In this document: in pieces, positions 1 through 64,000 of the stretch
Position numbering within the stretch: position 1 is the first letter of the stretch
Layout of the letters: every line of letters begins with the position of its first letter
Source: Symbiodinium natans
Taxonomy: Eukaryota > Sar > Dinophyceae > Suessiales > Symbiodiniaceae
Length of the DNA: 64,000 nucleotides
Assembly (NCBI GenBank): GCA_905221605.1
Contig: CAJNDS010000011.1
Location: 50,001-114,000, forward strand
Reading direction: 5' to 3'
Made by a program: the position numbers and the translations under genes
Notes under the pieces: model-generated
Told to the model about the DNA's origin: nothing
Databases searched by the model: none
What the model saw: only the letters and a program-made list of their open reading frames with translations

Positions 1-1269
1 GAGCCATCGTATCCGGTATCCGGGTCTTTGTTGTAAAATGATCCTGAACCCAGCCTGCGTCGAGAGACTGTGCTCCGGAGCCACTGCTGTGCCACGCTCG
101 AGCGCCTTTGTAGTAAGGCTGCGTGCTGGGAAAGTATCTTTGTTGGGTGCAGCGCCAACAGTTCTGAAGGTCTTACCAACACATTGCTTTCTCGCAACAA
201 TAAGATTCCATGAGGCCGCAAAGCAGCACCAATACTTGTTTGCAGCATTCAACCCGCAAGAGCACCACCTGGTTGCGGGTTTGGGGGGGGCTGAAGTCGA
301 TTAATTGAGTCTATTGAGGTTTCTCGAAAGGGTGGGGCTTTGAAAGTGACCAGGGCTTCTGAGGAAGTCGCGGGGGATTCGGCTGCCAGATCTGCTGTGA
401 GCATGTTTCTGAAAGCTGTAATACAGGTCATAGTCCCATGTATCATGCATTGCAGCCATATGCCAGAGAACACGTTTCAACGAAGGCTTCCCAAACAGGT
501 CCTTGTGGAATCGCGACCTCTTTGCTTTGCAGGGGAATGGGCTTTCGTGTGTGGCTTCGGATTCGGCATTCATAACCTTTCGGTCGTTCAGCAACTGCCA
601 CGTCCTTGTCTTCAAGAGAGCTCAACTTGGAGTTTCATGAAGCCACCAGGCCACAGGGCCTCCCAAAGGTTATTTATGGGGCAAACGTGACGTGTTGTGG
701 GCATGAGGAGCTCTGGCAGTCCTGGGTTGTCACCGGAGGATCAAAAATAATTCGCATTCACGGGGCTAAAGTGCGGCGAGCGGGGAAGCCATGGCGCTGG
801 CAGCACCTGCCGACACCAGCCCTTCGCGTGCCGGACCGAGTTCGGTCGCTGGGTTTCTTGGTTGACGAGCTTCGGATGGCTCCGGGGAAAGCCCAAGGTT
901 GCAGCAGGGTGGGTCTTAGGCACCCAGCCACCCCAAGAAAAGAAAGCAAGCGAACCTGAAGTCATCTGAAGTCCCTTGTCCATTCATGCCCTTGCAGGAT
1001 GCGCGCACGTAGCCGCCCCTGGTGTGTTGCAAGGCTCCTGGGACAGGGGATCCCCTAAGAGGGGGATGTTCGAAACTTGGCCCTGCCAGGCAGCCTGGAC
1101 CTTTATACAATCGAACTCCTTATGAAGCGGACCCCAGAACGGACCCTGCCTTTGAACTCTCAGACCCAACTGGTCAGCACACGTGTTGAGCAGTTGAGCA
1201 CTTCCTCGAAACTCCATCTGTTGCGGGGCTTACTCTTGGAGATGTGAGGATGTGTGTGGGACTTGGTAA
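1..1269. other. no gene recognised (5' flank)
   Basis: About 1.27 kb of mixed-composition DNA. Short ORFs occur on both strands, but none has a recognisable motif or convincing exon borders. The region may hold the promoter, 5' UTR or an upstream exon of the gene at 1702-3441. Confidence 0.4.
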
Positions 1270-1701
1270 ATGTCGTGCAGCTGCCAGGCGGCTTCCAGGG
1301 AGTTTCGACAGGCTTTCTTGTTCAGCGGTGTATTTGGGTTCCTCTTTCTGCAGGCATTCAGCATGGGATGCTCGGGTGCTCCGATGACGATGCAGTCCAA
1401 AAGGAGCGCCCTGAACCACAGCTCTCCTTACCTTGCCAGTCCCTTACCCCCTTTAAGCCATTCCTTCAAGTGGCCCAGCCCCGGAGGTCAAGAGGAGCTT
1501 TCTTCGACAAAATTAGCCGTCTCTATGCGCGAAATGTGTTCTCACAGGGTCTCCTGCACAAATCTGCACAACCACATCCCGAAGCCTGTACCTTTTTGCG
1601 TTGCGCTGTCAAACTCAAGAGTGTGCGTCTGTAGAAGTCATGCTCCAAGGGACGTAGGCACTCTTCAGTCAATGGCTCTCTTCAGTCATGCCACGAGCAG
1701 C

Positions 1702-3441
1702 ATGGGCACAGGTCCCAAAACATCTGATTGCCTGTGGTGGTGGAAACAGGCACCAATTGGCTTGCGGCCTCAACAAGAGGAGCACTTCCTTGAATGCTCA
1801 CTGAAGGAGCGAACCCATCTTGCTGGGGAGCTCTCTGCTGTGTCTGGGATTTTTCCACCCTGGGTATACTGCTACCATGGTGTCAGACTCCTGCTGTACG
1901 CTGGCTCCTGCAGCTTGCATGCGTTTTACGCCGTAGCGTGCTGCGGCTCAACGGCACGAGGCCTGTTGTCGGCCTTTGCACGAGCGACGTTATGGACTGC
2001 ACTGCTGGAGATCTGTGGCTTCTGCAACATGACTGGGCCCCTCGGCAGAGGTCAGGGGTGCCTGGAGCCTCTCTGGCATCGGCTGACAGCTGGTACATTG
2101 AAGCAGCCGCTGCTGCCATACCTGCCACGCAAACGTGGGCTGGCTGACCAGCTGCTGTTCGTGCTCTACCTTGGCAGCGCCAGCTGTTTCTTGGCTTCCT
2201 CACGCGCATTGGACGAGAGTCTTGTCGAGCTGCGCTTGACCTTGCTGCTGCTGATGCTGCTTTGCCTGGTCGACAGGACAGCCTACACCGGGTCCTGTGG
2301 TGCGTACTATTTCCCCTTGCTGTTTTGTCTCGCTGCTGGCGGAGAAGCCTCAGGGGCTGCTGGTTGCCAGCTCGTCCAGCTCGCCCACCTGTTCATGCCG
2401 GGTGTGGCCAAGATGGGACCATGGTTTCCGCACGTCCTGCCAAGCATGGTTGGCATTTGCCCCTTTCTGCCTCATTTCCTAAAGGAGAACATGTTCAAGC
2501 GTGACAGTGGAGGACAGTTGCAGTTGTTGCGGCCCTCTCTTGTTGCTGACATTGCTTCTGCGTGCGTCGTCTTCTTGGAGATTGTTTGCCCAGTACTGCT
2601 TGTGTGTCCCTGGGAGAGGCTGCAGGTAACGGGTGTGGTGCTGGCTGTGTTCGTACATCTCAGCATTGTCTTCCTGATGCCGCCGGGCGCTGTTGGCGAG
2701 TGGAATCTCTTCAATGCAGCTAGCACTGTATATCTCTTTGGCATGGTAGGCAGCATGCAGCCCAGTACGTTTGCGTCCCCTTTTGTGATTGTCGTCGTGC
2801 TGACGGTATTTGGCGGCCCTCTCCTAGCGAACTTGAGGCCGGATGCAGTCGGCAACCATTTCGCATTGCGGAAGTACACTGGTAACCACCCGTACCACGC
2901 ATTCTTAATTCGCCGATCGGCAGTGCACAAGATGCACAGCTTCAAGACGTTTGCGCCACTCGTTGCAGGTCCGCCATCCGCGCATGCGGAGCTGCTGACC
3001 CGTGCTGCTCTTCACTCGTTAATTCGCGGCAGACTGAACCTCAGACGAGCCCTCGACATTCTGGTCGCGGCGCTTCCTTCCGACAGCTCAGACAACGGCC
3101 GACTTGATGGTGTCGTGTGGTTTGACCTCGGCTTCCTTTTGTCGCAGACATTGCTGGACGTTTCCTTCTTGGATGAGGGCCTCTTGACCGAACTGCGCCA
3201 GACGGGCTTCGGTCCCCGTGAGCTGTATTCCTTCCGAATCTCCTCCTTCCCAACCTTCATGGCATGGCCGCACCGGGCACCATGGGAGCTTTTGGATGTT
3301 GGCGCGGGCCTAAAGGTGGCCTCTGGCCACGTAAGTGCAGATGAGACATTTGCCTTCGACACCGGCGCCAGCATGCCCCTGCTGTCAGAGCTGCAGCAGG
3401 ACGCACTGCAGCCTGCCGCCAAGTCATCAGTCCATGCTTAG
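1702..3441 (+). CDS. DUF3556-like multi-pass membrane protein
   Basis: Seen: a 2.2-kb reading frame, open from 1270 and ending in TAG, the longest non-repetitive ORF in the window. I place the start at ATG 1702 (ATG 1672 is the alternative) because family-like sequence begins shortly after it. Residue numbers below count from 1270. Several Leu/Val/Phe-rich membrane segments lie between about residues 198 and 525. Matches to the family as I recall it include YCYHGVRLLLYAG (from 200), a GPL then WHRLTAGTLKQP block (from 256), EWNLFN (477), YTGNHPYHAF (about 536) and a soluble C-terminal part starting GVVWFDLGF (614). Known: DUF3556 proteins are actinobacterial membrane proteins of unknown function. 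Inferred: membrane localisation, and bacterial ancestry or retroposition, since no intron interrupts it. HTTM or lipase-maturation-type membrane proteins are the alternative. Confidence 0.6.
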   Translation: MGTGPKTSDCLWWWKQAPIGLRPQQEEHFLECSLKERTHLAGELSAVSGIFPPWVYCYHGVRLLLYAGSCSLHAFYAVACCGSTARGLLSAFARATLWTALLEICGFCNMTGPLGRGQGCLEPLWHRLTAGTLKQPLLPYLPRKRGLADQLLFVLYLGSASCFLASSRALDESLVELRLTLLLLMLLCLVDRTAYTGSCGAYYFPLLFCLAAGGEASGAAGCQLVQLAHLFMPGVAKMGPWFPHVLPSMVGICPFLPHFLKENMFKRDSGGQLQLLRPSLVADIASACVVFLEIVCPVLLVCPWERLQVTGVVLAVFVHLSIVFLMPPGAVGEWNLFNAASTVYLFGMVGSMQPSTFASPFVIVVVLTVFGGPLLANLRPDAVGNHFALRKYTGNHPYHAFLIRRSAVHKMHSFKTFAPLVAGPPSAHAELLTRAALHSLIRGRLNLRRALDILVAALPSDSSDNGRLDGVVWFDLGFLLSQTLLDVSFLDEGLLTELRQTGFGPRELYSFRISSFPTFMAWPHRAPWELLDVGAGLKVASGHVSADETFAFDTGASMPLLSELQQDALQPAAKSSVHA

Positions 3442-4362
3442 ATGTGCCTCAACCTCTGAACCCGTCAACCTGTGGGGTTGAGGGTGGAGAGCTTCTCTGG
3501 GCGTGTTGCACAGGACAGACGAATTCTTGCCGTTGCTCTTGTTGTTGTCCTTGTACTTGCTATTTCAATCATGATTATGTTGATCATGATTCTTATGCAG
3601 GTTCGCATGTAATGTGGTCACGTATACACAGATGTTTTTGAATTCCGTGTTCGTGTTCCAGTGCGCGTAACGTAACTTAACAGCTTTGGCTTCCTGCAGT
3701 CTCAGGAGTAGCAACATGCCACAGCGCATAGGCCGCCTGCCAGAATGCCCTGAATTCCTAGCAGCTTGACTTCTGTAGCCGCTGTAGCCGTCAGCCTTCC
3801 CACCCTGCAAAGGTGGGGCGAACCCGGTGGCGATTGCGCGGCAACGCTTTGGCTACACCGGGTGCCTCGGACACATCAGACCTGGGAGTCTGGGCCCGCC
3901 TGATTCCAGTGCCCCCTTAAACCACAGGCTCATCTGCTCGATCGATCCCAATACACCTACAAAGCCTACACTGAGCCTTCGAGGCGGCTGCCCGCGCCGG
4001 AAGCCATCCGAACGCGACGCTCAGAGATCGCGTCGCAGCTGACCCGGGCGCTCAGTGAAGGCTTTGCAGCGGGTTGGCAAGGGGATGGATTGTGAGAAGA
4101 TGCAATGCAAAGCATGCAGCTGTTTCGCGTGTGACTTGGGGTTCTCAGCTGAGAGTTTCATGCGAGGCACAGGGTTTGAATCAGCCGCTTGCTTCTGCCA
4201 AAGCACCGAAGCGCTCGGCATAAGGTTGCTACAGCAACTCACCCCCCTGAGATCTATCTTGAGCTTGGAAGTTGCAGTTGTGGCTTCGCATGCTGCCATC
4301 ACATATACGTGTCTCCGAATATCCGAAAGTCTTTCAAGCAATGTAGGACCGGCTCAGGGTTT
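3442..4362. other. intergenic stretch, no gene recognised
   Basis: Downstream of the DUF3556-like stop. It contains a TG/T-rich stretch (3525-3600) and a Cys-rich short frame near 4087-4180 (CKACSCFAC) that I cannot assign. No polyadenylation signal is recognisable, as expected for a dinoflagellate. Confidence 0.35.
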
Positions 4363-4394
4363 CGGGTTTAGGTTTTAGGGTTTAGGGTTTAGGG
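4363..4394 (+). repeat. telomere-like (TTTAGGG) tract
   Basis: Four or so GGTTTAG/TTTAGGG units with one diverged unit. This is the first of the many interstitial telomere-like tracts that run to about 41.3 kb. Confidence 0.9.
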
Positions 4395-4496
4395 ACCTTG
4401 TAGGAGCAATTCTTTTGATCAGAACTGAAATCTGATGGAAGTCCGATTCCCACAAGAGCCATCAAGCCTCAGCACCAACATTCAAGATTGCTGCAG

Positions 4497-4622
4497 GATA
4501 AAGCAGCCGAGTTCCTTCCTCCGTAAACCCTATATGCGCAAGAATGACAAAGCTGGGCCAAGCAAACCTGCACCAGAAGGAAGGGTAACAGCGAAGCGCC
4601 AGAAAAGCGATCGCAATTCCAA
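4497..4622 (+). CDS. candidate exon, Lys/Pro-rich
   Basis: Seen: a CTGCAG|G acceptor at 4496, an open frame reading KQPSSFLRKPYMRKNDKAG and on through a basic, proline-containing tail, then AA|GTAAGT, a textbook donor, at 4622. Inferred: a real internal exon of a + strand gene, perhaps the first visible exon of the coiled-coil/TTLL transcription unit. No family recognised. Confidence 0.4.
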
Positions 4623-4675
4623 GTAAGTGTAGGAGTTGCTGCATTCCTCCTAACATGAATCCAAGAGCCGAACGC

Positions 4676-4932
4676 TTAGAACATCTGCTCGCAGTAGAGA
4701 GAAAGAAGAAACACTGTTCGAAAGATAGACAGAAAGAAAGATATAAATACACAAAAAAGAAAGAGAGAGAAAGAGACTGAAAGAGAGAAAGACACAAAGA
4801 GAGAAAGAGAGACAGAGACACGCCTCCATGCATATGTATCACACAAACCGGACCACAGACTGCACGCCCGGTTGGGCGGCCCCTTCGGGGGTCAAGTGCG
4901 ACGGAAGGAAGGAAGACAGAGACACAGCCCGA
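4676..4932 (+). repeat. purine-rich (GA)n/(GAAA)n low-complexity tract
   Basis: About 250 bases of GAGA/GAAA-type repeats on the + strand. The 213-residue minus-strand ORF over it is a run of Leu/Ser/Phe and is low-complexity, not a gene. Confidence 0.85.
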
Positions 4933-5115
4933 AAGGACAAGCGAGGAAAAGAGAAGAGTGACAACATGATAACACAAGAACAACATCTTACTTAGCAAAT
5001 AGTTGAACTTTAAAGTCTCTTGGGTTTCCTTATAATAGGAATAATGAAGTTTAACCTTTTTGATTCCTTGGTTATTGGAGAAGTAAGAAAAACACATAAA
5101 CATATAGATAATTGG

Positions 5116-5459
5116 CTGGTTCTTAGTAATGTTGACTTCACATTAATGATTCCCGCTACAATTATAAAATCCAGCTGCCGGAACACAATAATGTAACCCC
5201 CCACAATTATAAAATCCAGCCCGGAATATTTTTTACGACTACTACGGCTACTATTAGTAGGGGTAGGCCCTAATACTAAAAGTAATAGTACGTCCTACCA
5301 GGATTTAGGCGAATATAATTGAGGAGGCCCTGGCCGGAGAGATTGATCAATCAAGGGGGGGGGGTTTATTAATGCGAAGTCAACATTAGGGAATAAGGGA
5401 ATGAGGTACCCTATACAATCCCTGAAGCCCTACTTCCCTCATGCCCTACTAAGAACCAG
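5116..5459. mobile_element. MITE/introner-like inverted-repeat element, family 1
   Basis: Seen: outer inverted repeats CTGGTTCTTAGTA (5116-5128) and TACTAAGAACCAG (5447-5459), plus an inner inverted pair of 21 bases with one mismatch (5127-5147 against 5368-5388). The AT-rich interior (5220-5290) can fold again. The right part (5391-5459) is itself a hairpin and is closely related to the element at 20829-20930. No transposase frame. Inferred: a non-autonomous element, possibly nested. Confidence 0.7.
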
Positions 5460-5523
5460 GGAGATAAGATAGACAGAACGCCGAATCTGTGGAGCTCAGC
5501 GGAGTTTGCTCCCATGATGCGCC

Positions 5524-5600
5524 CCTAAACCCTATAAACCCTAAACCCTAAACCCCAAACCCCACTAAACCCTAACCCCTAAACCCTAAACCCTAAACTC
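5524..5600 (-). repeat. telomere-like (CCCTAAA)n tract
   Basis: About ten CCCTAAA units with CCCCAAA and CCCACTAAA variants, in the C-rich orientation on the + strand. Confidence 0.9.
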
Positions 5601-5646
5601 CCAAGTCCATTCATTAATCATGTAGGGCGCCCGAATCACCCCAAAG

Positions 5647-5723
5647 GCCAGGCGGCCCTCGAGCGCCAGCGCCAGAGCCAACAAGCTCAGCTACTGGAGT
5701 TGCACAAGCAGCTGCTTGTCCTG
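5647..5723 (+). CDS. candidate coiled-coil exon abutting a telomere-like tract
   Basis: Seen: acceptor AAAG|GCC at 5646, then a frame reading QAALERQRQSQQAQLLELHK, strongly helix/coiled-coil in type, then CTG|GTTTAT at 5723. The intron that follows runs at once into TTTAGGG repeats (5729-5750). Inferred: a small exon whose donor lies just ahead of the repeat. Confidence 0.5.
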
Positions 5724-5728
5724 GTTTA

Positions 5729-5750
5729 TTTAGGGTTTAGGGTTTAGGGT
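5729..5750 (+). repeat. telomere-like (TTTAGGG)3 at an intron start
   Basis: Three TTTAGGG units starting five bases after the predicted donor at 5723/5724. Confidence 0.85.
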
Positions 5751-5773
5751 TGTGTTTTTGGGGGAGGGGGGCT

Positions 5774-5848
5774 GGGATGTTCCCCCTTCTCAATACGCAT
5801 TGAAGTATCCCCCATTATAGTCCCCATTAAGGACTGTTAGTATAAGGG
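5774..5848. mobile_element. MITE-like element, family 2, copy 1
   Basis: Starts GGGATGTTCCCCCTT and ends GGACTGTTAGTATAAGGG; the ends are imperfect inverted complements. The same two ends, about 93 bases apart, recur at 17484-17585. No coding capacity. Confidence 0.6.
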
Positions 5849-6207
5849 AAACCATCCAGAGGGGGGGGGTTTAGGGTTTGGGCCGTTGGCTTGGCCGTTC
5901 CCTGGAAAGGGCTTGTGCTCATATCTGCTTTTGGGTCTGCAAAGGCTGGAGTAGAGGTTTCTACTTGGGAAGGAATGGGCTTTAGGCGACTTTGGTCTTC
6001 TGGTCTGCGGCTGAAGGCGGCAGCCCCCTGACTGAAGAAGGCCCAACCTCGAAGGAAAAGAACCGTTCCAAGCGTTGACGAGGCAGAAGACGCGGTTTCT
6101 CCTGGCGCTCGATGCCCAGGCCATGGACTGTTCTCTCCCGGCTTTCTGTGCAACGGCCAGCTTTCAGGCATGGTGGTTCGGAGAATCCGGTTCTCCAGGA
6201 AGGGTGT

Positions 6208-6250
6208 CCTTAAGGCCTTAAGGCCTTAAGGCCTTAGGCCTTAAGGCCTT
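6208..6250. repeat. self-complementary AAGGCCTT tandem
   Basis: Five near-perfect units of CCTTAAGG/CTTAAGGCC. Every unit is palindromic, so the tract can form alternative hairpins. Confidence 0.9.
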
Positions 6251-6477
6251 GTGGGCGTCAAGTGGGTCTGCCTGTCGTCGGCTAAACCCCGCAATCATTT
6301 GAGGGGGCTCCAGGTCCCCAGAAGATCCCAGCAGTAGTGTCGTTGCTGGCTCCCGGGTTTCTGCAGCGCGCAAGGGATCTTGAGAGCTCTGGCAGGGCTC
6401 CGCAGCACCTCTCCCTCAGCATGCCGTGGTAAAGTTGTAGCTGAGTCGACTGAATCCTGCTCAGCCCCCCAGTCCAG

Positions 6478-7997
6478 CACGAGGTGAAAGCAGATGAGTA
6501 TGCCCTGAGCAAGGAGCAGAGTGTGGAGCTAGCTGGGCAAGCGCTTGAGGACTCCGTCTAAGCACTTGTTGCTACACCTGCACCTTTGTCCAGGAGCACA
6601 ATGAGCAGCTCATGCGGCTTCAGCAGGACGACCGAACCCCAACACATTGCGAATTTGGGGGCTTGTAGGTTTTTTCCGGCTCTCGAAACTCGATTTGTGG
6701 CCTTTTGATCAACCTTTGACGGGATTAGTTCTCGCCGCCAAGATTCATCATGTTCTCAGCCAACGCATGGACGGCAGACGAAGAGAACGCAAAGAAGATT
6801 CGACCTTTCACCTTCGTCCCTGTCGGCAAGCTAAGTTGTGAAGCCTTGAATGTTCCCATCCTGAAGAGGAAGCGCAGCACAAACGTGCTCAGCTAGAGCA
6901 GCAGGTGTGCCCGTGGGGTGATGGTCGGGTTGAGAGGGGTCAACGGGATTTGAGGTGCGGCTTGTGGCAAGCTCCAACCCTCGACCTTTAAAAGGGCACA
7001 AGGGTGCGTCCGTGCCAGCCTTACAGCCAAACCTTGGTCTCCGTTGTCCCCGGACAGGTGCCCCAAAGCCAAAAACCCAAAACCCAAAACCCTGAACCCC
7101 AAACCCCAAACCCCAAACCCCAAACCCCAAACCCCAAACCCCAAACCCTAAACCCTAAACCCTAAACCCCAAACCCTAAACCCTAAACCCTAAACCCTAC
7201 ACCCCTGAATCCTTCAAATGCCTGGGGGCAGGCCACGAGCCTCGTGCTCGAGTTCCAGCAGCGTCGCGGGCCTATGGGGGAGTGGCAGTTGAGTAGCGAC
7301 TCAGGTGGCTCCAGGGCTCTGAGACTTCGGTAACTCATGTCAGTTTGTTTCGGTTGTGGCTGTGTCATGGTTCAGATGGCTACTTACTTTGAGCTGCAGA
7401 GCATCAAGGACGATACTGACATGCGGCCAAGAATCGACAATCGGGTGGCATGGGGGTTCGCATGGTTCAGGCATGGATGCACTGGGGAACGGGCACCGCG
7501 GAACGTGAAGAAGCGGCACCCTGGTTTCGGGGAAGGGTTCCGAATATCTCTACGGTTCAAGAACAGGTCTCACCTCAGAACTCTTGCGTAAGACTTGGAC
7601 TGCACAGTAACATGATCCTGAGCCCCAATGAAGCGACCGAGGCAAACTGGAGGAGGAGTTCTACATCCAGCAGCGCGACATCCATCGCCAGCACGAGGAA
7701 GTGCAGAGCAGGCCTCAGGGAATCGACTGCAGAAGTTTGGAGCTTGCCTCAATGGAATCTGATCCAACCTCCATGATGACCATGTGAGGAAAAGCGATGA
7801 AGTCAGCTTCATAGGGGCGCGCGCTGCTGCTAACGCCCTTTTTCAACATCAAGCGCAAGTACTAAGTGCAGTCGACCACATCTTGACTTCACAATTGTCC
7901 CAAGCCACCTGCAGCACCAAACTCAACTTGCCCTAAAGCCCGAGCATGTCAGTGCGCAGGCTGGCAGCCGAGCTGCGCAAGCTCTTTGAGCCCTCAG
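6478..7997 (+). CDS. candidate coiled-coil gene segment: five micro-exons
   Basis: Seen, all on + with AG acceptors. 6478-6549 reads HEVKADEYALSKEQSVELAG and ends GAG|GACTCC (GA donor). 6594-6626 reads EHNEQLMRLQQ and joins in phase 0. 6869-6904 reads EAQHKRAQLEQQ and ends CAG|GTGTGC. 7642-7711 reads KLEEEFYIQQRDIHRQHEEV and ends AG|GCCTCA (GC donor). 7960-7997 reads LAAELRKLFEPS and ends G|GTGCTT. Composition (Q, E, K, R, L) and spacing suggest one long coiled coil, also fed by the exon at 5647-5723. A large telomere-like tract (7068-7202) lies in the intron between the third and fourth exons. Inferred: an N-terminal coiled-coil extension of the TTLL protein, or a separate structural protein. 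Further exons probably lie between those listed. Confidence 0.45.
7068..7202 (-). repeat. telomere-like (CCCTAAA/CCCCAAA)n tract
   Basis: About 18 units. The first half is mostly the CCCCAAA variant, the second half mostly CCCTAAA, so variants are locally homogenised. Confidence 0.95.
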
Positions 7998-8215
7998 GTG
8001 CTTCCTCGGCATCCTGGATGATGAAGTGCTCCATAAGTGCTACACTCTTTTCTACTCTACGTGTGGCATCTCTGCAAAAGAACGAAGCAGGAGATTTTGG
8101 GCTTTTCGTTGTGCACACGTTGCGCGTTGTGTGAAGATAGGGGCATGTAGGGGGTGCTGGGAAGGGGAAGAAGTCGCCCGTCCAGGTGCACCTGGTGGCG
8201 ACGCATGTTGGGCAG

Positions 8216-8276
8216 CGCCCATGTCAGCGCCCACGCTTGCGCCCGCGCCCACGCTTGCGCCCGCGCCCGGGCCCGG
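8216..8276 (+). repeat. GC-rich minisatellite
   Basis: Repeats of a GCGCCCACGCTTGCGCCC-type unit, about 18 bases, with a GCGCCCGGGCCCGGCGC palindrome at the end. Confidence 0.7.
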
Positions 8277-9137
8277 CGCTCGGAGGTCCCAATGCGGACC
8301 TTAGCCTGAAGGAACTCACATCAAATGGCTCCACGTGGCCTCTGCCTACCAAGGCCTCGCCCTACTGGCTATCCGCTGGCGCGTGTCCAGTCAGAGGTGC
8401 TGGTGGCTGTAAGGGCCGCTGTTCGCTTTTCAAATTTACATACGAACTCCATGAACCTTAAACCCATCAAAGTCACTTGCAGGGACCCAGACGCATCAGC
8501 TCCTTTCTGCCCATGGCCCGGCCGCTCTCCGCAGGAACGAGCTGGGAACCCAGTTCAGATGGTTGGGGTGCATCCTGCCTTCAGGGCCTTCAGCTGTTTC
8601 AGGCTCCTCCCTTCTCAATCTCGGACATCGTAGGAATTCGCAGTTCCAGGGTGTTGCTGACATCTTCTCTAGTGTGTAGCGCCGCTGACTCCACCATAGG
8701 GCCTGAGCACAGCTACGGTTATCGATATCCTGCGGCTGACATGGTTTCCAGCATCCTAGGAGAGGGCTTCACTGAAGATGCAGTTGACACTAAATTCGCG
8801 GCCGCCGTCGCCGCTGCTGTAACCAGACGTGACAAGTCGTCGATTCACCCTTATGCCCCGAAGCAGTAATCCTTGAGGACCGGGTTAATATTCACATCCC
8901 TCGTGTTGCGATGGCCTCGAAGGCACCCAAATCTCGCAGTCGCAGAGCCTAGCGGCCTCGACCCACGCGGCACTCTGCTAGGGCAGGAGGCCATTGCAAA
9001 CCAGCAGTGCGCATCCATCAACCCAGCGCCCAGCATGAAGATCCAAGTCTTTGAGACTGGGCGTCCACACCTGTTCTATCAAGCCGCATCGGCCTGAGAG
9101 CCCTGCATACGGCAAATCCGACTCCGATGGCCCGAAA

Positions 9138-9421
9138 CCATATCCCTAACCTAAACCCTAAACCCAAAACCCAAAACCCTAAACCACCCTAAACCACCCT
9201 AAACCACCCTAAACCACCCTAAACCACCCTAAACCACCTAAACCAGCCTAAACCACCCTAATCCACCCTAAACCAGCCTGAACCAGCCTGAACCAGCCTA
9301 AACCACCCTAAACCACCCTAAACCACCCTAAACCCTAAACCCTCAACCCTAAACCATAGACCCTAGACCCTAAACCCTGAACCCTGAACCCTAGACCCTA
9401 GACCCTAAACCCTAAACCCTA
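9138..9421 (-). repeat. variant telomere-like array (ACCACCCTAA units)
   Basis: About 280 bases. The core is a 10-base derivative, ACCACCCTAA, with ACCAGCCTGA subvariants, flanked on both sides by ordinary CCCTAAA units. This looks like an expanded mutant unit inside a telomere-like tract. Confidence 0.9.
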
Positions 9422-9724
9422 TCATCCTCCAAACAAAGCAAGGTATGCAGCTCCCTGTCGGCACCCAGGCAGCCCTACGGAGGCCCGGAATCGCACGAAT
9501 TGGGCTTGTGGCTTCGGGCCCCTAGGATTTCTCGGTTTTCGGGTCAAGGGTCGAAAAACAACGTAACTGTTCTCCGCATTGTGCATTTTTAGGTGGTTGG
9601 ACCGTTTGGAATTGAGGGTTTAGGCCTCAGCCAATTTTCTTCAAGCTTGCCGGGTCGTGATTTCGAACCGATCGCAAAGTGTAGGGACTTGACTTGTGGC
9701 TGCGCAGGATCTTATGTGCATTGA

Positions 9725-9870
9725 GTACTTCTGGAGGGTCGCGGGACCTAGCAAGTAGATAGTAAGTAGACTTATACCTACCCTAAAAGGGACATATGAA
9801 TTGGAGCTATTCTACTTATGACTCTATTAGATAACTACCTACTACAGTAGGCCCTCCGACCCTCCAAGTA
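9725..9870. mobile_element. MITE-like inverted-repeat element, family 3
   Basis: Ends GTACTTCTGGAGGGTCG (9725-9741) and CGACCCTCCAAGTA (9858-9871) are inverted complements apart from a two-base insertion. The interior is AT-rich, with GTAGATAGTAAGTAG and CTACCTACTACAG as a second inverted pair. No ORF. Confidence 0.6.
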
Positions 9871-10121
9871 TGGAGTGTCCCCTGACCTGCATAGGTCTGT
9901 CTCCTGCGCGGGCACTGTGAGATCCGAGGCAGTTGTTTTCTGCACATGCATTGCCCACGTGCTCTTGTTTGGTTTTTCTGGTATGCTTCGGTTCATGTTA
10001 CATTGAAGCCCCGGGCCTTGCTGCGGAGAGTGCTTCGGATTTTCTTGTCTTTTTGTGGGGATCCCTAAATTTTAAAGCTGAGGAACTGCAAAGCTTGAAG
10101 TCTAATGCCTAAAGGGCCTAA

Positions 10122-10322
10122 AGAGGGGCGCAGGGCCTAAGCCGATGGCTTTGTGTTGCGATGCCCGGAAACATCTTTAGCAGCCCCATTGCAGCCCTGC
10201 AAGGCCTCGTTTGCCACTCTTCAGCCGGGAATGCTGGCAAAGCCCACAGCATTGACCTCGCCGCGACATACTCTGCGTTAGTGGTGCAAAAGAAGTCCAG
10301 GCGCATGTTGCAGCACGAGTGA
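10122..10322 (+). CDS. candidate exon or short ORF, unassigned
   Basis: Open frame from 10122 to TGA 10320-10322 with an internal ATG at 10161. It reads MPGNIFSSPIAALQGLVCHS and continues with balanced protein-like composition through DLAATYSALVVQKKSRRML. The opposite strand is also open (118 codons), so strand is uncertain. No family recognised. Confidence 0.3.
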   Translation, partial: RGAQGLSRWLCVAMPGNIFSSPIAALQGLVCHSSAGNAGKAHSIDLAATYSALVVQKKSRRMLQHE

Positions 10323-12006
10323 CCTGGTTTGTGGTTTGAAACGGCTTGAGCCACATTCAGATGCACCTTGTCGGCGGACAGAGTTCCAGCAACAGCTGTA
10401 GCGTCATCTTGCCAGGGTGCATGGTGCGTCTGAGTTTGAAGGATCGTTGATGATCGTTGCGCTTGGTACCGCATACGTCGGTAATCAATTTGCCTTGAGT
10501 TTTGGTGGTATATCTCTCACATCCATCTTGCATGTGTCGAGGATCGATCCGCCTGCCTTGGGATGTGTGGTGGTAAGTCTCCCGCTTCGTACGTGTGCCT
10601 GCAGCATGGCAACTTCCTGTGTGCGCAGCCGTAGCCCAGAATTCGCAACCTGCATCGATTGTAGCCGCCATCCAACGAGGACTCATCCAGTCTTGCAAGT
10701 TGTGCATAATCTAGTGCCCCACAAATGCGTCAGCCATCATCAGTTTCCCGGAGGGGAAGGTGCCTGGTAGCAAAAAGTCGCCGTCATCTCTTCAGACCCT
10801 ACGGGCACGTTGCCGGCCGGCGGCCTTGCATGTCCTGGACAGACCGCGACTCGCGCTGGCGGGAGCCGACTTGCCATCCCTCAATCAGTACAGAACTGGT
10901 TTTGACATGTCCTGCGGATCCTACGGTGCAAGTTCGGGAAGAAGACTCCTCAGGAGACTTAGCGAGAGGAGTGGCCATAAATGTTGTTGCTTGAACTCTC
11001 CACGACTCTCCACCCTTGTCTCATGTTTTTCGTTAGGAGGTGCACCGCTTCAAGCCTCGATGTTCCTGGGACCCCGTTTTCTCCAAGTACATCGTGGTAC
11101 AAGCCTGAGCCCTCGTGGACGCAGGCGGCCGATCGGACAGGGCCAGCAGCTCAGATCTCCAGGGTAGCCCAGTGATGTGTTCGCAAGGAGTTTGTAAGCA
11201 CGCTGGGTGTTTCGAAAAGTAGAAATAGTACTCCCAACCCAATTGCAGTTCACCGCCAGGTACCATTGTCACGGGAACTGGCCTGCAACTTGCACCGCAG
11301 GGAGTTTGGCCAGATGCTCAGTGTCCGGGGTTTGGTGTGGCAAAAACTTAAGTCAGATTGACGTGCCCTGAGACCGTTGTAATTTGTCTGCAGTTCCTGA
11401 AGGAGTTCCTATCACAGCCACCAAACCAAAAGAAAATCCTAAGCCTCATCTGACCTGTAGACGTAAACCCTAACCCCAACCCCAAAATCTCCCGAGCCAG
11501 GGTTCCTCAAGATCGGTGTGTTGCATTCTCACAAGGAAGAAAATTCTCCGCCCGGCCATCCCACTTTGCAGCGAGGAAGACTACAGGAGATTCGCTTCAG
11601 AATGCGTGGGGCTCTTGGGTTTTTTGGGCGTTAATGCGGGAGCCTGATAATTTCCAATTCAAGATCAAGAGCCGTGTATAGTGATGATGAGAAACCACCC
11701 CCACGGCAAGGACCCTTTCGTCATCCCCGGCGGTGCTGGTCGGATCAGCCGCAGCCCGGATGCTATTATGATCATGATGACATGTGTTGATATAGGCTTT
11801 TATGCAGCAGAAGTCAGTCCCTGTTAGCTCTAGCGGCCGTGCTAGCTCTGCAGTATGATTTGGTACGCGTATGGGCGGCGGGCTCTCTACCTGAAGAACA
11901 TGTCTCAACATGCCTCAACTGGCATCAGCGAGCCCCGAACAACCTACACCCTACTCCCTGTCTCAACTTGGCATCAACGAGCCCCGAACAACCTACACCT
12001 TACTCC

Positions 12007-12127
12007 CTGAAACTCTAATCAGAAAACCCCTAAACCCTAAACCCTAAACCCTAAACCCTAAACCCTAAACCCTAAACCCTAAACCCCTAAACCCTAAACC
12101 CTAAACCCCAAACCCTAAACCCTAAAC
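12007..12127 (-). repeat. telomere-like (CCCTAAA)n tract
   Basis: About 16 nearly perfect units, preceded by a ~50-base direct repeat at 11908-12010 (a CTCAACTTGGCATCAACGAG-type unit, two copies). Confidence 0.95.
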
Positions 12128-12852
12128 AGCTTTCAAAGTATCAAGAGTGACCAGAGAGGTGCCACCATCTCGACTCACAGTCGGACGAGCATCACCGGGT
12201 CTTGGCCTCTGTTTTCGGCACGCTGGGAGTTTGCTCTTCGACATCCTAAGCCCGAAGGGCCAAGATCTGACCTTAAACCCGAAACCCCAGAACCCTGACA
12301 TGGAACTCCTCTGAAATTTGGAGCGCATTCCAGGTGCGGATGCGGACAGCCCTCCCGCCACAAATCCGTCGCCTGCACCTCAGCACAGCTCCTAGGGCCA
12401 CATCCTCGAATTCGACACCCCAACCCTGCTGCACCTGCAGCTCCTCCCCCGGCACATGACGCCCAGGGTTCCCCACAGACGCCTCCGGAGTGTTCACGTC
12501 TCAGAATCTGCGAATCTTGAGTTGAGGCTTCAGGCGCCCTTGTTCGTTTTTTGCGGGGTTTCGAGGAAGTAGTGTCAATGCTGCCAATGCTTGGCAGCCG
12601 GAATATCCTACCACATCGTTCAAAACTCAAGGTTGGGCCACGAGTTTTGCTGCTGAAAGCTGTTGGAGTCATTTTTGGGTCCCCGCCTCTGCCGCGCCGG
12701 AGGCTTCGCAAGCGAAGCGGTGCCAGGCCCCGAGGCAGCTCAAACAGGGGGAAAAGCCAAGCCTTGCGACCCTTTTGGGAAGCGGAGCCGATGCCGGAGC
12801 CAGGCCCGCAAGCAAGGGATCACGGTCGCGCGATGTGGGAGGCTGGATTCAG

Positions 12853-12914
12853 AAGAGTCTGACTGCGAACAGGGAGAGCCCGAACAAAAATTGCAAGCGC
12901 TCTCAGTGACTCAG
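12853..12914 (+). CDS. candidate exon, acidic/Gln-rich
   Basis: ATTCAG|AAGAG acceptor at 12852, open frame EESDCEQGEPEQKLQALSVT, then ACTCAG|GCGATG (GC donor) at 12914. The style matches the coiled-coil exons upstream. Confidence 0.4.
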
Positions 12915-13439
12915 GCGATGCTTCGGGAATCCAAGCCCCGAGCCGGGAGGCATCGAAGAAGCGGCTTGGCTTGGTCGGGTTTTCGGCCGCGCGGGGCGCG
13001 TTGACGTGCCGTGCGTGCATGCGGGCTGCAGCTGCCAGCACTTGCGTCCCAAAGAGCCGCCGGGCAGAAAACGCCGAGGCCAGCATCCCAAAAGAGTGCG
13101 GTGCCCAAAGCCCAGGAGGCCCGGTGGGCCCAAGGGCAACTTATTTCTCGCCCTCGCTGTGTTCAAAAGCATTCTACCATGTGCTTATGTGCTTGCAGAA
13201 GCCATGTCGGATCTGGATTTGCAGGCGTTCGCGAGCACTTGGGCTCCAGGCCCGATCTGTCCGGGTTTCCGGGCTTCCGGGTTTCGGAGTTGGGGTTCAG
13301 GGTTCAGGGTTAACAATTACATAGAGTTTAGGGCAGTTTAGGGTTTAGGGTTTAGGCCAGTCTAGGGCTCTGAAATCCACTCCCTCGGCTGGTGCTTCCA
13401 AGGTAGGCAATCTACATCAGGAAAGCCCAGCTTTTTGCT

Positions 13440-13535
13440 GCCTTTAAGCCCTAAAACCTGAACCCTGAAGCCTAAGGTTTTGGGTTTAGGGTTTAGGGTT
13501 TGGGGTTCAGGGTTTAGGGTTTAGGGTTTAGGGTT
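13440..13535 (+). repeat. telomere-like tract with orientation switch
   Basis: Starts with CCCTAAAACCTGAACCCTG-like C-rich units and switches to (TTTAGGG)n. A related tract lies at 13290-13352. Confidence 0.85.
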
Positions 13536-14154
13536 CTTTGAAACCAGGAAGCTTCCATGAAGTGCAGACCACGCTCAGGTTTGGCAGAGGTGGGTGCAAG
13601 CTCCGAACTGGTAGGCGCGGTTCCGTTGTGGGTTCTTCTATCTTTGTTATTGGTTTATCATTGTTAAAGTATCTGGTTTCTGAGTATCATGCCTTATGAC
13701 GTGATTATGGTTGTTATGAGTAGTATGATTAGTATGATTGCTATCAGGGCAGATGATCCGTATGATTATTAATCGTAAACGCTTGCGCGCGCCACCTCGG
13801 CAGCCGGGCCAGCGGAAGGTCCCAAGGCCCAAGAAATTCGAAGAACGTTTCGCAGGTCTGGCAGACTCACAAGGGTTTAGGGTTCAGCATCTCCAGTCCG
13901 AGCATTCACTAGACAAGCAGCTTGCCAGGCGTTAGAAAAAAAAACCCACCCACCCAAGAAACCCATAACATTGAGAAAATATAAAGTTCATTCAACACAT
14001 TCCCAGTAGGCTTAACGCTCAAAGTCCAGTGGACCCAAAACCTGAAATCTAAGGCCCACAACAGATCCTATACCCAACTGAAAGTTTCCCGGTGACCGTA
14101 TTTTTTTGGTGAGTGGCCAGCGAGGGGGGGGGAGAGGGGGAGGGAGGGCGCCAC

Positions 14155-14252
14155 GAACCAGGCAAAATGCCCACGAAGCAGGCAGAATGCCCACGAAGCG
14201 GCAAAAAGGAGGCAACAATGCCCACGAAGCAGGCAAAAATGCCTGGGTTCGT
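14155..14252 (+). repeat. minisatellite, ATGCCCACGAAGCAGGCAAA unit
   Basis: Four to five diverged copies of a ~20-29-base unit, opposite to the purine-rich block at 14110-14150. Confidence 0.75.
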
Positions 14253-14309
14253 TCGTGGGCAGAATTTGCCGCCCACTGGGGTCATGAAGGTTTAAATTAT
14301 AATGAGAAA

Positions 14310-14576
14310 GAGGGGTTTAGGGTTTAGGGTTCAGGGTTTAGGGAGGCTTGTCAGGGAGGGTCCCCCAAAAGGTTGCAAGGTTTCAAGGTTTCAGGTCTCA
14401 CGCAGGTCCGGGATCCCAAGACGGGGGTCCCAGGACGGGGTCCCAGAAAGGGTCCCAGGGTAGATGTCAAACCCTAAACCCTAAACCCTAAACCCTAAAC
14501 CCTGAACCCTGAACCCTGAACCCTGAACCCTGAACCCTGAACCCTGAACCCTGAGCCCTAAACCTAAACCCTAATC
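14310..14576. repeat. paired telomere-like tracts in opposite orientation
   Basis: (TTTAGGG)n at 14313-14344 and (CCCTAAA)n grading into (CCCTGAA)n at 14470-14576, separated by short GGGTCCCAGG repeats. Confidence 0.85.
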
Positions 14577-14839
14577 CCAAGGGCGGGATATCAAGTTCTC
14601 GACGCCTCTCGCCAGGAAACCGGGGCGAATTATTACTAGTACTATTCTTATCTGCATTGTTGTATGGATGCATACAAATACTCATCACAATGTCAAGTTC
14701 TAGATCGTGGCTACGAAATTAGAGAGTTCTTAGGTCATGAGCCCTACTCCCAAACCCTCTCATTCCCCCACCCTCCCCCCACCCACAGCAGAAGATTTAT
14801 AAGGGTCTAGGGTTTGTGGCTTGTTTTCTGATTCCTCAG

Positions 14840-14939
14840 ACCTCAGACACACTCGAAGCCGGCGCAGTGCAAGGTGAGCCTGGTAACGAGCTCTTGGCTT
14901 CTGCCCAGATCTCGGCCATTCCATCCAATCCAAGTCCCG
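14840..14939 (+). CDS. candidate exon, unassigned
   Basis: CCTCAG|ACC acceptor at 14839, frame TSDTLEAGAVQGEPGNELLA then SAQISAIPSNPSP, and CCCG|GTGACA donor at 14939/14940. The composition is convincingly coding and both borders fit. Possibly the last N-terminal region before the TTLL core. Confidence 0.45.
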
Positions 14940-16322
14940 GTGACATGCGGGAGAATATGTTTCACCATATTTGAATGACAAGAATTGTTTCCCCCCATTT
15001 TAGAGAGAAATCGACCTGTCCTGCATTGCTTAGGTCTTCGCTGGCCGAGCGCGGGTGTCCCAGCCTTTCGTGGATAAGGCATAGTCTGGAGGGACCCTGA
15101 TCCTTGCACTCCTTGCCGTCTCCGGTCTACAGGGATTGTGCGAGCCTGTCATGTCTGTTCGCTTGGCACCGCCCTCAAAAGTGCAGATATGTGTCGACTC
15201 TCTTTAGAGTGTTGCAGCGTTGAACACGCAGAATTGTCATTCTCAGTTCCCTGTGCCGCCCGCGTGGCTGGGCATGTATGGCCCTTATTCTAGGACCCCC
15301 CCCCCCCCCCACAACGAAAACCCTAAACCCTAAACCCTGAACCCTAAAATCGGAAACCCCCCCTCATCTGAGTCCAGAAGATCTGATCAGCATCGTAGGT
15401 GCGGTCTCCCTGCGCGTCTAAGGCCTGTGGTGGTCTTCGACTACGACCCCAGGCCCTGCCCTCTGCACTGTTTAGGGTTTGGGGGTGCATTTTGAGTTTT
15501 GGGGGTTTTTGTGTTTTCGGGTTTGTCGGCGTTTTTGGTTTTAGGGGAGGCTCGGTTGTGAAGCGGTGGTGGCTGACAGAGCCGGTCGCTTGTGTCGGGC
15601 TGTGCTTTGGGTCCTCAGAGAAGTTCATGTCGAAAGTGGGTGTCCTCTAGCAAGCAGGGGGGCTGCGTTCTGTCTTCGAGCTTGCGCGAAAATCAACCGA
15701 AAACAAGATCCAAAACAAGAGAAGACTCTGACCACCTAGCCGGGGTTTAGGGTCGGGTTTGAATTCTTTGCGTGACGATGGTCCATACAGCCCTTGTTCT
15801 CAACACCTTCCCGGCAAAGGTAAACACCCTTGGGATCCTAATGATCATGTACGCCTTTCGATTTTGAGGGCGAAGTTGCTCAATATCCCACCCAACCGCG
15901 CTCCCAGCTGAAAGGTGTAAAGCCGCACCAAGGGACAAAAGCAGGCCTTCCTGTTGGTGTGAAGTTTCAGTCCTAAGTTTTAATGGAAGGGCATGTCGAG
16001 ATCTCGTGTCCAAGCCGATATGTGCTGGGTGCAGCCTAAATATCAAGGCTTTACTTGAACCTCACCTCGATCTTCGGCATGAGTTCTCCCTGCAGGAATC
16101 TCAGCGAGGCTGACAAGGCAGCACTGTCCATGACGAGGCTCCCTCAGACCCTTGGCCTGGAAAACTCGAAGAATAGGGGGTGATAAGGGTGGTATAAGGG
16201 GGTATAAGGGGGCGTAGAAGTACTCCGCAGGCGACTCTTGCCCGTCAGGGGCCTCTTGGACCGCCATTGCCCATGTTGCCCAGGATGCACTTCTGCATAC
16301 AGACGACTCGAGATGTTCATGA

Positions 16323-16566
16323 GCCTGGCTCTCATGGTGGAATGACTCATGGCATGCGGAACGGTCCAGATTAGTAGAGGCCCTGCATGAAATAGAGCAA
16401 ACCCCATGGGTGCCATGTCAGCGTCAGCGTCTGTGCAAAGACGTCAAGCAGCCCAGGTACAATGCCGTGGTGAACACCTTCAAGTGGTCCAGCCTCGTTT
16501 CTCTGAGTCGTTTCCCTGTGTAGGCTTCTCACCGGCGACTTAGCGGAGGCATGGGCTCTGCACAAG
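16323..16566 (+). CDS. TTLL exons 1-2 and a possible upstream extension
   Basis: An open frame from 16323 reads DSWHAERSRLVEALHEIEQ and later QPRYNAVVNTFK. An AG|G acceptor at 16456 and a TG|GTCC donor at 16486 bracket the part that matches the TTLL N-terminal YNxVxNTFK block. 16524-16566 (GTAG|G acceptor, AAG|GCTC GC donor) reads LLTGDLAEAWALHK, corresponding to the family segment that ends in a Trp before the LKxxNPFQK block. The 16323-16456 part may be a preceding exon in the same frame. Confidence 0.6.
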
Positions 16567-19500
16567 GCTCTCCGTGCTATGTGCCAGGATGGCCGGTTGG
16601 ACTCGCGTCCCGGTGGGCTCGCCAAAGTTCGCCATCTACTGGGGCTCGGGGGCTTGGCCCATGCTGCGCTCAAAAAACGCCCCCCCCGCAAAAACCAGCG
16701 AGGAGTGACTCGGCTCAGGCCCACATCCCTCGCCCGAGATGCCGGTGCCTTGAAGATGCAGATTGCAGCCACAGAGACCCTTTGTGAGCGCATCTTTCTT
16801 TAAGATTCACGCAGTCACGCAGTGCCTCAATGCTGACAGCATCTGTAGATTGGTCCATGAAGAACGGGACCGAGTTCAGTGCGTTTTGTCAGAAACGCCA
16901 TTGGTGTGAATTTGGTCCGGGATGGCTACGGCCAGCTGTTTTGAACTGACAGGTTTTGGGGGAAAGCCTGCATGTTTGCTTCGATGGGTGTCCCGGGATG
17001 CTTTGTAGGTGCCTTGAAGAAGCTGAGAATCTGAGAAGCAAACGGCCACAGCACCGCAGACTTTGAGGCTGAAGGGCTTCAACCCGTTCCAGAAGGCAAA
17101 CCACTTCCCCAACTCCTGGCAGTTGGGTCGCAAGGAGACCTCTGCAGCCTCTTTTTTGTTGGAGTTTTAGGCACGAACCTCATACTGAACTCTGAGATGT
17201 TGCTCACCCCACAAACGACTCTACACCCTACAATCCTTCTTCCAAGAAGAAGATCTGCGTAGTCTTTGCAGGATCTCCTCGGCAAGAACATCCACAGGCA
17301 CCGGGTTCTCTGAGCCCTACATTCGGACTTTCCTCCCCCCAACAAAAACACCACATGATACCCCAAAGCCCATAGAGCCCGAAAGCCCTGAGCCCATACG
17401 CCTCTGCTGACCAGGATGAAGCGGCAGTTTCCCAAGGACTACAACATCATGTGCCCGCCTAAGGCTCTAAAGGGTTCTGTTTTGGGATGTTCCCCCCTTA
17501 ATTATACGAAGAGTCCTTAGTAGGGATTCGAATAGGGGAGTACTATCATCCCTATTTCGGACTGTTAGTATAAGGGGGAACACCCCAAACCCTAAACCAA
17601 AAGGTCCGCTAAGATGGAGCCCAATGAACTTTCCAAAGCCCCAGCTCCTTGCTAGCTTACTAGCCCCCAACCCCCGCAAAAACTCGAGAAGCCCTAAGAC
17701 TAAGCCCTGCAAGCACGAAATCTAAACCCTACAAACCTTACAAACTCTATAACACCCCACCCCACCCCACCCCAAACCCCAAGGCCCCCAAAAGCCAACG
17801 CCTGAGGCCATTGAGCTTCAGTCTTCCTGAGGATGGGCAAGCCTGGGCCCAGGTGGCGCGAAAAGGGGAGCCCTGGAAGGTTTGGGGCTTGGGGTTTGGG
17901 GTTTAGGGTGTGCATCAGTTGACGCGTGGAGAGAGTGTACCTTTTCTTTCGATTTAGGGGCGCGACCCCCCATCACACGCTCGCACCCCAACCCCCCACC
18001 CGCACTGTTCTCTTTAGGGTTGGGGCCCAAAAACGGTTTGGGGTTCCCCCCGGCCCCACGCCCTTCCCCCCCAACCCCCAAATCAACGGGGGTGTTGGAG
18101 GCTGGGGAAGGGCACAGCCTTGTCCGAGAGGCCCAAGCGCCCGCGTTTTTGGTCAGTGGCGCTCTCGCCAGTTGTAATTAGTTGAGAAGTTTTAAATCTA
18201 GTTGGGAATGCATAGTATGAGTACGTACATGTACATGTACATGTACATGTACATGTACATGTACATGTACATGTACATGTACATGTCAGTACATGTATAT
18301 GTATATGAATAATAGCGTATGTCTAATCGTGAAAATCTCCATGCATGTGTATATGAATTTGTACGTCTGTTTATACAGAACATGTAGCATCTTATGATCT
18401 CCATGATACAGATTTATACATAGTATAGTATCAGAAAATACTGTTTTGTCTGATCTGATACAGGAAAGTTCTTTCTATCTGCTAAATGAATTTCGGTATG
18501 TCTGTGGGCGAATGTAAAGATGCGTACCAGTTGAGATGGCTCGCCCCGGTTCGTCCAACAAAGCTGCTTGACCGCGCCCAAACACATGGCGAAACATTCG
18601 GCGGTTTCACTCGTCTGGCTTGACCCCAAATGCGGTCTGTGTTGAACGGCTACAGAATGTAAGGTGATCAAGTTTAAGGATTATGGAAGACTACTGTGCA
18701 TGTCATGAGCTCCATGCACTACAATTTTTTTCGCAAGATGAGTATTATATAGTTCGTAATTAGTAGCAAAATGATTGAGCTTTATTCGACAGATTTGTGC
18801 TTCCAATCAACATTTAACGGAGCTTCACAAGACATGTGGACATTCCTTGGCTTCCAACGCTAAGGGAAGGAGGAAGCATTGATTGAAGTCGCCGTGCAAC
18901 GGTCCATTCCGCATTCTGGAGCGCGATTCTCGTCTAGTCACTGCGCGCACTTCAGGGGGCTGAAATTATGTTCTCGCCTCGGCGTCGGGTAGTCTACGGG
19001 TTCTTGGCCCAAGTCGTGGAAAGCAACGTTATTGTGCTTCAGATGTGCTGTGAAAGTACAATGCCTGCTCACGGGCCGATGAGGGGGCTACAGTTTTTGG
19101 GCTTGTTAAGGCGGAAGGCATTCTAGTGACGTGCAACATATTTGGATGGTAGCGGAGACAAAGACACATGCCAGCCAATGTATGCGTTGGTAGGCCTGGC
19201 GGTCGGGACTGTTGCAGTAGCACAGCGAGCACAGCTGTTGCAGTCAACCATTGGAAAAATGCGCGCAGGCCGCTACCTTTGCCGTCTTGCATGTTTTGTT
19301 GTGTTTTTTTTATTTTTTTTCCGTTGGTTTTTGTGGGACGAAGGCCACGTTGATAGGTTGTCATTTTTTCTTTCTTTTTGGCATGGCCCTGGCACTATGG
19401 CTTGCTGAATCTAAATGTTTGCTGTGACACACACGAGGAAGTGGTTGAAAGCATGACTTCGGGTCGCGGGTTGAAAACAGTGCATGTTGCTTGTTACGAT

Positions 19501-22500
19501 GTGTGAGACAGTCGACACAAGGTATCCGTGCAAAGTATAGAAATCCCTCGCCTTGATCTCCCGGAAAAAAAAACGAAATTTCCAGGCCTGTGCAGGCGTT
19601 GGATGGCTTTGGAGTGACTTTTCGTTTCAGTGCCCGTGCAACCATTCGCAGGCACTGGTAACATGGACTATATCATCGTGTGGGCATCGATGCTTTGGCC
19701 CTTCGAACGAATTGGTGGCATGGACGTAGATGATGATCATACGGGCATGGATGCTCTGGTCTTTCGCAACATGGACGTGCTCTTGATGTGCACGGAGACC
19801 AAAAAAGGCTGCAGGCAAACCGCGATTATTCCCCCCCTCCCCACCCCCACTGAGAGACGCCTGGCTGCAAACCCGGCGGCCTGCGTGAAACAATGCAGGG
19901 GTCTTGGAAATCACGAAAATGTCCCCTTGTATAGATATGATACGAACCACCTCCTCGCGCACTCATTCTAATTCAAAAAGTCCCCTATATCTGACGGTCC
20001 GTCTAAACGTAAGGGAGTTGAAGACACACAAGCTTCTGGCAGGCGAGGGAGCAGAATCCTGAGGCGTGATTCTCAAAATGGCGTGCCGTGGTGCTTGGTT
20101 GTTGATGGACAGGCTTCCAGTGGGATTTCAGGTGGCTGCCTCGCATTCGCGAGGAGTGCAATGGTGGCCTTCAGAACTTCTCTGGTCGGTAATTTGGGTA
20201 GAGATGTCTTCCCGCGACTCTTGTGACGTGGGACTTCCCCCCTGCTCGCCCAAGACATGCTGGTCGCGCACGGTAGCATTGCAATGCCTTGTTGGTCGCC
20301 CAAAATCCCGAAATCCTCCAACAACCAACCCTACACCTTTACACCCACAATGATGCACTCCTCCACGCAAGCTGTGAGCTGCAAAATGCCTGTCGGCAAA
20401 CTTCAGCTAATCATTATGCCTTCCAACCTGCATGCGCAACCTTGATGACGAAACGGAAGCCCAGTGACAGGCTTTATGGATTTGGAAGCCCGTCAATCTC
20501 AGCGGCTTTGGCAGCAGGAAGAGCACTTCACAATCATGTTTCATTGCTATCATAATCATAAGATCAACAACTGAAGCGAAAAACGCGAACATGAAGAAGA
20601 AGAAGAAGAAGAAGAAGAAGAAGAAGCAGAAGAAGAAGAAGAAGAAGAAGAAGAAGAAGAAGAAGAAGAAGAAGAAGAAGAAGAAGAAGAAGAAGAAGAA
20701 TAATGAGAAGACGAAGAACAAGAAAAAGAAGAAGAGGAATAAGAAGAACATGAAGAAGAATAAGAAACAAATGAAAACAAGAAGAAGAAGCAGCAATCTA
20801 CAAGCACAGATGTATATACATAAAAAGGCTGGGGTTCTTGGTAGGGAAGGAGGGAATGAGGTACCCCATATAATCCCTTGAAGGGTATATATGGGGCCCT
20901 AATCCCCTCATTCCCGACTAAGAACCAGGGGGGAAGAGGGTGATATTCAAGGCGAGGGTGATATTTTAGGGTTTAGGGTTTTAGGGTATACTGTAGGGCT
21001 TCGGGTTTAGGGTTTAGGGTGTAGGGTTCAGGGTTTAGGGTTTAGGGTCCCTAAACTGCAGGGATAAGGCGGCCGGCCTCCGCTTGGATTCAGAGCGTTT
21101 GCCAACGATGTGCTCAGGCTGCGGTAAGGGCATTCGCCCGGCGCCCGGAAGACCTAGTCCCCCCTCCCTGGCTCTTAGTAGGGAATGATGGATTAGGGTT
21201 TAGGGCTTATTCGTTTAGGGTTTAGGGGTTTTCAGTAAAGTCAGCGTGTGGCTGCATCGTGCCGAGCATTCTTTCACAAGGGACTAAACGAGGATCCTTA
21301 GAAGGGACCTTCGGGGTTATTTCGGGGCTATTTCGGGACTACGTAGGGACCCTCATGAGCGCATAGGGGTTAGTTAGGGGTTAGTTAGGGGTTAGTTAGG
21401 GACGACTTTGGTATGTAGGGACGAGCCCCCTAATCCTAAACCCTAAGCCCTAAGCCCTGAGCCCTAAACCCTAAACCCTAAACCCTAAACCCTAAACCCT
21501 AAACCCTAAACCCTAAACCCTAAACCCTAAACCCTAAACCCTAAACCCTAAACCCTAAACCCTAAACCCTAAACCCCATTAACTCACCTCCGAGGTCTCC
21601 TTGAGTCATCCCTGGCCCCGAGCGTGGAGAAGAAACTCATGCAGAGGCCTGGGAAGCGTTTTTGAGGGTCCTTAATTCCTCAGGGTTTAGGGTTTAGGGT
21701 TTAGGGTTTAGGGTTTAGGGTTTAGGGTTTAGGGTTTAGGGTTTAGGGTTTAGGGTTTAGGGTTTAGGGTTTAGGGTTTAGGTTTAGGGTTTAGGGTTTA
21801 CAGGGTTTAGGGGTTTGTAGGTCGGCCCTTGGGACTTTTTATGTTGGGTTTAAGAGGATCATATTCAGGAGTATTTGTCAGAGGGTTTTAAGGGCCATCC
21901 CAGTTGAGAATTCCTAACATGCATTCATGGTCAGCTGCTAGGCTACGTAGTTGAGCAGTAGTTCGTGATTGTCGACGTTGATCCCATGCTGGCTGCTGCT
22001 TGCCTCGCGCAGAGTCACTGCGACAGTCGCAATGCTCGTGCCAAGCAGAACGGCTGAACTCAAGGGTTTCTGCACACCAACTAATTGCAAAAGAACCCCC
22101 CCCCCCAAAAAAAAAGAGTCTTTGTTATAAGGGTAACACTGGCATGATTATCCGTTATTGATTGGGGGTTCTGAAGCAAATAGTAGAGCATCAGCTAGAA
22201 GGGTAAGTTGTGGCAATGTTCGTTTTGTTGCCGATTGCATCATTTTCACATGGCAAGGCAGCATTTTCACCACGGGGGTTACCCCTCTGCCCATGACTGC
22301 CTGACTAAGTTCAGAGCATCTAAGTGCTGAGTCCAAGGTCAGGTGTCGTGCAGAGGTACGTGGATCGACCGCAGGGGCGCCCAGGATTTGTCCAGGGCAG
22401 TGGAGCTTACGCAGCGACTGTTCCCAAGAACCTCGATATGGAATTTACGAACAGGGGACCCCTATTCTTGGACCCCAAATAGTAGGATCCCTTTCTGAAA

Positions 22501-25500
22501 AAAGGTTTCCATGAAGGTACCCCTATTATCGTAAACCCCCATATTGGCTTGACTGTTCATGGCGAAGCAACCTGGATCTCTGAACTGCGTCGGTCTAGTC
22601 CGAGGCTGCTGATCAACGGCTTCAAGTTCGACCTTCGCCTCTACGTGGTAGTCGCCCGGCAATGATGCTTCTTCCGAGAGGGCCGGGATCCCGAAACCCT
22701 AGCCCTAAACCCTAAACCCCAGGAGCTGGCCTGTGAACCAATCCTTTCGTTTTGTGGACCCCCGGCGCTTGTTGCCCTTTCTAGGACCAGTTCTGTCACG
22801 CTTGCTTCCGACATCTTCTGGGGGGTTTGTGGCTCCTTTCGGGTTCTGAACCTTTCACTTGCTCCATTTGGGGTAACATTTTATATTGCTAAGGGTGCTG
22901 AAACTCAATAAGGAGTAAAAATTTAACTTGTTAATGCGAGCCAACCATGAACTAGTTCAGTTGCGGCATTAGGGTTTTGGGGAAAACCCTCCATCCCCAC
23001 AGTTTCCCCAAGCTCTCCGCAACGAATCTCTTGAGACTGTGCCCCAGGTGGAAGTTGCTTGAGACTTTAGACTAGGTTTCGGCGCGGTCTTCCTCCAACC
23101 TTAAACCCTAAACCCTAAACCCGCCCTAAACCCTACACCGTACACCCTAAACCCTAAAGTCTCAGGATTTGCTAGTTTGGGGTCTGGGTTTGGAGCCTTG
23201 GGCTTTGAGCTTCGGCGTCCATAACAAAGGGCCCCAACTTGAAGCAAGTCCCAGGTGACTTCTTTCGATCCTCTGAAGGCCTGGTCTTGGCGTGCCTTAG
23301 AGGGCTTGGTGCTGTGACTTCCAGTGCACCGGCCCCCCCCCCCCCCCTGCATTTCGGAAGGTCTACATCAATGAGGAGGGTCTCGTGCGCTTGGCGACGC
23401 AGAAATACCGGTGTTCGGCCGACAGTCCTGGGCTCAGGGCCGCGAAGGATAGAGTGTTAGTCAAATATGTAGGGGCTTGAACTCCTCAAGCCGAGGCCTA
23501 CAGGAGAGGACCATGCACCTCACCAACTACTCAGTGAACAAGCACGCAGCCAGCCGCGCGGCAGAATCTCACAGAATTTCGTAGAAGCTCACGACCAATG
23601 GATGTCACAGAACGCTCCTGGCGTGGAAGGCTACAAGCAAAATCTTGACGGGCAAGCCACGGGGGATCCGACCCCGGCAGAGGAGGTTGCCGTCAGTGAC
23701 AGTTGTGTCTCTCCGAAGGGTGTAAGCGCACTCTTTTGCAAGGCCGAGCCCGAGGGAGACGCCCCCGAAGCCCGGGACCCAGCCGCCACCTTGCGACACT
23801 TCAGCTCCCTTCTTCGATGTGCAAGGTCCTAGCTGGCGATGCTGATCCGGAGGCCAACTGCGTGTGTCTAACACCCTTCTAGGCCCCAAACCCTGAGCCC
23901 TCAACACCCACTCAGAGTCCCCTGTGCAGGAGAGCCGCGAGGCATCGAAGTGGTCGCTGAAGCCAAAGACCTGGCATCTCTGAGTCCCTAAATGCCCTAG
24001 ACTCCTAGACGCTCCTGTCAGACACCAAGCGCTCATCCAACTGGGACTCGAAGGAGGTAGTTTCACACCCTGTGTAAAGTGCCTGCCCCTGAGGCAGCTC
24101 CTGGAGTACTCCAAGGCTCATGGCCTCGGGCTAAGAGGCACTTGCAGCCTGTGTGAGTAGATTGGCAGCTCCTCTCCACGTAAAGAAGACAGCGATGCAC
24201 ATAAGGCATCGACTACGACTTGATGATGTCGCGGATCGAGGATGTCATCATCAAGTCGCTTATTGCAGTTGAGCCGCCTTCTCAGCCCGTCTGGGGAGTT
24301 CCCATTGCCTGCCCTTTCAAGTGGATGCCTGTAGTAACTTTAGATTCAAGGGTCAAAGCGGCTCACAGATGCTCGACTCTGAATCTGCGAAACTCTGTGT
24401 CTCAGGTAAACGGTCACTGCAGACGTAGCTCCTGTGCAGCTGGCTAGCAGTATCTAGCCGTAGAAGCATTCAGAGAACACCCGCCGGAGCACCGCGTGCA
24501 AATGCAAGAAGTCATCTCCTCCTTGTCAGAAGAAAGAGAGAGGCCGACCCCCCCAATGTCCTGGGCTCTAGTCCCACGTTTCTTGAAAACCCGAAACCCC
24601 AAACCCTAAACCCTAAACGGACCCTCGGGGAGCGGCCTTGTGCTGCCCGCAACCACGGGTGGCCTCTTTGTGCTTAGGTACAAAAAACATCGGCAGGCGC
24701 GTGCTTTCCGGCATGCGCTGGTGCTGAGAGAAGCACGCAAATCCTGGACTCGAAACTGGATTGAGTGCGGAAACTGCACGCCTCCCGAGTATTTGCTTGT
24801 CGCGCTCTCCGTTTTTTTTAGGCTTTTCAAGAATCACCCAGCTCAAAAACCCTCACACAAGCACAGTCTCTAAAACCTGGCATGCAAGCCAAGTATTTGC
24901 AAATGGGGTGGCTGTGCCACCTCCAACCCTCCCGCTGGAGTATCTGCAAACATTCAAAGAGAGTACGTGCTCGGGATACCCAATATTCATGGTGTTGTTC
25001 TTTGTTGCTGCACTAGTTCCAAATGGGGGGGCTGCGCCCCTCCCCAACCCCCCTCTCAAAATCTCGCAAGCACAGTCTCAAAAATCTGGCACACACAAGC
25101 CAAGTATTTGCAAAGGGGGGGGGGGGGGCTGCGCCCCCCCAGCCCCCCCGCTGGAGTATCTGCAAATATTCAAACAGGGTACTTGCTCTGCCCCAACACA
25201 AGGGTATAGGTTGGGCCCAAGGGTGGCGCAAGGGACGCACAAGGCTGGCGCAATACAGCATGGCTGATGTGAAGCCATGGGCCTTAACAGAGGATCTTCG
25301 GAGGTGGGCAGCCAGAGGCTTCCCCAGGCAGCAGGAAGATAGAAAATGAACGGCTTCGCCACAGCCAGGGACAGCTTCGACACCGGGATGTGTAGAGCAA
25401 GGTGGGCAATGTTTGTGATTTGAGGGCCCCAAGGAGCTTGTCGGTACCACGTTTTGTAGTTGGCATGTTTGCCGGTGTGGTCAAACACTAGCACGGGGCG

Positions 25501-27773
25501 AGGCGCAAGGGAACCCCTAGGTCTTGGGCGTGGCACTAGAATTATAGACAACATCCACTTTCTCATAGGGCGGCACAAGGCCTCTGCGCGACCCTAAACC
25601 CTAAACTCTAAACCCTAAACCCTTAACCCGAAACCCGAAACCCTGAGCTGCCATCCAAGGCCTCAGATTGTCAACACCTGGCATCAGGCTCCTGACATGT
25701 GCGCAGTGCTGGTGTATGGCTCAACCCCAAGCCCTGACCTCCATGAAGCCCCAGAACCCCACACCCCGAGCCCTAATCCCTAAAACCTAAACCCAAGAAA
25801 CCCTACACCTCAAGTCCTGAACTCTAAACCCTAAGCCCTAATACCCACACCCCAAGCCCCAAACCCGAAACCCCAAGCCCTAAACCCTAAACACCCTGAA
25901 CCCTACACCCTAAACACCCAAAACCCACAACCCAAAAACCCAAAACCCAAAACCCTAAACCCTAAACCCTAAACCCCAAACCCCAAACCCCAATTCTAGG
26001 CCGGTGAGAGTTCGCTCGGGTTTTCTGGCCTCCCTCCCGGCCCTGAGGGTGCCAATTTCTCAGTGGCCTGCCCCGGGCCGATCCAGCAGGCCTGGGGGGT
26101 TTAGGGTTTAGGGTTTAGGGTTTAGGGTTTTAAGGCTTTGGGGGTTTAAGGTTTTAGGGCTTAGGGTTTAGAGGTTTTAGGGGTTTAAGGTTTAAGGTTT
26201 TAGGGTTTAGGGTTTAGGGTGGAGGGTGGAGAGTGGAGGGTTGAGGCCAGGCCTTGTTTGAAGCGATGACGGGCAGCCTTGTTTTGGGCCAAAGGGCTTG
26301 ACACAGTTTCATGCTACGAAACAGGAGTAGTAAGTGTTGATTTGCATAGGTGATCTCAGATGTTTCTCCTGAAATGCACGGGCGCTGGCCCAGTGCAAGA
26401 GTTGGATGAATGCTCGGGCGCTCGGACGTAAGTGCGGCCGTTGGCGTGTGCTAGGTGCGTATGGTGACGTCGTGGGCTCAGGCTCAAGAATCGCCGAACG
26501 TGATCACGACCAAGATATGTCCCAAAGGAGCGTGCACACAATGGAGATCTTTTGTCGCGAGCAGCAAAGGGGAATAGATGGCAGACGCCCTGGCGCGGCG
26601 TGGCGCAGGGCCCATTGGGTTCCTGCATTTTTTGGGAGCTCTGGTCGCTTTCACCAGTTCGCACCGCAAAACCACAATGTTCTGCATTGCCCAATCTTGT
26701 GGGCAGTCCGCCGTCCATTCGTGCTCCCACCATTCCCAACCCGCGTGTTGTGTGCTTGGCTCGGTACGTTGTCGACCCTTGACTGTCAAGGGCAGAGTGG
26801 GCAGAGAGGGTTGCAGTCGGAGCTGAGGGGTCTTCGATGTTCGGTCCCATTGTTGACACGTAGCGTCGCGGTGCTGTCAGATTGGCCCGAACCAGACCTG
26901 CTTTGAGATCTACGGCCGCAGCCTCGAATTCCACAGCAAGTCTTCCCCAAGGGGTTGACGACTTGAGGAGTTACAGGTCGAAGGCAGGGGTTCAAGGCTT
27001 TGGGTTTAGGTCGTCCAGACTTGATAGGGTTTGCGGAGGGTTTGTGGGGCTTGTCAAGGTTTTATAGGCTTGAGGGTTGCGCTCGCCAGGCTTTGACATA
27101 CTGGTGGACAGCGACCTCCGGTAAGCCTGCCGAGCTTGGCTTTCCCTGAAGCGGCTGCGCGGAACCCTGAGCTCCAGGTCCCACAACAGAGCTATGATTT
27201 TTTTGCAGCATCTCTCTCTCCCTCCCTGTGCTGTTGTTAGGCCTTGCCCCACCCTCAGGAGTAGGCGTGGGGCGGGGCCTCTTGATCCATCTATGTCGAA
27301 GATGTATTCGGTAAGGCGCCCAATTCCATGAAAAGAAGGCCCAGCGAGCACCTTCGTGCGTCAGCCAGGCCATGGTTGCTGGAGGTCAACGTCTTCCCGT
27401 GCGGCCTTCAATATGGCTGGTTTGCCGTGTTGAGTGCAGGGCCCCTCAACTCTCAACCCTCAACCCATCAGCCCTCAACCCGCAGCCCTCAACCCTAAAC
27501 CTAAACCCTAAACCTCAAACCTTTTGAGGCTTTAGAACTTGAGGGTCTTGCGTGAAGTGGTCAAACCTGGGATCACGACTGACTCGAAGGTCGTTCTCCT
27601 CCTCGTCGCCTTACGACAAGAGGATCAAGACTCAACTTGTGGCTGATGTGTCAGTGACCCGGGAATTCCACCAAAGGATTACTTTAGCTGATGCTTTCTT
27701 ACTTGTTGAGGTTCACCCTGCTCGGCATCCCCCCCTACAGCCATGATGCTGTGGAAAGTGCATGCAAGGACCG
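16457..27773 (+). CDS. tubulin tyrosine ligase-like (TTLL) polyglutamylase, catalytic core in about 20 exons
   Basis: Role (known for the family): ATP-grasp ligase that attaches glutamates to tubulin tails on axonemal or cytoplasmic microtubules. Seen, exons in order: 16457-16486, 16524-16566, 17060-17134, 17272-17297, 17415-17456, 17807-17879, 20471-20501, 21118-~21140, 22343-22370, 22605-22653, ~23361-23410, ~23504-23545, from 23575, ~24080-24122, 24206-24288, 26881-26914, 27090-27120, 27369-27398, 27590-27649, 27711-27773. Together they spell the TTL signatures from YNAVVNTFK and NHFPNSWQLGRK through WIWKPVN, KFDLRLYVVV, HLTNYSVNK and LLEVN to TLLGIPPY. Most joins keep phase. The sequence style is nearest TTLL4/TTLL5-type enzymes of protists. 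Uncertain: the exact borders of exons 8, 11-14, and whether an exon is missing between 21140 and 22343. Possible 5' exons lie upstream (4.5-16.4 kb) and 3' exons downstream (29.9-33.1 kb). Confidence 0.85.
17060..17456 (+). CDS. TTLL exons 3-5: NHFP block
   Basis: Exon 3 (17060-17134) reads TLRLKGFNPFQKANHFPNSW then QLGRK and ends AAG|GAGACC (GA donor). Exon 4 is only 26 bases (17272-17297) and reads DLLGKNIH; its CACAG|GCACC is a GC donor. Exon 5 (17415-17456) restores R and reads MKRQFPKDYNIMC before CC|GCCT (GC donor). NHFPxSWxLGRKDLL followed by RMxxxFPxxYxIMP is diagnostic for TTLL enzymes. The exon 3-4 and 4-5 joins are exact in phase. Confidence 0.85.
17484..17585. mobile_element. MITE-like element, family 2, copy 2 (inside TTLL intron 5)
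   Basis: Ends GGGATGTTCCCCCCTTA (17484-17500) and GTATAAGGGGGAACACCCC (about 17567-17585) are inverted complements. The internal GGACTGTTAGTATAAGGG is identical to the copy at 5831-5848. It sits within the 350-base intron 17457-17806, consistent with an introner-type insertion. Confidence 0.65.
17807..17879 (+). CDS. TTLL exon 6: LPED block
   Basis: TGAG|GCCATTG acceptor; frame SFSLPEDGQAWAQVARKGEP then WK. It matches the TTLL segment before the nucleotide-binding lysine. The donor is TGGAAG|GTTTGGGG, and the intron starts directly with GTTTGGGG/GTTTAGGG telomere-like units. Confidence 0.75.
18219..18296 (+). repeat. (GTACAT)n microsatellite
   Basis: About 12 hexamers with one GTCAGT interruption, followed by ATGTATATG-like units. 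Each hexamer is nearly self-complementary. Located in TTLL intron 6. Confidence 0.97.
20471..21140 (+). CDS. TTLL exons 7-8: ATP-binding lysine and glycine loop
   Basis: Exon 7 (20471-20501): GTGACAG|GCTTTATGG acceptor, frame ALWIWKPVNL, GC donor A|GCGGC. Exon 8 (from 21118): GCTCAG|GCTGCGG, and joined in phase it reads NLSCGKGIR. In ATP-grasp TTLs the Lys of WxxKP contacts ATP and the Gly-x-Gly loop closes over phosphate; both are intact here. The end of exon 8 is unclear (21136-21142). The 616-base intron holds a (GAA)n tract and a MITE-like element. Confidence 0.8.
20591..20790 (+). repeat. (GAA)n microsatellite
   Basis: About 200 bases of GAA/AAG triplets with few interruptions, inside TTLL intron 7. 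The Lys, Phe, Leu and Ser homopolymer ORFs on both strands are artefacts of it. Confidence 0.97.
20829..20930. mobile_element. MITE-like hairpin element, family 1, short copy (TTLL intron 7)
   Basis: CTGGGGTTCTTGGTAGGGAA at the left and TTCCCGACTAAGAACCAGG at the right are imperfect inverted complements; inner arms GGGAATGAGG and CCTCATTCCC also pair. Closely matches 5391-5459. A half-copy end (CCTGGCTCTTAGTAGGGAATG) occurs at 21167-21187. Confidence 0.7.
21426..21818. repeat. two long telomere-like arrays in divergent orientation
   Basis: (CCCTAAA)n at 21434-21576, about 20 perfect units after CCCTAAG/CCCTGAG variants, then 100 bases of unique sequence, then (TTTAGGG)n at 21683-21818, about 19 units. 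C-rich first and G-rich second is the arrangement of both ends of a miniature chromosome, not of an end-to-end telomere fusion. It lies in the intron(s) between exons 8 and 9. Confidence 0.95.
22343..22653 (+). CDS. TTLL exons 9-10: VVQRYVDRP and KFDLR
   Basis: Exon 9 (22343-22370) reads VVQRYVDR and ends CC|GCAGGG (GC donor). Exon 10 (22605-22653) follows CGAG|G and, in phase, gives DRPLLINGFKFDLRLYVVV. The Lys, Asp and Arg of KFDLR are active-site residues in the TTL family. The donor is GTC|GCCC (GC). Confidence 0.9.
23361..23545 (+). CDS. TTLL exons 11-12: EEGLVRLATQKY and HLTNYSVNK
   Basis: Exon 11 (~23361-23410) reads VYINEEGLVRLATQKY. A 16-17-base C run and TTTCGGAAG precede it, so its true start may be a few codons earlier. 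Exon 12 (~23504-23545) reads ERTMHLTNYSVNKH after CTACAG|G; the donor is either CAC|GCAGCC or GCG|GCAGAA, both GC. HLTNYSxNK is the strongest single TTL signature. The phase between exons 11 and 12 does not close with the borders given, so one border is wrong. Confidence 0.85.
23575..24288 (+). CDS. TTLL exons 13-15: NFVEAHD to IEDVIIKSL
   Basis: Exon 13 starts CTCACAG|AATTTCG and reads NFVEAHDQWMSQNAPGVEGY, then runs on as an acidic, Ser-rich frame whose end is unclear; it may be a lineage-specific loop. Exon 14 (~24080-24122) reads CLPLRQLLEYSKAH and ends G|GCCTCG (GC donor). Exon 15 (24206-24288, acceptor ATAAG|GC) restores Gly and reads GIDYDLMMSRIEDVIIKSLI then AVEPPSQP, ending CCC|GTCTGG. 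IEDxIIKxL is a conserved TTLL helix. Confidence 0.85.
24865..25190 (+). repeat. ~209-bp-spaced direct repeat with GC hairpin cores
   Basis: 24865-24972 and 25074-25190 are ~80% similar by eye, and a third partial core lies at 25018-25050. Each carries a hairpin of the type GGGGGGCTGCGCCCCCC followed by a CTGGAGTATCTGCAAA-type segment. In TTLL intron 15. Confidence 0.85.
25590..26222. repeat. degenerate telomere-like tracts, C-rich then G-rich
   Basis: 25596-25650 and 25760-25993 carry many CCCTAAA/CCCCAAA/CCCGAAA variants. 26098-26222 carries TTTAGGG with TTTAAGG variants. The orientation is again divergent, within TTLL intron 15. Confidence 0.9.
26881..27398 (+). CDS. TTLL exons 16-18: CFEIYGFDILVD and LLEVN
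   Basis: Exon 16 (26881-26914) reads IGPNQTCFEIY and ends TACG|GCCG (GC donor). Exon 17 (27090-27120, CGCCAG|GC) reads GFDILVDSDL and ends CG|GTAAGC. Exon 18 (27369-27398, GCCAG|G) completes RPWLLEVNVF and ends CC|GTGCGG. All phases close. The Asp of GFDILVD and the Glu and Asn of LLEVN are the metal/ATP residues of the fold, so the active site is intact. Confidence 0.92.
27590..27773 (+). CDS. TTLL exons 19-20: SSSSPYDKRIK to TLLGIPPY
   Basis: Exon 19 (27590-27649) starts CGAAG|G and joins exon 18 to give PSFSSSSPYDKRIKTQLVAD; the donor is GT|GTCAGTG. Exon 20 (27711-27773) starts TTGAG|G and reads FTLLGIPPYSHDAVESACKD, with a CG|GTTTCT donor. This is the C-terminal edge of the TTL domain. 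Confidence 0.88.
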
Positions 27774-28154
27774 GTTTCTGGAGTCCAACACATGCTCGGG
27801 GGAGGGCTTTACTAGCCCAGGGTTTCTTTCGGAGGCACCATTTTTTGTGTGGGTTTTGTTGCCGGCTTTACTGCTTAGACTTGTTTTATAGTTTTTTTGT
27901 TATTTGCTCTATTTGCTCTCTTGCATGATCATCTGTTTGCTATGCTGTTGATGTTTTCACCTTTGTTGCTGCTGCCTTTTTTCGCTCTTATTTGTTGTTT
28001 CCTTGCCTTCGTCTGCGGTTGTTGATTTAACTTGGTTTGATTTCCTTCTCTTTGTTTTCTGCTTTTTGGTTTTACCTGTCTTGGGGAATGGCCGCAACAC
28101 CCATACTGTATCTTGAATCCTTTCCTAACCCCCCATGCAATCATCGTGTTGACA

Positions 28155-28180
28155 GAATCGCCCCCCCCCCCCCCCCCCCG
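28155..28180 (+). repeat. poly-C tract
   Basis: A run of over 20 cytosines. Length calls in such runs are unreliable. Confidence 0.9.
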
Positions 28181-28639
28181 GCATTTTCAAGCCTTGCAAT
28201 ACCTCAAGGAGTTATATATTATATATCATGTCATCAAGAGGAAGTGCTTCAGAAAACAGAACGTGCATCCTGTAAACCCCGTCATATTGCACCAGTATTG
28301 CGTTTGAAGAATGATGGGGAACCCTACCAACACTGCCACTACGTTACTAGCCACTTCCGCGACCACCACCGCGAGCGCTACCGCGACCGCTACCGCGACC
28401 ACTTCCACCACGACTGCCACTACGATGAGTACTCCTTACGATAATGTTAACGCTACGCGACCCGCCTCGGCCTGGCCCAGCGCAGCCCCCTGAGCATGTG
28501 GAGTCCGCAACCACGGCACCTCGAAGCTCTGCAGCTGCACCGGGTCATGTGGTGTCCAGGGCACTGTAGGAGGGCTGGGTTGGGGGATGCGGGTGAGGGG
28601 AATTGGGTGTGGGGGAGCGTGTGGGCCAGCCCAAGTTGC

Positions 28640-28670
28640 CCTTACTACTGCTGCTACTACTACTACCATA

Positions 28671-28720
<50 letters not shown>

Positions 28721-29095
28721 AACTACAACAACTACTACTACTACTACTACTACGACGCCTACGCCTATGCCTACGCCCTACAACTACAACTACAACTATA
28801 CAACTACAACTACAACTACAACTACAACTATAACAACAACTACAACTACAACTACAACTACAACTTCAACTGCAACTGCAACTGCAACTGCAACTGCAAC
28901 TGCAACTACAACAACAACTACTACTACAAGTACTGCTAGTACTCCGACTAGTACTCCTACTAGTACTCCTACTAGTACTCCTACTAGTACTCCTACTAGT
29001 ACTCCTACTAGTACTCCTACTAGTACTCCTACTAGTACTCCTACTAGTACTCCTACTAGTACTCCTACTAGTACTCCTACTAGCACTCCTACGCC
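28640..29095 (+). repeat. compound microsatellite: (CTA)n, (CAACTA)n, (CTGCAA)n, 12-bp TACTCCTACTAG
   Basis: Four successive blocks; the last is about 11 copies of a 12-base unit containing ACTAGT. The + frame reads (TSTP)n, but composition comes only from the repeat, so I do not call a protein. Lies between the TTLL core and its likely C-terminal exons. Confidence 0.95.
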
Positions 29096-29859
29096 TATAC
29101 GCCTTCCCCTGCACCAACTCCTACTACCACCGTTGCCACCTGGCGAGTAGACGATTGATCCCATGCTTTGCTGCTCCTTTTCCGGTTGCAGGCACTCGAA
29201 GCAAGTAGCATCCGTTTTGGATGGAACCTCCCGCTTCTTTGCCTTGTCGCCCCCTTTCTCTTTCCTTAACGACCTTAATGTGCGTTCCTTTGGTGGCCCA
29301 CCCTGAAACACTGAGAAAGCCAGGGTTGTTGGATGCTTGTCGTTCCAGGCTTCACATGTGGTTTGTCTTCTATGCCCTCTTTTCCTTGTCCCGAGTGCCA
29401 TTTTCGCAGACTTTGCCTGAAGGAGGAGCAAGCAAAACGTTTGCAAGGCCAAGAGCTTGCCACATCTATATCTGTACTCCGTATGTAGTTATGCATGTAT
29501 GTATTTCGACATAAATATACATGGAGAAATACATGTAGCAACTGTATACACACGGTAGACATACATGCATACATACTACGCTTGGCTAGCGCGAGCTTGG
29601 AAGGCTGCCCTGCTCAGGCCAATCAAAATCATTATCCATCACGCGGTCGCACGCAGCTCCACTCTCAAGGGCTCGGTGGAAAAGGGGTTTCCGGAAGCTG
29701 AAGCTGCCGGAGAGTTAAGGTCTCAACGATTAAATCGGCGTCCCTGAACAACTTGGGGGAGGCCACTGCTGCGAGTCATGGTTCGGTTTTTAGGCTGCTG
29801 CCCTAAATCCTAAACAATATACACCTAAACCATAAACCTTCTTGCCTTCTTTGCTGCAG

Positions 29860-30285
29860 GCTGAGTGGCGACTGATTCTCGAGTCTCACGAGGAAAATAT
29901 GCGAAGCGGCCACCTGACTCGAATCTATCCTCGACAGGCCTCCGCTGCACCCTGCTGCGCCTACGCCACCTCTGCACCAGCAAGCGACCTCAACAGCGCC
30001 CTTCATGAACCAAGGAACCGCATAAATCCATAGCATTGGACATCAAAGCAACTTCCCTTAAACCCAAAGTCTCGACGGCACCTGTCAGGGCTCTGGCGCA
30101 TATTCCCAGTTCTTCGCATCCCCGAGGCTTGAAAGTGAAGTTCTCTGTGCTCTCGCGCAAGCCACGTCCGAGATTTTTCATAGGTATACCAACCTTGTCT
30201 TGGAGCGCTGGTTCCAGTTGGGCGGAGAGCTTCTGGGCGCGAGAAAGCTACATATTCCTGCGTGGCGTTGCGGAGAAGTTTTGGT
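29860..30285 (+). CDS. likely C-terminal TTLL exons
   Basis: 29860-29937: CTGCAG|GCT acceptor, frame AEWRLILESHEENMRSGHLT then RIYPRQ, and a CAG|GCCTCC GC donor. TTLL proteins have an RxGxFxRIYP motif after the catalytic domain. From 30089 (TGTCAG|GGC): GSGAYSQFFASPRLESEVLC, then ALAQATSEIFHR, followed either by a donor AG|GTATACC at 30183 or by a read-through frame YTNLVLERWFQLGGELLGAR to TGA at 30283-30285. Assignment to the TTLL gene rests on position and the RIYP motif. Confidence 0.5.
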
Positions 30286-30980
30286 GTCTTGATTTCGGGA
30301 TGCAAGATTGCAAGAGCCAAGGCAGGCTTTCGAACTCGACGCTTGCCACCATATGCCCACGAGTGGCGCGCTTAGCCCTCCTGCATGTCAAGATGGGAAG
30401 CGTGTTGTATTCTCTCGTGCTGCTGCGCAAGGTGTTTCATTTCGGCACAGCGCGTGCCCATGCGTGGAGCAGAAAAGCACGGTAGTTCTAGGGGCAAGCA
30501 GAGCCGTAGTACGCCGTAGCACATGCACCACAGGATGTTTGAACTAAGTGTTTGAGCTCCCTGTGCATATGACTTCCTCAAGTTGTCTCCCTTTCTGCAG
30601 CGGCCTGTTTGGCTCCGTGGATGTGGTGACGGGCCTTGGCCCAAGCACGCTGACCTGCCCTCCCCTCGGCTCTGCAATGTTCTGCAATGTTCTGCACAAA
30701 AGAGCTGCAGTTGAAAGTGACGTCTGAATGAAGTTGGGGGCGTGACCCCAGGACGTCATGACGGCAGCGGAAGCAAAGTTCTACAGGGATGGCTCCTCCC
30801 TTGAGCACAGTTCTGTGAGCCCATGTTGGGTCGGAAGATGTCCCCCTTAAGGTTACACCCACCGAACGGTGCTCTATGACAGCATGCAGGATGCCAAGGC
30901 ACTTTCATTCGCATCTCGACTCTCAGGGGCTCTCTGACTTCACTTGAGAAACTGTTCAGATCACTATCGACCGCAGAGAG

Positions 30981-31411
30981 GCAGAATATGGTGGCTCGCT
31001 GAACTTCAGCGCATATCGTCAAGGCCGCGACAGACAGGTGCGGCTTCCAAGAACGCAGCGTGTGCAAGGAAGCCCCTCGCGCGATGTGTCCCTGCGCCAG
31101 TATCTGGGCGTCAACGGGAAGAATTACTACGCCAAGCCTTGGGGTAATGACTCCTCCAACATCCAGGCCTGGGAATGGAGGTGAATGCTTCAAAAGCCAC
31201 TTGAGCGCCAACTGGGGGCCACCGAGGCGGTGATCAACGGACCATCTTACTGGAAGCCAGGCCTCTCAGTGCTCGGTGGGGAGTTTCGGAGTTACAGAGA
31301 TGTCTGCATCATAAGTTACCTGGGGTCGCTGCCGAGGCGCGTGTACTACCGCGAGAACATCGCTGCACGATTTGCGCGCGAAGATGCAGAGGCCTACTAT
31401 GAGATTAAGCA
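30981..31411 (+). CDS. candidate exons, unassigned
   Basis: 30981-31180: frame AEYGGSLNFSAYRQGRDRQV, later SLRQYLGVNGKNYYAKPWGN and AWEW, ending AG|GTGAAT. From about 31227 (ACCGAG|GCG): AVINGPSYWKPGLSVLGGEF, then VYYRENIAARFAREDAEAYY up to about 31411. Both segments look coding on +; no family recognised. They may be the C-terminal region of the TTLL gene. Confidence 0.35.
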
Positions 31412-32162
31412 TGTCGGTAGCTTGCAAGTGCTGGGATCCCTTTCTTTGCGATGCAAGTGATTTTTGCTGGATTGCCACAGATCTTCGGTTTTGTTACACG
31501 GGCATCCGTTGGAGCAAGTTGCAATGCTCGCAAATGCGGTGCTTGAAGTTTGTCAGCCTGAACAGTGGTGCTCTGATGCAATAAGTCCGGTTCCCGTTTG
31601 CTCCGGATCTGTCAGGCAGTCCAGAACCAAACCGTGGGGCGGGGGGGGGAGGGCACCCGCCGGTGGGCTACTGTATGGATAGGGAAGACGCGTTCATCTG
31701 TGATCACAGGGCTAACGCAAAGAATGTTCGGTAGTTCTTTGTTGTTCTGTTGCACCCACCTCTTTTGCAGGAGCAGTGCGTGTCAGAGAAAGTGCCTCGT
31801 TCCATTGGGTTCGCGTCTGTTCATACCGGGGTTCCGGTGCCACACACTTTTGCTTGAACAACGGTGCGGGGGGGGGGGGGAGATGTACGCATGTATATAT
31901 ATATATACAGAACATATGTATGGAGATAGATATAGATTTATGGCGGCATGCCATATTCAGCAAGGACACATCTACAAGCATCTTCAGCCCCAAGAGCCTT
32001 GGAGCCCGAAAGCCCCAAGGCCCTCTAAACCCTTACAGCCCCAAAACCCTCGCGAGTCCCGCAGGGTTTAGGGTTTCTGGTTTAGGGATGAGGGTATGTA
32101 AAGTCCAAAGCCAAGCAGGAAAAGCCCTGGGCCCTCCCAAAACAACCCGAAATGCCCCTGAA

Positions 32163-33104
32163 AAGCCCCAGCAGGCGGCGGAGCGAAGAGCGCGTGCTGA
32201 GGCTGCCGAGGCTAGGGGCCCAACTCAGCTTCGGATGGGTTTTTTTAGGGCTATAGGGTTCGGGTTTAGAGGGTTTAGAGGGTTTAGAGGGATTAGAGGG
32301 TTTAGAGGGTTTAGAGGGTTTATGGTGTTTATGGGGTTTGCAGGGTTTAGAGGGTTTAGAGGGTTTCTAGTGGGTTGCAAGGGTTTGTTGAGGTTGCTTC
32401 GGGTTTCGGGGCTTCAGGGGGTTGCTCGCAGTCTCGTTGCAGGGGCATCAGAGAGCTCCTGAATTCAAAAGGGTTTAGGGTTTCGGGTTTTAGGGTCCAA
32501 GCCTACAGAGATTCCAAGAACGAAGAACGATGGAGCTGAAATGCCCACGCCGTGTTGCAGCCTTGTGGAGCAAAAGCCGAAGCAAACAAAGGACCGCGCC
32601 GGACTGAGGCCTTGGCTACCGGGGCGGGTGAGGCGCCCCCCAGGCGCGGTCCTTCCGGTGAACCTAAGACCTGACGTCCCAAGGGCAGTCCGCAGCCTCA
32701 TAGGCGACATGTTAGAGTCCATTAGCGGTTATCAGGTTCCTTGCCTCCGACATCCCAAGCCCTATCCAGTCAAGAGTCCCCCGAATTCCTCAGTTGGGAG
32801 GCGGTCGCAGTCGGAGAGCGTGATTCAGAAACCCAAGACTCTCGATGCGACGTGGCCGCTTCAGGGTTTCGGGCTTGGGCTTTGGGAAGCCCAGCTTGCA
32901 GCTTCTTTTCCTGAGGGAGTGGCCAGCTTGGTCCGGTACCAACATGTTTTTGGTTCTTGGGGATGGCGGCCGTGGCGGGGGCGGGGGGGGGAAAGGGGGG
33001 GGGGGGTAGGTTGCAACCTCCTTTCTCAACCCCCCCCCCCCCAAAACGAACCTGAATTGCAGTCTTCAAAGGCCAAGGATGCCTACGCGCACATCAAGGA
33101 TTGA
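32163..33104 (+). CDS. candidate 3'-terminal exons
   Basis: 32163-32213 reads KPQQAAERRARAEAAEA, a charged helix typical of TTLL tails. 32646-32730 reads LRPDVPRAVRSLIGDMLESI and ends TATCAG|GTTCC. 33063-33104 (TTGCAG|TCT) reads SSKAKDAYAHIKD and ends in TGA. This could be the end of the TTLL gene; order and strand fit, proof is lacking. Confidence 0.35.
32257..32372 (+). repeat. GGTTTAGAG variant telomere-like array
   Basis: About 12 copies of a 9-base GGTTTAGAG unit, a derivative of TTTAGGG; ordinary TTTAGGG units lie at 32066 and 32471. Confidence 0.9.
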
Positions 33105-34560
33105 GTGGGGAGTGGGGGGCCAGGAGGCAGAGGTGGAGAGCCGGCCATGTCGCCTGCAAAAAGGTTTGTAGTTGAAGCTCAGTTTGTAAGCCTTGTGCAT
33201 CATTGTGCAGCTTCTATCCGCAGGATAACATGAAGCCCTTTGTGGAGAAGCAAGGCTGCGGGTGCTGTCGTTCCCATCTTGCTAGTTCGGTTTCATAGAG
33301 TCATGGAGTCGTCACAAAAGTCATGGAGTTCATGAACCCGATGCCGCCACGTGTCCGGCGAGTTGAAACGACAATCCGGGGCTCTTGATTCAGCATGATT
33401 CGCAGACGTTGAGTATGGCCTCTTCGGGCTTCAAACAACAACTGATGCCCTGTGTTGGCCTGCACCAAGAAGCATTCCACCTGTTTTAGGCTGCCGATAC
33501 CAGGCGCCGCTTTAGAAGGAGTAGTTTATCAGCCCACATCTTGCCGATGCTGTGAAGTTGGGACACGGGTGGGATGGTTTGCGGATATCTGGAAGCCTTC
33601 AGGGGGTTCGTGCGTAGAACGCTGCCACAACTTCCCTTTTTCCACACTTCCGCACGAGCTTGCCAACTGTTCGAGCCTCATGTGGACGCTCAGACCCATA
33701 AATGGCCCCGAAACCCTAAAACTTATAGACCTGACCCCGAAACCCTGAAACCCATGTAAGACTGCCAGCCGAAGGCAAGCCGCGCATCAAAGGGTTGGAG
33801 GTGCCATGTTGATTTTGACTGCCGTGTTGCGCGTCTGACGCGAGTCTTGCATGCGAGTTCTATGTATACAGACTGGTGCAAGTATCAGTATGCTCGTCGA
33901 CGCCGGCGGAGAAGTTTCCCTGCATCTAGCCATTCCTCGCCCTAAAAGTCCTCAGCTGCCTGAGCGAACGTCAGCTCACCAATCATCCTGTTTCAAAGTT
34001 GAAGGCTGGCGAGCGCCTTCACTTCTTCAACACCTTGCACAACAAGTATCACATGAAGGCCACAGCTAGTTGGGTTTCAGAAGGCTTGGGGCACGCTGAC
34101 GGTTTGTAGGCTGGCGGCAAGAACTTGGAGTGGAACGTCTCCAAGCAGGCCAACCGACCGCGACTGGGTGATTGCCCCTTTGTGTGACGCCACGAATAAG
34201 GATAACAAAGGCAGATGAGGGTCTTTCAGCGGTTCTGAAACCAGGAACAGCTAACTGAGCTTGCGTGACGCACACATCCCTGTGCTGGCAGACGCATCGA
34301 AGCACCAAGAACGAGCTGAACTGGATCTTGTCCAACTACTTCCGGACCGACTCGCATGACGCGGGCTTAACACTTTCAGGCATCGCCTTTATTCAGCAAT
34401 TAGCAAACCCAAAGCCCTCGACCCGAGACCACCCACAATACAGCGGACGTCCTTTCTGAGGCCGTCCTCAAGGGATCTGGAAATGACTGAGGCGCTGTGG
34501 ATTTTCGGCTCTGGGGCCTTGAGTAGGATGGTGTACAGGGTCCATGCGTGCCAGCATCCA
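33105..34560. other. no gene recognised
   Basis: Unique-looking sequence with several short ORFs on both strands and no recognised motif. It may separate the TTLL unit from the satellite. Confidence 0.3.
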
Positions 34561-34561
34561 C

Positions 34562-34767
34562 GGTTTAGGGTTTAGCCCCCTCTCCCCGCGTGGTTCACGG
34601 TCTGGTTCATGGTAGTTTTAGGGTTTAAAGGGGGTTTTAGGTGGACTTTAGGGTTCACTCTACCCCCATGGTTCATGGCGGGTTTTGCGTTTCGGGTTCA
34701 GGGTTTAGGGTTTCCTCACCGCTCCCTGTGGTGCTGGTTTCGGGTTCAGGGTTAGGGTTTAGGGTTG
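34562..34767 (+). repeat. degenerate GGGTTTAGGG/GGTTCAGGG tract
   Basis: Short telomere-like pieces interleaved with GGTTCATGG units. Confidence 0.7.
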
Positions 34768-34918
34768 GCTGTTGGCTGGGGTATCATGTGGGGTGGGGAT
34801 GGGGGTCGAGAACGTGCCGGACGCTCTAGGGTGTAGGGATTGCCTTATGCGAACGAAAGTGAAAATCCCTGAGCCTTCAACCCTGCTGACGAAACCTCAA
34901 GCACGAACCCCGAACAAA

Positions 34919-35186
34919 CACGGATTCAGAAACTACCCCCGATTCAGAAACTACGGTTCAGAAACTATTTCGTCCGATTCAGAAACTACTTGGTCCGGTT
35001 CAGAAACTGCGGTTCAGCAACTATTCTCTCGGATTCAGAAACTATTTCGAACCGATTCAGAAACTGTTTGCTCAGATTCAGGAAACTCCCGCGATTCAGA
35101 AACTACGGTTCAGAAACTATTCCGTGCGATTCAGAAACTATTCCGCGCGATTCAGGAACTATTTTCAACCGATTCAGAAACTACTC
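34919..35186 (+). repeat. left flanking array, GATTCAGAAACT unit
   Basis: About 15 copies of GATTCAGAAACT(A/G) with 3-10 bases of spacer. Its reverse complement forms the array on the far side of the satellite (37800-38175). Confidence 0.95.
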
Positions 35187-37690
35187 ACACCTCGACCTTC
35201 AACTCTTCTCTCAGAGATATTTCAAAATCCCCCCCCCCCCCCCACTCATTTGTACTCACACTTCGACTTTCAACTCTTCTCTCAGAGATATTTCTAAATC
35301 CCACCCCCCTCATTTGTACTCACACTTCGACATTCAACTCTACTGTCAATTATGTTAAATCTCACCCCCCCCTCATTTGTCCTCACACTTCGACATTCAA
35401 CTCTTCTCTCAGAGGTCTTGTTCAATCCCACCCCCCTCCTTTGTACTCACACTTCGACATTCAACTCCACTCTCAATTATGTTAAATCTCGCCCCCACTC
35501 ATTTGTACTCACACCTCTCAACTATGTTAAATCTCACCCCCACTCATTTGTACTCACACCTCGACTTTCAACTCTTCTCTCAGAGATATTTTGAAATCCC
35601 ACCCCCCCCTCATTTGTACTCACACTTCAACATTCAACTCTACTGTCAAATATGTTAAATCTCACCCCCCTCATTTCTCCTCTCACCTCACTCATTTCTC
35701 CCCACACTTCGAGTTTCTATTCTTCTCTCCGGTTTATTTTAAATCACACCCCCTCATTTGTTCACACCCTCGGCCTTCAACTCTTCTCTCAGAGATATTT
35801 CTAAATCCCACCCCCCCCCCCCCCCCCCCTCATTTGTACTCACACTTCGACATTCAACTCTACTCTCAATTATGTTAAATCTCACCCCCCCCCACTCATT
35901 TGTACTCACCCCTCGGCTTTCAACTCTTCTCTCAGATCTACTCTCAATTATACTCAATCTCGCCCCCCTCATTTCTCCTCTCACCTCACTCATTTCTCCA
36001 CACTTCGAGTTTCAATTCTTCTCTCCGATTTTTCAAATCACACCCCCCTCATTTGTTCACACCCCTTCGACTTTCAACTCTTCTCTCAGAGATATTTCTA
36101 AATCCCACCCCCTCTCATTTGTATCCACACTTCGACATTCAACTCTACTCTCAATTATATTAAATCTCATCCCCCTCATTTCACCTCTCACCTCACTCAT
36201 TTCTCCCCACACTTCGGGTTTCAATTCTTCTCTCCGGGTTTTTATTTTAAATCACACCCCCTTCATTTGTCCTCACACCTCTCATTTGTACTCACACCTC
36301 TACTTTCAACTCTTCTGTCAGAGATGTTCTTTAAATCCCACCCCCCCTTATGTGTACTCACACTTCGACATTCAACTCTACTCTCAATTATGTTAAACCT
36401 CACCCCCCTCATTTCTCCTCTCACCTCACCCATTTCTCCCCACACTTCGAGTTTCAATTCTTTTCTGCGGGTTATTTTAAATCACACCTCCCTCATTTGT
36501 CCTCACACCTCGACCTTCAACTCTTCTCTCAGAGATATTTGTAAATCCCACCCCCCCTCATTTGTACTCATACTTCGACATTCAACTCTACTCTCAATTA
36601 TGTTAAATCTCACCCCCCTCATTTCTCCTCTCACCTCACTCATTTCTCCCCACGCTTCGAGTTTCAATTCTTTTCTGCGGATTATTTTGAATCACACCCC
36701 CTTCATTTGTCCTCACACCTCTCATTCGTACTCACACCTCTACTTTCAACTCTTCTGTCAGAGATGTTTTTTAAATCCCACCCCCCTCATTTGTACTCAC
36801 ACTTCAACATTCAACTCTACTGTCAATTATGTTAAACCTCACCCCCCTCATTTCTCCTCTCACCTCACTCATTTTTCCCCACACTTCGAGTTTCAATTCT
36901 TTTCTGCGGATTATTTTAAATCACACCCCCTTCATTTGTCCTCAAATGAAGGATTTGTACTCACACCTCTACTTTCAACTCTTCTGTCAGAGATGTTTTT
37001 TAAATCCCACCCCCCCCCCCTCATTTGTACTCACACTTCAACATTCAACTCTACTGTCAATGATGTTAAACCTCACCCCCCTCATTTCTCCTCTCACCTC
37101 ACTCATTTCTCCCCACACTTCGAGTTTCAATTCTTTTCTGCGCATTATCTTAAATCACACCCCCTGCATTTGTCCTCACACCTCTCATTTGTACTCACAC
37201 CTCGACTTTCAACTCTTCTGTCAGAGATGTTTTTTAAATCCCCCCCCCCCCCCCCCTCATGTGTACTCACACTTCGACATTCAACTCTACTCTCAATTAT
37301 GTTAAATCTCACCCCCACTCATTTGTACTCACACCTCTCAATCATGTTAAATCTCACCCCCACTCATTTGTACTCACACCTCGAATGTCAACTCTTCTCT
37401 CAGAGATGTTTTTTGAAATCCCACCCCCCCTCATTTGTACTCACACTTCAACATTCAACTCTACTGTCAAATATGTTAAATCTCACCCCCCTCATTTCTC
37501 CTCTCACCTCACTCATTTCTCCCCACACTTCGAGTTTCTATTCTTCTCTCCGGTTTATTTTAAATCACACCCCCCTCATTTGTTCACACACCTGGACCTT
37601 CAACTCTTCTCTCAGAGATATTTCTAAATCCCACCCCCCCTCATTTGTACTCACACTTCGACATTCAACTCTACTCTCAATTCCCCTAAA
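35187..37690 (+). repeat. C-tract-punctuated satellite with higher-order structure
   Basis: About 40 monomers of 55-85 bases, each bounded by a run of 5-17 C then TCATTT. At least three monomer types exist, with cores TTCAACTCTACTCTCAATTA, TTCAACTCTTCTCTCAGAGA and TCTCCTCTCACCTCACTCAT. The third type recurs at about 35670, 35968, 36176, 36411, 36621, 36852, 37085 and 37494, giving a higher-order period of mostly 208-235 bases. The 477-codon ORF and its relatives are artefacts of a repeat lacking stops on +. Confidence 0.95.
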
Positions 37691-37799
37691 TCCCCAATAA
37701 GTTTCCTTGACCAGGACACGTGGACGTGCGACAACCCGAACATCATCATGCTGTCCTGCAGGGTTGTGGGTTTCGGGGTTTGGGGATTAGGGGTCCCCA

Positions 37800-38175
37800 A
37801 TCCGCGCTTCCAGTTTCCCAGTTTCCGAATCCGCGCGTTCAGTTTCTGAATCCTTTTTTTTTGGTTTCCGAATCCGCGCTTTCAGTTTTCGAATCCGTTT
37901 TTTTCGGTTTCTGAATCCGCGCTTCCAAGTTTCCGTATATGTGTTTTCCAGTTTCCGAATCCGCGCTTCCAGTTTCCGAATATGTGTTTTCCAGTTTCTG
38001 AATCCGCGCGTCAAGTTTCCGAATCCTGGTTTCCGAATCCGCGCTCGGCAGTTTCCGAATCCGCGTGTTTAGTTTCCGAATCCGCGCTTGCAGTTTCCGA
38101 ATCCGCGTTTTTCAGTTTGCGAATCCGCGTTTTTAGTTTCCGAATCCGCGCTTTTAGTTTCCGAATCCGCGCGCG
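37800..38175 (-). repeat. right flanking array, AGTTTCCGAATC unit
   Basis: About 18 copies of GTTTCCGAATCCGCGC-type units, the reverse complement of the left array unit with one base changed (GATTCGGAAACT against GATTCAGAAACT). Confidence 0.95.
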
Positions 38176-38609
38176 ACCACCCCGAACCCCCCTTCCCCGG
38201 TTTAGACAGGTCCACATCATTTGAAGACTTTTTGCCGCATGCCGTTCACCCACCTCTCAAGCACAATATTCCCTACTGTCTTGGGTCTTGGATTCTTGGG
38301 GGTAGCCCTTTGGGCCATGTTGGAGACCCTGTGAGTATGTGCTCGCGAGGAGGTTGACTTGAAGGGAAGCCAATGAGGCCGAAAGTGAAGCTTGCTTAAG
38401 GTGCAGAAGACCACAATCCTAAACCCCACCTACAGCTCTGAATCCTAATCTCGGAACGGTCCATCCTCCAAAATTTCTGCAGATTTTGAGGAGTAACTGT
38501 TCAGATACAGCCGAGTCTCACCGTCGCATCATATGTGACTCTTGTGAAGGTTGCCAGCATGCAAAGCATGCCTGTCGGTGCAGAAAGCGGGCAATCGGCC
38601 AAAAAAGCT

Positions 38610-39025
38610 TATGTTGGTATATACACATATAAATAGAACAAAACAGGGATAAAGAACAACAATGTAACAATGCATCACTGTAACACTCTAACATTCTGAC
38701 AATATAGCAGTATAGTTCAAGGATGGAGAATACAACATATATTCATAGAATTGAATAATGATATAGTCTTAGGATAGTCACAGTATAATACTATCACAAT
38801 ATCAACATATACCCATATGATATATACATGTACATATGGTTCTATTTAGTCATATAGTAGTAGAACAATATTATTGTTAAGATAGCTCTACTATATTTTA
38901 TTGACATAGCAATATGTAATATAGTAGCAACATACTTTCATAACTCAAATACAATGTAAATATAGCTACGAATAGATAATATATCAACATATCATACTAG
39001 ATCAATATAAGAGTACTAGGACATA
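38610..39025. other. AT-rich island
   Basis: About 415 bases made mostly of ATA/CATA/TATAG words in a GC-leaning region. No ORF, no organelle gene motif seen, no clear terminal repeats. Could be a matrix-attachment-like region, an old element or organelle-derived. Confidence 0.7.
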
Positions 39026-39413
39026 GTTCCGAAAAAGAGGGGCAGAGGACACTCGGCTTGGTGCCTAAGGAGAGTCTTTCAGTGTCAGTTGATGAATGAT
39101 CACGACAGCTCCCTCGCCAGCTTGTGCTGGAAAGTCTTAGGGTTTAGGGTTCAGGGTTCAGGGTTTAGGGTTTAGGGTTTGTGGAGGGTCACCAGGCGTA
39201 CTCCTGTTGCATCTGTGTGTGAGGCTGGATTGTTGCCATTAGGGGGCGGATAAGTCCGACACATAGGCGTGGGAGTGAGCAGGAGAGGACAGGCAAGAGT
39301 TCGGCCGGGAAACGGCCGGAGAAGTGCACAACCTCAACTCTTAAGGCTAGAGCCAACCCCACCCAGCAGCGCTCCCAGCAGCATGCACACTACAACCTGG
39401 CACTGTCTTGCAG

Positions 39414-39909
39414 TTTGTTAACTCAATGGAGCAAACCATACCTTCGTCCCTTGAAACCCTGCCCGCCCTTCGCAGCCGGATCCAAGAGATTGCCGGTTCA
39501 GTGGTCATGTATGTTCCTAGCCAATTTTCATTGTTTGGGTTATTGCTGGGTTGTCACTATAGCGCTTTTCTTATCAACAGCTGTAGATCCTATCCTCTGC
39601 GCATGTGCTTTGTGTACGTCTTGACTCGTTTAAGCCTGAAGCTGCTAGATTTAGATTTTCTGGTGCAATCCCAGAAGTTTCTGCCACATGAACTCTCGGG
39701 AGCTACGGGGCGGTATCGAAAAGATTTCCGGGATTTTGTAGGTGATTCGCCATTCTTTTGCGATTTTTTGGCCAATTTTTGATTTTGGGCTCTGTCCCCA
39801 TGTTCTCTGAGTTTCAGATGGCCGAAGAGCGTCGGCCGACGGATCTGCCCGAAGGCTTGCGTGGATGAGGTGCCGCGAGTGAAGCTCCCAGAGCAGTCAG
39901 CATCATCTG
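39414..39909 (+). CDS. candidate two-exon gene segment, unassigned
   Basis: Exon A 39414-39508: CTTGCAG|TTT acceptor, frame FVNSMEQTIPSSLETLPALR then SRIQEIAGSVV, donor AT|GTATGT. Exon B 39818-39909: TTTCAG|ATGG acceptor; joined in phase it reads IWPKSVGRRICPKACVDEVP then RVKLPEQSASS, donor TCTG|GTTTAGGG. The intron after exon B starts with the telomere-like repeat itself. Confidence 0.45.
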
Positions 39910-40559
39910 GTTTAGGGTTTCGGGTTTAGGGTTTCGGGTTTAGGGCCTCATGCGCCAAACTCCGGCAGCACCCTGAGCCCTAACACCCAAACATTAAGTC
40001 TTGCCCGAAGCCCAAACGAAAGGGTTCCTGAGGACGATCTGTGATCGGTGCTTGGCAAGTCTTACTCAGTTCTTACTCTTCTTAATGGGTGCAATGAGGA
40101 ACCCAATGGGCGACCGAAACTCCCTCAAGAAAATAGGTGTTAAGCCGAAGCATTAGCCCTATAAGCCCTTCAGCATCAAATGCCTAACCATGAATTGTCC
40201 TTTTCACAATCACGCGTGCAACAGACATCAACAGTAGCACTGTAACATGTTGGGTTGATCAGTTTTTTCGGTGACCGATGCACAGTCTTGCAACGAGCAG
40301 CAAAGATGCCGCTGGCACGTTTTGCGCCGCCTGGGCTTTTGTTGACGGCAAAAACACAACTGGAGTGCAGCGAAAGCCGCAACACAACTGGAGTGCAGCG
40401 AAAGCCGCATCCCTGCCAATGTTTTCGACAACAAAGAAAGCAGTGATTGGCCATCACCCGATTGCGCTCGCTATGACTCTTCAGCCCAAACCCTGGCAAA
40501 CCCTATCACTTGAAACCCGAAAAACCCCTCCTCAATGTCTTCCGGGTTCAGCCCACAAA

Positions 40560-40905
40560 GGCACCAGGCGTTTAAACATCGACTTCCTCAGGCTCCCCCA
40601 AGCACATCCGTATAGCCAAGGGCTGCAGCAGCTTCCCAAAGGCTCTCGTGAGCCGTCGAAAGTCGATATCGGCACCCTGAATGCTAGGTTTATTCGCACA
40701 TGCCCCAATCCTAACAGGGGTTCTTCAATGCCGAAGCTCCATGAAAAGTCGACCTGCAGGATGTGGTGCCACCAGTGGGACCGCCTAGACATCCACGCCC
40801 GAGCCGTGGTTCAGAATCTGGTGGAAGCTACCAGTATGAGAGCTGAGAGCAGGTTGCGCTCGCTTGTTCCCACTTGGGGCAGCATGCAGCGATTCACTTT
40901 GCGCA
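40560..40905 (+). CDS. candidate exon, unassigned
   Basis: Part of a long + frame. It reads RRLNIDFLRLPQAHPYSQGL, later CRMWCHQWDRLDIHARAVVQ and NLVEATSMRAESRLRSLVPT, before the frame enters a T/G-rich low-complexity tract (40906-41110) that is probably intron. No family recognised. Confidence 0.35.
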
Positions 40906-41210
40906 GGAGTTGTTTTTTTGCTTGTTTGCTTTTGTTGCCGTTTTGTTTGTGTATTTGCTTCTTTTGTTCGTCCGTTTGTTTGTTTGGTTCAGTGACTCTT
41001 TCTTTGTTTGTTTATTGGCTGCTTTGTCGTTGTTTCGTTTTTCGTTGCCTCTTTGCTTCCTTGTACTTGCTTCTTTGTTTTTGCTTATTTGTTTGTTTGC
41101 TTGCCTGTGCATGCGCGTGCTCGTGCCCGTTCCATTTCTCAGACTTAACAACGGCAGAGGTGGATTAGGTCCGACGAAGTCCTCACCTCAAAGCCTGAAG
41201 TCCTACAGCC

Positions 41211-41306
41211 CTGAACCCTAAACCCTAAACCCCAAACCCCAAACCCCAAACCCTAAACCCTAAACCCTAAACCCTAGCTCTAAACCCTAAACCCTGAAGC
41301 CCTGAA
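41211..41306 (-). repeat. last telomere-like (CCCTAAA)n tract of the window
   Basis: About 11 units with CCCCAAA and CCCTGAA variants. I see no tandem TTTAGGG/CCCTAAA tract downstream of this point. Confidence 0.9.
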
Positions 41307-41754
41307 GCCCGAGGAATCGTGGCGTCCCCTACCATCGTTGAGTTGATCCTATCGTCCAGGTGCGGGCATGCGCTGCGTACGAACTTGGGATCTGCACGTC
41401 GAACCCCTCAAGCCCCAAGAAGACCAAAGACAACGATTAGCCTCAAAACCCGCAACCGCTGCGAGGTGTGGTATTCGGTCCCTGACGAGACACGACCTGA
41501 GCTTTGACTATCTCTCGTCTCCATAGTTTGGAATGATGCAGGCACAGGGGTGCCCGGTCCCTTTCTCTTAGAGTTCAATGCACCCACAATACTGCGCTAG
41601 TGTCTGAAGATGTACTGTAAGGGGGTGGAAACCCGCACCTTGGAGAGTGCGCTCCATGGCCTCGTACAGTTTCTTCAATGTATTATCGTGTGGAATCGTG
41701 TGGTTTTCATTACGGTTCTTATGTTCGGCTATGAATTCGGCTATGATCGTTTGC

Positions 41755-42200
41755 TGGCTGCTGTCGCTGTTGCCGTTGCTGTTGCTGGGCTGGTGGCTGG
41801 TGCTGGTGCTGGTGCTGGTGCATGCTGGTGCTGTGGTTGCTCTTTTTGCTGGTTGTTCTGGTTGTTTGCGTTGTTCTAGTCGTTCTTCTTGTTCGTCTTG
41901 TTCTGCTTCTTCTGCTTCTTCTTGCTCTTCTTGTCCTTCTTGTCCTTCTTGTCCTTCTTCTTCTTCTTCTTCTTCTTGTTCTTGTGGTTCTTGTGGTGGT
42001 TGAGGTGGAGGTGGTGGTGGTGGTGGTGGTGGAGGTGGTGGTGGTGGTGGTGTCGGTGGTGGTGGTGGTGGTGACAGTGTTTGTGGTGGTTGGTGGTTGT
42101 TGGTGGTTGTTGGTGGATGGTGGGTGATGGTTGGTGAGTGGTGGTTGGTGGGTGGTGGGTGGTTGCTTGTTGCCTGTCGCCTGTGGCCTGTTGCCTGTCG
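41755..42200 (+). repeat. compound microsatellite: (CTGGTG)n, (TTC)n, (GGT)n, (CTGTTGC)n
   Basis: Continuous triplet-rich low complexity. All overlapping ORFs (up to 273 codons on -) are biased homopolymer products. Confidence 0.95.
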
Positions 42201-42886
42201 CTTGTTGCCTGTTGCCTTTTGTCGGCATCTGATTTCTCGCTGGTGAGTTTTTGAGCGAAGTGCGGGTATTGGGCATAGGGGGCTCTTGCAGTCTTTAGGT
42301 GAAGAGCTGGCCAAGCGGCAACACGGCGAGGGAACTGTTTCCGCAGCAACTCCCATGTCGTAGTGGCAATGCAGGTTGCCGAACAGCATCTCTTCGGGAA
42401 GATTTGCAGGCCTTGCACCTTGGCCGGGCTCGGTGAGACTTACGGCCCTCTGCCACTCGCTGGGTGCGACCCAGCGACGCGCACCTGCGGTGTCGGCGAC
42501 AACATGTCATACGGCCTCGCCAGCAATGGCGCTACTGTCTTAGTCCGTTGTTGTTGTCGTTGTCGTTGTCTTGCTGCAATCCGTCTTTGCTTCGGGAGTC
42601 GCCTGCGCAACGTCGCCAGCTGCGCAACCAATAGCAGCACTCTCGCAAAAAGTGAGCCAACTCCAGGAGCGAGTTGGCCGTAGCGCTCCAAGGTGGGCTG
42701 TGAGGAAGTGAGTGTTGTTGTTGGCGCTGGTGTTGGTGCTGTTGTTGGTTGTGTTGGTTTTGTGGTGTTGGAGGTATGGGTGTTATCGTTGTCGTGTCGT
42801 TGTCATTGTTGACGTTGTTGTTAGATTGGTGGTCTTGCTGCTAGATTAGGATCAATCAGCTGGGGCAGCTGTGTCCACAATACAAG

Positions 42887-43043
42887 GATGCGATCCCACG
42901 TTTCAAGAGCTTGTGAAGAAGGTCGTGGCTGAGTTTCAGAAGCCCGGACTGCGAGAACCGCGGGTCGTATCTGAGCGTTTCATGTGTGGGGACGCTCCTG
43001 ATGCGAAGACCCACGTCGTTCCGTGGCCGCTGGCTGCTTGCAG
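42887..43043 (+). CDS. candidate exon, unassigned
   Basis: ACAAG|GATGC acceptor at 42886, frame CDPTFQELVKKVVAEFQKPG, LREPRVVSERFMCGDAPDAK, then THVVPWPLAAC, and donor AG|GTTGTT at 43043. Amphipathic first half, coding-like throughout. No family recognised. Confidence 0.45.
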
Positions 43044-43580
43044 GTTGTTTTTGAAATTGGTTTGTTTGGTTGATGGTCCGGGGCTTCTCTAGGGATTTGA
43101 AGTTGTTTCTTTGCAGCCTTCCGAAGTCCTCCGAATAGCAACCCGTTTCATCCAGTACTCTCCATAACCGTGGCTTGGGACACGAATTGGTGTTCGAGAC
43201 TTCCTGAGTACCCATCGAGGAGTTGGAGTGGTGTCTTGACATATTCTTCAACCCCGAGCCCCATGCGGCAAGTCCCAGGGTTCTGTTCAGCTTGTGGCAG
43301 GCGAAATGAACCCCGTCTATGGCTTGCTGGACTTTTCCTACAGCCAGGCTGCGACTGCGGAGACGAGCCCTTCTGCAATTTTCTAGGTGAGCTGGACGAG
43401 ATGTATCTGGAACAATCCTTCAACATGTTTTCGCCTTTTTCTTGTTAGGGTTTTAACGACATGTTTGCTGCGTGAGTTTCGCCAGAGTTTCGCCAGAGTA
43501 CGAAGGTTCATCCCCTGAGCCTTCACTGAGCCTTCACCGCATATCACCGATTGCACGCCGATGCCAACTGGGTTTGAACC

Positions 43581-43757
43581 ATGTCCCTTCGGCAACTGGC
43601 ATCGGATGCAGACGCCAAAGCCGCGAACCATCCACAGCTTTGCAACAATGTGGTCTTCATTCCCAGAGACTCGTGCGGGTGTCGGTGGCAGTGCCGTACG
43701 GCCGACCATGCTGGTGTGGGGCGGACGCATCCTGCATCACCGGGCATGTGCCAGTAG
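43581..43757 (+). CDS. short ORF or first exon, unassigned
   Basis: ATG at 43581, 58 codons. Reads MSLRQLASDADAKAANHPQL and NNVVFIPRDSCGCRWQCR. A donor-like CGTGCGG|GTGTCG occurs inside (43678), so the real exon may stop there. Confidence 0.35.
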   Translation: MSLRQLASDADAKAANHPQLCNNVVFIPRDSCGCRWQCRTADHAGVGRTHPASPGMCQ

Positions 43758-46700
43758 CGAGTTGGGCCTAAGAATGGCAGTTTTGCCCCACCCTCCGAAG
43801 CAATCAAGCGAGAGGTGTGCTTCTCAACAAGGCTTTCTTGCGATGGGAAATGCGTAGCCGTGTAGCCGTGTAGCACCAAGTCTGCTAGCACATGTCCAGC
43901 TCAAACACGTTGCCACCCACGCATGTGTGACGAGGCAGAAGCAACGGCTTCTGCAAAGCCTTTGTGAGAATCAAGGGGTGACGAGGTGAGAGTGCGGCTG
44001 CACTGCTCCAGCACCCTGGAGCATCCTTGAGCGTGCCTCGTTGTGCGCGCTGCCACGGTAGCCCAAAGTGACTGAAGGTTATTATTCAGTAAATTTAGTA
44101 TGTCGCGCGGTGGGCTCTCGGCAGTTGCTCGTGCCATGTCTGGATGTTACCCGGCCGATGTGCAGACGGTATATCCGATCATGCGTGTGAGAAGAGTGTC
44201 TGCTGGGCGCCGGAAGCCTACTTTGAAGTTTCATCGTGCCCGCTTGGACTTCAAGCCCTGCTTTAGACCCATACAATTGGTTGGACTTGAGGCTTCAAGC
44301 AAGCTTGGAGGTTGGTTGAGCAAAGGCAAGCGGATTCATCAATCGGAGGATTGGCTGACTTCCAGCAGGATTCAGTGCAAGCTTGGGCTTCCAAGCACAG
44401 GTCCAGATGGTGTGTCATGGTATTAAGTCGCGCAATCCTCAAGCCAGCATTGGTTCCGTAAGCTCGACATGGCCTGTTCTGAGTTTTGCCCGTTAGTGGC
44501 ATCCTTGCGAGGTTCTTCGTGAGGCGCCGAATGCCAAAGCCAGACAGCACAATCATCGCCTTGCGGGCGACGAGTGCCTTTTTGAGCCTTTAGCCAAGAA
44601 TGTCAGACCCCGGTAGCTGTTGCTCGCTCGGCGTAGGCCGATGCCTTTGCAACCTGCATCTCACTGGGCCTCCTGGGCGCAGGCGGTTTAGCGCCGACGT
44701 ATCTTGTGAAGATTCGATATTGAACTGCAGGCCGGACCAAGCGATGCCTGACTCATCCAAGCGTGGCATTAGCGACATCGTATACTTCTTCTTACCAATG
44801 CACAATCCCACATGCAGATTCAAACTTAGAAAGCAACATGAATTTATACAATGGCAAGTATCTTTGTGTGCCCTTTATGGCGTGAGAAGACCGGAGCGAG
44901 GGTACACTTGGGTGCCAACTTTGTTCTAGATGCTGTGTGCCTCACACCGTTCTGTTTTTTTTCTCAAACTAAGAGCTCTCTTGGTCAATCTCCTTGGCCG
45001 GGTGAAGCGGACATCCAGTACCTAGCCAGATCATGAAGCTGACCTCGTAGGCCCTGTGGTTGCTGATCAAGGGCATTTTCAGGGGATGATCTTGGAGGAA
45101 GTGGGGTTTGTGAATGCTTTGCTGCCCTCTGCTGTGCCACACCAGCAAAGGCAGGGAGATGGCAAAACCGAGTTAGCGCAAGCAAGGCTGAACCTGTGTC
45201 TCGGTCAGCTGGCGCCTGCAAGAGCGCCGCCTGCAGGGCCACGTTGCGGTCTTCAGATGTCTTCAGCACCCGACCACTTGAGCCTGAAACTGCATCGCAT
45301 CGGGAGGCGGCGTGGCGTGCCCCTATGTCCCGTAAGATGACCTGTCCCGATGCCGGCTGGTGAGATAACCACATGCAGCCTTCGTTGGCGAAGAAGCTAT
45401 GGCAAACGAAAGCCCGCCAACACCGACAGAATGACAACACCGGCTTGGATACTGGCGGATGGTGAAACGCGGAAGTCCTCCGTTGTGGGATTCCAAGCAT
45501 CGGCCTAATCGTTGCCTAGGCTGACTCCGGCACGTTCGCTTCGCCTTGCACTGTTACTCGAGAATGGCATCCTTGCCAGCCGATAGTTCTTTTGAGAAGC
45601 AAATGATGTGGCGCCCTTGTCAGCCGGGTCGCGCCTTCAGGAGTTTCTGATAAACACCAACTCCCGGGCATAAAACGACCCCACCTCCACACCCCCCAAG
45701 CTTGCGCTACACAGGGGGTTCGCTTCCGCAAAGCCCTGCAGCTCCTGTCCCGTGCGGTCGCAGCGACTGGTGTTGACGCCGGGCTCTTGCAGACGTGACT
45801 GGCGCTCAATCGGGCGAAGGCCTCGACACAAGGAGGGGCACCGTGGCCTGTCCTGCAGCTTCCCGGCGGCCCTGTTCTGAAACACAATCCTTCAAAGTCC
45901 CTCTCGACCTCAACTTGGGTCCGCCAAGCTGCCCGTCACGTCTTCTGCCATAGTGCTCTTAGGCCTCCGCCTTGGGTCAGTCAGGTGGTCCGGTACCGCT
46001 AGTGCGCTTTTCTTCGTGGTTGCTCATAGCATCTTGACTCCTCGTCTAAGGAGGGTTTGTTCAGGAAAGTTCTGCACACCTTTCTGCCTCCACAGTGAGT
46101 CTGATGCCGTTTGGTTTGTTGCATGATGAACAACCCCCCCCCCCATGTGAGCCCGCAATGTGCGCTCTCCAAGCCAGGGGTGTGTGTGGGGGTGTGGGGT
46201 GCCTTGAAGGATTCCTGAGAGTGGAGGAGCAACACTGGTTCAATCTGCCTGTGATTGGATTCACAGAAGCGTCCGGGAGGATTTTCTCACCGATCGGATC
46301 TTGCAGGACTTTGTGGTTTATTCTTGCAAGGTTGTCCAGGTAAGGCGCGCATGAGAAAATCTGTCAGTGGAAGGCTTACGCGGTGCAAGCTTAGGCTTCC
46401 AAGCAGCTGCTGCCTAACTCGGCCACGTGCGCTGCGGTTTGCAGTGTTGCTTGAGAAAGGCGTCCTGGCCCTAGCCGCACCTGCACGCCTTGCAAGCCTT
46501 ACAAGGTTCAGGCAGTGAACATGGAAAGGGGCGTGCGCCCTCGATGCATCTACTCTGGCTGCGCCTTGAGAGTTGCGAGGTTAAAGCCCAGTTTCCCGCG
46601 TGTGATCACCTGAGACCCTTCCCCAAAATGAAAGTCCTGAGTCCTTAGATGCATACTGAGTCCGAGAGCATACTCCGCTGGATAACTACACGGTCGCCGG

Positions 46701-48999
46701 TTCACGAGCTAGCAAATTGGGGAGTTTATTGCGTTGGCCATTCGCTGTGCCCCTTGAGGACAACCACGTCTGCCGAGAGAAGATACCTTGAGCGATTATA
46801 GCTATTGCAGACCTGCCAACGAATCCCGCCAACTTGTTGAGCTTCACCTAGGGCTGTGTGCTCGTTGCAATCGTGTCCCGACATCTGGGAGAATTGTTCA
46901 TTTCAATCCTCCTTGATAGTTGAGCCATGCACGGAGTGTGTGCGACTGCCTGAGAGCCCTCACTGGCCAAGAAACATACCGGAGAAGAGCCTTGTGCAGG
47001 ACGCCAGAAACCCACTCATAACTCTCCACGGCGCCAAGTGCATATGCCCAAACGGTGTGTTGCACAGCCATGTCTGAGCTTGATAAGCCCAACTGTAAGC
47101 AGTGACTTCCTGATGCCACTTCCGTAACTTAGTAAGCTCAGCATGCCCTGTTCTGAGTTTTGAGATGGGCATCCCTGCCAGCACTCTTGGTACCTTTGTC
47201 AGCTGTGCCGTGCCCTCAGAACCGAGCCTACGATAATCACATTGAACCGTGTTTCTGCCCAACACCAGTCTCGGTTCAATTTACCTTTGAGTGGCCGCTC
47301 AAGGGCGACCACCCTTCTCAGCTGCATTTCAACACTCTTGCCACTCTGTAGCCATCTGGTGCCTCCTACCTGCCGCCACATGTTTCTGTTGACAAGCTCG
47401 AAGGCCGGAGTTATGCCGCGACATCAAGTTGCCTCGTTGACAACTTCTCTCAGGCTTCGTGAATCATCTACTCAGACCCAGCCGGTCAGGTCAGCTCAGC
47501 GTGCAGTGTGGCTGGCTGAGCACTGCTATCACTTTGGGGCTTCGTTGCAAGGTTGCTCATGAAGCCTCAGTAGTTTTCCGCCTGACTACGCCGGGCGCAC
47601 GGGTGTTCACAGAGAATCGTTGTGTTAACCAGTAGTGTCGGTTCGATCTGCCTTGCACGGCCCTCAGGTTAGTTGGTGCAGATCTCCACTAACCGCGCCA
47701 CATGCGCTGCGCTTTGCAGTGTTGCTCGAGACAGCCATCGACCTGGCTCAATGAGAAAAATATGACTCTACGGCACCTTACCCAGGGGGGGCGTTCAACT
47801 CCCTAGGGCAGACGGGAGCACGGTCATAGTCAAAGATGGCAGCACTGTAGTGCTTCTCCCACAACTTCATACTGGATCACAATTGCTGGCGGCTTTGCCG
47901 TCTCGGCAGTCGACTTTCTGCGTTGCAGTTCTAAAAAATACCCAGAAGCTTGTCAGGCTCTCCGTGCGGGCCAGAAAGGCATGTGGCTGGCCGTGCAGAG
48001 CCAGGGTCCCGCAGAAACGCGGACTCGCGATCAGTTGAGGACACCTGGAGCAACTCGGGCACATCCGGTGTGCTTGGCAGGGCATTGCATCTTGTGTCCA
48101 TCATGCGCACGACAGTTGATGGTCTTCACTGCAGCCAGCTTGGAAGGATTTAAGACTTTACTTTAAGGTTTGGCCCTGGCTGCAACGTTGCTCGTGCGAG
48201 GACAGCGTGGCGTTGCATACCCAGCCGCGCAAGAAAACACACCAAGCGGCACCCCAGGAGAGCCCGCTTTGTTCATTGCTCAGCTTGCTGCGTTTGCAGC
48301 ACATGCCCGTGGCTGCCTCGGAGAGCTGCGTGACATTCCCAGCTGGTTAAGTTCATAGGGGTTGCAGGCGAGCTTTTGAAAGGTTTCCCCCTCGTTCATC
48401 GAAGGCAGCTGTATGCCATGTGTTGGCATTGGGGGTCCGGGAATGCAGTTGGTTGCGATCCTACTGCGCATCATGATTCAACCATGAGCGCCGGGACACT
48501 GTTCCAATCCGTACCGAAGAGGGGGAATACAAGACTTGGAGATGTTCGTTTGCGGCTCCTAAGGACAGCAGCTCGTGTGTGATGGGTTGAGCTCTAAAGC
48601 CCGAAGCAGGCCGCAACATCACGGTTGTCTGGACAAACCTTTGCTCCCTGGGCACCTTCACCTTAGAGCCGATATGGAGCGATAGGCCCATGACTTGACA
48701 TAGGTGGTGCAGGTGTGTTTAGCCTGGATGAGCAGCTGTGTGCAGAGGCGAGTGTAGGCACCTGTGAAGGATCGCTGGGCTTCTGGAGATCTTTGCTGGC
48801 GCTTTTCAGGCCACTGTTTGCTGAAGCAGTCCTGACCTGACATGCAGCTGTCTCTTCGTGCTGACGACCAGGCGAGCAAGAACTCCAGCAGCTGCCACAG
48901 TGGCTATAAATCGAGACTTGCAAACCTTGCCAGACCTGGCCTAACTGACTGACGAGGCACTGGCTTTCTGGATTGCAGGAATCGAGAGGACTGATGGTT
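43758..48999. other. no gene assigned; dispersed repeat copies
   Basis: About 5.2 kb with short ORFs on both strands, among them an unassigned + frame of 108 codons at 44100-44426. Members of a ~60-base dispersed family (core CTAGGCTGACTCCGCCATGT) lie near 45516, 46414 and 47689. The telomere-like tracts that typify the first 41 kb are absent. Confidence 0.4.
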
Positions 49000-51170
49000 G
49001 GAAGCACCAAGCCGTTGGATGGGCCCATGCTCAAGGTGACGTCGAAGACGCACAGCAGAGTTGTTCGAGCCAGCCGACTGCAACCTTGGGGGATGATGTA
49101 GCTTGGGCGGGACCTTGTTGAGGAAGGTCACGTAGAGGTTGCGAGGGGATGTCTGTTTCTGGACCGGCCTAGCCGGGCTGTAAGCACGCCGTAGCAAGTC
49201 TGCCCGTTCCCACGTGCCGATCCCGGTGACTGTATGCTTGGGACAGTTGGGCAAGCTCCGCGGAGTGCAAAGCCGACTGATCAGCACTTGAAGGACAGGC
49301 TAAAGTGGCAGAAGCCTCGTTGTCAACTTGTGCTTTGCGGTGCAAGTTTGAGCTTCAAACCCAGCCGTGGCCAAACGTTGCCGAGACAGAGCTCCATGTT
49401 GTCTTGGCCACAAATGTACGGAACATGCAAGCAGACCGGAGATGTGTGCCTGTGCTGGCATCCGGCCACTTGTTTACCGCTTGCACGGTTGCGTGGCCGA
49501 GGCTGATTTACACGCGCAGCCAGGCAAGGCTGCACAGATGAGAAGGGTGCTTGCTCGCAAAAGGTGCCCGAAGCTCACTCAACGGTTCTCTGCCCAGTGA
49601 GCTTAGATTTCCAATTCCAGCCGTCCATGCAATCCAACTGGGGCCTGGGCCTAGGCTGACTCGGCCATGTGCACTGCGCTTTAATAGTATTCATGATGAC
49701 TGTACTCTTCTAAGCAAGCAGGGCTTCGAACTAAACACCAAGCCGTTGGATGGGCCCATGGTCAAGGTGACGTCGAAGATGCACAGCAGAGTTGTTCGAG
49801 CCAGCCGACTGCAACCTTGGAGGATGGTGTTGCTTGGGCGGGTGCTTGTTGAGCAAGGTGTCTGTTTCTCGGCCAGCCTGGCCGAGCCGTATCCACGCAG
49901 TAGCAGGTCTGCCGTTTCCCAACTGCCGATCACGGTGACTGTATGCTTTGGACAGTTGAGCAAGCTCCGCGGAGTGCAAAGCCGACTGATCAGCACTTGA
50001 AGGACAGGCTAAAGTGGCAGCAGAAGCCTCGTTGTCAACTTGTGCTTTGCGGTGCAAGTTTGAGCTTCAAACCCAGCCGTGGCCAAACGTTGCCGAAACG
50101 GACCTCCATGTTGTCTTGGCCACAAATGTACGGAACATGCAAGCGGACCGGAGATGTGTGCCTGTGCTGTCATCCGGCCACTTGTTTACCGCTTGCACGG
50201 TTGCGTGGCCGAGGCTGATTTACACGCGCAGCCAGGCAAGGCTGCACAGATGAGAAGGGTGCTTGCTAGCAAAAGGTGCCCGAAGCTCACTCAACGGTTC
50301 TCTGCCCAGTGAGCTTAGATAGCTACTTCCAGCCTTGGTCCGTTCAATCCAGTTGGCGCCTAGGCTGACTCCGCCATGTGCACTGCGTTTTGCCGTGCTG
50401 CTCGAGCCAGGCATCCTCGGAACGCTTGCAAGTCTTGGAATGCCTAGCCGCACTGAATGACGACTCTACGACACCATCGCCAACTCGGTGATGCTTGCAA
50501 ACCGGACGGGCTTTCTGGTTCGGGGAACCGAGAGGAACGATGGGTGGAAGCACCAAGCAGTTGGACTCAAGGTGACGTCGCAGTTGCACAGCAGAGTTGC
50601 TCGCAGCCGACTGCAACCTTGGGGAATGATGTTGCTTGGGCGCGTGCTGCTGACGGCTTCGGTGGGGGTGAGGCGCCAGCGACTACGTCCTCCTCACACT
50701 CGTCGGCTGCGGTGTCTGCGTCGTCGGGGAGGACGTCGTCGAATGTGCCCGGCTCCGACTCCATGGCCATGTGCTTGTCGGGCTCGTCGCCTCATTGTCG
50801 GCGACGCCGGGGCGCCGTAGCAGGTCGGGTTGCCAAGTGCCGATCACGGTGATGGTATGCTTTGGGCGGTTGGGCAAGCTCTGCGGAGCGCAAAGCCGAC
50901 TGATCGGCACTTGTAGGACAGGCTAAAGTGGCAGCAGAAGCCTCGTTGTCAACTTGTGCTTTGCGGTGCAAGTTTGAGCTTCAAACCCAGCCGTGGCCAA
51001 ACGTTGCCGAGACAGAGCTCCGTGTTTTCTTGGCCACAAACGTATGGAACATGGCATCCGGCCACTTGTTTACCGCTTGCACGGTTGCGTGGCCGAGGCT
51101 GATTTACACGTGCAGCCAGGCAAAGCTGCACAGATGAGAAGGGTGTTTGCTAGCAAAAGGTGCCAGAATC
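49000..51170 (+). repeat. ~0.7-kb segment in three tandem copies
   Basis: Copies at about 49000-49610, 49735-50325 and 50545-51170, highly similar (e.g. GGACAGGCTAAAGTGGCAG at 49290, 50005 and 50918). The third copy carries an extra GC-rich stretch at about 50650-50815 and lacks ~20 bases near 51045. ORFs in all frames recur in each copy with frameshifts, so a coding role is not evident. Confidence 0.9.
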
Positions 51171-51984
51171 ACGCTCAGCGGACTCTGAAGTGGCTCGGAA
51201 AGGGGCACCAAGGGTTTGTGGCCTCATGTGGTGCTTGACTTCACTATGTGTTCTGGCGGCACCTCAAGTACCTTAAGCCAGACGCGGTTTTCTTAAGAGG
51301 CGTGTGTCTGTTTAAGACAAGGCTTCTGCCGGCCTCTCTCCGGGCGTTCTGGCCCCAGTTAGACTCTGCAACTGACGGGGCTGGAGCCCACGAGAAAGGC
51401 CGAGGTTGGAGACGGCCACCCAACATCCCTTGAGCTTCGCTTGCCAGTTGCATCGCGGTGAGCTCGCTTGTACATGTGCCACGGCCTGGTGCACAAAGGC
51501 CTCTTCCCCTCTTTTCGAGCCGATAAAAAAACTGTGCTCCCCAAGCTTGACTTGCAAGACCCCCGCAGTCTCGGCAGACCCCTTCCAGGTTCAGCGACCT
51601 TTCTTTTGCCATGGTTCGTATCGAAAGGAGCCCAGGACCCCGTCACTCGCTGGAGAGATCCGTTGAGCCTAGGTTTCGAATTCCAGCAGTCCATGCAGTT
51701 CAGCTGAACCTAGGCTGACTCCGCCATGTGCACTGCGCTTTGCTGTGCTGCTCGAGACAGGCATGCTCGGAACGCTTGCAAAGTCTCCGCGGTGCAAGCT
51801 TGGGCTGTTCGCCGCCACGAGGCACTTGGCCCGAGATCCCGTGAGATTCAGTGGAACAAGGAAGACTTTCCCCCGTTGGCACCACTTCATTGCTTCTTGC
51901 AAGGTCGTGCGAGGCCGAACTTGCCAAACCTCACATGGGTGCGGCTCAAAAGTCTAGGTATGTAACTGGCTCCCGGGCATCTTT

Positions 51985-52350
51985 CCGCGACATAGGGTTT
52001 GTAACAAAGCCGTTCTGCTTGCGACAAGCAGTCCGCGACAAGCCTCCGCGACAAGCCTTTGCGACAAGCCTTTGCGACAAGCCCCTTCTTGGAACTGCAT
52101 GGGTTTCGTATCTCTTTTTCAAGACAGCGCGAAACAGCCGCGACAAACCCCGCGACATACGTATGAAACAAGTGGGCGCGACATGCGTATGTAACACAGG
52201 CGGGTGGCGGGACACCACGACATACCCCTATTCAGAGCCACAGCCACAATGACATGGCCGCGTGCCAATATTGCTTGTAACAAGGCAGGGGCCCACACAC
52301 GCGACATACCCCGTTACATAAGGTATGTATCAATGCCCGGGGTTTTGCGA
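51985..52350 (+). repeat. GCGACA-anchored minisatellite
   Basis: Tandem GCGACAAGCCTTT-type units (52015-52085) pass into longer GCGACATACGTATGAAACA units (52138-52200) and further GCGACATACCCCGTTACATA units up to 52350. Both share the GCGACA start. Confidence 0.8.
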
Positions 52351-52436
52351 CAGGCCTGCTTGTTGTCTTGTTTTGCAAGCCCCGCTTATGGCTTCCTCCA
52401 GTCGTGTATGCGCGCGCGACAGGGGTCTTTATCAAG

Positions 52437-52679
52437 ATGGGCGTTACAGAGGTCTGTAAAACCAGCCGAATTGTCCAGGAGGCCTTTCTTCCCGATGGCA
52501 CCTGCAACCACTGTGGGGCTTCGTTCTTGCGAGGTCCCCTGAGGCAGAACTTCTCAGAAAGTGGTACCTCCAGATGCGTCTCGTGGGATGACTTCGAGGC
52601 TTCTTGCAGCTTGCATGATGCCGCTCCACTCGCGATGCGAGTGGAACGGGTCGTCTCATCAAGCTTGCCCAACGAGTGA
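52437..52679 (+). CDS. small Cys-containing ORF
   Basis: ATG at 52437, 80 codons; the frame is open from 52368. Reads MGVTEVCKTSRIVQEAFLPD, then TCNHCGASF with a CxxC pair, and SRCVSWDDFEASCS. It could be a small zinc-binding module or an exon; the reverse strand is also open. No family recognised. Confidence 0.3.
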   Translation: MGVTEVCKTSRIVQEAFLPDGTCNHCGASFLRGPLRQNFSESGTSRCVSWDDFEASCSLHDAAPLAMRVERVVSSSLPNE

Positions 52680-53093
52680 GACCACGTAACTAGACAGAGC
52701 CTCAGCAAGAATGTGGGCTGACATGGAGGAGTGGCTCTGGAGCATTCCAGCTTTCGAGGTCGCAGGCTGCAGGGTCTGCTAGCTTCAAAGCGAACAGATG
52801 CATTCAGTTTGCCGACTCAACAGCTGCGGATTGCTCTGGGCAAGGTCACGATCCTGCCCATCTCTCACTCCCTCGCCCTTTTCTCTCTTCCTTAAGTCCC
52901 TTGCGAACCTGCCGGTCCTAGCCAGCCCCCTCACTCCAGCAAGCCACGTAGAGATATACATGAGATATTAACATCTCTGCTTCTCGAGGAGTCTCTTTCT
53001 GCTGAAAATGGGTGGTGTCCAGCCACTGTCAACTCACACTGTCTCACACCTTTTGCGTGTGTCTCCGGTGGGCAGGGTAAGAGGCTTCTCAAG

Positions 53094-53277
53094 TTCGCTG
53101 CAATCCAGAAGTTGCCGTACCCAGCTGGAGCATGTTGGTACACAGGTAGGTAATTTCTGCACCGAGTCAGGCCCAACAGGTGCACAGAGATGGTACAGCC
53201 ATGGCCACATCTACCACAGCCCACGCGGAGCTTAAGTGGGCAGTTCTGACATGCATCAATATGTCTGGTCGGCAACT
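53094..53277 (+). CDS. candidate exon pair, reading frame ambiguous
   Basis: 53094-53145: CTCAAG|TTC to ACACAG|GTAGGT, reading FAAIQKLPYPAGACWYT. 53171-53277: GAGTCAG|GCC to CAACT|GTGAGT. The second segment reads AQQVHRDGTAMATSTTAHAE in one frame, while phase-correct joining gives GPTGAQRWYSHGHIYHSPRG and a stop. Splice borders are good; the frame is undecided. Confidence 0.3.
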
Positions 53278-53572
53278 GTGAGTGCTTGTCTCGTCCCGCA
53301 CTTCTGGTGTTGGTCTCAGACCTTGCATCGACTACCCTGGTCCAGAGCATCCTTGCACAAGGTCGCTGCTCTTGGTCGTGGTACAGGTCTGCGGTATACT
53401 CGGGCATTGGATGTTGCCGCCTGGCGCCGCCTGGCGCCACATCTAACCACAACTCACTGAAACCTCAGTGAGCACACGACGAGGCTGAGGGTGAAGCAGG
53501 GGATGGCGAATAATTTTGCTGCATGGCATTGGCAACACGCAACGCGTCCAAGCTCAGAAATCATTGTCCTGA

Positions 53573-53827
53573 GCCGACCCTCCTAAACTCCTGAAGTCTT
53601 CTCGACTCTTTCTCCCAACTAGAGCGAACCTGCTGGTTCATTCTCTCCGAGCCTTGCCCCTCGAGCGTCCTCGACAGGCAATGCTGCTTCCAGAAACAGA
53701 CTCGGCGGTTTTGGAGCTTGAGCTTAAAGGCACTTTGGACACGTCCTTCGGACAGGCGTTCTGGCTTGAGAACAGGCGGAAGCAAAGGGACATGGAGCGG
53801 CCGTCGGAGACAGACTGTCGAAAAGCG
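53573..53827 (+). CDS. candidate exon, unassigned
   Basis: Open frame from 53573; reads PRQAMLLPETDSAVLELELK, then GTLDTSFGQAFWLENRRKQR and DMERPSETDCRKA, ending GCG|GTAATA. An acceptor at 53693 (TTCCAG|AAAC) may define a shorter exon. The minus strand is also open (96 codons). Confidence 0.35.
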
Positions 53828-54005
53828 GTAATACTTGTCCATGTCCAAACCATCAGGACCTATTGCAACTATGGGCAGTTCTCATGGTTGCAGTAGACTT
53901 ATGCGGCCCTAGACTCCTAAGTCTGAGGTCCTTTTGAGAACGGTGGCATGGGTGCAGTCACTTAAACATGTAAGGGCAGAACAGCTGCCTTCCACCTGTT
54001 GAGAA

Positions 54006-54209
54006 ATGCATATCTTTGAGCTCTTCGAGCCCCGAGCATTCGCGGCACATACCGATGTCGAGAAGCTGGCGCGTCCTCATCCGACGATGTGCTTCATTCC
54101 GCCGGTAAAGGGCAGCAAGTCAGAGCTCGCATTGGATCGTCCAGTCGTTCGCCGAGTTGGCAAAGTAGTTCTTCGGGTGCTAGATCCTGGCATGCTGCAG
54201 GATCGCTAA
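54006..54209 (+). CDS. short ORF, unassigned
   Basis: ATG 54006 to stop, 67 codons: HIFELFEPRAFAAHTDVEKL, FIPPVKGSKSELALDRPVVR and VGKVVLRVLDPGMLQDR. Composition is convincingly protein-like. It lies directly upstream of the 309-bp array. Confidence 0.35.
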   Translation: MHIFELFEPRAFAAHTDVEKLARPHPTMCFIPPVKGSKSELALDRPVVRRVGKVVLRVLDPGMLQDR

Positions 54210-54229
54210 GAAGAGGTTTAACATCAATG

Positions 54230-56340
54230 CCTGATTGTTTCGTGAGAGGTGCGCCACGTATCTCTGCAAGCAGGATGCGTCATGGGTGTGGCTGCAGCCA
54301 GATGTGGCAAGTTGTTTTCAGTTCCTTGCTTGGTCTGGGTTACCTTCCAGCAGGGCAGGTGCTTGAAATGCTTACATCTTCCAAAGCCTCCCCAGTGGTG
54401 GCATGCCTCACAGTGACATCGGTCAAAAAGCAAGACTGGGGGTGCCCGCGGCTTGCCCCAGCACTCTACGTGAGTGGCTGGGGCGTAAAATTGCTGCCGA
54501 CAGGAAGCGAGGCTCGTTTGCCACGCTCTTAGTTTCATCGTGCGGTGTCTTCCCACGAGCTTGCCGGCATCTCACACCAGGCAAGATACGGCATAGGTGT
54601 GGCTGCAACCAGATGCGGCAAGTTGTTTTCAGTTCCTTGCTTGGTCTGGGATACCTTTCAGCAGGGCAGGTGCTTCAAATGCTTACATCTTCCAAAGCCT
54701 CTCCAGTGGTGGCATGCCTCACAGTGACATCGGTCAAAACGCAAGACTGGGGGTGCCCGCGACGTGCCCCAGCACTCTATGTGAGTGGCTGGGGCTGAAC
54801 ACTGCCGACAGGAAGCGAGGCTCGTTTGCCAGGCTCTTAGTTTCATCGTGCGGTGTCTTCCCACGAGCTTGCCGGCATCTCACACCAGGCAAGATACGGC
54901 ATAGGTGTGGCTGCAACCAGATGCGGCAAGTTGTTTTCAGTTCCTTTCTTGGTCTGGGATACCTTTCAGCGGGAATGGTGCTTGAAATGCTCACATCTTC
55001 CAAAGCCTCCCCAGTGGTGGCATGCCTCACAGTGACATCGGTCAAAAAGCAAGACTGGGGGTGCCCGCGGCTTGCCCCAACACTCTATGTGAGTGGTTGG
55101 GGCGTAAAATTGCTGCCGACAGGAAGCGAGGCTCGTTTGCCAGGCTCTTAGTTTCATCGTGCGGTGTCTTCCCACCAGCTTGCCGGCATCTCACACCAGG
55201 CAAGATACGGCATAGGTGTGGCTGCAACCAGATGCGGCAAGTTGTTTTCAGTTCCTTGCTTGGTCTGGGATACCTTTCAGCAGGGCAGGTGCTTCAAATG
55301 CTTACATCTTCCAAAGCCTCTCCAGTGGTGGCATGCCTCACAGTGACATCGGTCAAAACGCAAGACTGGGGGTGCCCGCGACGTGCCCCAGCACTCTATG
55401 TGAGTGGCTGGGGCTGAAAACTGCCGACAGGAAGCGAGGCTCGTTTGCCAGGCTCTTAGTTTCATCGTGCGGTGTCTTCCCACGAGCTTGCCGGCATCTC
55501 ACACCAGGCAAGATACGGCATAGGTGTGGCTGCAACCAGATGCGGCAAGTTGTTTTCAGTTCCTTTCTTGGTCTGGGATACCTTTCAGCGGGAATGGTGC
55601 TTGAAATGCTTATTACATCTTCCAAAGCCTCCCCAGTGGTGGCATGCCTCACAGTGACATCGGTCAAAAAGCAAGACTGGGGGTGCCCGCGGCTTGCCCC
55701 AGCACTCTACGTGAGTGGCTGGGGCGTAAAATTGCTGCCGACAGGAAGCGAGGCTCGTTTGCCACGCTCTTAGTTTCATCGTGCGGTGTCTTCCCACGAG
55801 CTTGCCGGCATCTCACACCAGGCAAGATACGGCATAGGTGTGGCTGCAACCAGATGCGGCAAGTTGTTTTCAGTTCCTTGCTTGGTCTGGGATACCTTCC
55901 AGCAGGGCAGGTTCTTGAAATGCTTACATCTTCCAAAGCCTCCCCAGTGGTGGCATGCCTCACAGTGACATCGGTCAAAAAGCAAGAATGGGGGTGCCCG
56001 CGGCTTGCCCCAACACTCTACGTGAGTGGCTGGGGCGTAAAATTGCTGCCGACAGGAAGCGAGGCTCGTTTGCCACGCTCTTAGTTTCATCGTGCGGTGT
56101 CTTTCCACGAGCTTGCCGGCATCTCTCACCAGGCAAGATACGGCATGGGTGTGGCTGCAAGCAGATGCGGCAAGTTGTTTTCAGTTCCTTTCTTGGTCTG
56201 GGATACCTTTCAGCGGGAATGGTGCTTGAAATGCTCACGTCTTCCAAAGCCTCCCCAGTGGTGGCATGCCTCACAGTCACATCGGTCAAGAAGCCAGAAT
56301 GGGGGTGCCCGCGGCTTGCCTCAGAACTCTATGCGAGGGC
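54230..56340 (+). repeat. ~309-bp tandem array of seven copies with A/B alternation
   Basis: Unit starts marked by TTTCATCGTGCGGTGTCTT near 54532, 54840, 55151, 55459, 55771 and 56084, preceded by a diverged copy from 54230. Two subtypes differ at GGGGCGTAAAATTGCTGCCG against GGGGCTGAA(C/A)ACTGCCG and at CAGCAGGGCAGG against CAGCGGGAATGG, and they alternate, giving a ~618-base higher-order unit. Unit lengths of 308-313 are not multiples of three, so this is not an exon array with conserved frame. Confidence 0.95.
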
Positions 56341-56532
56341 GGAGAACTATTCTTCTTGACAACGCTGCATGTGTTGAAGGTTGTTCGTGGAACGGTCACG
56401 CGAGGACCATCTTGCTGGAGGAGTGTACAGACCATCGCAAAATGTAATTGCGAACGTGAGCGCCACAAGATTGACGCCGTTCGACCGTTGGACTGGAACC
56501 CTCGGCATTCTCATGTTTGGTGAAGCAAGCGA

Positions 56533-56718
56533 ATGCTGAACCAGCTTGCGAAGATGGAAGCCTTTCTTTTGTGGAGGATCTGTTGTGACCAAGGCAAGCT
56601 CGTTGCATCCATAGACCCATGGGCTGCAATCATTGTGGCCACCAAGGTGCCCTGGAGTTGCAGAAAGCTTCAGGAATCGCAAGGAGTGCAAGGAAGGCGC
56701 ACAAAGGCGCACAAGTAG
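56533..56718 (+). CDS. short ORF, unassigned
   Basis: 61 codons from ATG 56533: MLNQLAKMEAFLLWRICCDQ, then IDPWAAIIVATKVPWSCRKL and a basic end. An acceptor at GCGAAG|ATGG suggests a possible exon start. Confidence 0.25.
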   Translation: MLNQLAKMEAFLLWRICCDQGKLVASIDPWAAIIVATKVPWSCRKLQESQGVQGRRTKAHK

Positions 56719-57214
56719 GAGTGAACAACTTGGGGGCTCCAAAGTGATCGCTTTGGTGTTGGACTCCTTGGACTCTGCCATGCTCAAGCCATGATTCCGA
56801 TCCGCAGGCATCAGAAGTCCAGTAGTTTCCCAGTAGTCATTCTTCCTAGATGCTCAGATCGTCAGAGGCAGTAAGCGTGTTTCAACTGAAGACTTGAAGG
56901 CAGTTCTGGCTGACCCGCAGGGGGTTTCGACATGCTCCGCCAGTGTGCTCCATCGTCACAGAGGGTGCCGTGAGACAACGTGCCTCGCGACTCCAAGAGG
57001 AGCCTGTGGTTAGCCCGGTTAGCCTTCGATTCGGCTTTGTGATTGAGGGTGATTGAAGAACGTCCCCTTCACAACTAGTCCGAACGATTCCGAAGGATCT
57101 TGGTGTTCGCGCCTGTCTGGGCTGAAGGCATGCCGAGTGGTCCGGCTTGACTGGACTTGACCTTTGCATTTTGCCTTTTCCACGTTGCATTCTGGGGGCA
57201 AGCATGATTGCAGC

Positions 57215-58078
57215 GCCGCTTGCCTCATCGCCCATTTCACATTGCACAGTCTCACTCTCTCGGCCGCCTGCTCTCGAGTCCCCCTTGCTGGCAGGAGGTA
57301 TGACGAGGTATGTCATCGTTGTGTCGTCATGAGGCAGACATGGGGTAAGCGCCATGGTGTCTACGGTCTTTGAGTCCCCTCCAGCCAATACTCCCATCCG
57401 GCTGTCACTGCTATACTGATCGCAGTCAGCACATGTTAGCTGTGAGCTCACCCTGCAAGACCAAAATTGAGTCCATAAACGCTCGCAGATGCTGTGTGCA
57501 GCGCAGTGCCGCTTGCCTCATCGCCCGTTTCGCATTGCACACTCTTACTCTCTCGGCCGCCTGCTCTCGAGTCCCCCTTGCTGGCAGGAGGTATGACGAG
57601 GTATGTCATCGTTGTGTCGTCATGAGGCAGACATGGGGTAAGCGCCATGGTGTCTACGGTCTTTGAGTCCCCTCCAGCCAATACTCCCATCCGGCTGTCA
57701 CTGCTATACTGATCGCAGTCAGCACATGTTAGCTGTGAGCTCACCCTGCAAGACCAAAATTGAGTCCATAAACGCTCGCAGATGCTGTGTGCAGCGCAGT
57801 GCCGCTTGCCTCATCGCCCGTTTCGCATTGCACACTCTTACTCTCTCGGCCGCCTGCTCTCGAGTCCCCCTTGCTGGCAGGAGGTATGACGAGGTATGTC
57901 ATCGTTGTGTCGTCATGAGGCAGACATGGGGTAAGCGCCATGGTGTCTACGGTCTTTGAGTCCCCTCCAGCAAATACTCCCATCCGGCTGTCACTGCTAT
58001 ACTGATCGCAGTCAGCACATGTTAGCTGTGAGCTCACCCTGCAAGACCAGATTGAGTCCATAGACGCTCACAGATGCT
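57215..58078 (+). repeat. 293-bp tandem repeat, three copies
   Basis: Copies at about 57215-57507, 57508-57800 and 57801-58078; the second and third are almost identical. The recurring 98-codon ORFs on both strands overlap the repeat and are duplicated with it. Confidence 0.97.
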
Positions 58079-58497
58079 GTGTGACGAGCAGAGTGATGAT
58101 TCCCAGAAACGACATGGATTCTACCATGCTGAAAAGCAACGCCAGCGCAGCCTGATACTCAGCACAGCAGCTAGCGCGAACACCGTGGGTTTGGGCGATG
58201 GATGGACCCGTTCCATGTGGTGTAGCTGGCCTGCTGTGGCCAAATGTCCTCCTTCCAGCAGATCCAGCTCCCGACTCTAGCCCATCGCCTGCACAGCCCC
58301 TGGCCTCCCTGGCCTAGTAAGTTAGCCGCAAAAGCTACGAGAAGTTGTTGGGACAAAGTTCGAAAAGTAGAGGATTGCGAAACTGTCATGAGTGCGCAAA
58401 CGAGCTGTGACACTGTGATCTTCCACCCTTCCACCCTGCAACTCCCTGCAAGCTCCCTGCGAGCTTCCGTGGTAGGGGCGGCAACTCATTCATCTTC

Positions 58498-58869
58498 ATG
58501 GCTGCCTTCATGACGAGGCGCTTGAAAAAGAGAGCTCGCGTGGTGTCGAGGCGACTCCTCATTCTCTCATGCAATGTTGCATACCACATGCACCTCATCA
58601 CCCCGGAACCAGCGTGGAGTGCATCGCAGAGGCTGATGGCTGGGCAGAGCGAGGGTGAACCTTGCGGTTTGGCAGCTCGTCAGCTTGTGGCAGACAACGC
58701 TTTCTATGAGGGGCTTGTTCCCCCTAGATACCTTGCTTTGCATTTGCCCCCTCAAGGCAGGCAGATAGCCCAGACAGCCCCCTGGCTTTCACAGAGATGT
58801 GAGATGTGCCAGTCTTCGGCCTTTTGCATTTACTCCACTGCCAAGCGGTCGACTCAAGTGTGCTTCTAA
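58498..58869 (+). CDS. ORF of 123 codons, unassigned
   Basis: ATG 58498. Starts with a basic stretch (TRRLKKRARVVSRRLLIL), continues with LAARQLVADNAFYEGLVPPR and a CEMCQSS pair. No repeat structure and balanced composition; could be an exon plus intron read-through. No family recognised. Confidence 0.25.
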   Translation: MAAFMTRRLKKRARVVSRRLLILSCNVAYHMHLITPEPAWSASQRLMAGQSEGEPCGLAARQLVADNAFYEGLVPPRYLALHLPPQGRQIAQTAPWLSQRCEMCQSSAFCIYSTAKRSTQVCF

Positions 58870-61376
58870 ACACAGGGTGCTGTCGTTTACCTCCTTCATG
58901 CTTGGTCTTATAGTTCTCCTGTGCTCTCCTTGCTTGCACTGCAAGCGGCGCGAGCTTCTTGATCAGGCTGCGCAGGCCGAGCCCTGGTCGCGCCGAATTG
59001 GCTTGCTTCACAGGGCATCCACAGCAAGAGTTCGACGCCTGCCATGCCATCCAAGCTCAGAAGGCCGACCAGCTGCACAATTCCAGATGTTTCTTGATGC
59101 TTTCTCCCATCTTCCCCAGCTGGAGAAGCAGGCTTCTTGCAAAGTGGCCTGCAATGACCATCTGCTGACATGTAGCACAACATCAACGGACTCCGGCTTG
59201 TGCAAGCCGCAGCTCTCCAGATTCGTGCGAAGGCTTTTCCTCTCATCTCAGCAGCTCGGCTAGCCACACAGCTCGCTTAGACACAGCTCGGCTATCCGGG
59301 CGTATGGCAATGCTGACACTTTGCAGTTCGTGCCATGCAGAGACCCTGTACTCTAACCGATGCTTCGTGTCTTCGGGTGCATTGCAGGCATCACGCCCAG
59401 GTCGGAGCCACGTGGCTCAAACCATATCTGCAGATACAGGCTTGTGGGACGATTGCAATCGTTTGGCTGGAAACTCTCTCTTTCGTATGGGCTGTCTTCA
59501 GCGGGTAGTCTGCATCACATCTGCACCTTCAAGGCAGCTGCAAAGTGCAGGATCATCTTGTTCAGTGAGCTCTCGCATGTTTTGCAGACCCAAGCTGAGT
59601 CCGGCAGCACTTGCCCTTTGCATGCGTTGTCCTCCAACACGGCTGCTTTCCGAGTTCGGTGGCCTGCGCCTATGTGTGCCAGCTGTCTGACGCGAAGTCT
59701 GAGCCGCGTTTGCATTCTGTTGGCTGCTTGTCTTGTTGTGTACCCGCAGCAAGAGCACCGGTCGAGCAGAGAGCGCACCCCTTGCAAAAGCTGCACGGTA
59801 GGAGCAAGGAAGCTCGCATCTTGCATCCAACGATTTGCATGAGCTTCTTCCAAGCAGCGCGTCTTCCACGACGGTGCTCGTCTGCCAATCTTTCGTCCTG
59901 AAGCATTGCCAAGGGATGTGGCGACGGAGTGCGTTAAGTGCAAGACCGAGCTGCCCGAGCTCTCCGCTTGCAGTCCTCGACTCCTCCATGTTGGATGGAG
60001 GGCAAAGCCTGGGCATTGAGTCACTGAGCTAGGCCTTTAAGGCAAGGAACGATAGCCGGCCCCCTGCAGCTGTTCCCCTCTTTGAGCAGCGGCATAAACC
60101 GCCAAGAAGGAGGTTAGCAAGGCGGTTCTGAATTTGAGGGTTGTGTGCCATGCAGCTGCTGTTGAGGCCTCACGGCGAACACAGCCTATGCATCTCGCAC
60201 GAGGTCTGAAGCGTTGCTTGAATGGTTTCCTTGATCCAAGGGAAGAAGGCCTGGTCGGAGAGCGGGGCTGCATGGTCTTGCGATTGTTGCAAGACCTACT
60301 CCGAGAGCGCTGTGTCCTTGTTGTCGGTTCCACATCATAGACGTCCGCTTTCCCGACACTTTTCCAAGAAGTGTCGCCTTCTTCCCTCGCACTAGTGAAC
60401 TTGCCCGAGAAGCACAGGGCAGCGCTAGGGAATTTGTGGGTTGCATGCCAGCCAGACACGTGAGAGCCAATTCTTCAGAGGGTGTCGTCATGGCTTGCAA
60501 ATTCAGCTGTCGGTGCTTGCTTCCTGTTGCAACACGTTCGTGTTGTCCACATGCTCGAGCTTGCGCGCGCTGACGTAGCGCAGAGGGTCATTGCCCTGTC
60601 GTGATCGACTGGTTGTTTGACAAGGACCTCCGGACTAGCGGCAAACTGCGTCGCGGGAGAAGAACAATGAAGAATGCAAAGCTCACCTTCCTGTGCTTAG
60701 CGAACGGAATGCATACACCTTGTGGAAATGCCGGCGATAGTAACTGTACTAGCACAGTTTGCAAGCCCAGACTAGGAACCCAAGTTTCATGCCACAAAAA
60801 AGCTCTGGTGACTCGGCATCGGTTCTCATGCCGAAGGAGTCTTACCAGGACGTCCCGAAGGCCCGGTCCTTCTTTCTGCGTCAGAAGGCCCCTGCTCCAC
60901 CTCGTTCGCGGCATTCCTTCGTTCTGTTGAACTCGGCTCGCAAAGTCTGCCGCGTGGCATGAGCTGGGAACAGCCTCGGCCGCTACCAAGGCTTTCCTGA
61001 TTTAGAGAGGCTGCTGCGACAGAGCTCGCTAGTCGATGCTATCCGATTGAAGTTGGTTTCGATGCATGGATCCACTCCCGCGGTCCTCCATGCTATACCG
61101 AGCAGAAGGCCAGGCCTCTACAGGCCTCCAATTGCTCTACCCCCTTCACGTGCATGCTGCGGCATTCTTCGTGACATTCCTTCATTCTGTTGAAGTCGGC
61201 TGGCCACTGTCGCAGGAGCTCGGAACAACTCCCGAAAGCACAGCGAGACTTAAGCCGCTTTCGATGCTTTCCTGGTTTGTTTCGACGTATACACTCTTCC
61301 CGCACACGTCGCCAGTTTTGATCCCACACTGGCCAGCGTGATCAAGTTCACTCCTTGTTGCAGTTGGGGCAGAAGT
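58870..61376. other. no gene assigned
   Basis: Many overlapping ORFs on both strands, none decisive. Diverged internal duplications are visible (60138 against 60433; 60905-60950 against 61155-61200, both with CATTCCTTCGTTCTGTTGAA-like words). Confidence 0.35.
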
Positions 61377-62066
61377 GGCAGAATTCAGATCGGTGCCATT
61401 TTTGCCCTTAGAGGCCCCTTTGCCCCCATCAGCTTGTGAGGCTCTCTGGCTGAAGCCTGAATGGTCTTGAAGATGAGTTCCTGGCATGACAGGCCACTCT
61501 TCCTGTCGTTGAGATCTTCAGCTGCGTGCTCCCTCCCTGGAAAGGGCCTATGGACAAATCCTGGCTGTTATACATTCGCCAGGAGGCAGCTGTCATAGTG
61601 CGCGACAGCGCATGAGAGTGGCGCGGCGTGTCGTGATTGTCGCAAGAATAGCAGTTGGGTCAACTAACAGTGGCCAGGCCCCAGAACAGCTTGGGTCTAA
61701 TGGCAGAATTCAGATCACTGCCATTTTTGCCCATGGAGGCCCCTTTGCCCCTTTCAGCATGTGAGGCTCTCTGGCTGAAGCCTTTATGGTCTTGAAGATG
61801 AGTTCATGGCATGACAGGCCACTCTTCCTGTCCCTGAGATCTTCGGCTGTGTGCTCCCTCCCTCACAGAGCACTTCACAGAGCACTTCAGCCGATCAGAA
61901 GAGCCTATGACAGAGCCTATGGGAAGATCCAGGATGTTGTCCATTCGCCAGGAGGCAGCCGTCACAGTGCGCAGCGCATGAGAGTGGCAGGGCGTGTCGT
62001 GATTGTTGCAAGACCAGCGGCTGGGTCAGCCAACAGTATGGCCAGGCCCCAGAACAGCTTGGACCC
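61377..62066 (+). repeat. ~320-365-bp direct duplication
   Basis: 61377-61698 and 61699-62066 share TGGCAGAATTCAGATC, the GCCATTTTTGCCC segment, the GGCATGACAGGCCACTCTTC segment and the CATTCGCCAGGAGGCAGC segment; the second copy carries a ~45-base insertion with an internal CACAGAGCACTT duplication. Confidence 0.95.
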
Positions 62067-62514
62067 AATGGGGTTATGAGACATTTTCTACAATCCATAG
62101 CAAGACTTCAGGAGTACTGAGTTTCATTCAATGTTCTGGAGTTGCGGGCTTCCATTGTGCAGCGCCCCAAGGGTCTGCTTACTGCAGTGTTGCCGAGCTC
62201 CATGCAGTCCGGTGCGCGCACACCATCCATCCGCATCTTCCTTGCTTTAGGTTTGTCAGGCACATGGCTCGACCTCTTACACCGGGCAATTCGGGTCTAG
62301 ATCCTCAAAAGCACCGCCGCTATCAAGTCAAAAGGTTGCTCAAAGAAGCTCCGCATCACATTGAGAGCCGGAGTGAGATCTGCATTGCGGCGATGTCCAT
62401 GTCGAGCTTTCGGTGTCCTCGTGGTGAGAACTTGAAGACTTGGGTCGTTTAGGATGTTAGCGTCCTTGGGCACAAAGTCATGGTCGGGACGGGGGGCTTG
62501 TCATCCTCCGAGAC

Positions 62515-63345
62515 TCCACATGCGCCATTTCCCGAAGTGCATCCCCGCGCGCAGCTTGCTGGTCTTAGACGAGACATTGGAGTCAGCAAAGTCTTTGAGA
62601 GGGCGACGCAGGCAGCCGATCTGCCATGTGACATAGGGCATGTTGGATGATTTGACGCTGCCAGCGAAGTTGATTGCCATGAGAAACTTGCCAGTGGATG
62701 CTGCATGGTTGGGCCTTCGCTTGATATCAAAAGGGCGGCCGACCAACTGCATGCGGTCCTCAAAGCGATTCTTCCCAGAATCGCCCAACGGCTGCATCTC
62801 TTGCACTTAGGTCCGTGTTCCCTGGGTCTCTGCTGTTGGAGCCGTTGCAGCTGTTGGGAGCTAACCCATGCTTCAGTGAAGTCGTAACCTTCGAGGCTCC
62901 TGATGTTCAGCTCTGCCGGGGGTCTCTGAGATGGGGCCTATGCCCGCGCCATTTCCTGAAGCGCATCCCTGCGCGCAGCTTGCTGGTCTCAGACGAGACG
63001 TTGGAGTCAGCAAAGTTTCTGAGATGGCGAGGCAGCCGATCTGCCACGTGACATATGGCATGTTGGATGAGTTTGCTCTGCCAGCGAAGTTGCTTGCAAT
63101 GAGAAGCTTGCCAGTGGATGCTGCATGGTTGGGCCTTAGCTTGATATCAATGAACGGTCAGCCCGTCACCTGCATAGGGTCCTCTAAGCGATTCTCCCAG
63201 AATATGGTTGCATCTCTTGTTCTTGGGTCCGTGTGTTCCATGGGTCTCTCCTGTTGGGGCCGTTGCAGCTGCTGGGAGCTCACCCATGCTTCAGTGAAGT
63301 CATGACCTTCGAGGCTCCTGATGTTCAGCTCTGCCGGGGGTCTCT
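62515..63345 (+). repeat. ~425-bp direct duplication
   Basis: 62519-62935 and 62944-63350 are ~88% similar by eye. A minus-strand frame in copy 1 (HAASTGKFLMAINFAG, SNMPYVTWQIGC) is broken in copy 2 by a 4-base length difference near 63025, so at most one copy is functional. Confidence 0.92.
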
Positions 63346-63399
63346 GAGATGGGGCCTATGCCAGCATTCACTTATTTCCACGAGGGGAGGGGCCCTTAT

Positions 63400-64000
63400 G
63401 CAAGGCCTGCAACCCAGCGGGACCGTAAGATCAAGACACCTCCACACCATGTTCTCACGCAGCGCAGCTGCAGATTGGAGGTACTCCTTACTGCGGCTTT
63501 CCTCAACGCTGGAAGCTCCGTGCGCCGCAGATTCACCATGCTTCTCCTGGGATGCCTCCAGGTCTGAGGTCCGCAGGATTTGCAGGATTTGCAGTGCAGG
63601 TCTCCCAGTCTCCCGAAGCAGCACAGACTACTTGAAGTCCCGACTCGGCATATGACTGTGACTCACGTCTGACTCTCGAGTCTTTTGGGCTTCGGCCATT
63701 CCAGCGGTGCCACGCTGCCGATTCCTCATCTCCCGCTCTTCCTCATCTACTTCGTCTCTTTCTTTCTGTTCTTTTCGTCTTTGTTTCTCTCTTTCCGTGT
63801 CACCGTGTCACTTCGGCTCGGTGCTCCGGTCTGAGGTCTGACTTCGCACTGCGCGTGCCCCACATGTGCACCACATGCAATGCCATGCACCTCTTGGTGC
63901 ACGTGTTGCTTCCGGCAACGGGGAGAACTTTGCACGTCCCAAGTAAGCCCGTGAAGCATGTTTTGTGGGTCTTCAGGCACGCAACCCACCCATCGAAATA
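63400..64000. other. no gene recognised; pyrimidine-rich end
   Basis: Contains a CT-rich tract at 63725-63800. Nothing else can be supported. Confidence 0.35.

Follow-up and report, generated by a model that had tools for sequence, protein, structure and literature searches.

Interstitial telomeric repeats are usually regarded as scars, and inverted pairs of Alu elements flank circularised exons. The tracts described here are like inverted Alu pairs in that complementary repeats flank an exon and, in a computed fold, could pair across it; unlike Alu pairs, the unit is telomeric and the arrangement is known from DNA alone. TTTAGGG is the dinoflagellate telomere unit according to the consulted part of a review (PMC11453091). 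The interstitial telomeric sequences of primates, rodents and the horse are likewise short tracts of telomere units at internal sites. In the consulted sections of one study of such sequences (PMC7215372), the horse has 142 short loci, human intronic loci fit random insertion, and at least one base is in register at the junction in 31 of 40 loci (the sum of two table rows). In contrast, about 3.6 million double units are present here, with an orientation around exon-sized spacers. The introners of Amoebophrya and Prorocentrum, as presented in the sections consulted (PMC7789003, PMC10666404), are similar in having inverted repeats towards either end of the intron, whereas here the units are telomeric and of variable length, the remaining sequence is mostly unshared within a genome sample, and long target duplications are rare. 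In Polarella glacialis, a simple repeat, (TTG)n, also fills much of a related genome, but the unit is different and orientation relative to exons is not mentioned in the consulted part of that report (PMC7245778). The orientation of telomeric tracts around exon-sized spacers appears to be previously undescribed, as no report of it was found in the passages, titles and abstract openings searched in the open-access literature.

In the genome considered here, telomeric repeats are a bulk component with their strand tied to exon-sized spacers. They amount to a highly replicated natural experiment on two questions: how inserted DNA is filtered by splicing, and which of telomerase and slippage feeds the growth of introns.

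Telomere-like repeats in the window and across the assembly

The stretch analysed (the window) comprises 64,000 nucleotides of Symbiodinium natans DNA. It is internal to its contig (positions 50,001-114,000) and other sequence flanks the tracts, and thus these arrays of telomere units are interstitial. The window contains 179 TTTAGGG/CCCTAAA units and 81 perfect double units; 50 dinucleotide-preserving shuffles, made in 2-kb blocks, gave a mean of 8.58 units (maximum 16) and no double unit. All of these units and double units lie within 4,363-41,306, and the remainder of the window has none. A preliminary description had reported more than 25 tracts in both orientations at 4.4-41.3 kb, and this is borne out by the following features:

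4374..41291, no strand: zone with all 34 telomere-like tracts (at least two units) of the window, in both orientations, by grouping of units
5577..5749, no strand: C3 - 131 bp - G3 module, the spacer with an open, coding-looking stretch, ALERQRQSQQAQLLELHKQLLVL
17874..17909, plus strand: junction TGGAAG|GTTTGGGG and degenerate G tract; putative donor
21462..21573, minus strand: CCCTAAA x16 tract
21686..21812, plus strand: TTTAGGG x16 tract, 112 bp past the preceding C tract, giving a C-spacer-G module
25953..26127, no strand: C3 - 126 bp - G4 module
39906..39945, plus strand: junction TCTG|GTTTAGGG and G tract; putative donor

The three junction strings of that description are present, with the bars at the bases where it had placed them (string starts 5,721, 17,874 and 39,906), and TCTGGTTTAGGG occurs additionally at 32,076. 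Taken alone, the three GT junctions are not evidence of donors, since G|GTTTAGGG can be read in every internal unit. No known protein family matched any of the three donor exons proposed in the window, nor did one match the open stretch ALERQRQSQQAQLLELHKQLLVL, which lies in the spacer of the 5577..5749 module and ends at the 5,723 junction. That tracts always lie outside predicted exons is automatic: whichever strand is read, a run of six units puts a stop in each of the three frames.

Repeat density in the window is below the genome average. The host is a dinoflagellate by its 205 exact spliced-leader cores, and its 759-Mb assembly holds 3.58 million perfect double units, compared with 537 matches for the reversed pattern; the double units amount to at least about 25 Mb, or 3.3% of the assembly. 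A genome sample (19 stretches of 10 kb, picked non-randomly by contig number, and the window, together 231,500 known bases) has short interspersed tracts in both orientations, with 300 arrays of at least two units in 20 long loci. Tract flanks are mostly unique within this sample and are rich in the variant units TTTGGGG, TTCAGGG and CTTAGGG; a search of the sample for telomerase-RNA inserts, by way of common flanking words, returned variant telomere units only. An assembly artefact or chance is an extremely improbable source of this pattern. Assembly of short tandem repeats is difficult, and tract lengths may be in error, but the excess over the reversed pattern, a strand asymmetry that depends on distance (see below) and the mostly non-repeated flanks within the sample all argue against it.

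Orientation of opposed tracts depends on their spacing

Genome-wide, opposed double units 85-115 bp apart occur 107,320 times in the order C-rich/spacer/G-rich (C-G) and 41,057 times in the order G-rich/spacer/C-rich (G-C). The C-G : G-C ratio is 0.41 at 15-45 bp, 2.6 at 85-115 bp, 2.2 at 200-230 bp and 1.01 at 370-400 bp; the bias is reversed below exon size and gone by 370-400 bp. In the sample, neighbouring opposed tracts 75-150 bp apart comprise 31 C-G and 9 G-C pairs (p = 0.0007), and counts by overlapping starts are weak (C-G 19, G-C 13, C-C 7 and G-G 13). A distance-dependent, non-random orientation of tracts across the genome, which fits exon-sized spacers, is thus supported. Additionally, C-G spacers in the sample look exon-like in base composition and coding score, whereas C-C, G-G and G-C spacers do not:

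C-G spacers (n = 34): GC 0.605, exon score 3.60, shuffled 2.14
C-C spacers (n = 14): GC 0.510, exon score 0.80, shuffled 0.62
G-G spacers (n = 20): GC 0.545, exon score 1.35, shuffled 1.38
G-C spacers (n = 10): GC 0.512, exon score 1.24, shuffled 0.97

Taken together, the exon-like C-G spacers and the excess of C-then-G order suggest that exons tend to be closely preceded by CCCTAAA, where the upstream intron ends, and closely followed by TTTAGGG, where the downstream intron starts. Such an orientation could also arise from break formation and healing on transcribed strands, with no selection by splicing. The short range of the bias is compatible with a transcription-coupled origin of this kind, but a single orientation would then be predicted gene-wide, and the C-G excess is instead a flip across each spacer; we consider this origin highly unlikely.

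Tracts around homology-anchored exons

Of 43 homology-anchored exons, 25 lack any unit within 200 bp. The predicted orientation is seen on 15 of 24 sides and contradicted on 9, a difference within chance (p = 0.31). One agreeing side (L067) does so by unit number only, as the nearest tract there is G-rich. For Pfam-supported exons only, 11 of 20 sides agree and 9 disagree, a count that drops two L019 exons (all four sides agreeing) and one ligase exon, all without Pfam support. The exon set drew on about half of 98 kinesin matches; four kinesin matches with internal stops or disturbed frames (L039 171-243, L040 167-216, L041 84-140 and L043 60-169) were excluded, as was L044 in full and, in L030-L037, every long match. 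The codon model alone is too weak for gene finding here. When chained candidate exons were searched against Pfam (8 of 18 chains and 5 of 10, one of the five shortened to 527 of 744 residues), families were found only for L019 on the minus strand (ankyrin) and for the window at 19.5-27.5 kb on the plus strand (ligase).

Tracts lie on both sides of the kinesin exons in L051 and L052, of one ankyrin exon in L019 that has Pfam support, and of two more L019 candidate exons that look coding and are without such support; in many exons just one side has a tract. The ankyrin match in L019 spans two of the four L019 exons in the set, and one of the two Pfam-supported ankyrin exons is in the reversed layout. 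Five Pfam-supported exons are followed by a G tract within 40 nt, the first G unit beginning at +1, +8, +16, +30 and +34 past the matched exon end. The earlier placement of tracts at donors therefore survives as proximity to the donor, while a position on the donor itself is rare.

The sole gene of the tract zone anchored by homology is a tubulin-tyrosine ligase on the plus strand at about 22.6-23.4 kb (PF03133, E = 3.8e-8 for the joined fragments and E = 3.2e-8 for two exons alone), and C tracts occupy the intron between these exons:

22591..22657, plus strand: tubulin-tyrosine ligase exon part, LLINGFKFDLRLYV..., inside the PF03133 stretch; boundaries by eye
22703..22716, minus strand: C tract, 45 bp past the anchored ligase exon, contrary to the genome-wide preference
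23106..23158, minus strand: C tract, its end 202 bp upstream of the 23,361 ligase exon
23361..23424, plus strand: tubulin-tyrosine ligase exon, VYINEEGLVRLATQKY, inside the PF03133 stretch
23504..23575, plus strand: possibly the following ligase exon, read as MHLTNYSVNK by eye; PF03133 E = 0.013, end uncertain

The weak match of the last of these is under the family cut-off, though in the correct profile order. A further candidate exon, YDLMMSRIEDVIIKSLIAVE (24207..24275, plus strand), was picked by eye for what we take to be a resemblance to ligases, and had no match when searched alone against Pfam.

A proposed splicing filter on repeats in introns

On balance, we think it probable that interstitial telomeric repeats invaded introns and that, under a splicing constraint, sense tracts are preferentially G-rich after donors and C-rich before acceptors. 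The repeats would have multiplied across non-coding DNA, introns included, with either telomerase-type addition (at breaks) or slippage (between GGG runs) as the way in, followed by decay. Orientation would then most likely be set by a splicing filter, by reasoning from the unit itself. In sense orientation each TTTAGGG unit would offer the sequence TTTAG|G, which resembles an acceptor as it stands. This would be costly close to the 3' end of an intron; after a donor it could be tolerated, supplying GT and GGG there. CCCTAAA is free of AG, GT and GC. The combined observations suggest that splicing sorted where telomere repeats survive inside genes.

Some exons run counter to this layout. Sense G tracts that end just 15, 29 and 46 nt upstream of kinesin exons (L065, L067 and L054, respectively) speak against a strict splicing filter, and in the ligase gene of the window the nearest tract past the exon is C-rich. 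A further reading, conceivable but unlikely, is that the repeats have become a splicing architecture of the lineage: small exons, by extrapolation in the tens of thousands, would lie between complementary CCCUAAA and UUUAGGG tracts, and pairing of these tracts in the pre-mRNA, either inside introns or over an exon, would help to define, skip or circularise exons. The enzyme that maintains chromosome ends would then be an indirect builder of introns.

Array ends and flanking sequence

For arrays with a non-telomeric flank, both ends have a biased register, with 3' ends by phase of 26, 19, 11, 6, 5, 4 and 4 (n = 75) and 5' starts by phase of 10, 3, 6, 15, 19, 15 and 11 (n = 79). The telomerase repair proposed in the preliminary description is possible given such junctions, but slippage would yield phase-biased array ends too. 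Plain microsatellite growth, by slippage at chance GGGTTTAGGG seeds in introns and without telomerase, is a plausible, if less likely, source of the tracts: arrays tend to begin within (A)GGG and finish after GGG or GGGT, as slippage between GGG runs predicts, the variant units fill the flanks, and (TTG)n makes up about 19% of Polarella assemblies according to the consulted part of the report (PMC7245778). It leaves unexplained the dominance of the telomere unit in particular, and could account for the orientation around exon-sized spacers only in combination with a splicing filter. Slippage growth is also one of the two origins within the favoured explanation, invasion of introns under a splicing constraint.

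If an introner-type element were involved, the intron itself would be the inserted unit, with TTTAGGG at its 5' end and CCCTAAA at its 3' end as telomere-type inverted repeats that provide both splice sites. In effect, the preferred layout places inverted repeats close to either end of an intron, the feature by which published dinoflagellate introners are scored in the sections consulted (PMC7789003, PMC10666404), and flanking direct repeats exceed a mispaired control (at least 7 bp, 35 of 176 tracts, 20.2 expected; at least 10 bp, 4 of 176, 0.74 expected). Such repeats are nevertheless absent from most tracts, and many exons are tract-flanked on one side only. With the tracts set aside, just 0-354 bp of 10 kb in the tract-dense loci L010-L013 and L019 match elsewhere in the sample, and no one family sequence common to many introns was found among these five loci, in a small sample with introns not delimited. 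An introner is thus unlikely, and the intron-generating mobile sequence envisaged earlier gains little from these data, long flanking direct repeats being rare and the dense loci sharing little.

Target-site duplication, a feature that some introner families lack, is not supported as a general rule: flanking repeats are above control yet missing from most tracts. The longest flanking direct repeats are 14 bp (L019) and 11 bp (L012); of the four longest, two are repeat-like in their own sequence.

Abundance and distribution of telomere-like tracts

Exact TTTAGGG (G-rich, G) or CCCTAAA (C-rich, C) units number 179 in the window and perfect double units 81; every one lies in the interval 4,363-41,306. 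In contrast, dinucleotide-preserving shuffles of the window yield a mean of 8.58 units and no double units. No exact unit occurs in the rest of the 64-kb window, all of which was counted. They group into 34 tracts, each two or more units long; both orientations are represented, as the preliminary description had stated for its more than 25 tracts from 4.4 to 41.3 kb. The final 22.7 kb is without tracts. The further claim that tracts lie outside exons is, for predicted exons, automatic: either strand of a tract has stops in every frame, and tracts of such length are therefore excluded from open frames. Four other features were noted, the first of which adjoins the tract zone on its outer side.

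Other features of the window
1270-3438, + strand: stop-free open frame of 723 codons with a match to the DUF3556 transmembrane family (PF12077, E=8.3e-31)
35236-37680: arrays of a ~63-bp C-rich unit inside higher-order repeats of ~127-229 bp; GC skew to -0.585
54270-56337: tandem array in the tract-free part, 311-bp unit, 6.7 copies, 93% match
57210-58083: tandem array in the tract-free part, 293-bp unit, 3 copies, 98% match

Across the assembly (759.4 Mb, 2,543 contigs), the two strands carry 1,788,098 and 1,787,600 copies of TTTAGGGTTTAGGG, against 257 and 280 matches for the same string read backwards. At 7 bases each, these matches make up at least ~25 Mb, or 3.3% of the assembly. Their density is 4.7 per kb in the genome and 1.3 per kb in the window, which is thus below average in tracts. 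Among 19 sampled stretches of 10 kb (four of them partly unknown sequence), tracts range from 0 to 40 per stretch, and telomere-like words including variants occupy ~19-37% of L010-L013 and L019, compared with 2-5% of five tract-free stretches. Tract-free and tract-rich stretches thus form a mosaic across the genome. For instance, L018 and L020-L023 are tract-free in the same genome as L010-L013 and L019, with up to 40 tracts. With a crude coding model, tract-free stretches scored higher for coding than tract-rich ones. Another stretch, L014 (G000:C15:120001-130000), has a GC content of 0.368 versus 0.48-0.55 in the remaining stretches, which suggests foreign, organellar or unusual DNA.

By comparison, the portions of published sources available report 142 short interstitial telomeric loci in horse and human intronic loci consistent with random insertion (PMC7215372), and a (TTG)n expansion covering ~19% of Polarella assemblies (PMC7245778). 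In the literature searched, as far as its accessible text extends, no account of telomere repeats oriented around exons was found.

Orientation of opposed tracts

The arrangements C-spacer-G (C-G) and G-spacer-C (G-C) read identically on both strands, so that they can be compared without gene calls. In the sample, opposed neighbors 75-150 bp apart comprise 31 C-G and 9 G-C pairs (binomial p=0.0007); when overlapping starts are counted instead, the bias is weak (C-G 19, G-C 13, C-C 7, G-G 13).

Opposed double units in the genome, counted as start positions, so that a long tract is counted several times
15-45 bp apart: 3,488 C-G, 8,523 G-C
85-115 bp apart: 107,320 C-G, 41,057 G-C (among 100 matches listed for each, by hand count on one contig: 57 and 37 separate places)
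200-230 bp apart: 321,834 C-G, 148,393 G-C (including outer portions of long tracts flanking a shorter spacer)
370-400 bp apart: 140,314 C-G, 138,292 G-C

Therefore, the C-G bias is tied to a roughly exon-sized spacer, being reversed at smaller spacings and absent well above. Sampled C-G spacers of 75-160 bp (n=34) have a GC content of 0.605; their coding score is 3.60, versus 2.14 when shuffled, under a crude model trained mainly on kinesin frames. C-C (n=14; GC 0.510; 0.80 versus 0.62), G-G (n=20; GC 0.545; 1.35 versus 1.38) and G-C spacers (n=10; GC 0.512; 1.24 versus 0.97) score near their own shuffles.

Tracts around homology-anchored exons

Pfam matches to chained fragments of tract-bearing DNA identified two genes: in L019, a minus-strand gene with ankyrin repeats (PF00023, E=3.3e-7), and in the window, a tubulin-tyrosine ligase gene (PF03133, E=3.8e-8). 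The matches reach two exons of each gene. A kinesin search gave 98 matches. The exon set comprised 43 exons (36 kinesin, 4 L019, 3 ligase), two of the L019 exons and one ligase exon being called by eye with no Pfam match. No unit lies within 200 bp of 25 of the 43. Of the informative exon sides, 15 obey a rule of C before and G after the exon on the sense strand and 9 run against it (p=0.31), or 11 and 9 when the three exons called by eye are dropped and 40 are left. One Pfam-supported ankyrin exon is bracketed according to the rule and the other is reversed; similarly, a C tract lies 45 bp downstream of a ligase exon, contrary to the rule. The anchored exons thus neither back a genome-wide rule nor exclude it, and it is a preference rather than a law.

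Tracts near Pfam-supported exons (G tracts scanned to 40 nt downstream, C tracts to 100 nt upstream)
L019: first G tract starts at +1 from the matched end
L061: first G tract starts at +8
L051: first G tract starts at +16
L052: first G tract starts at +30
L060: first G tract starts at +34
L052: C tract ends 6 nt before the match
L019: C tract ends 40 nt before
L051: C tract ends 43 nt before
L057: C tract ends 61 nt before
L058: C tract ends 77 nt before

At the two L019 candidate exons that lack Pfam support, G tracts start at +9 and +17 and C tracts end 45 and 31 nt upstream. Three kinesin exons break the rule, with a sense G tract ending 15 (L065), 29 (L067) and 46 nt (L054) upstream. The unit had been proposed as a possible ready-made splice donor, which would require starts near +1; the observed starts range from +1 to +34. 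The three junction strings cited for it are present in the window sequence; however, each internal unit contains G|GT, and donor-like strings at tract edges are therefore expected regardless.

The strand dependence most likely reflects a splicing filter. On the sense G strand, each unit supplies an acceptor-like TTTAG|G, which would rival the true acceptor near an intron 3' end and would not do so directly downstream of a donor; the C strand contains no AG, GT or GC. Such a filter would be expected to flip tract strand across exons. Additionally, one candidate exon of L019, taken together with both its tracts, has a predicted fold of -187.7 kcal/mol versus -98.1 for shuffles. The tracts could thus pair, as any inverted tract pair would be expected to, which makes the fold uninformative on function.

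Origin of the tracts

Clean-flanked arrays end, after GGG, GGGT, GGGTT and so on, 26, 19, 11, 6, 5, 4 and 4 times (3' ends, n=75) and start, by phase, 10, 3, 6, 15, 19, 15 and 11 times (5' starts, n=79). The array ends are non-random in phase, a bias that priming at G-rich ends could explain, as could slippage between runs of GGG. Tract flanks are full of variant units, as decay predicts. Flanking direct repeats of at least 7 bp (35 of 176 tracts versus 20.2 in mispaired controls) or at least 10 bp (4 versus 0.74) exceed controls, yet are absent at most tracts. On the minus strand of L019 (~2,270-2,600), the end of a candidate exon has a G tract flanked by a 14-bp direct repeat, and a diverged third copy of that intron start was seen by eye ~175 bp beyond.

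An intron-generating mobile sequence had also been suggested. Dinoflagellate introners carry inverted repeats at intron ends, according to the available parts of PMC7789003 and PMC10666404. Outside tracts, only 0-354 bp per 10 kb of L010-L013 and L019 is common to the rest of the sample, which argues against a single spreading intron family. A 125-bp element, possibly a small transposon, is shared in inverted orientation by two tract-dense loci (L011:2743-2866 and L013:1191-1312; 85.6% identity).

The dinoflagellate spliced-leader core has 205 exact copies in the assembly and none when reversed. For S. natans, PMC8045281 gives 244 spliced-leader sites, and the accessible part of its main text has no word beginning with 'telomer'. 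Six cores on one strand of contig C479 (102078-129887), with ~3.8 kb in four of the five gaps, likely form a spliced-leader tandem array.
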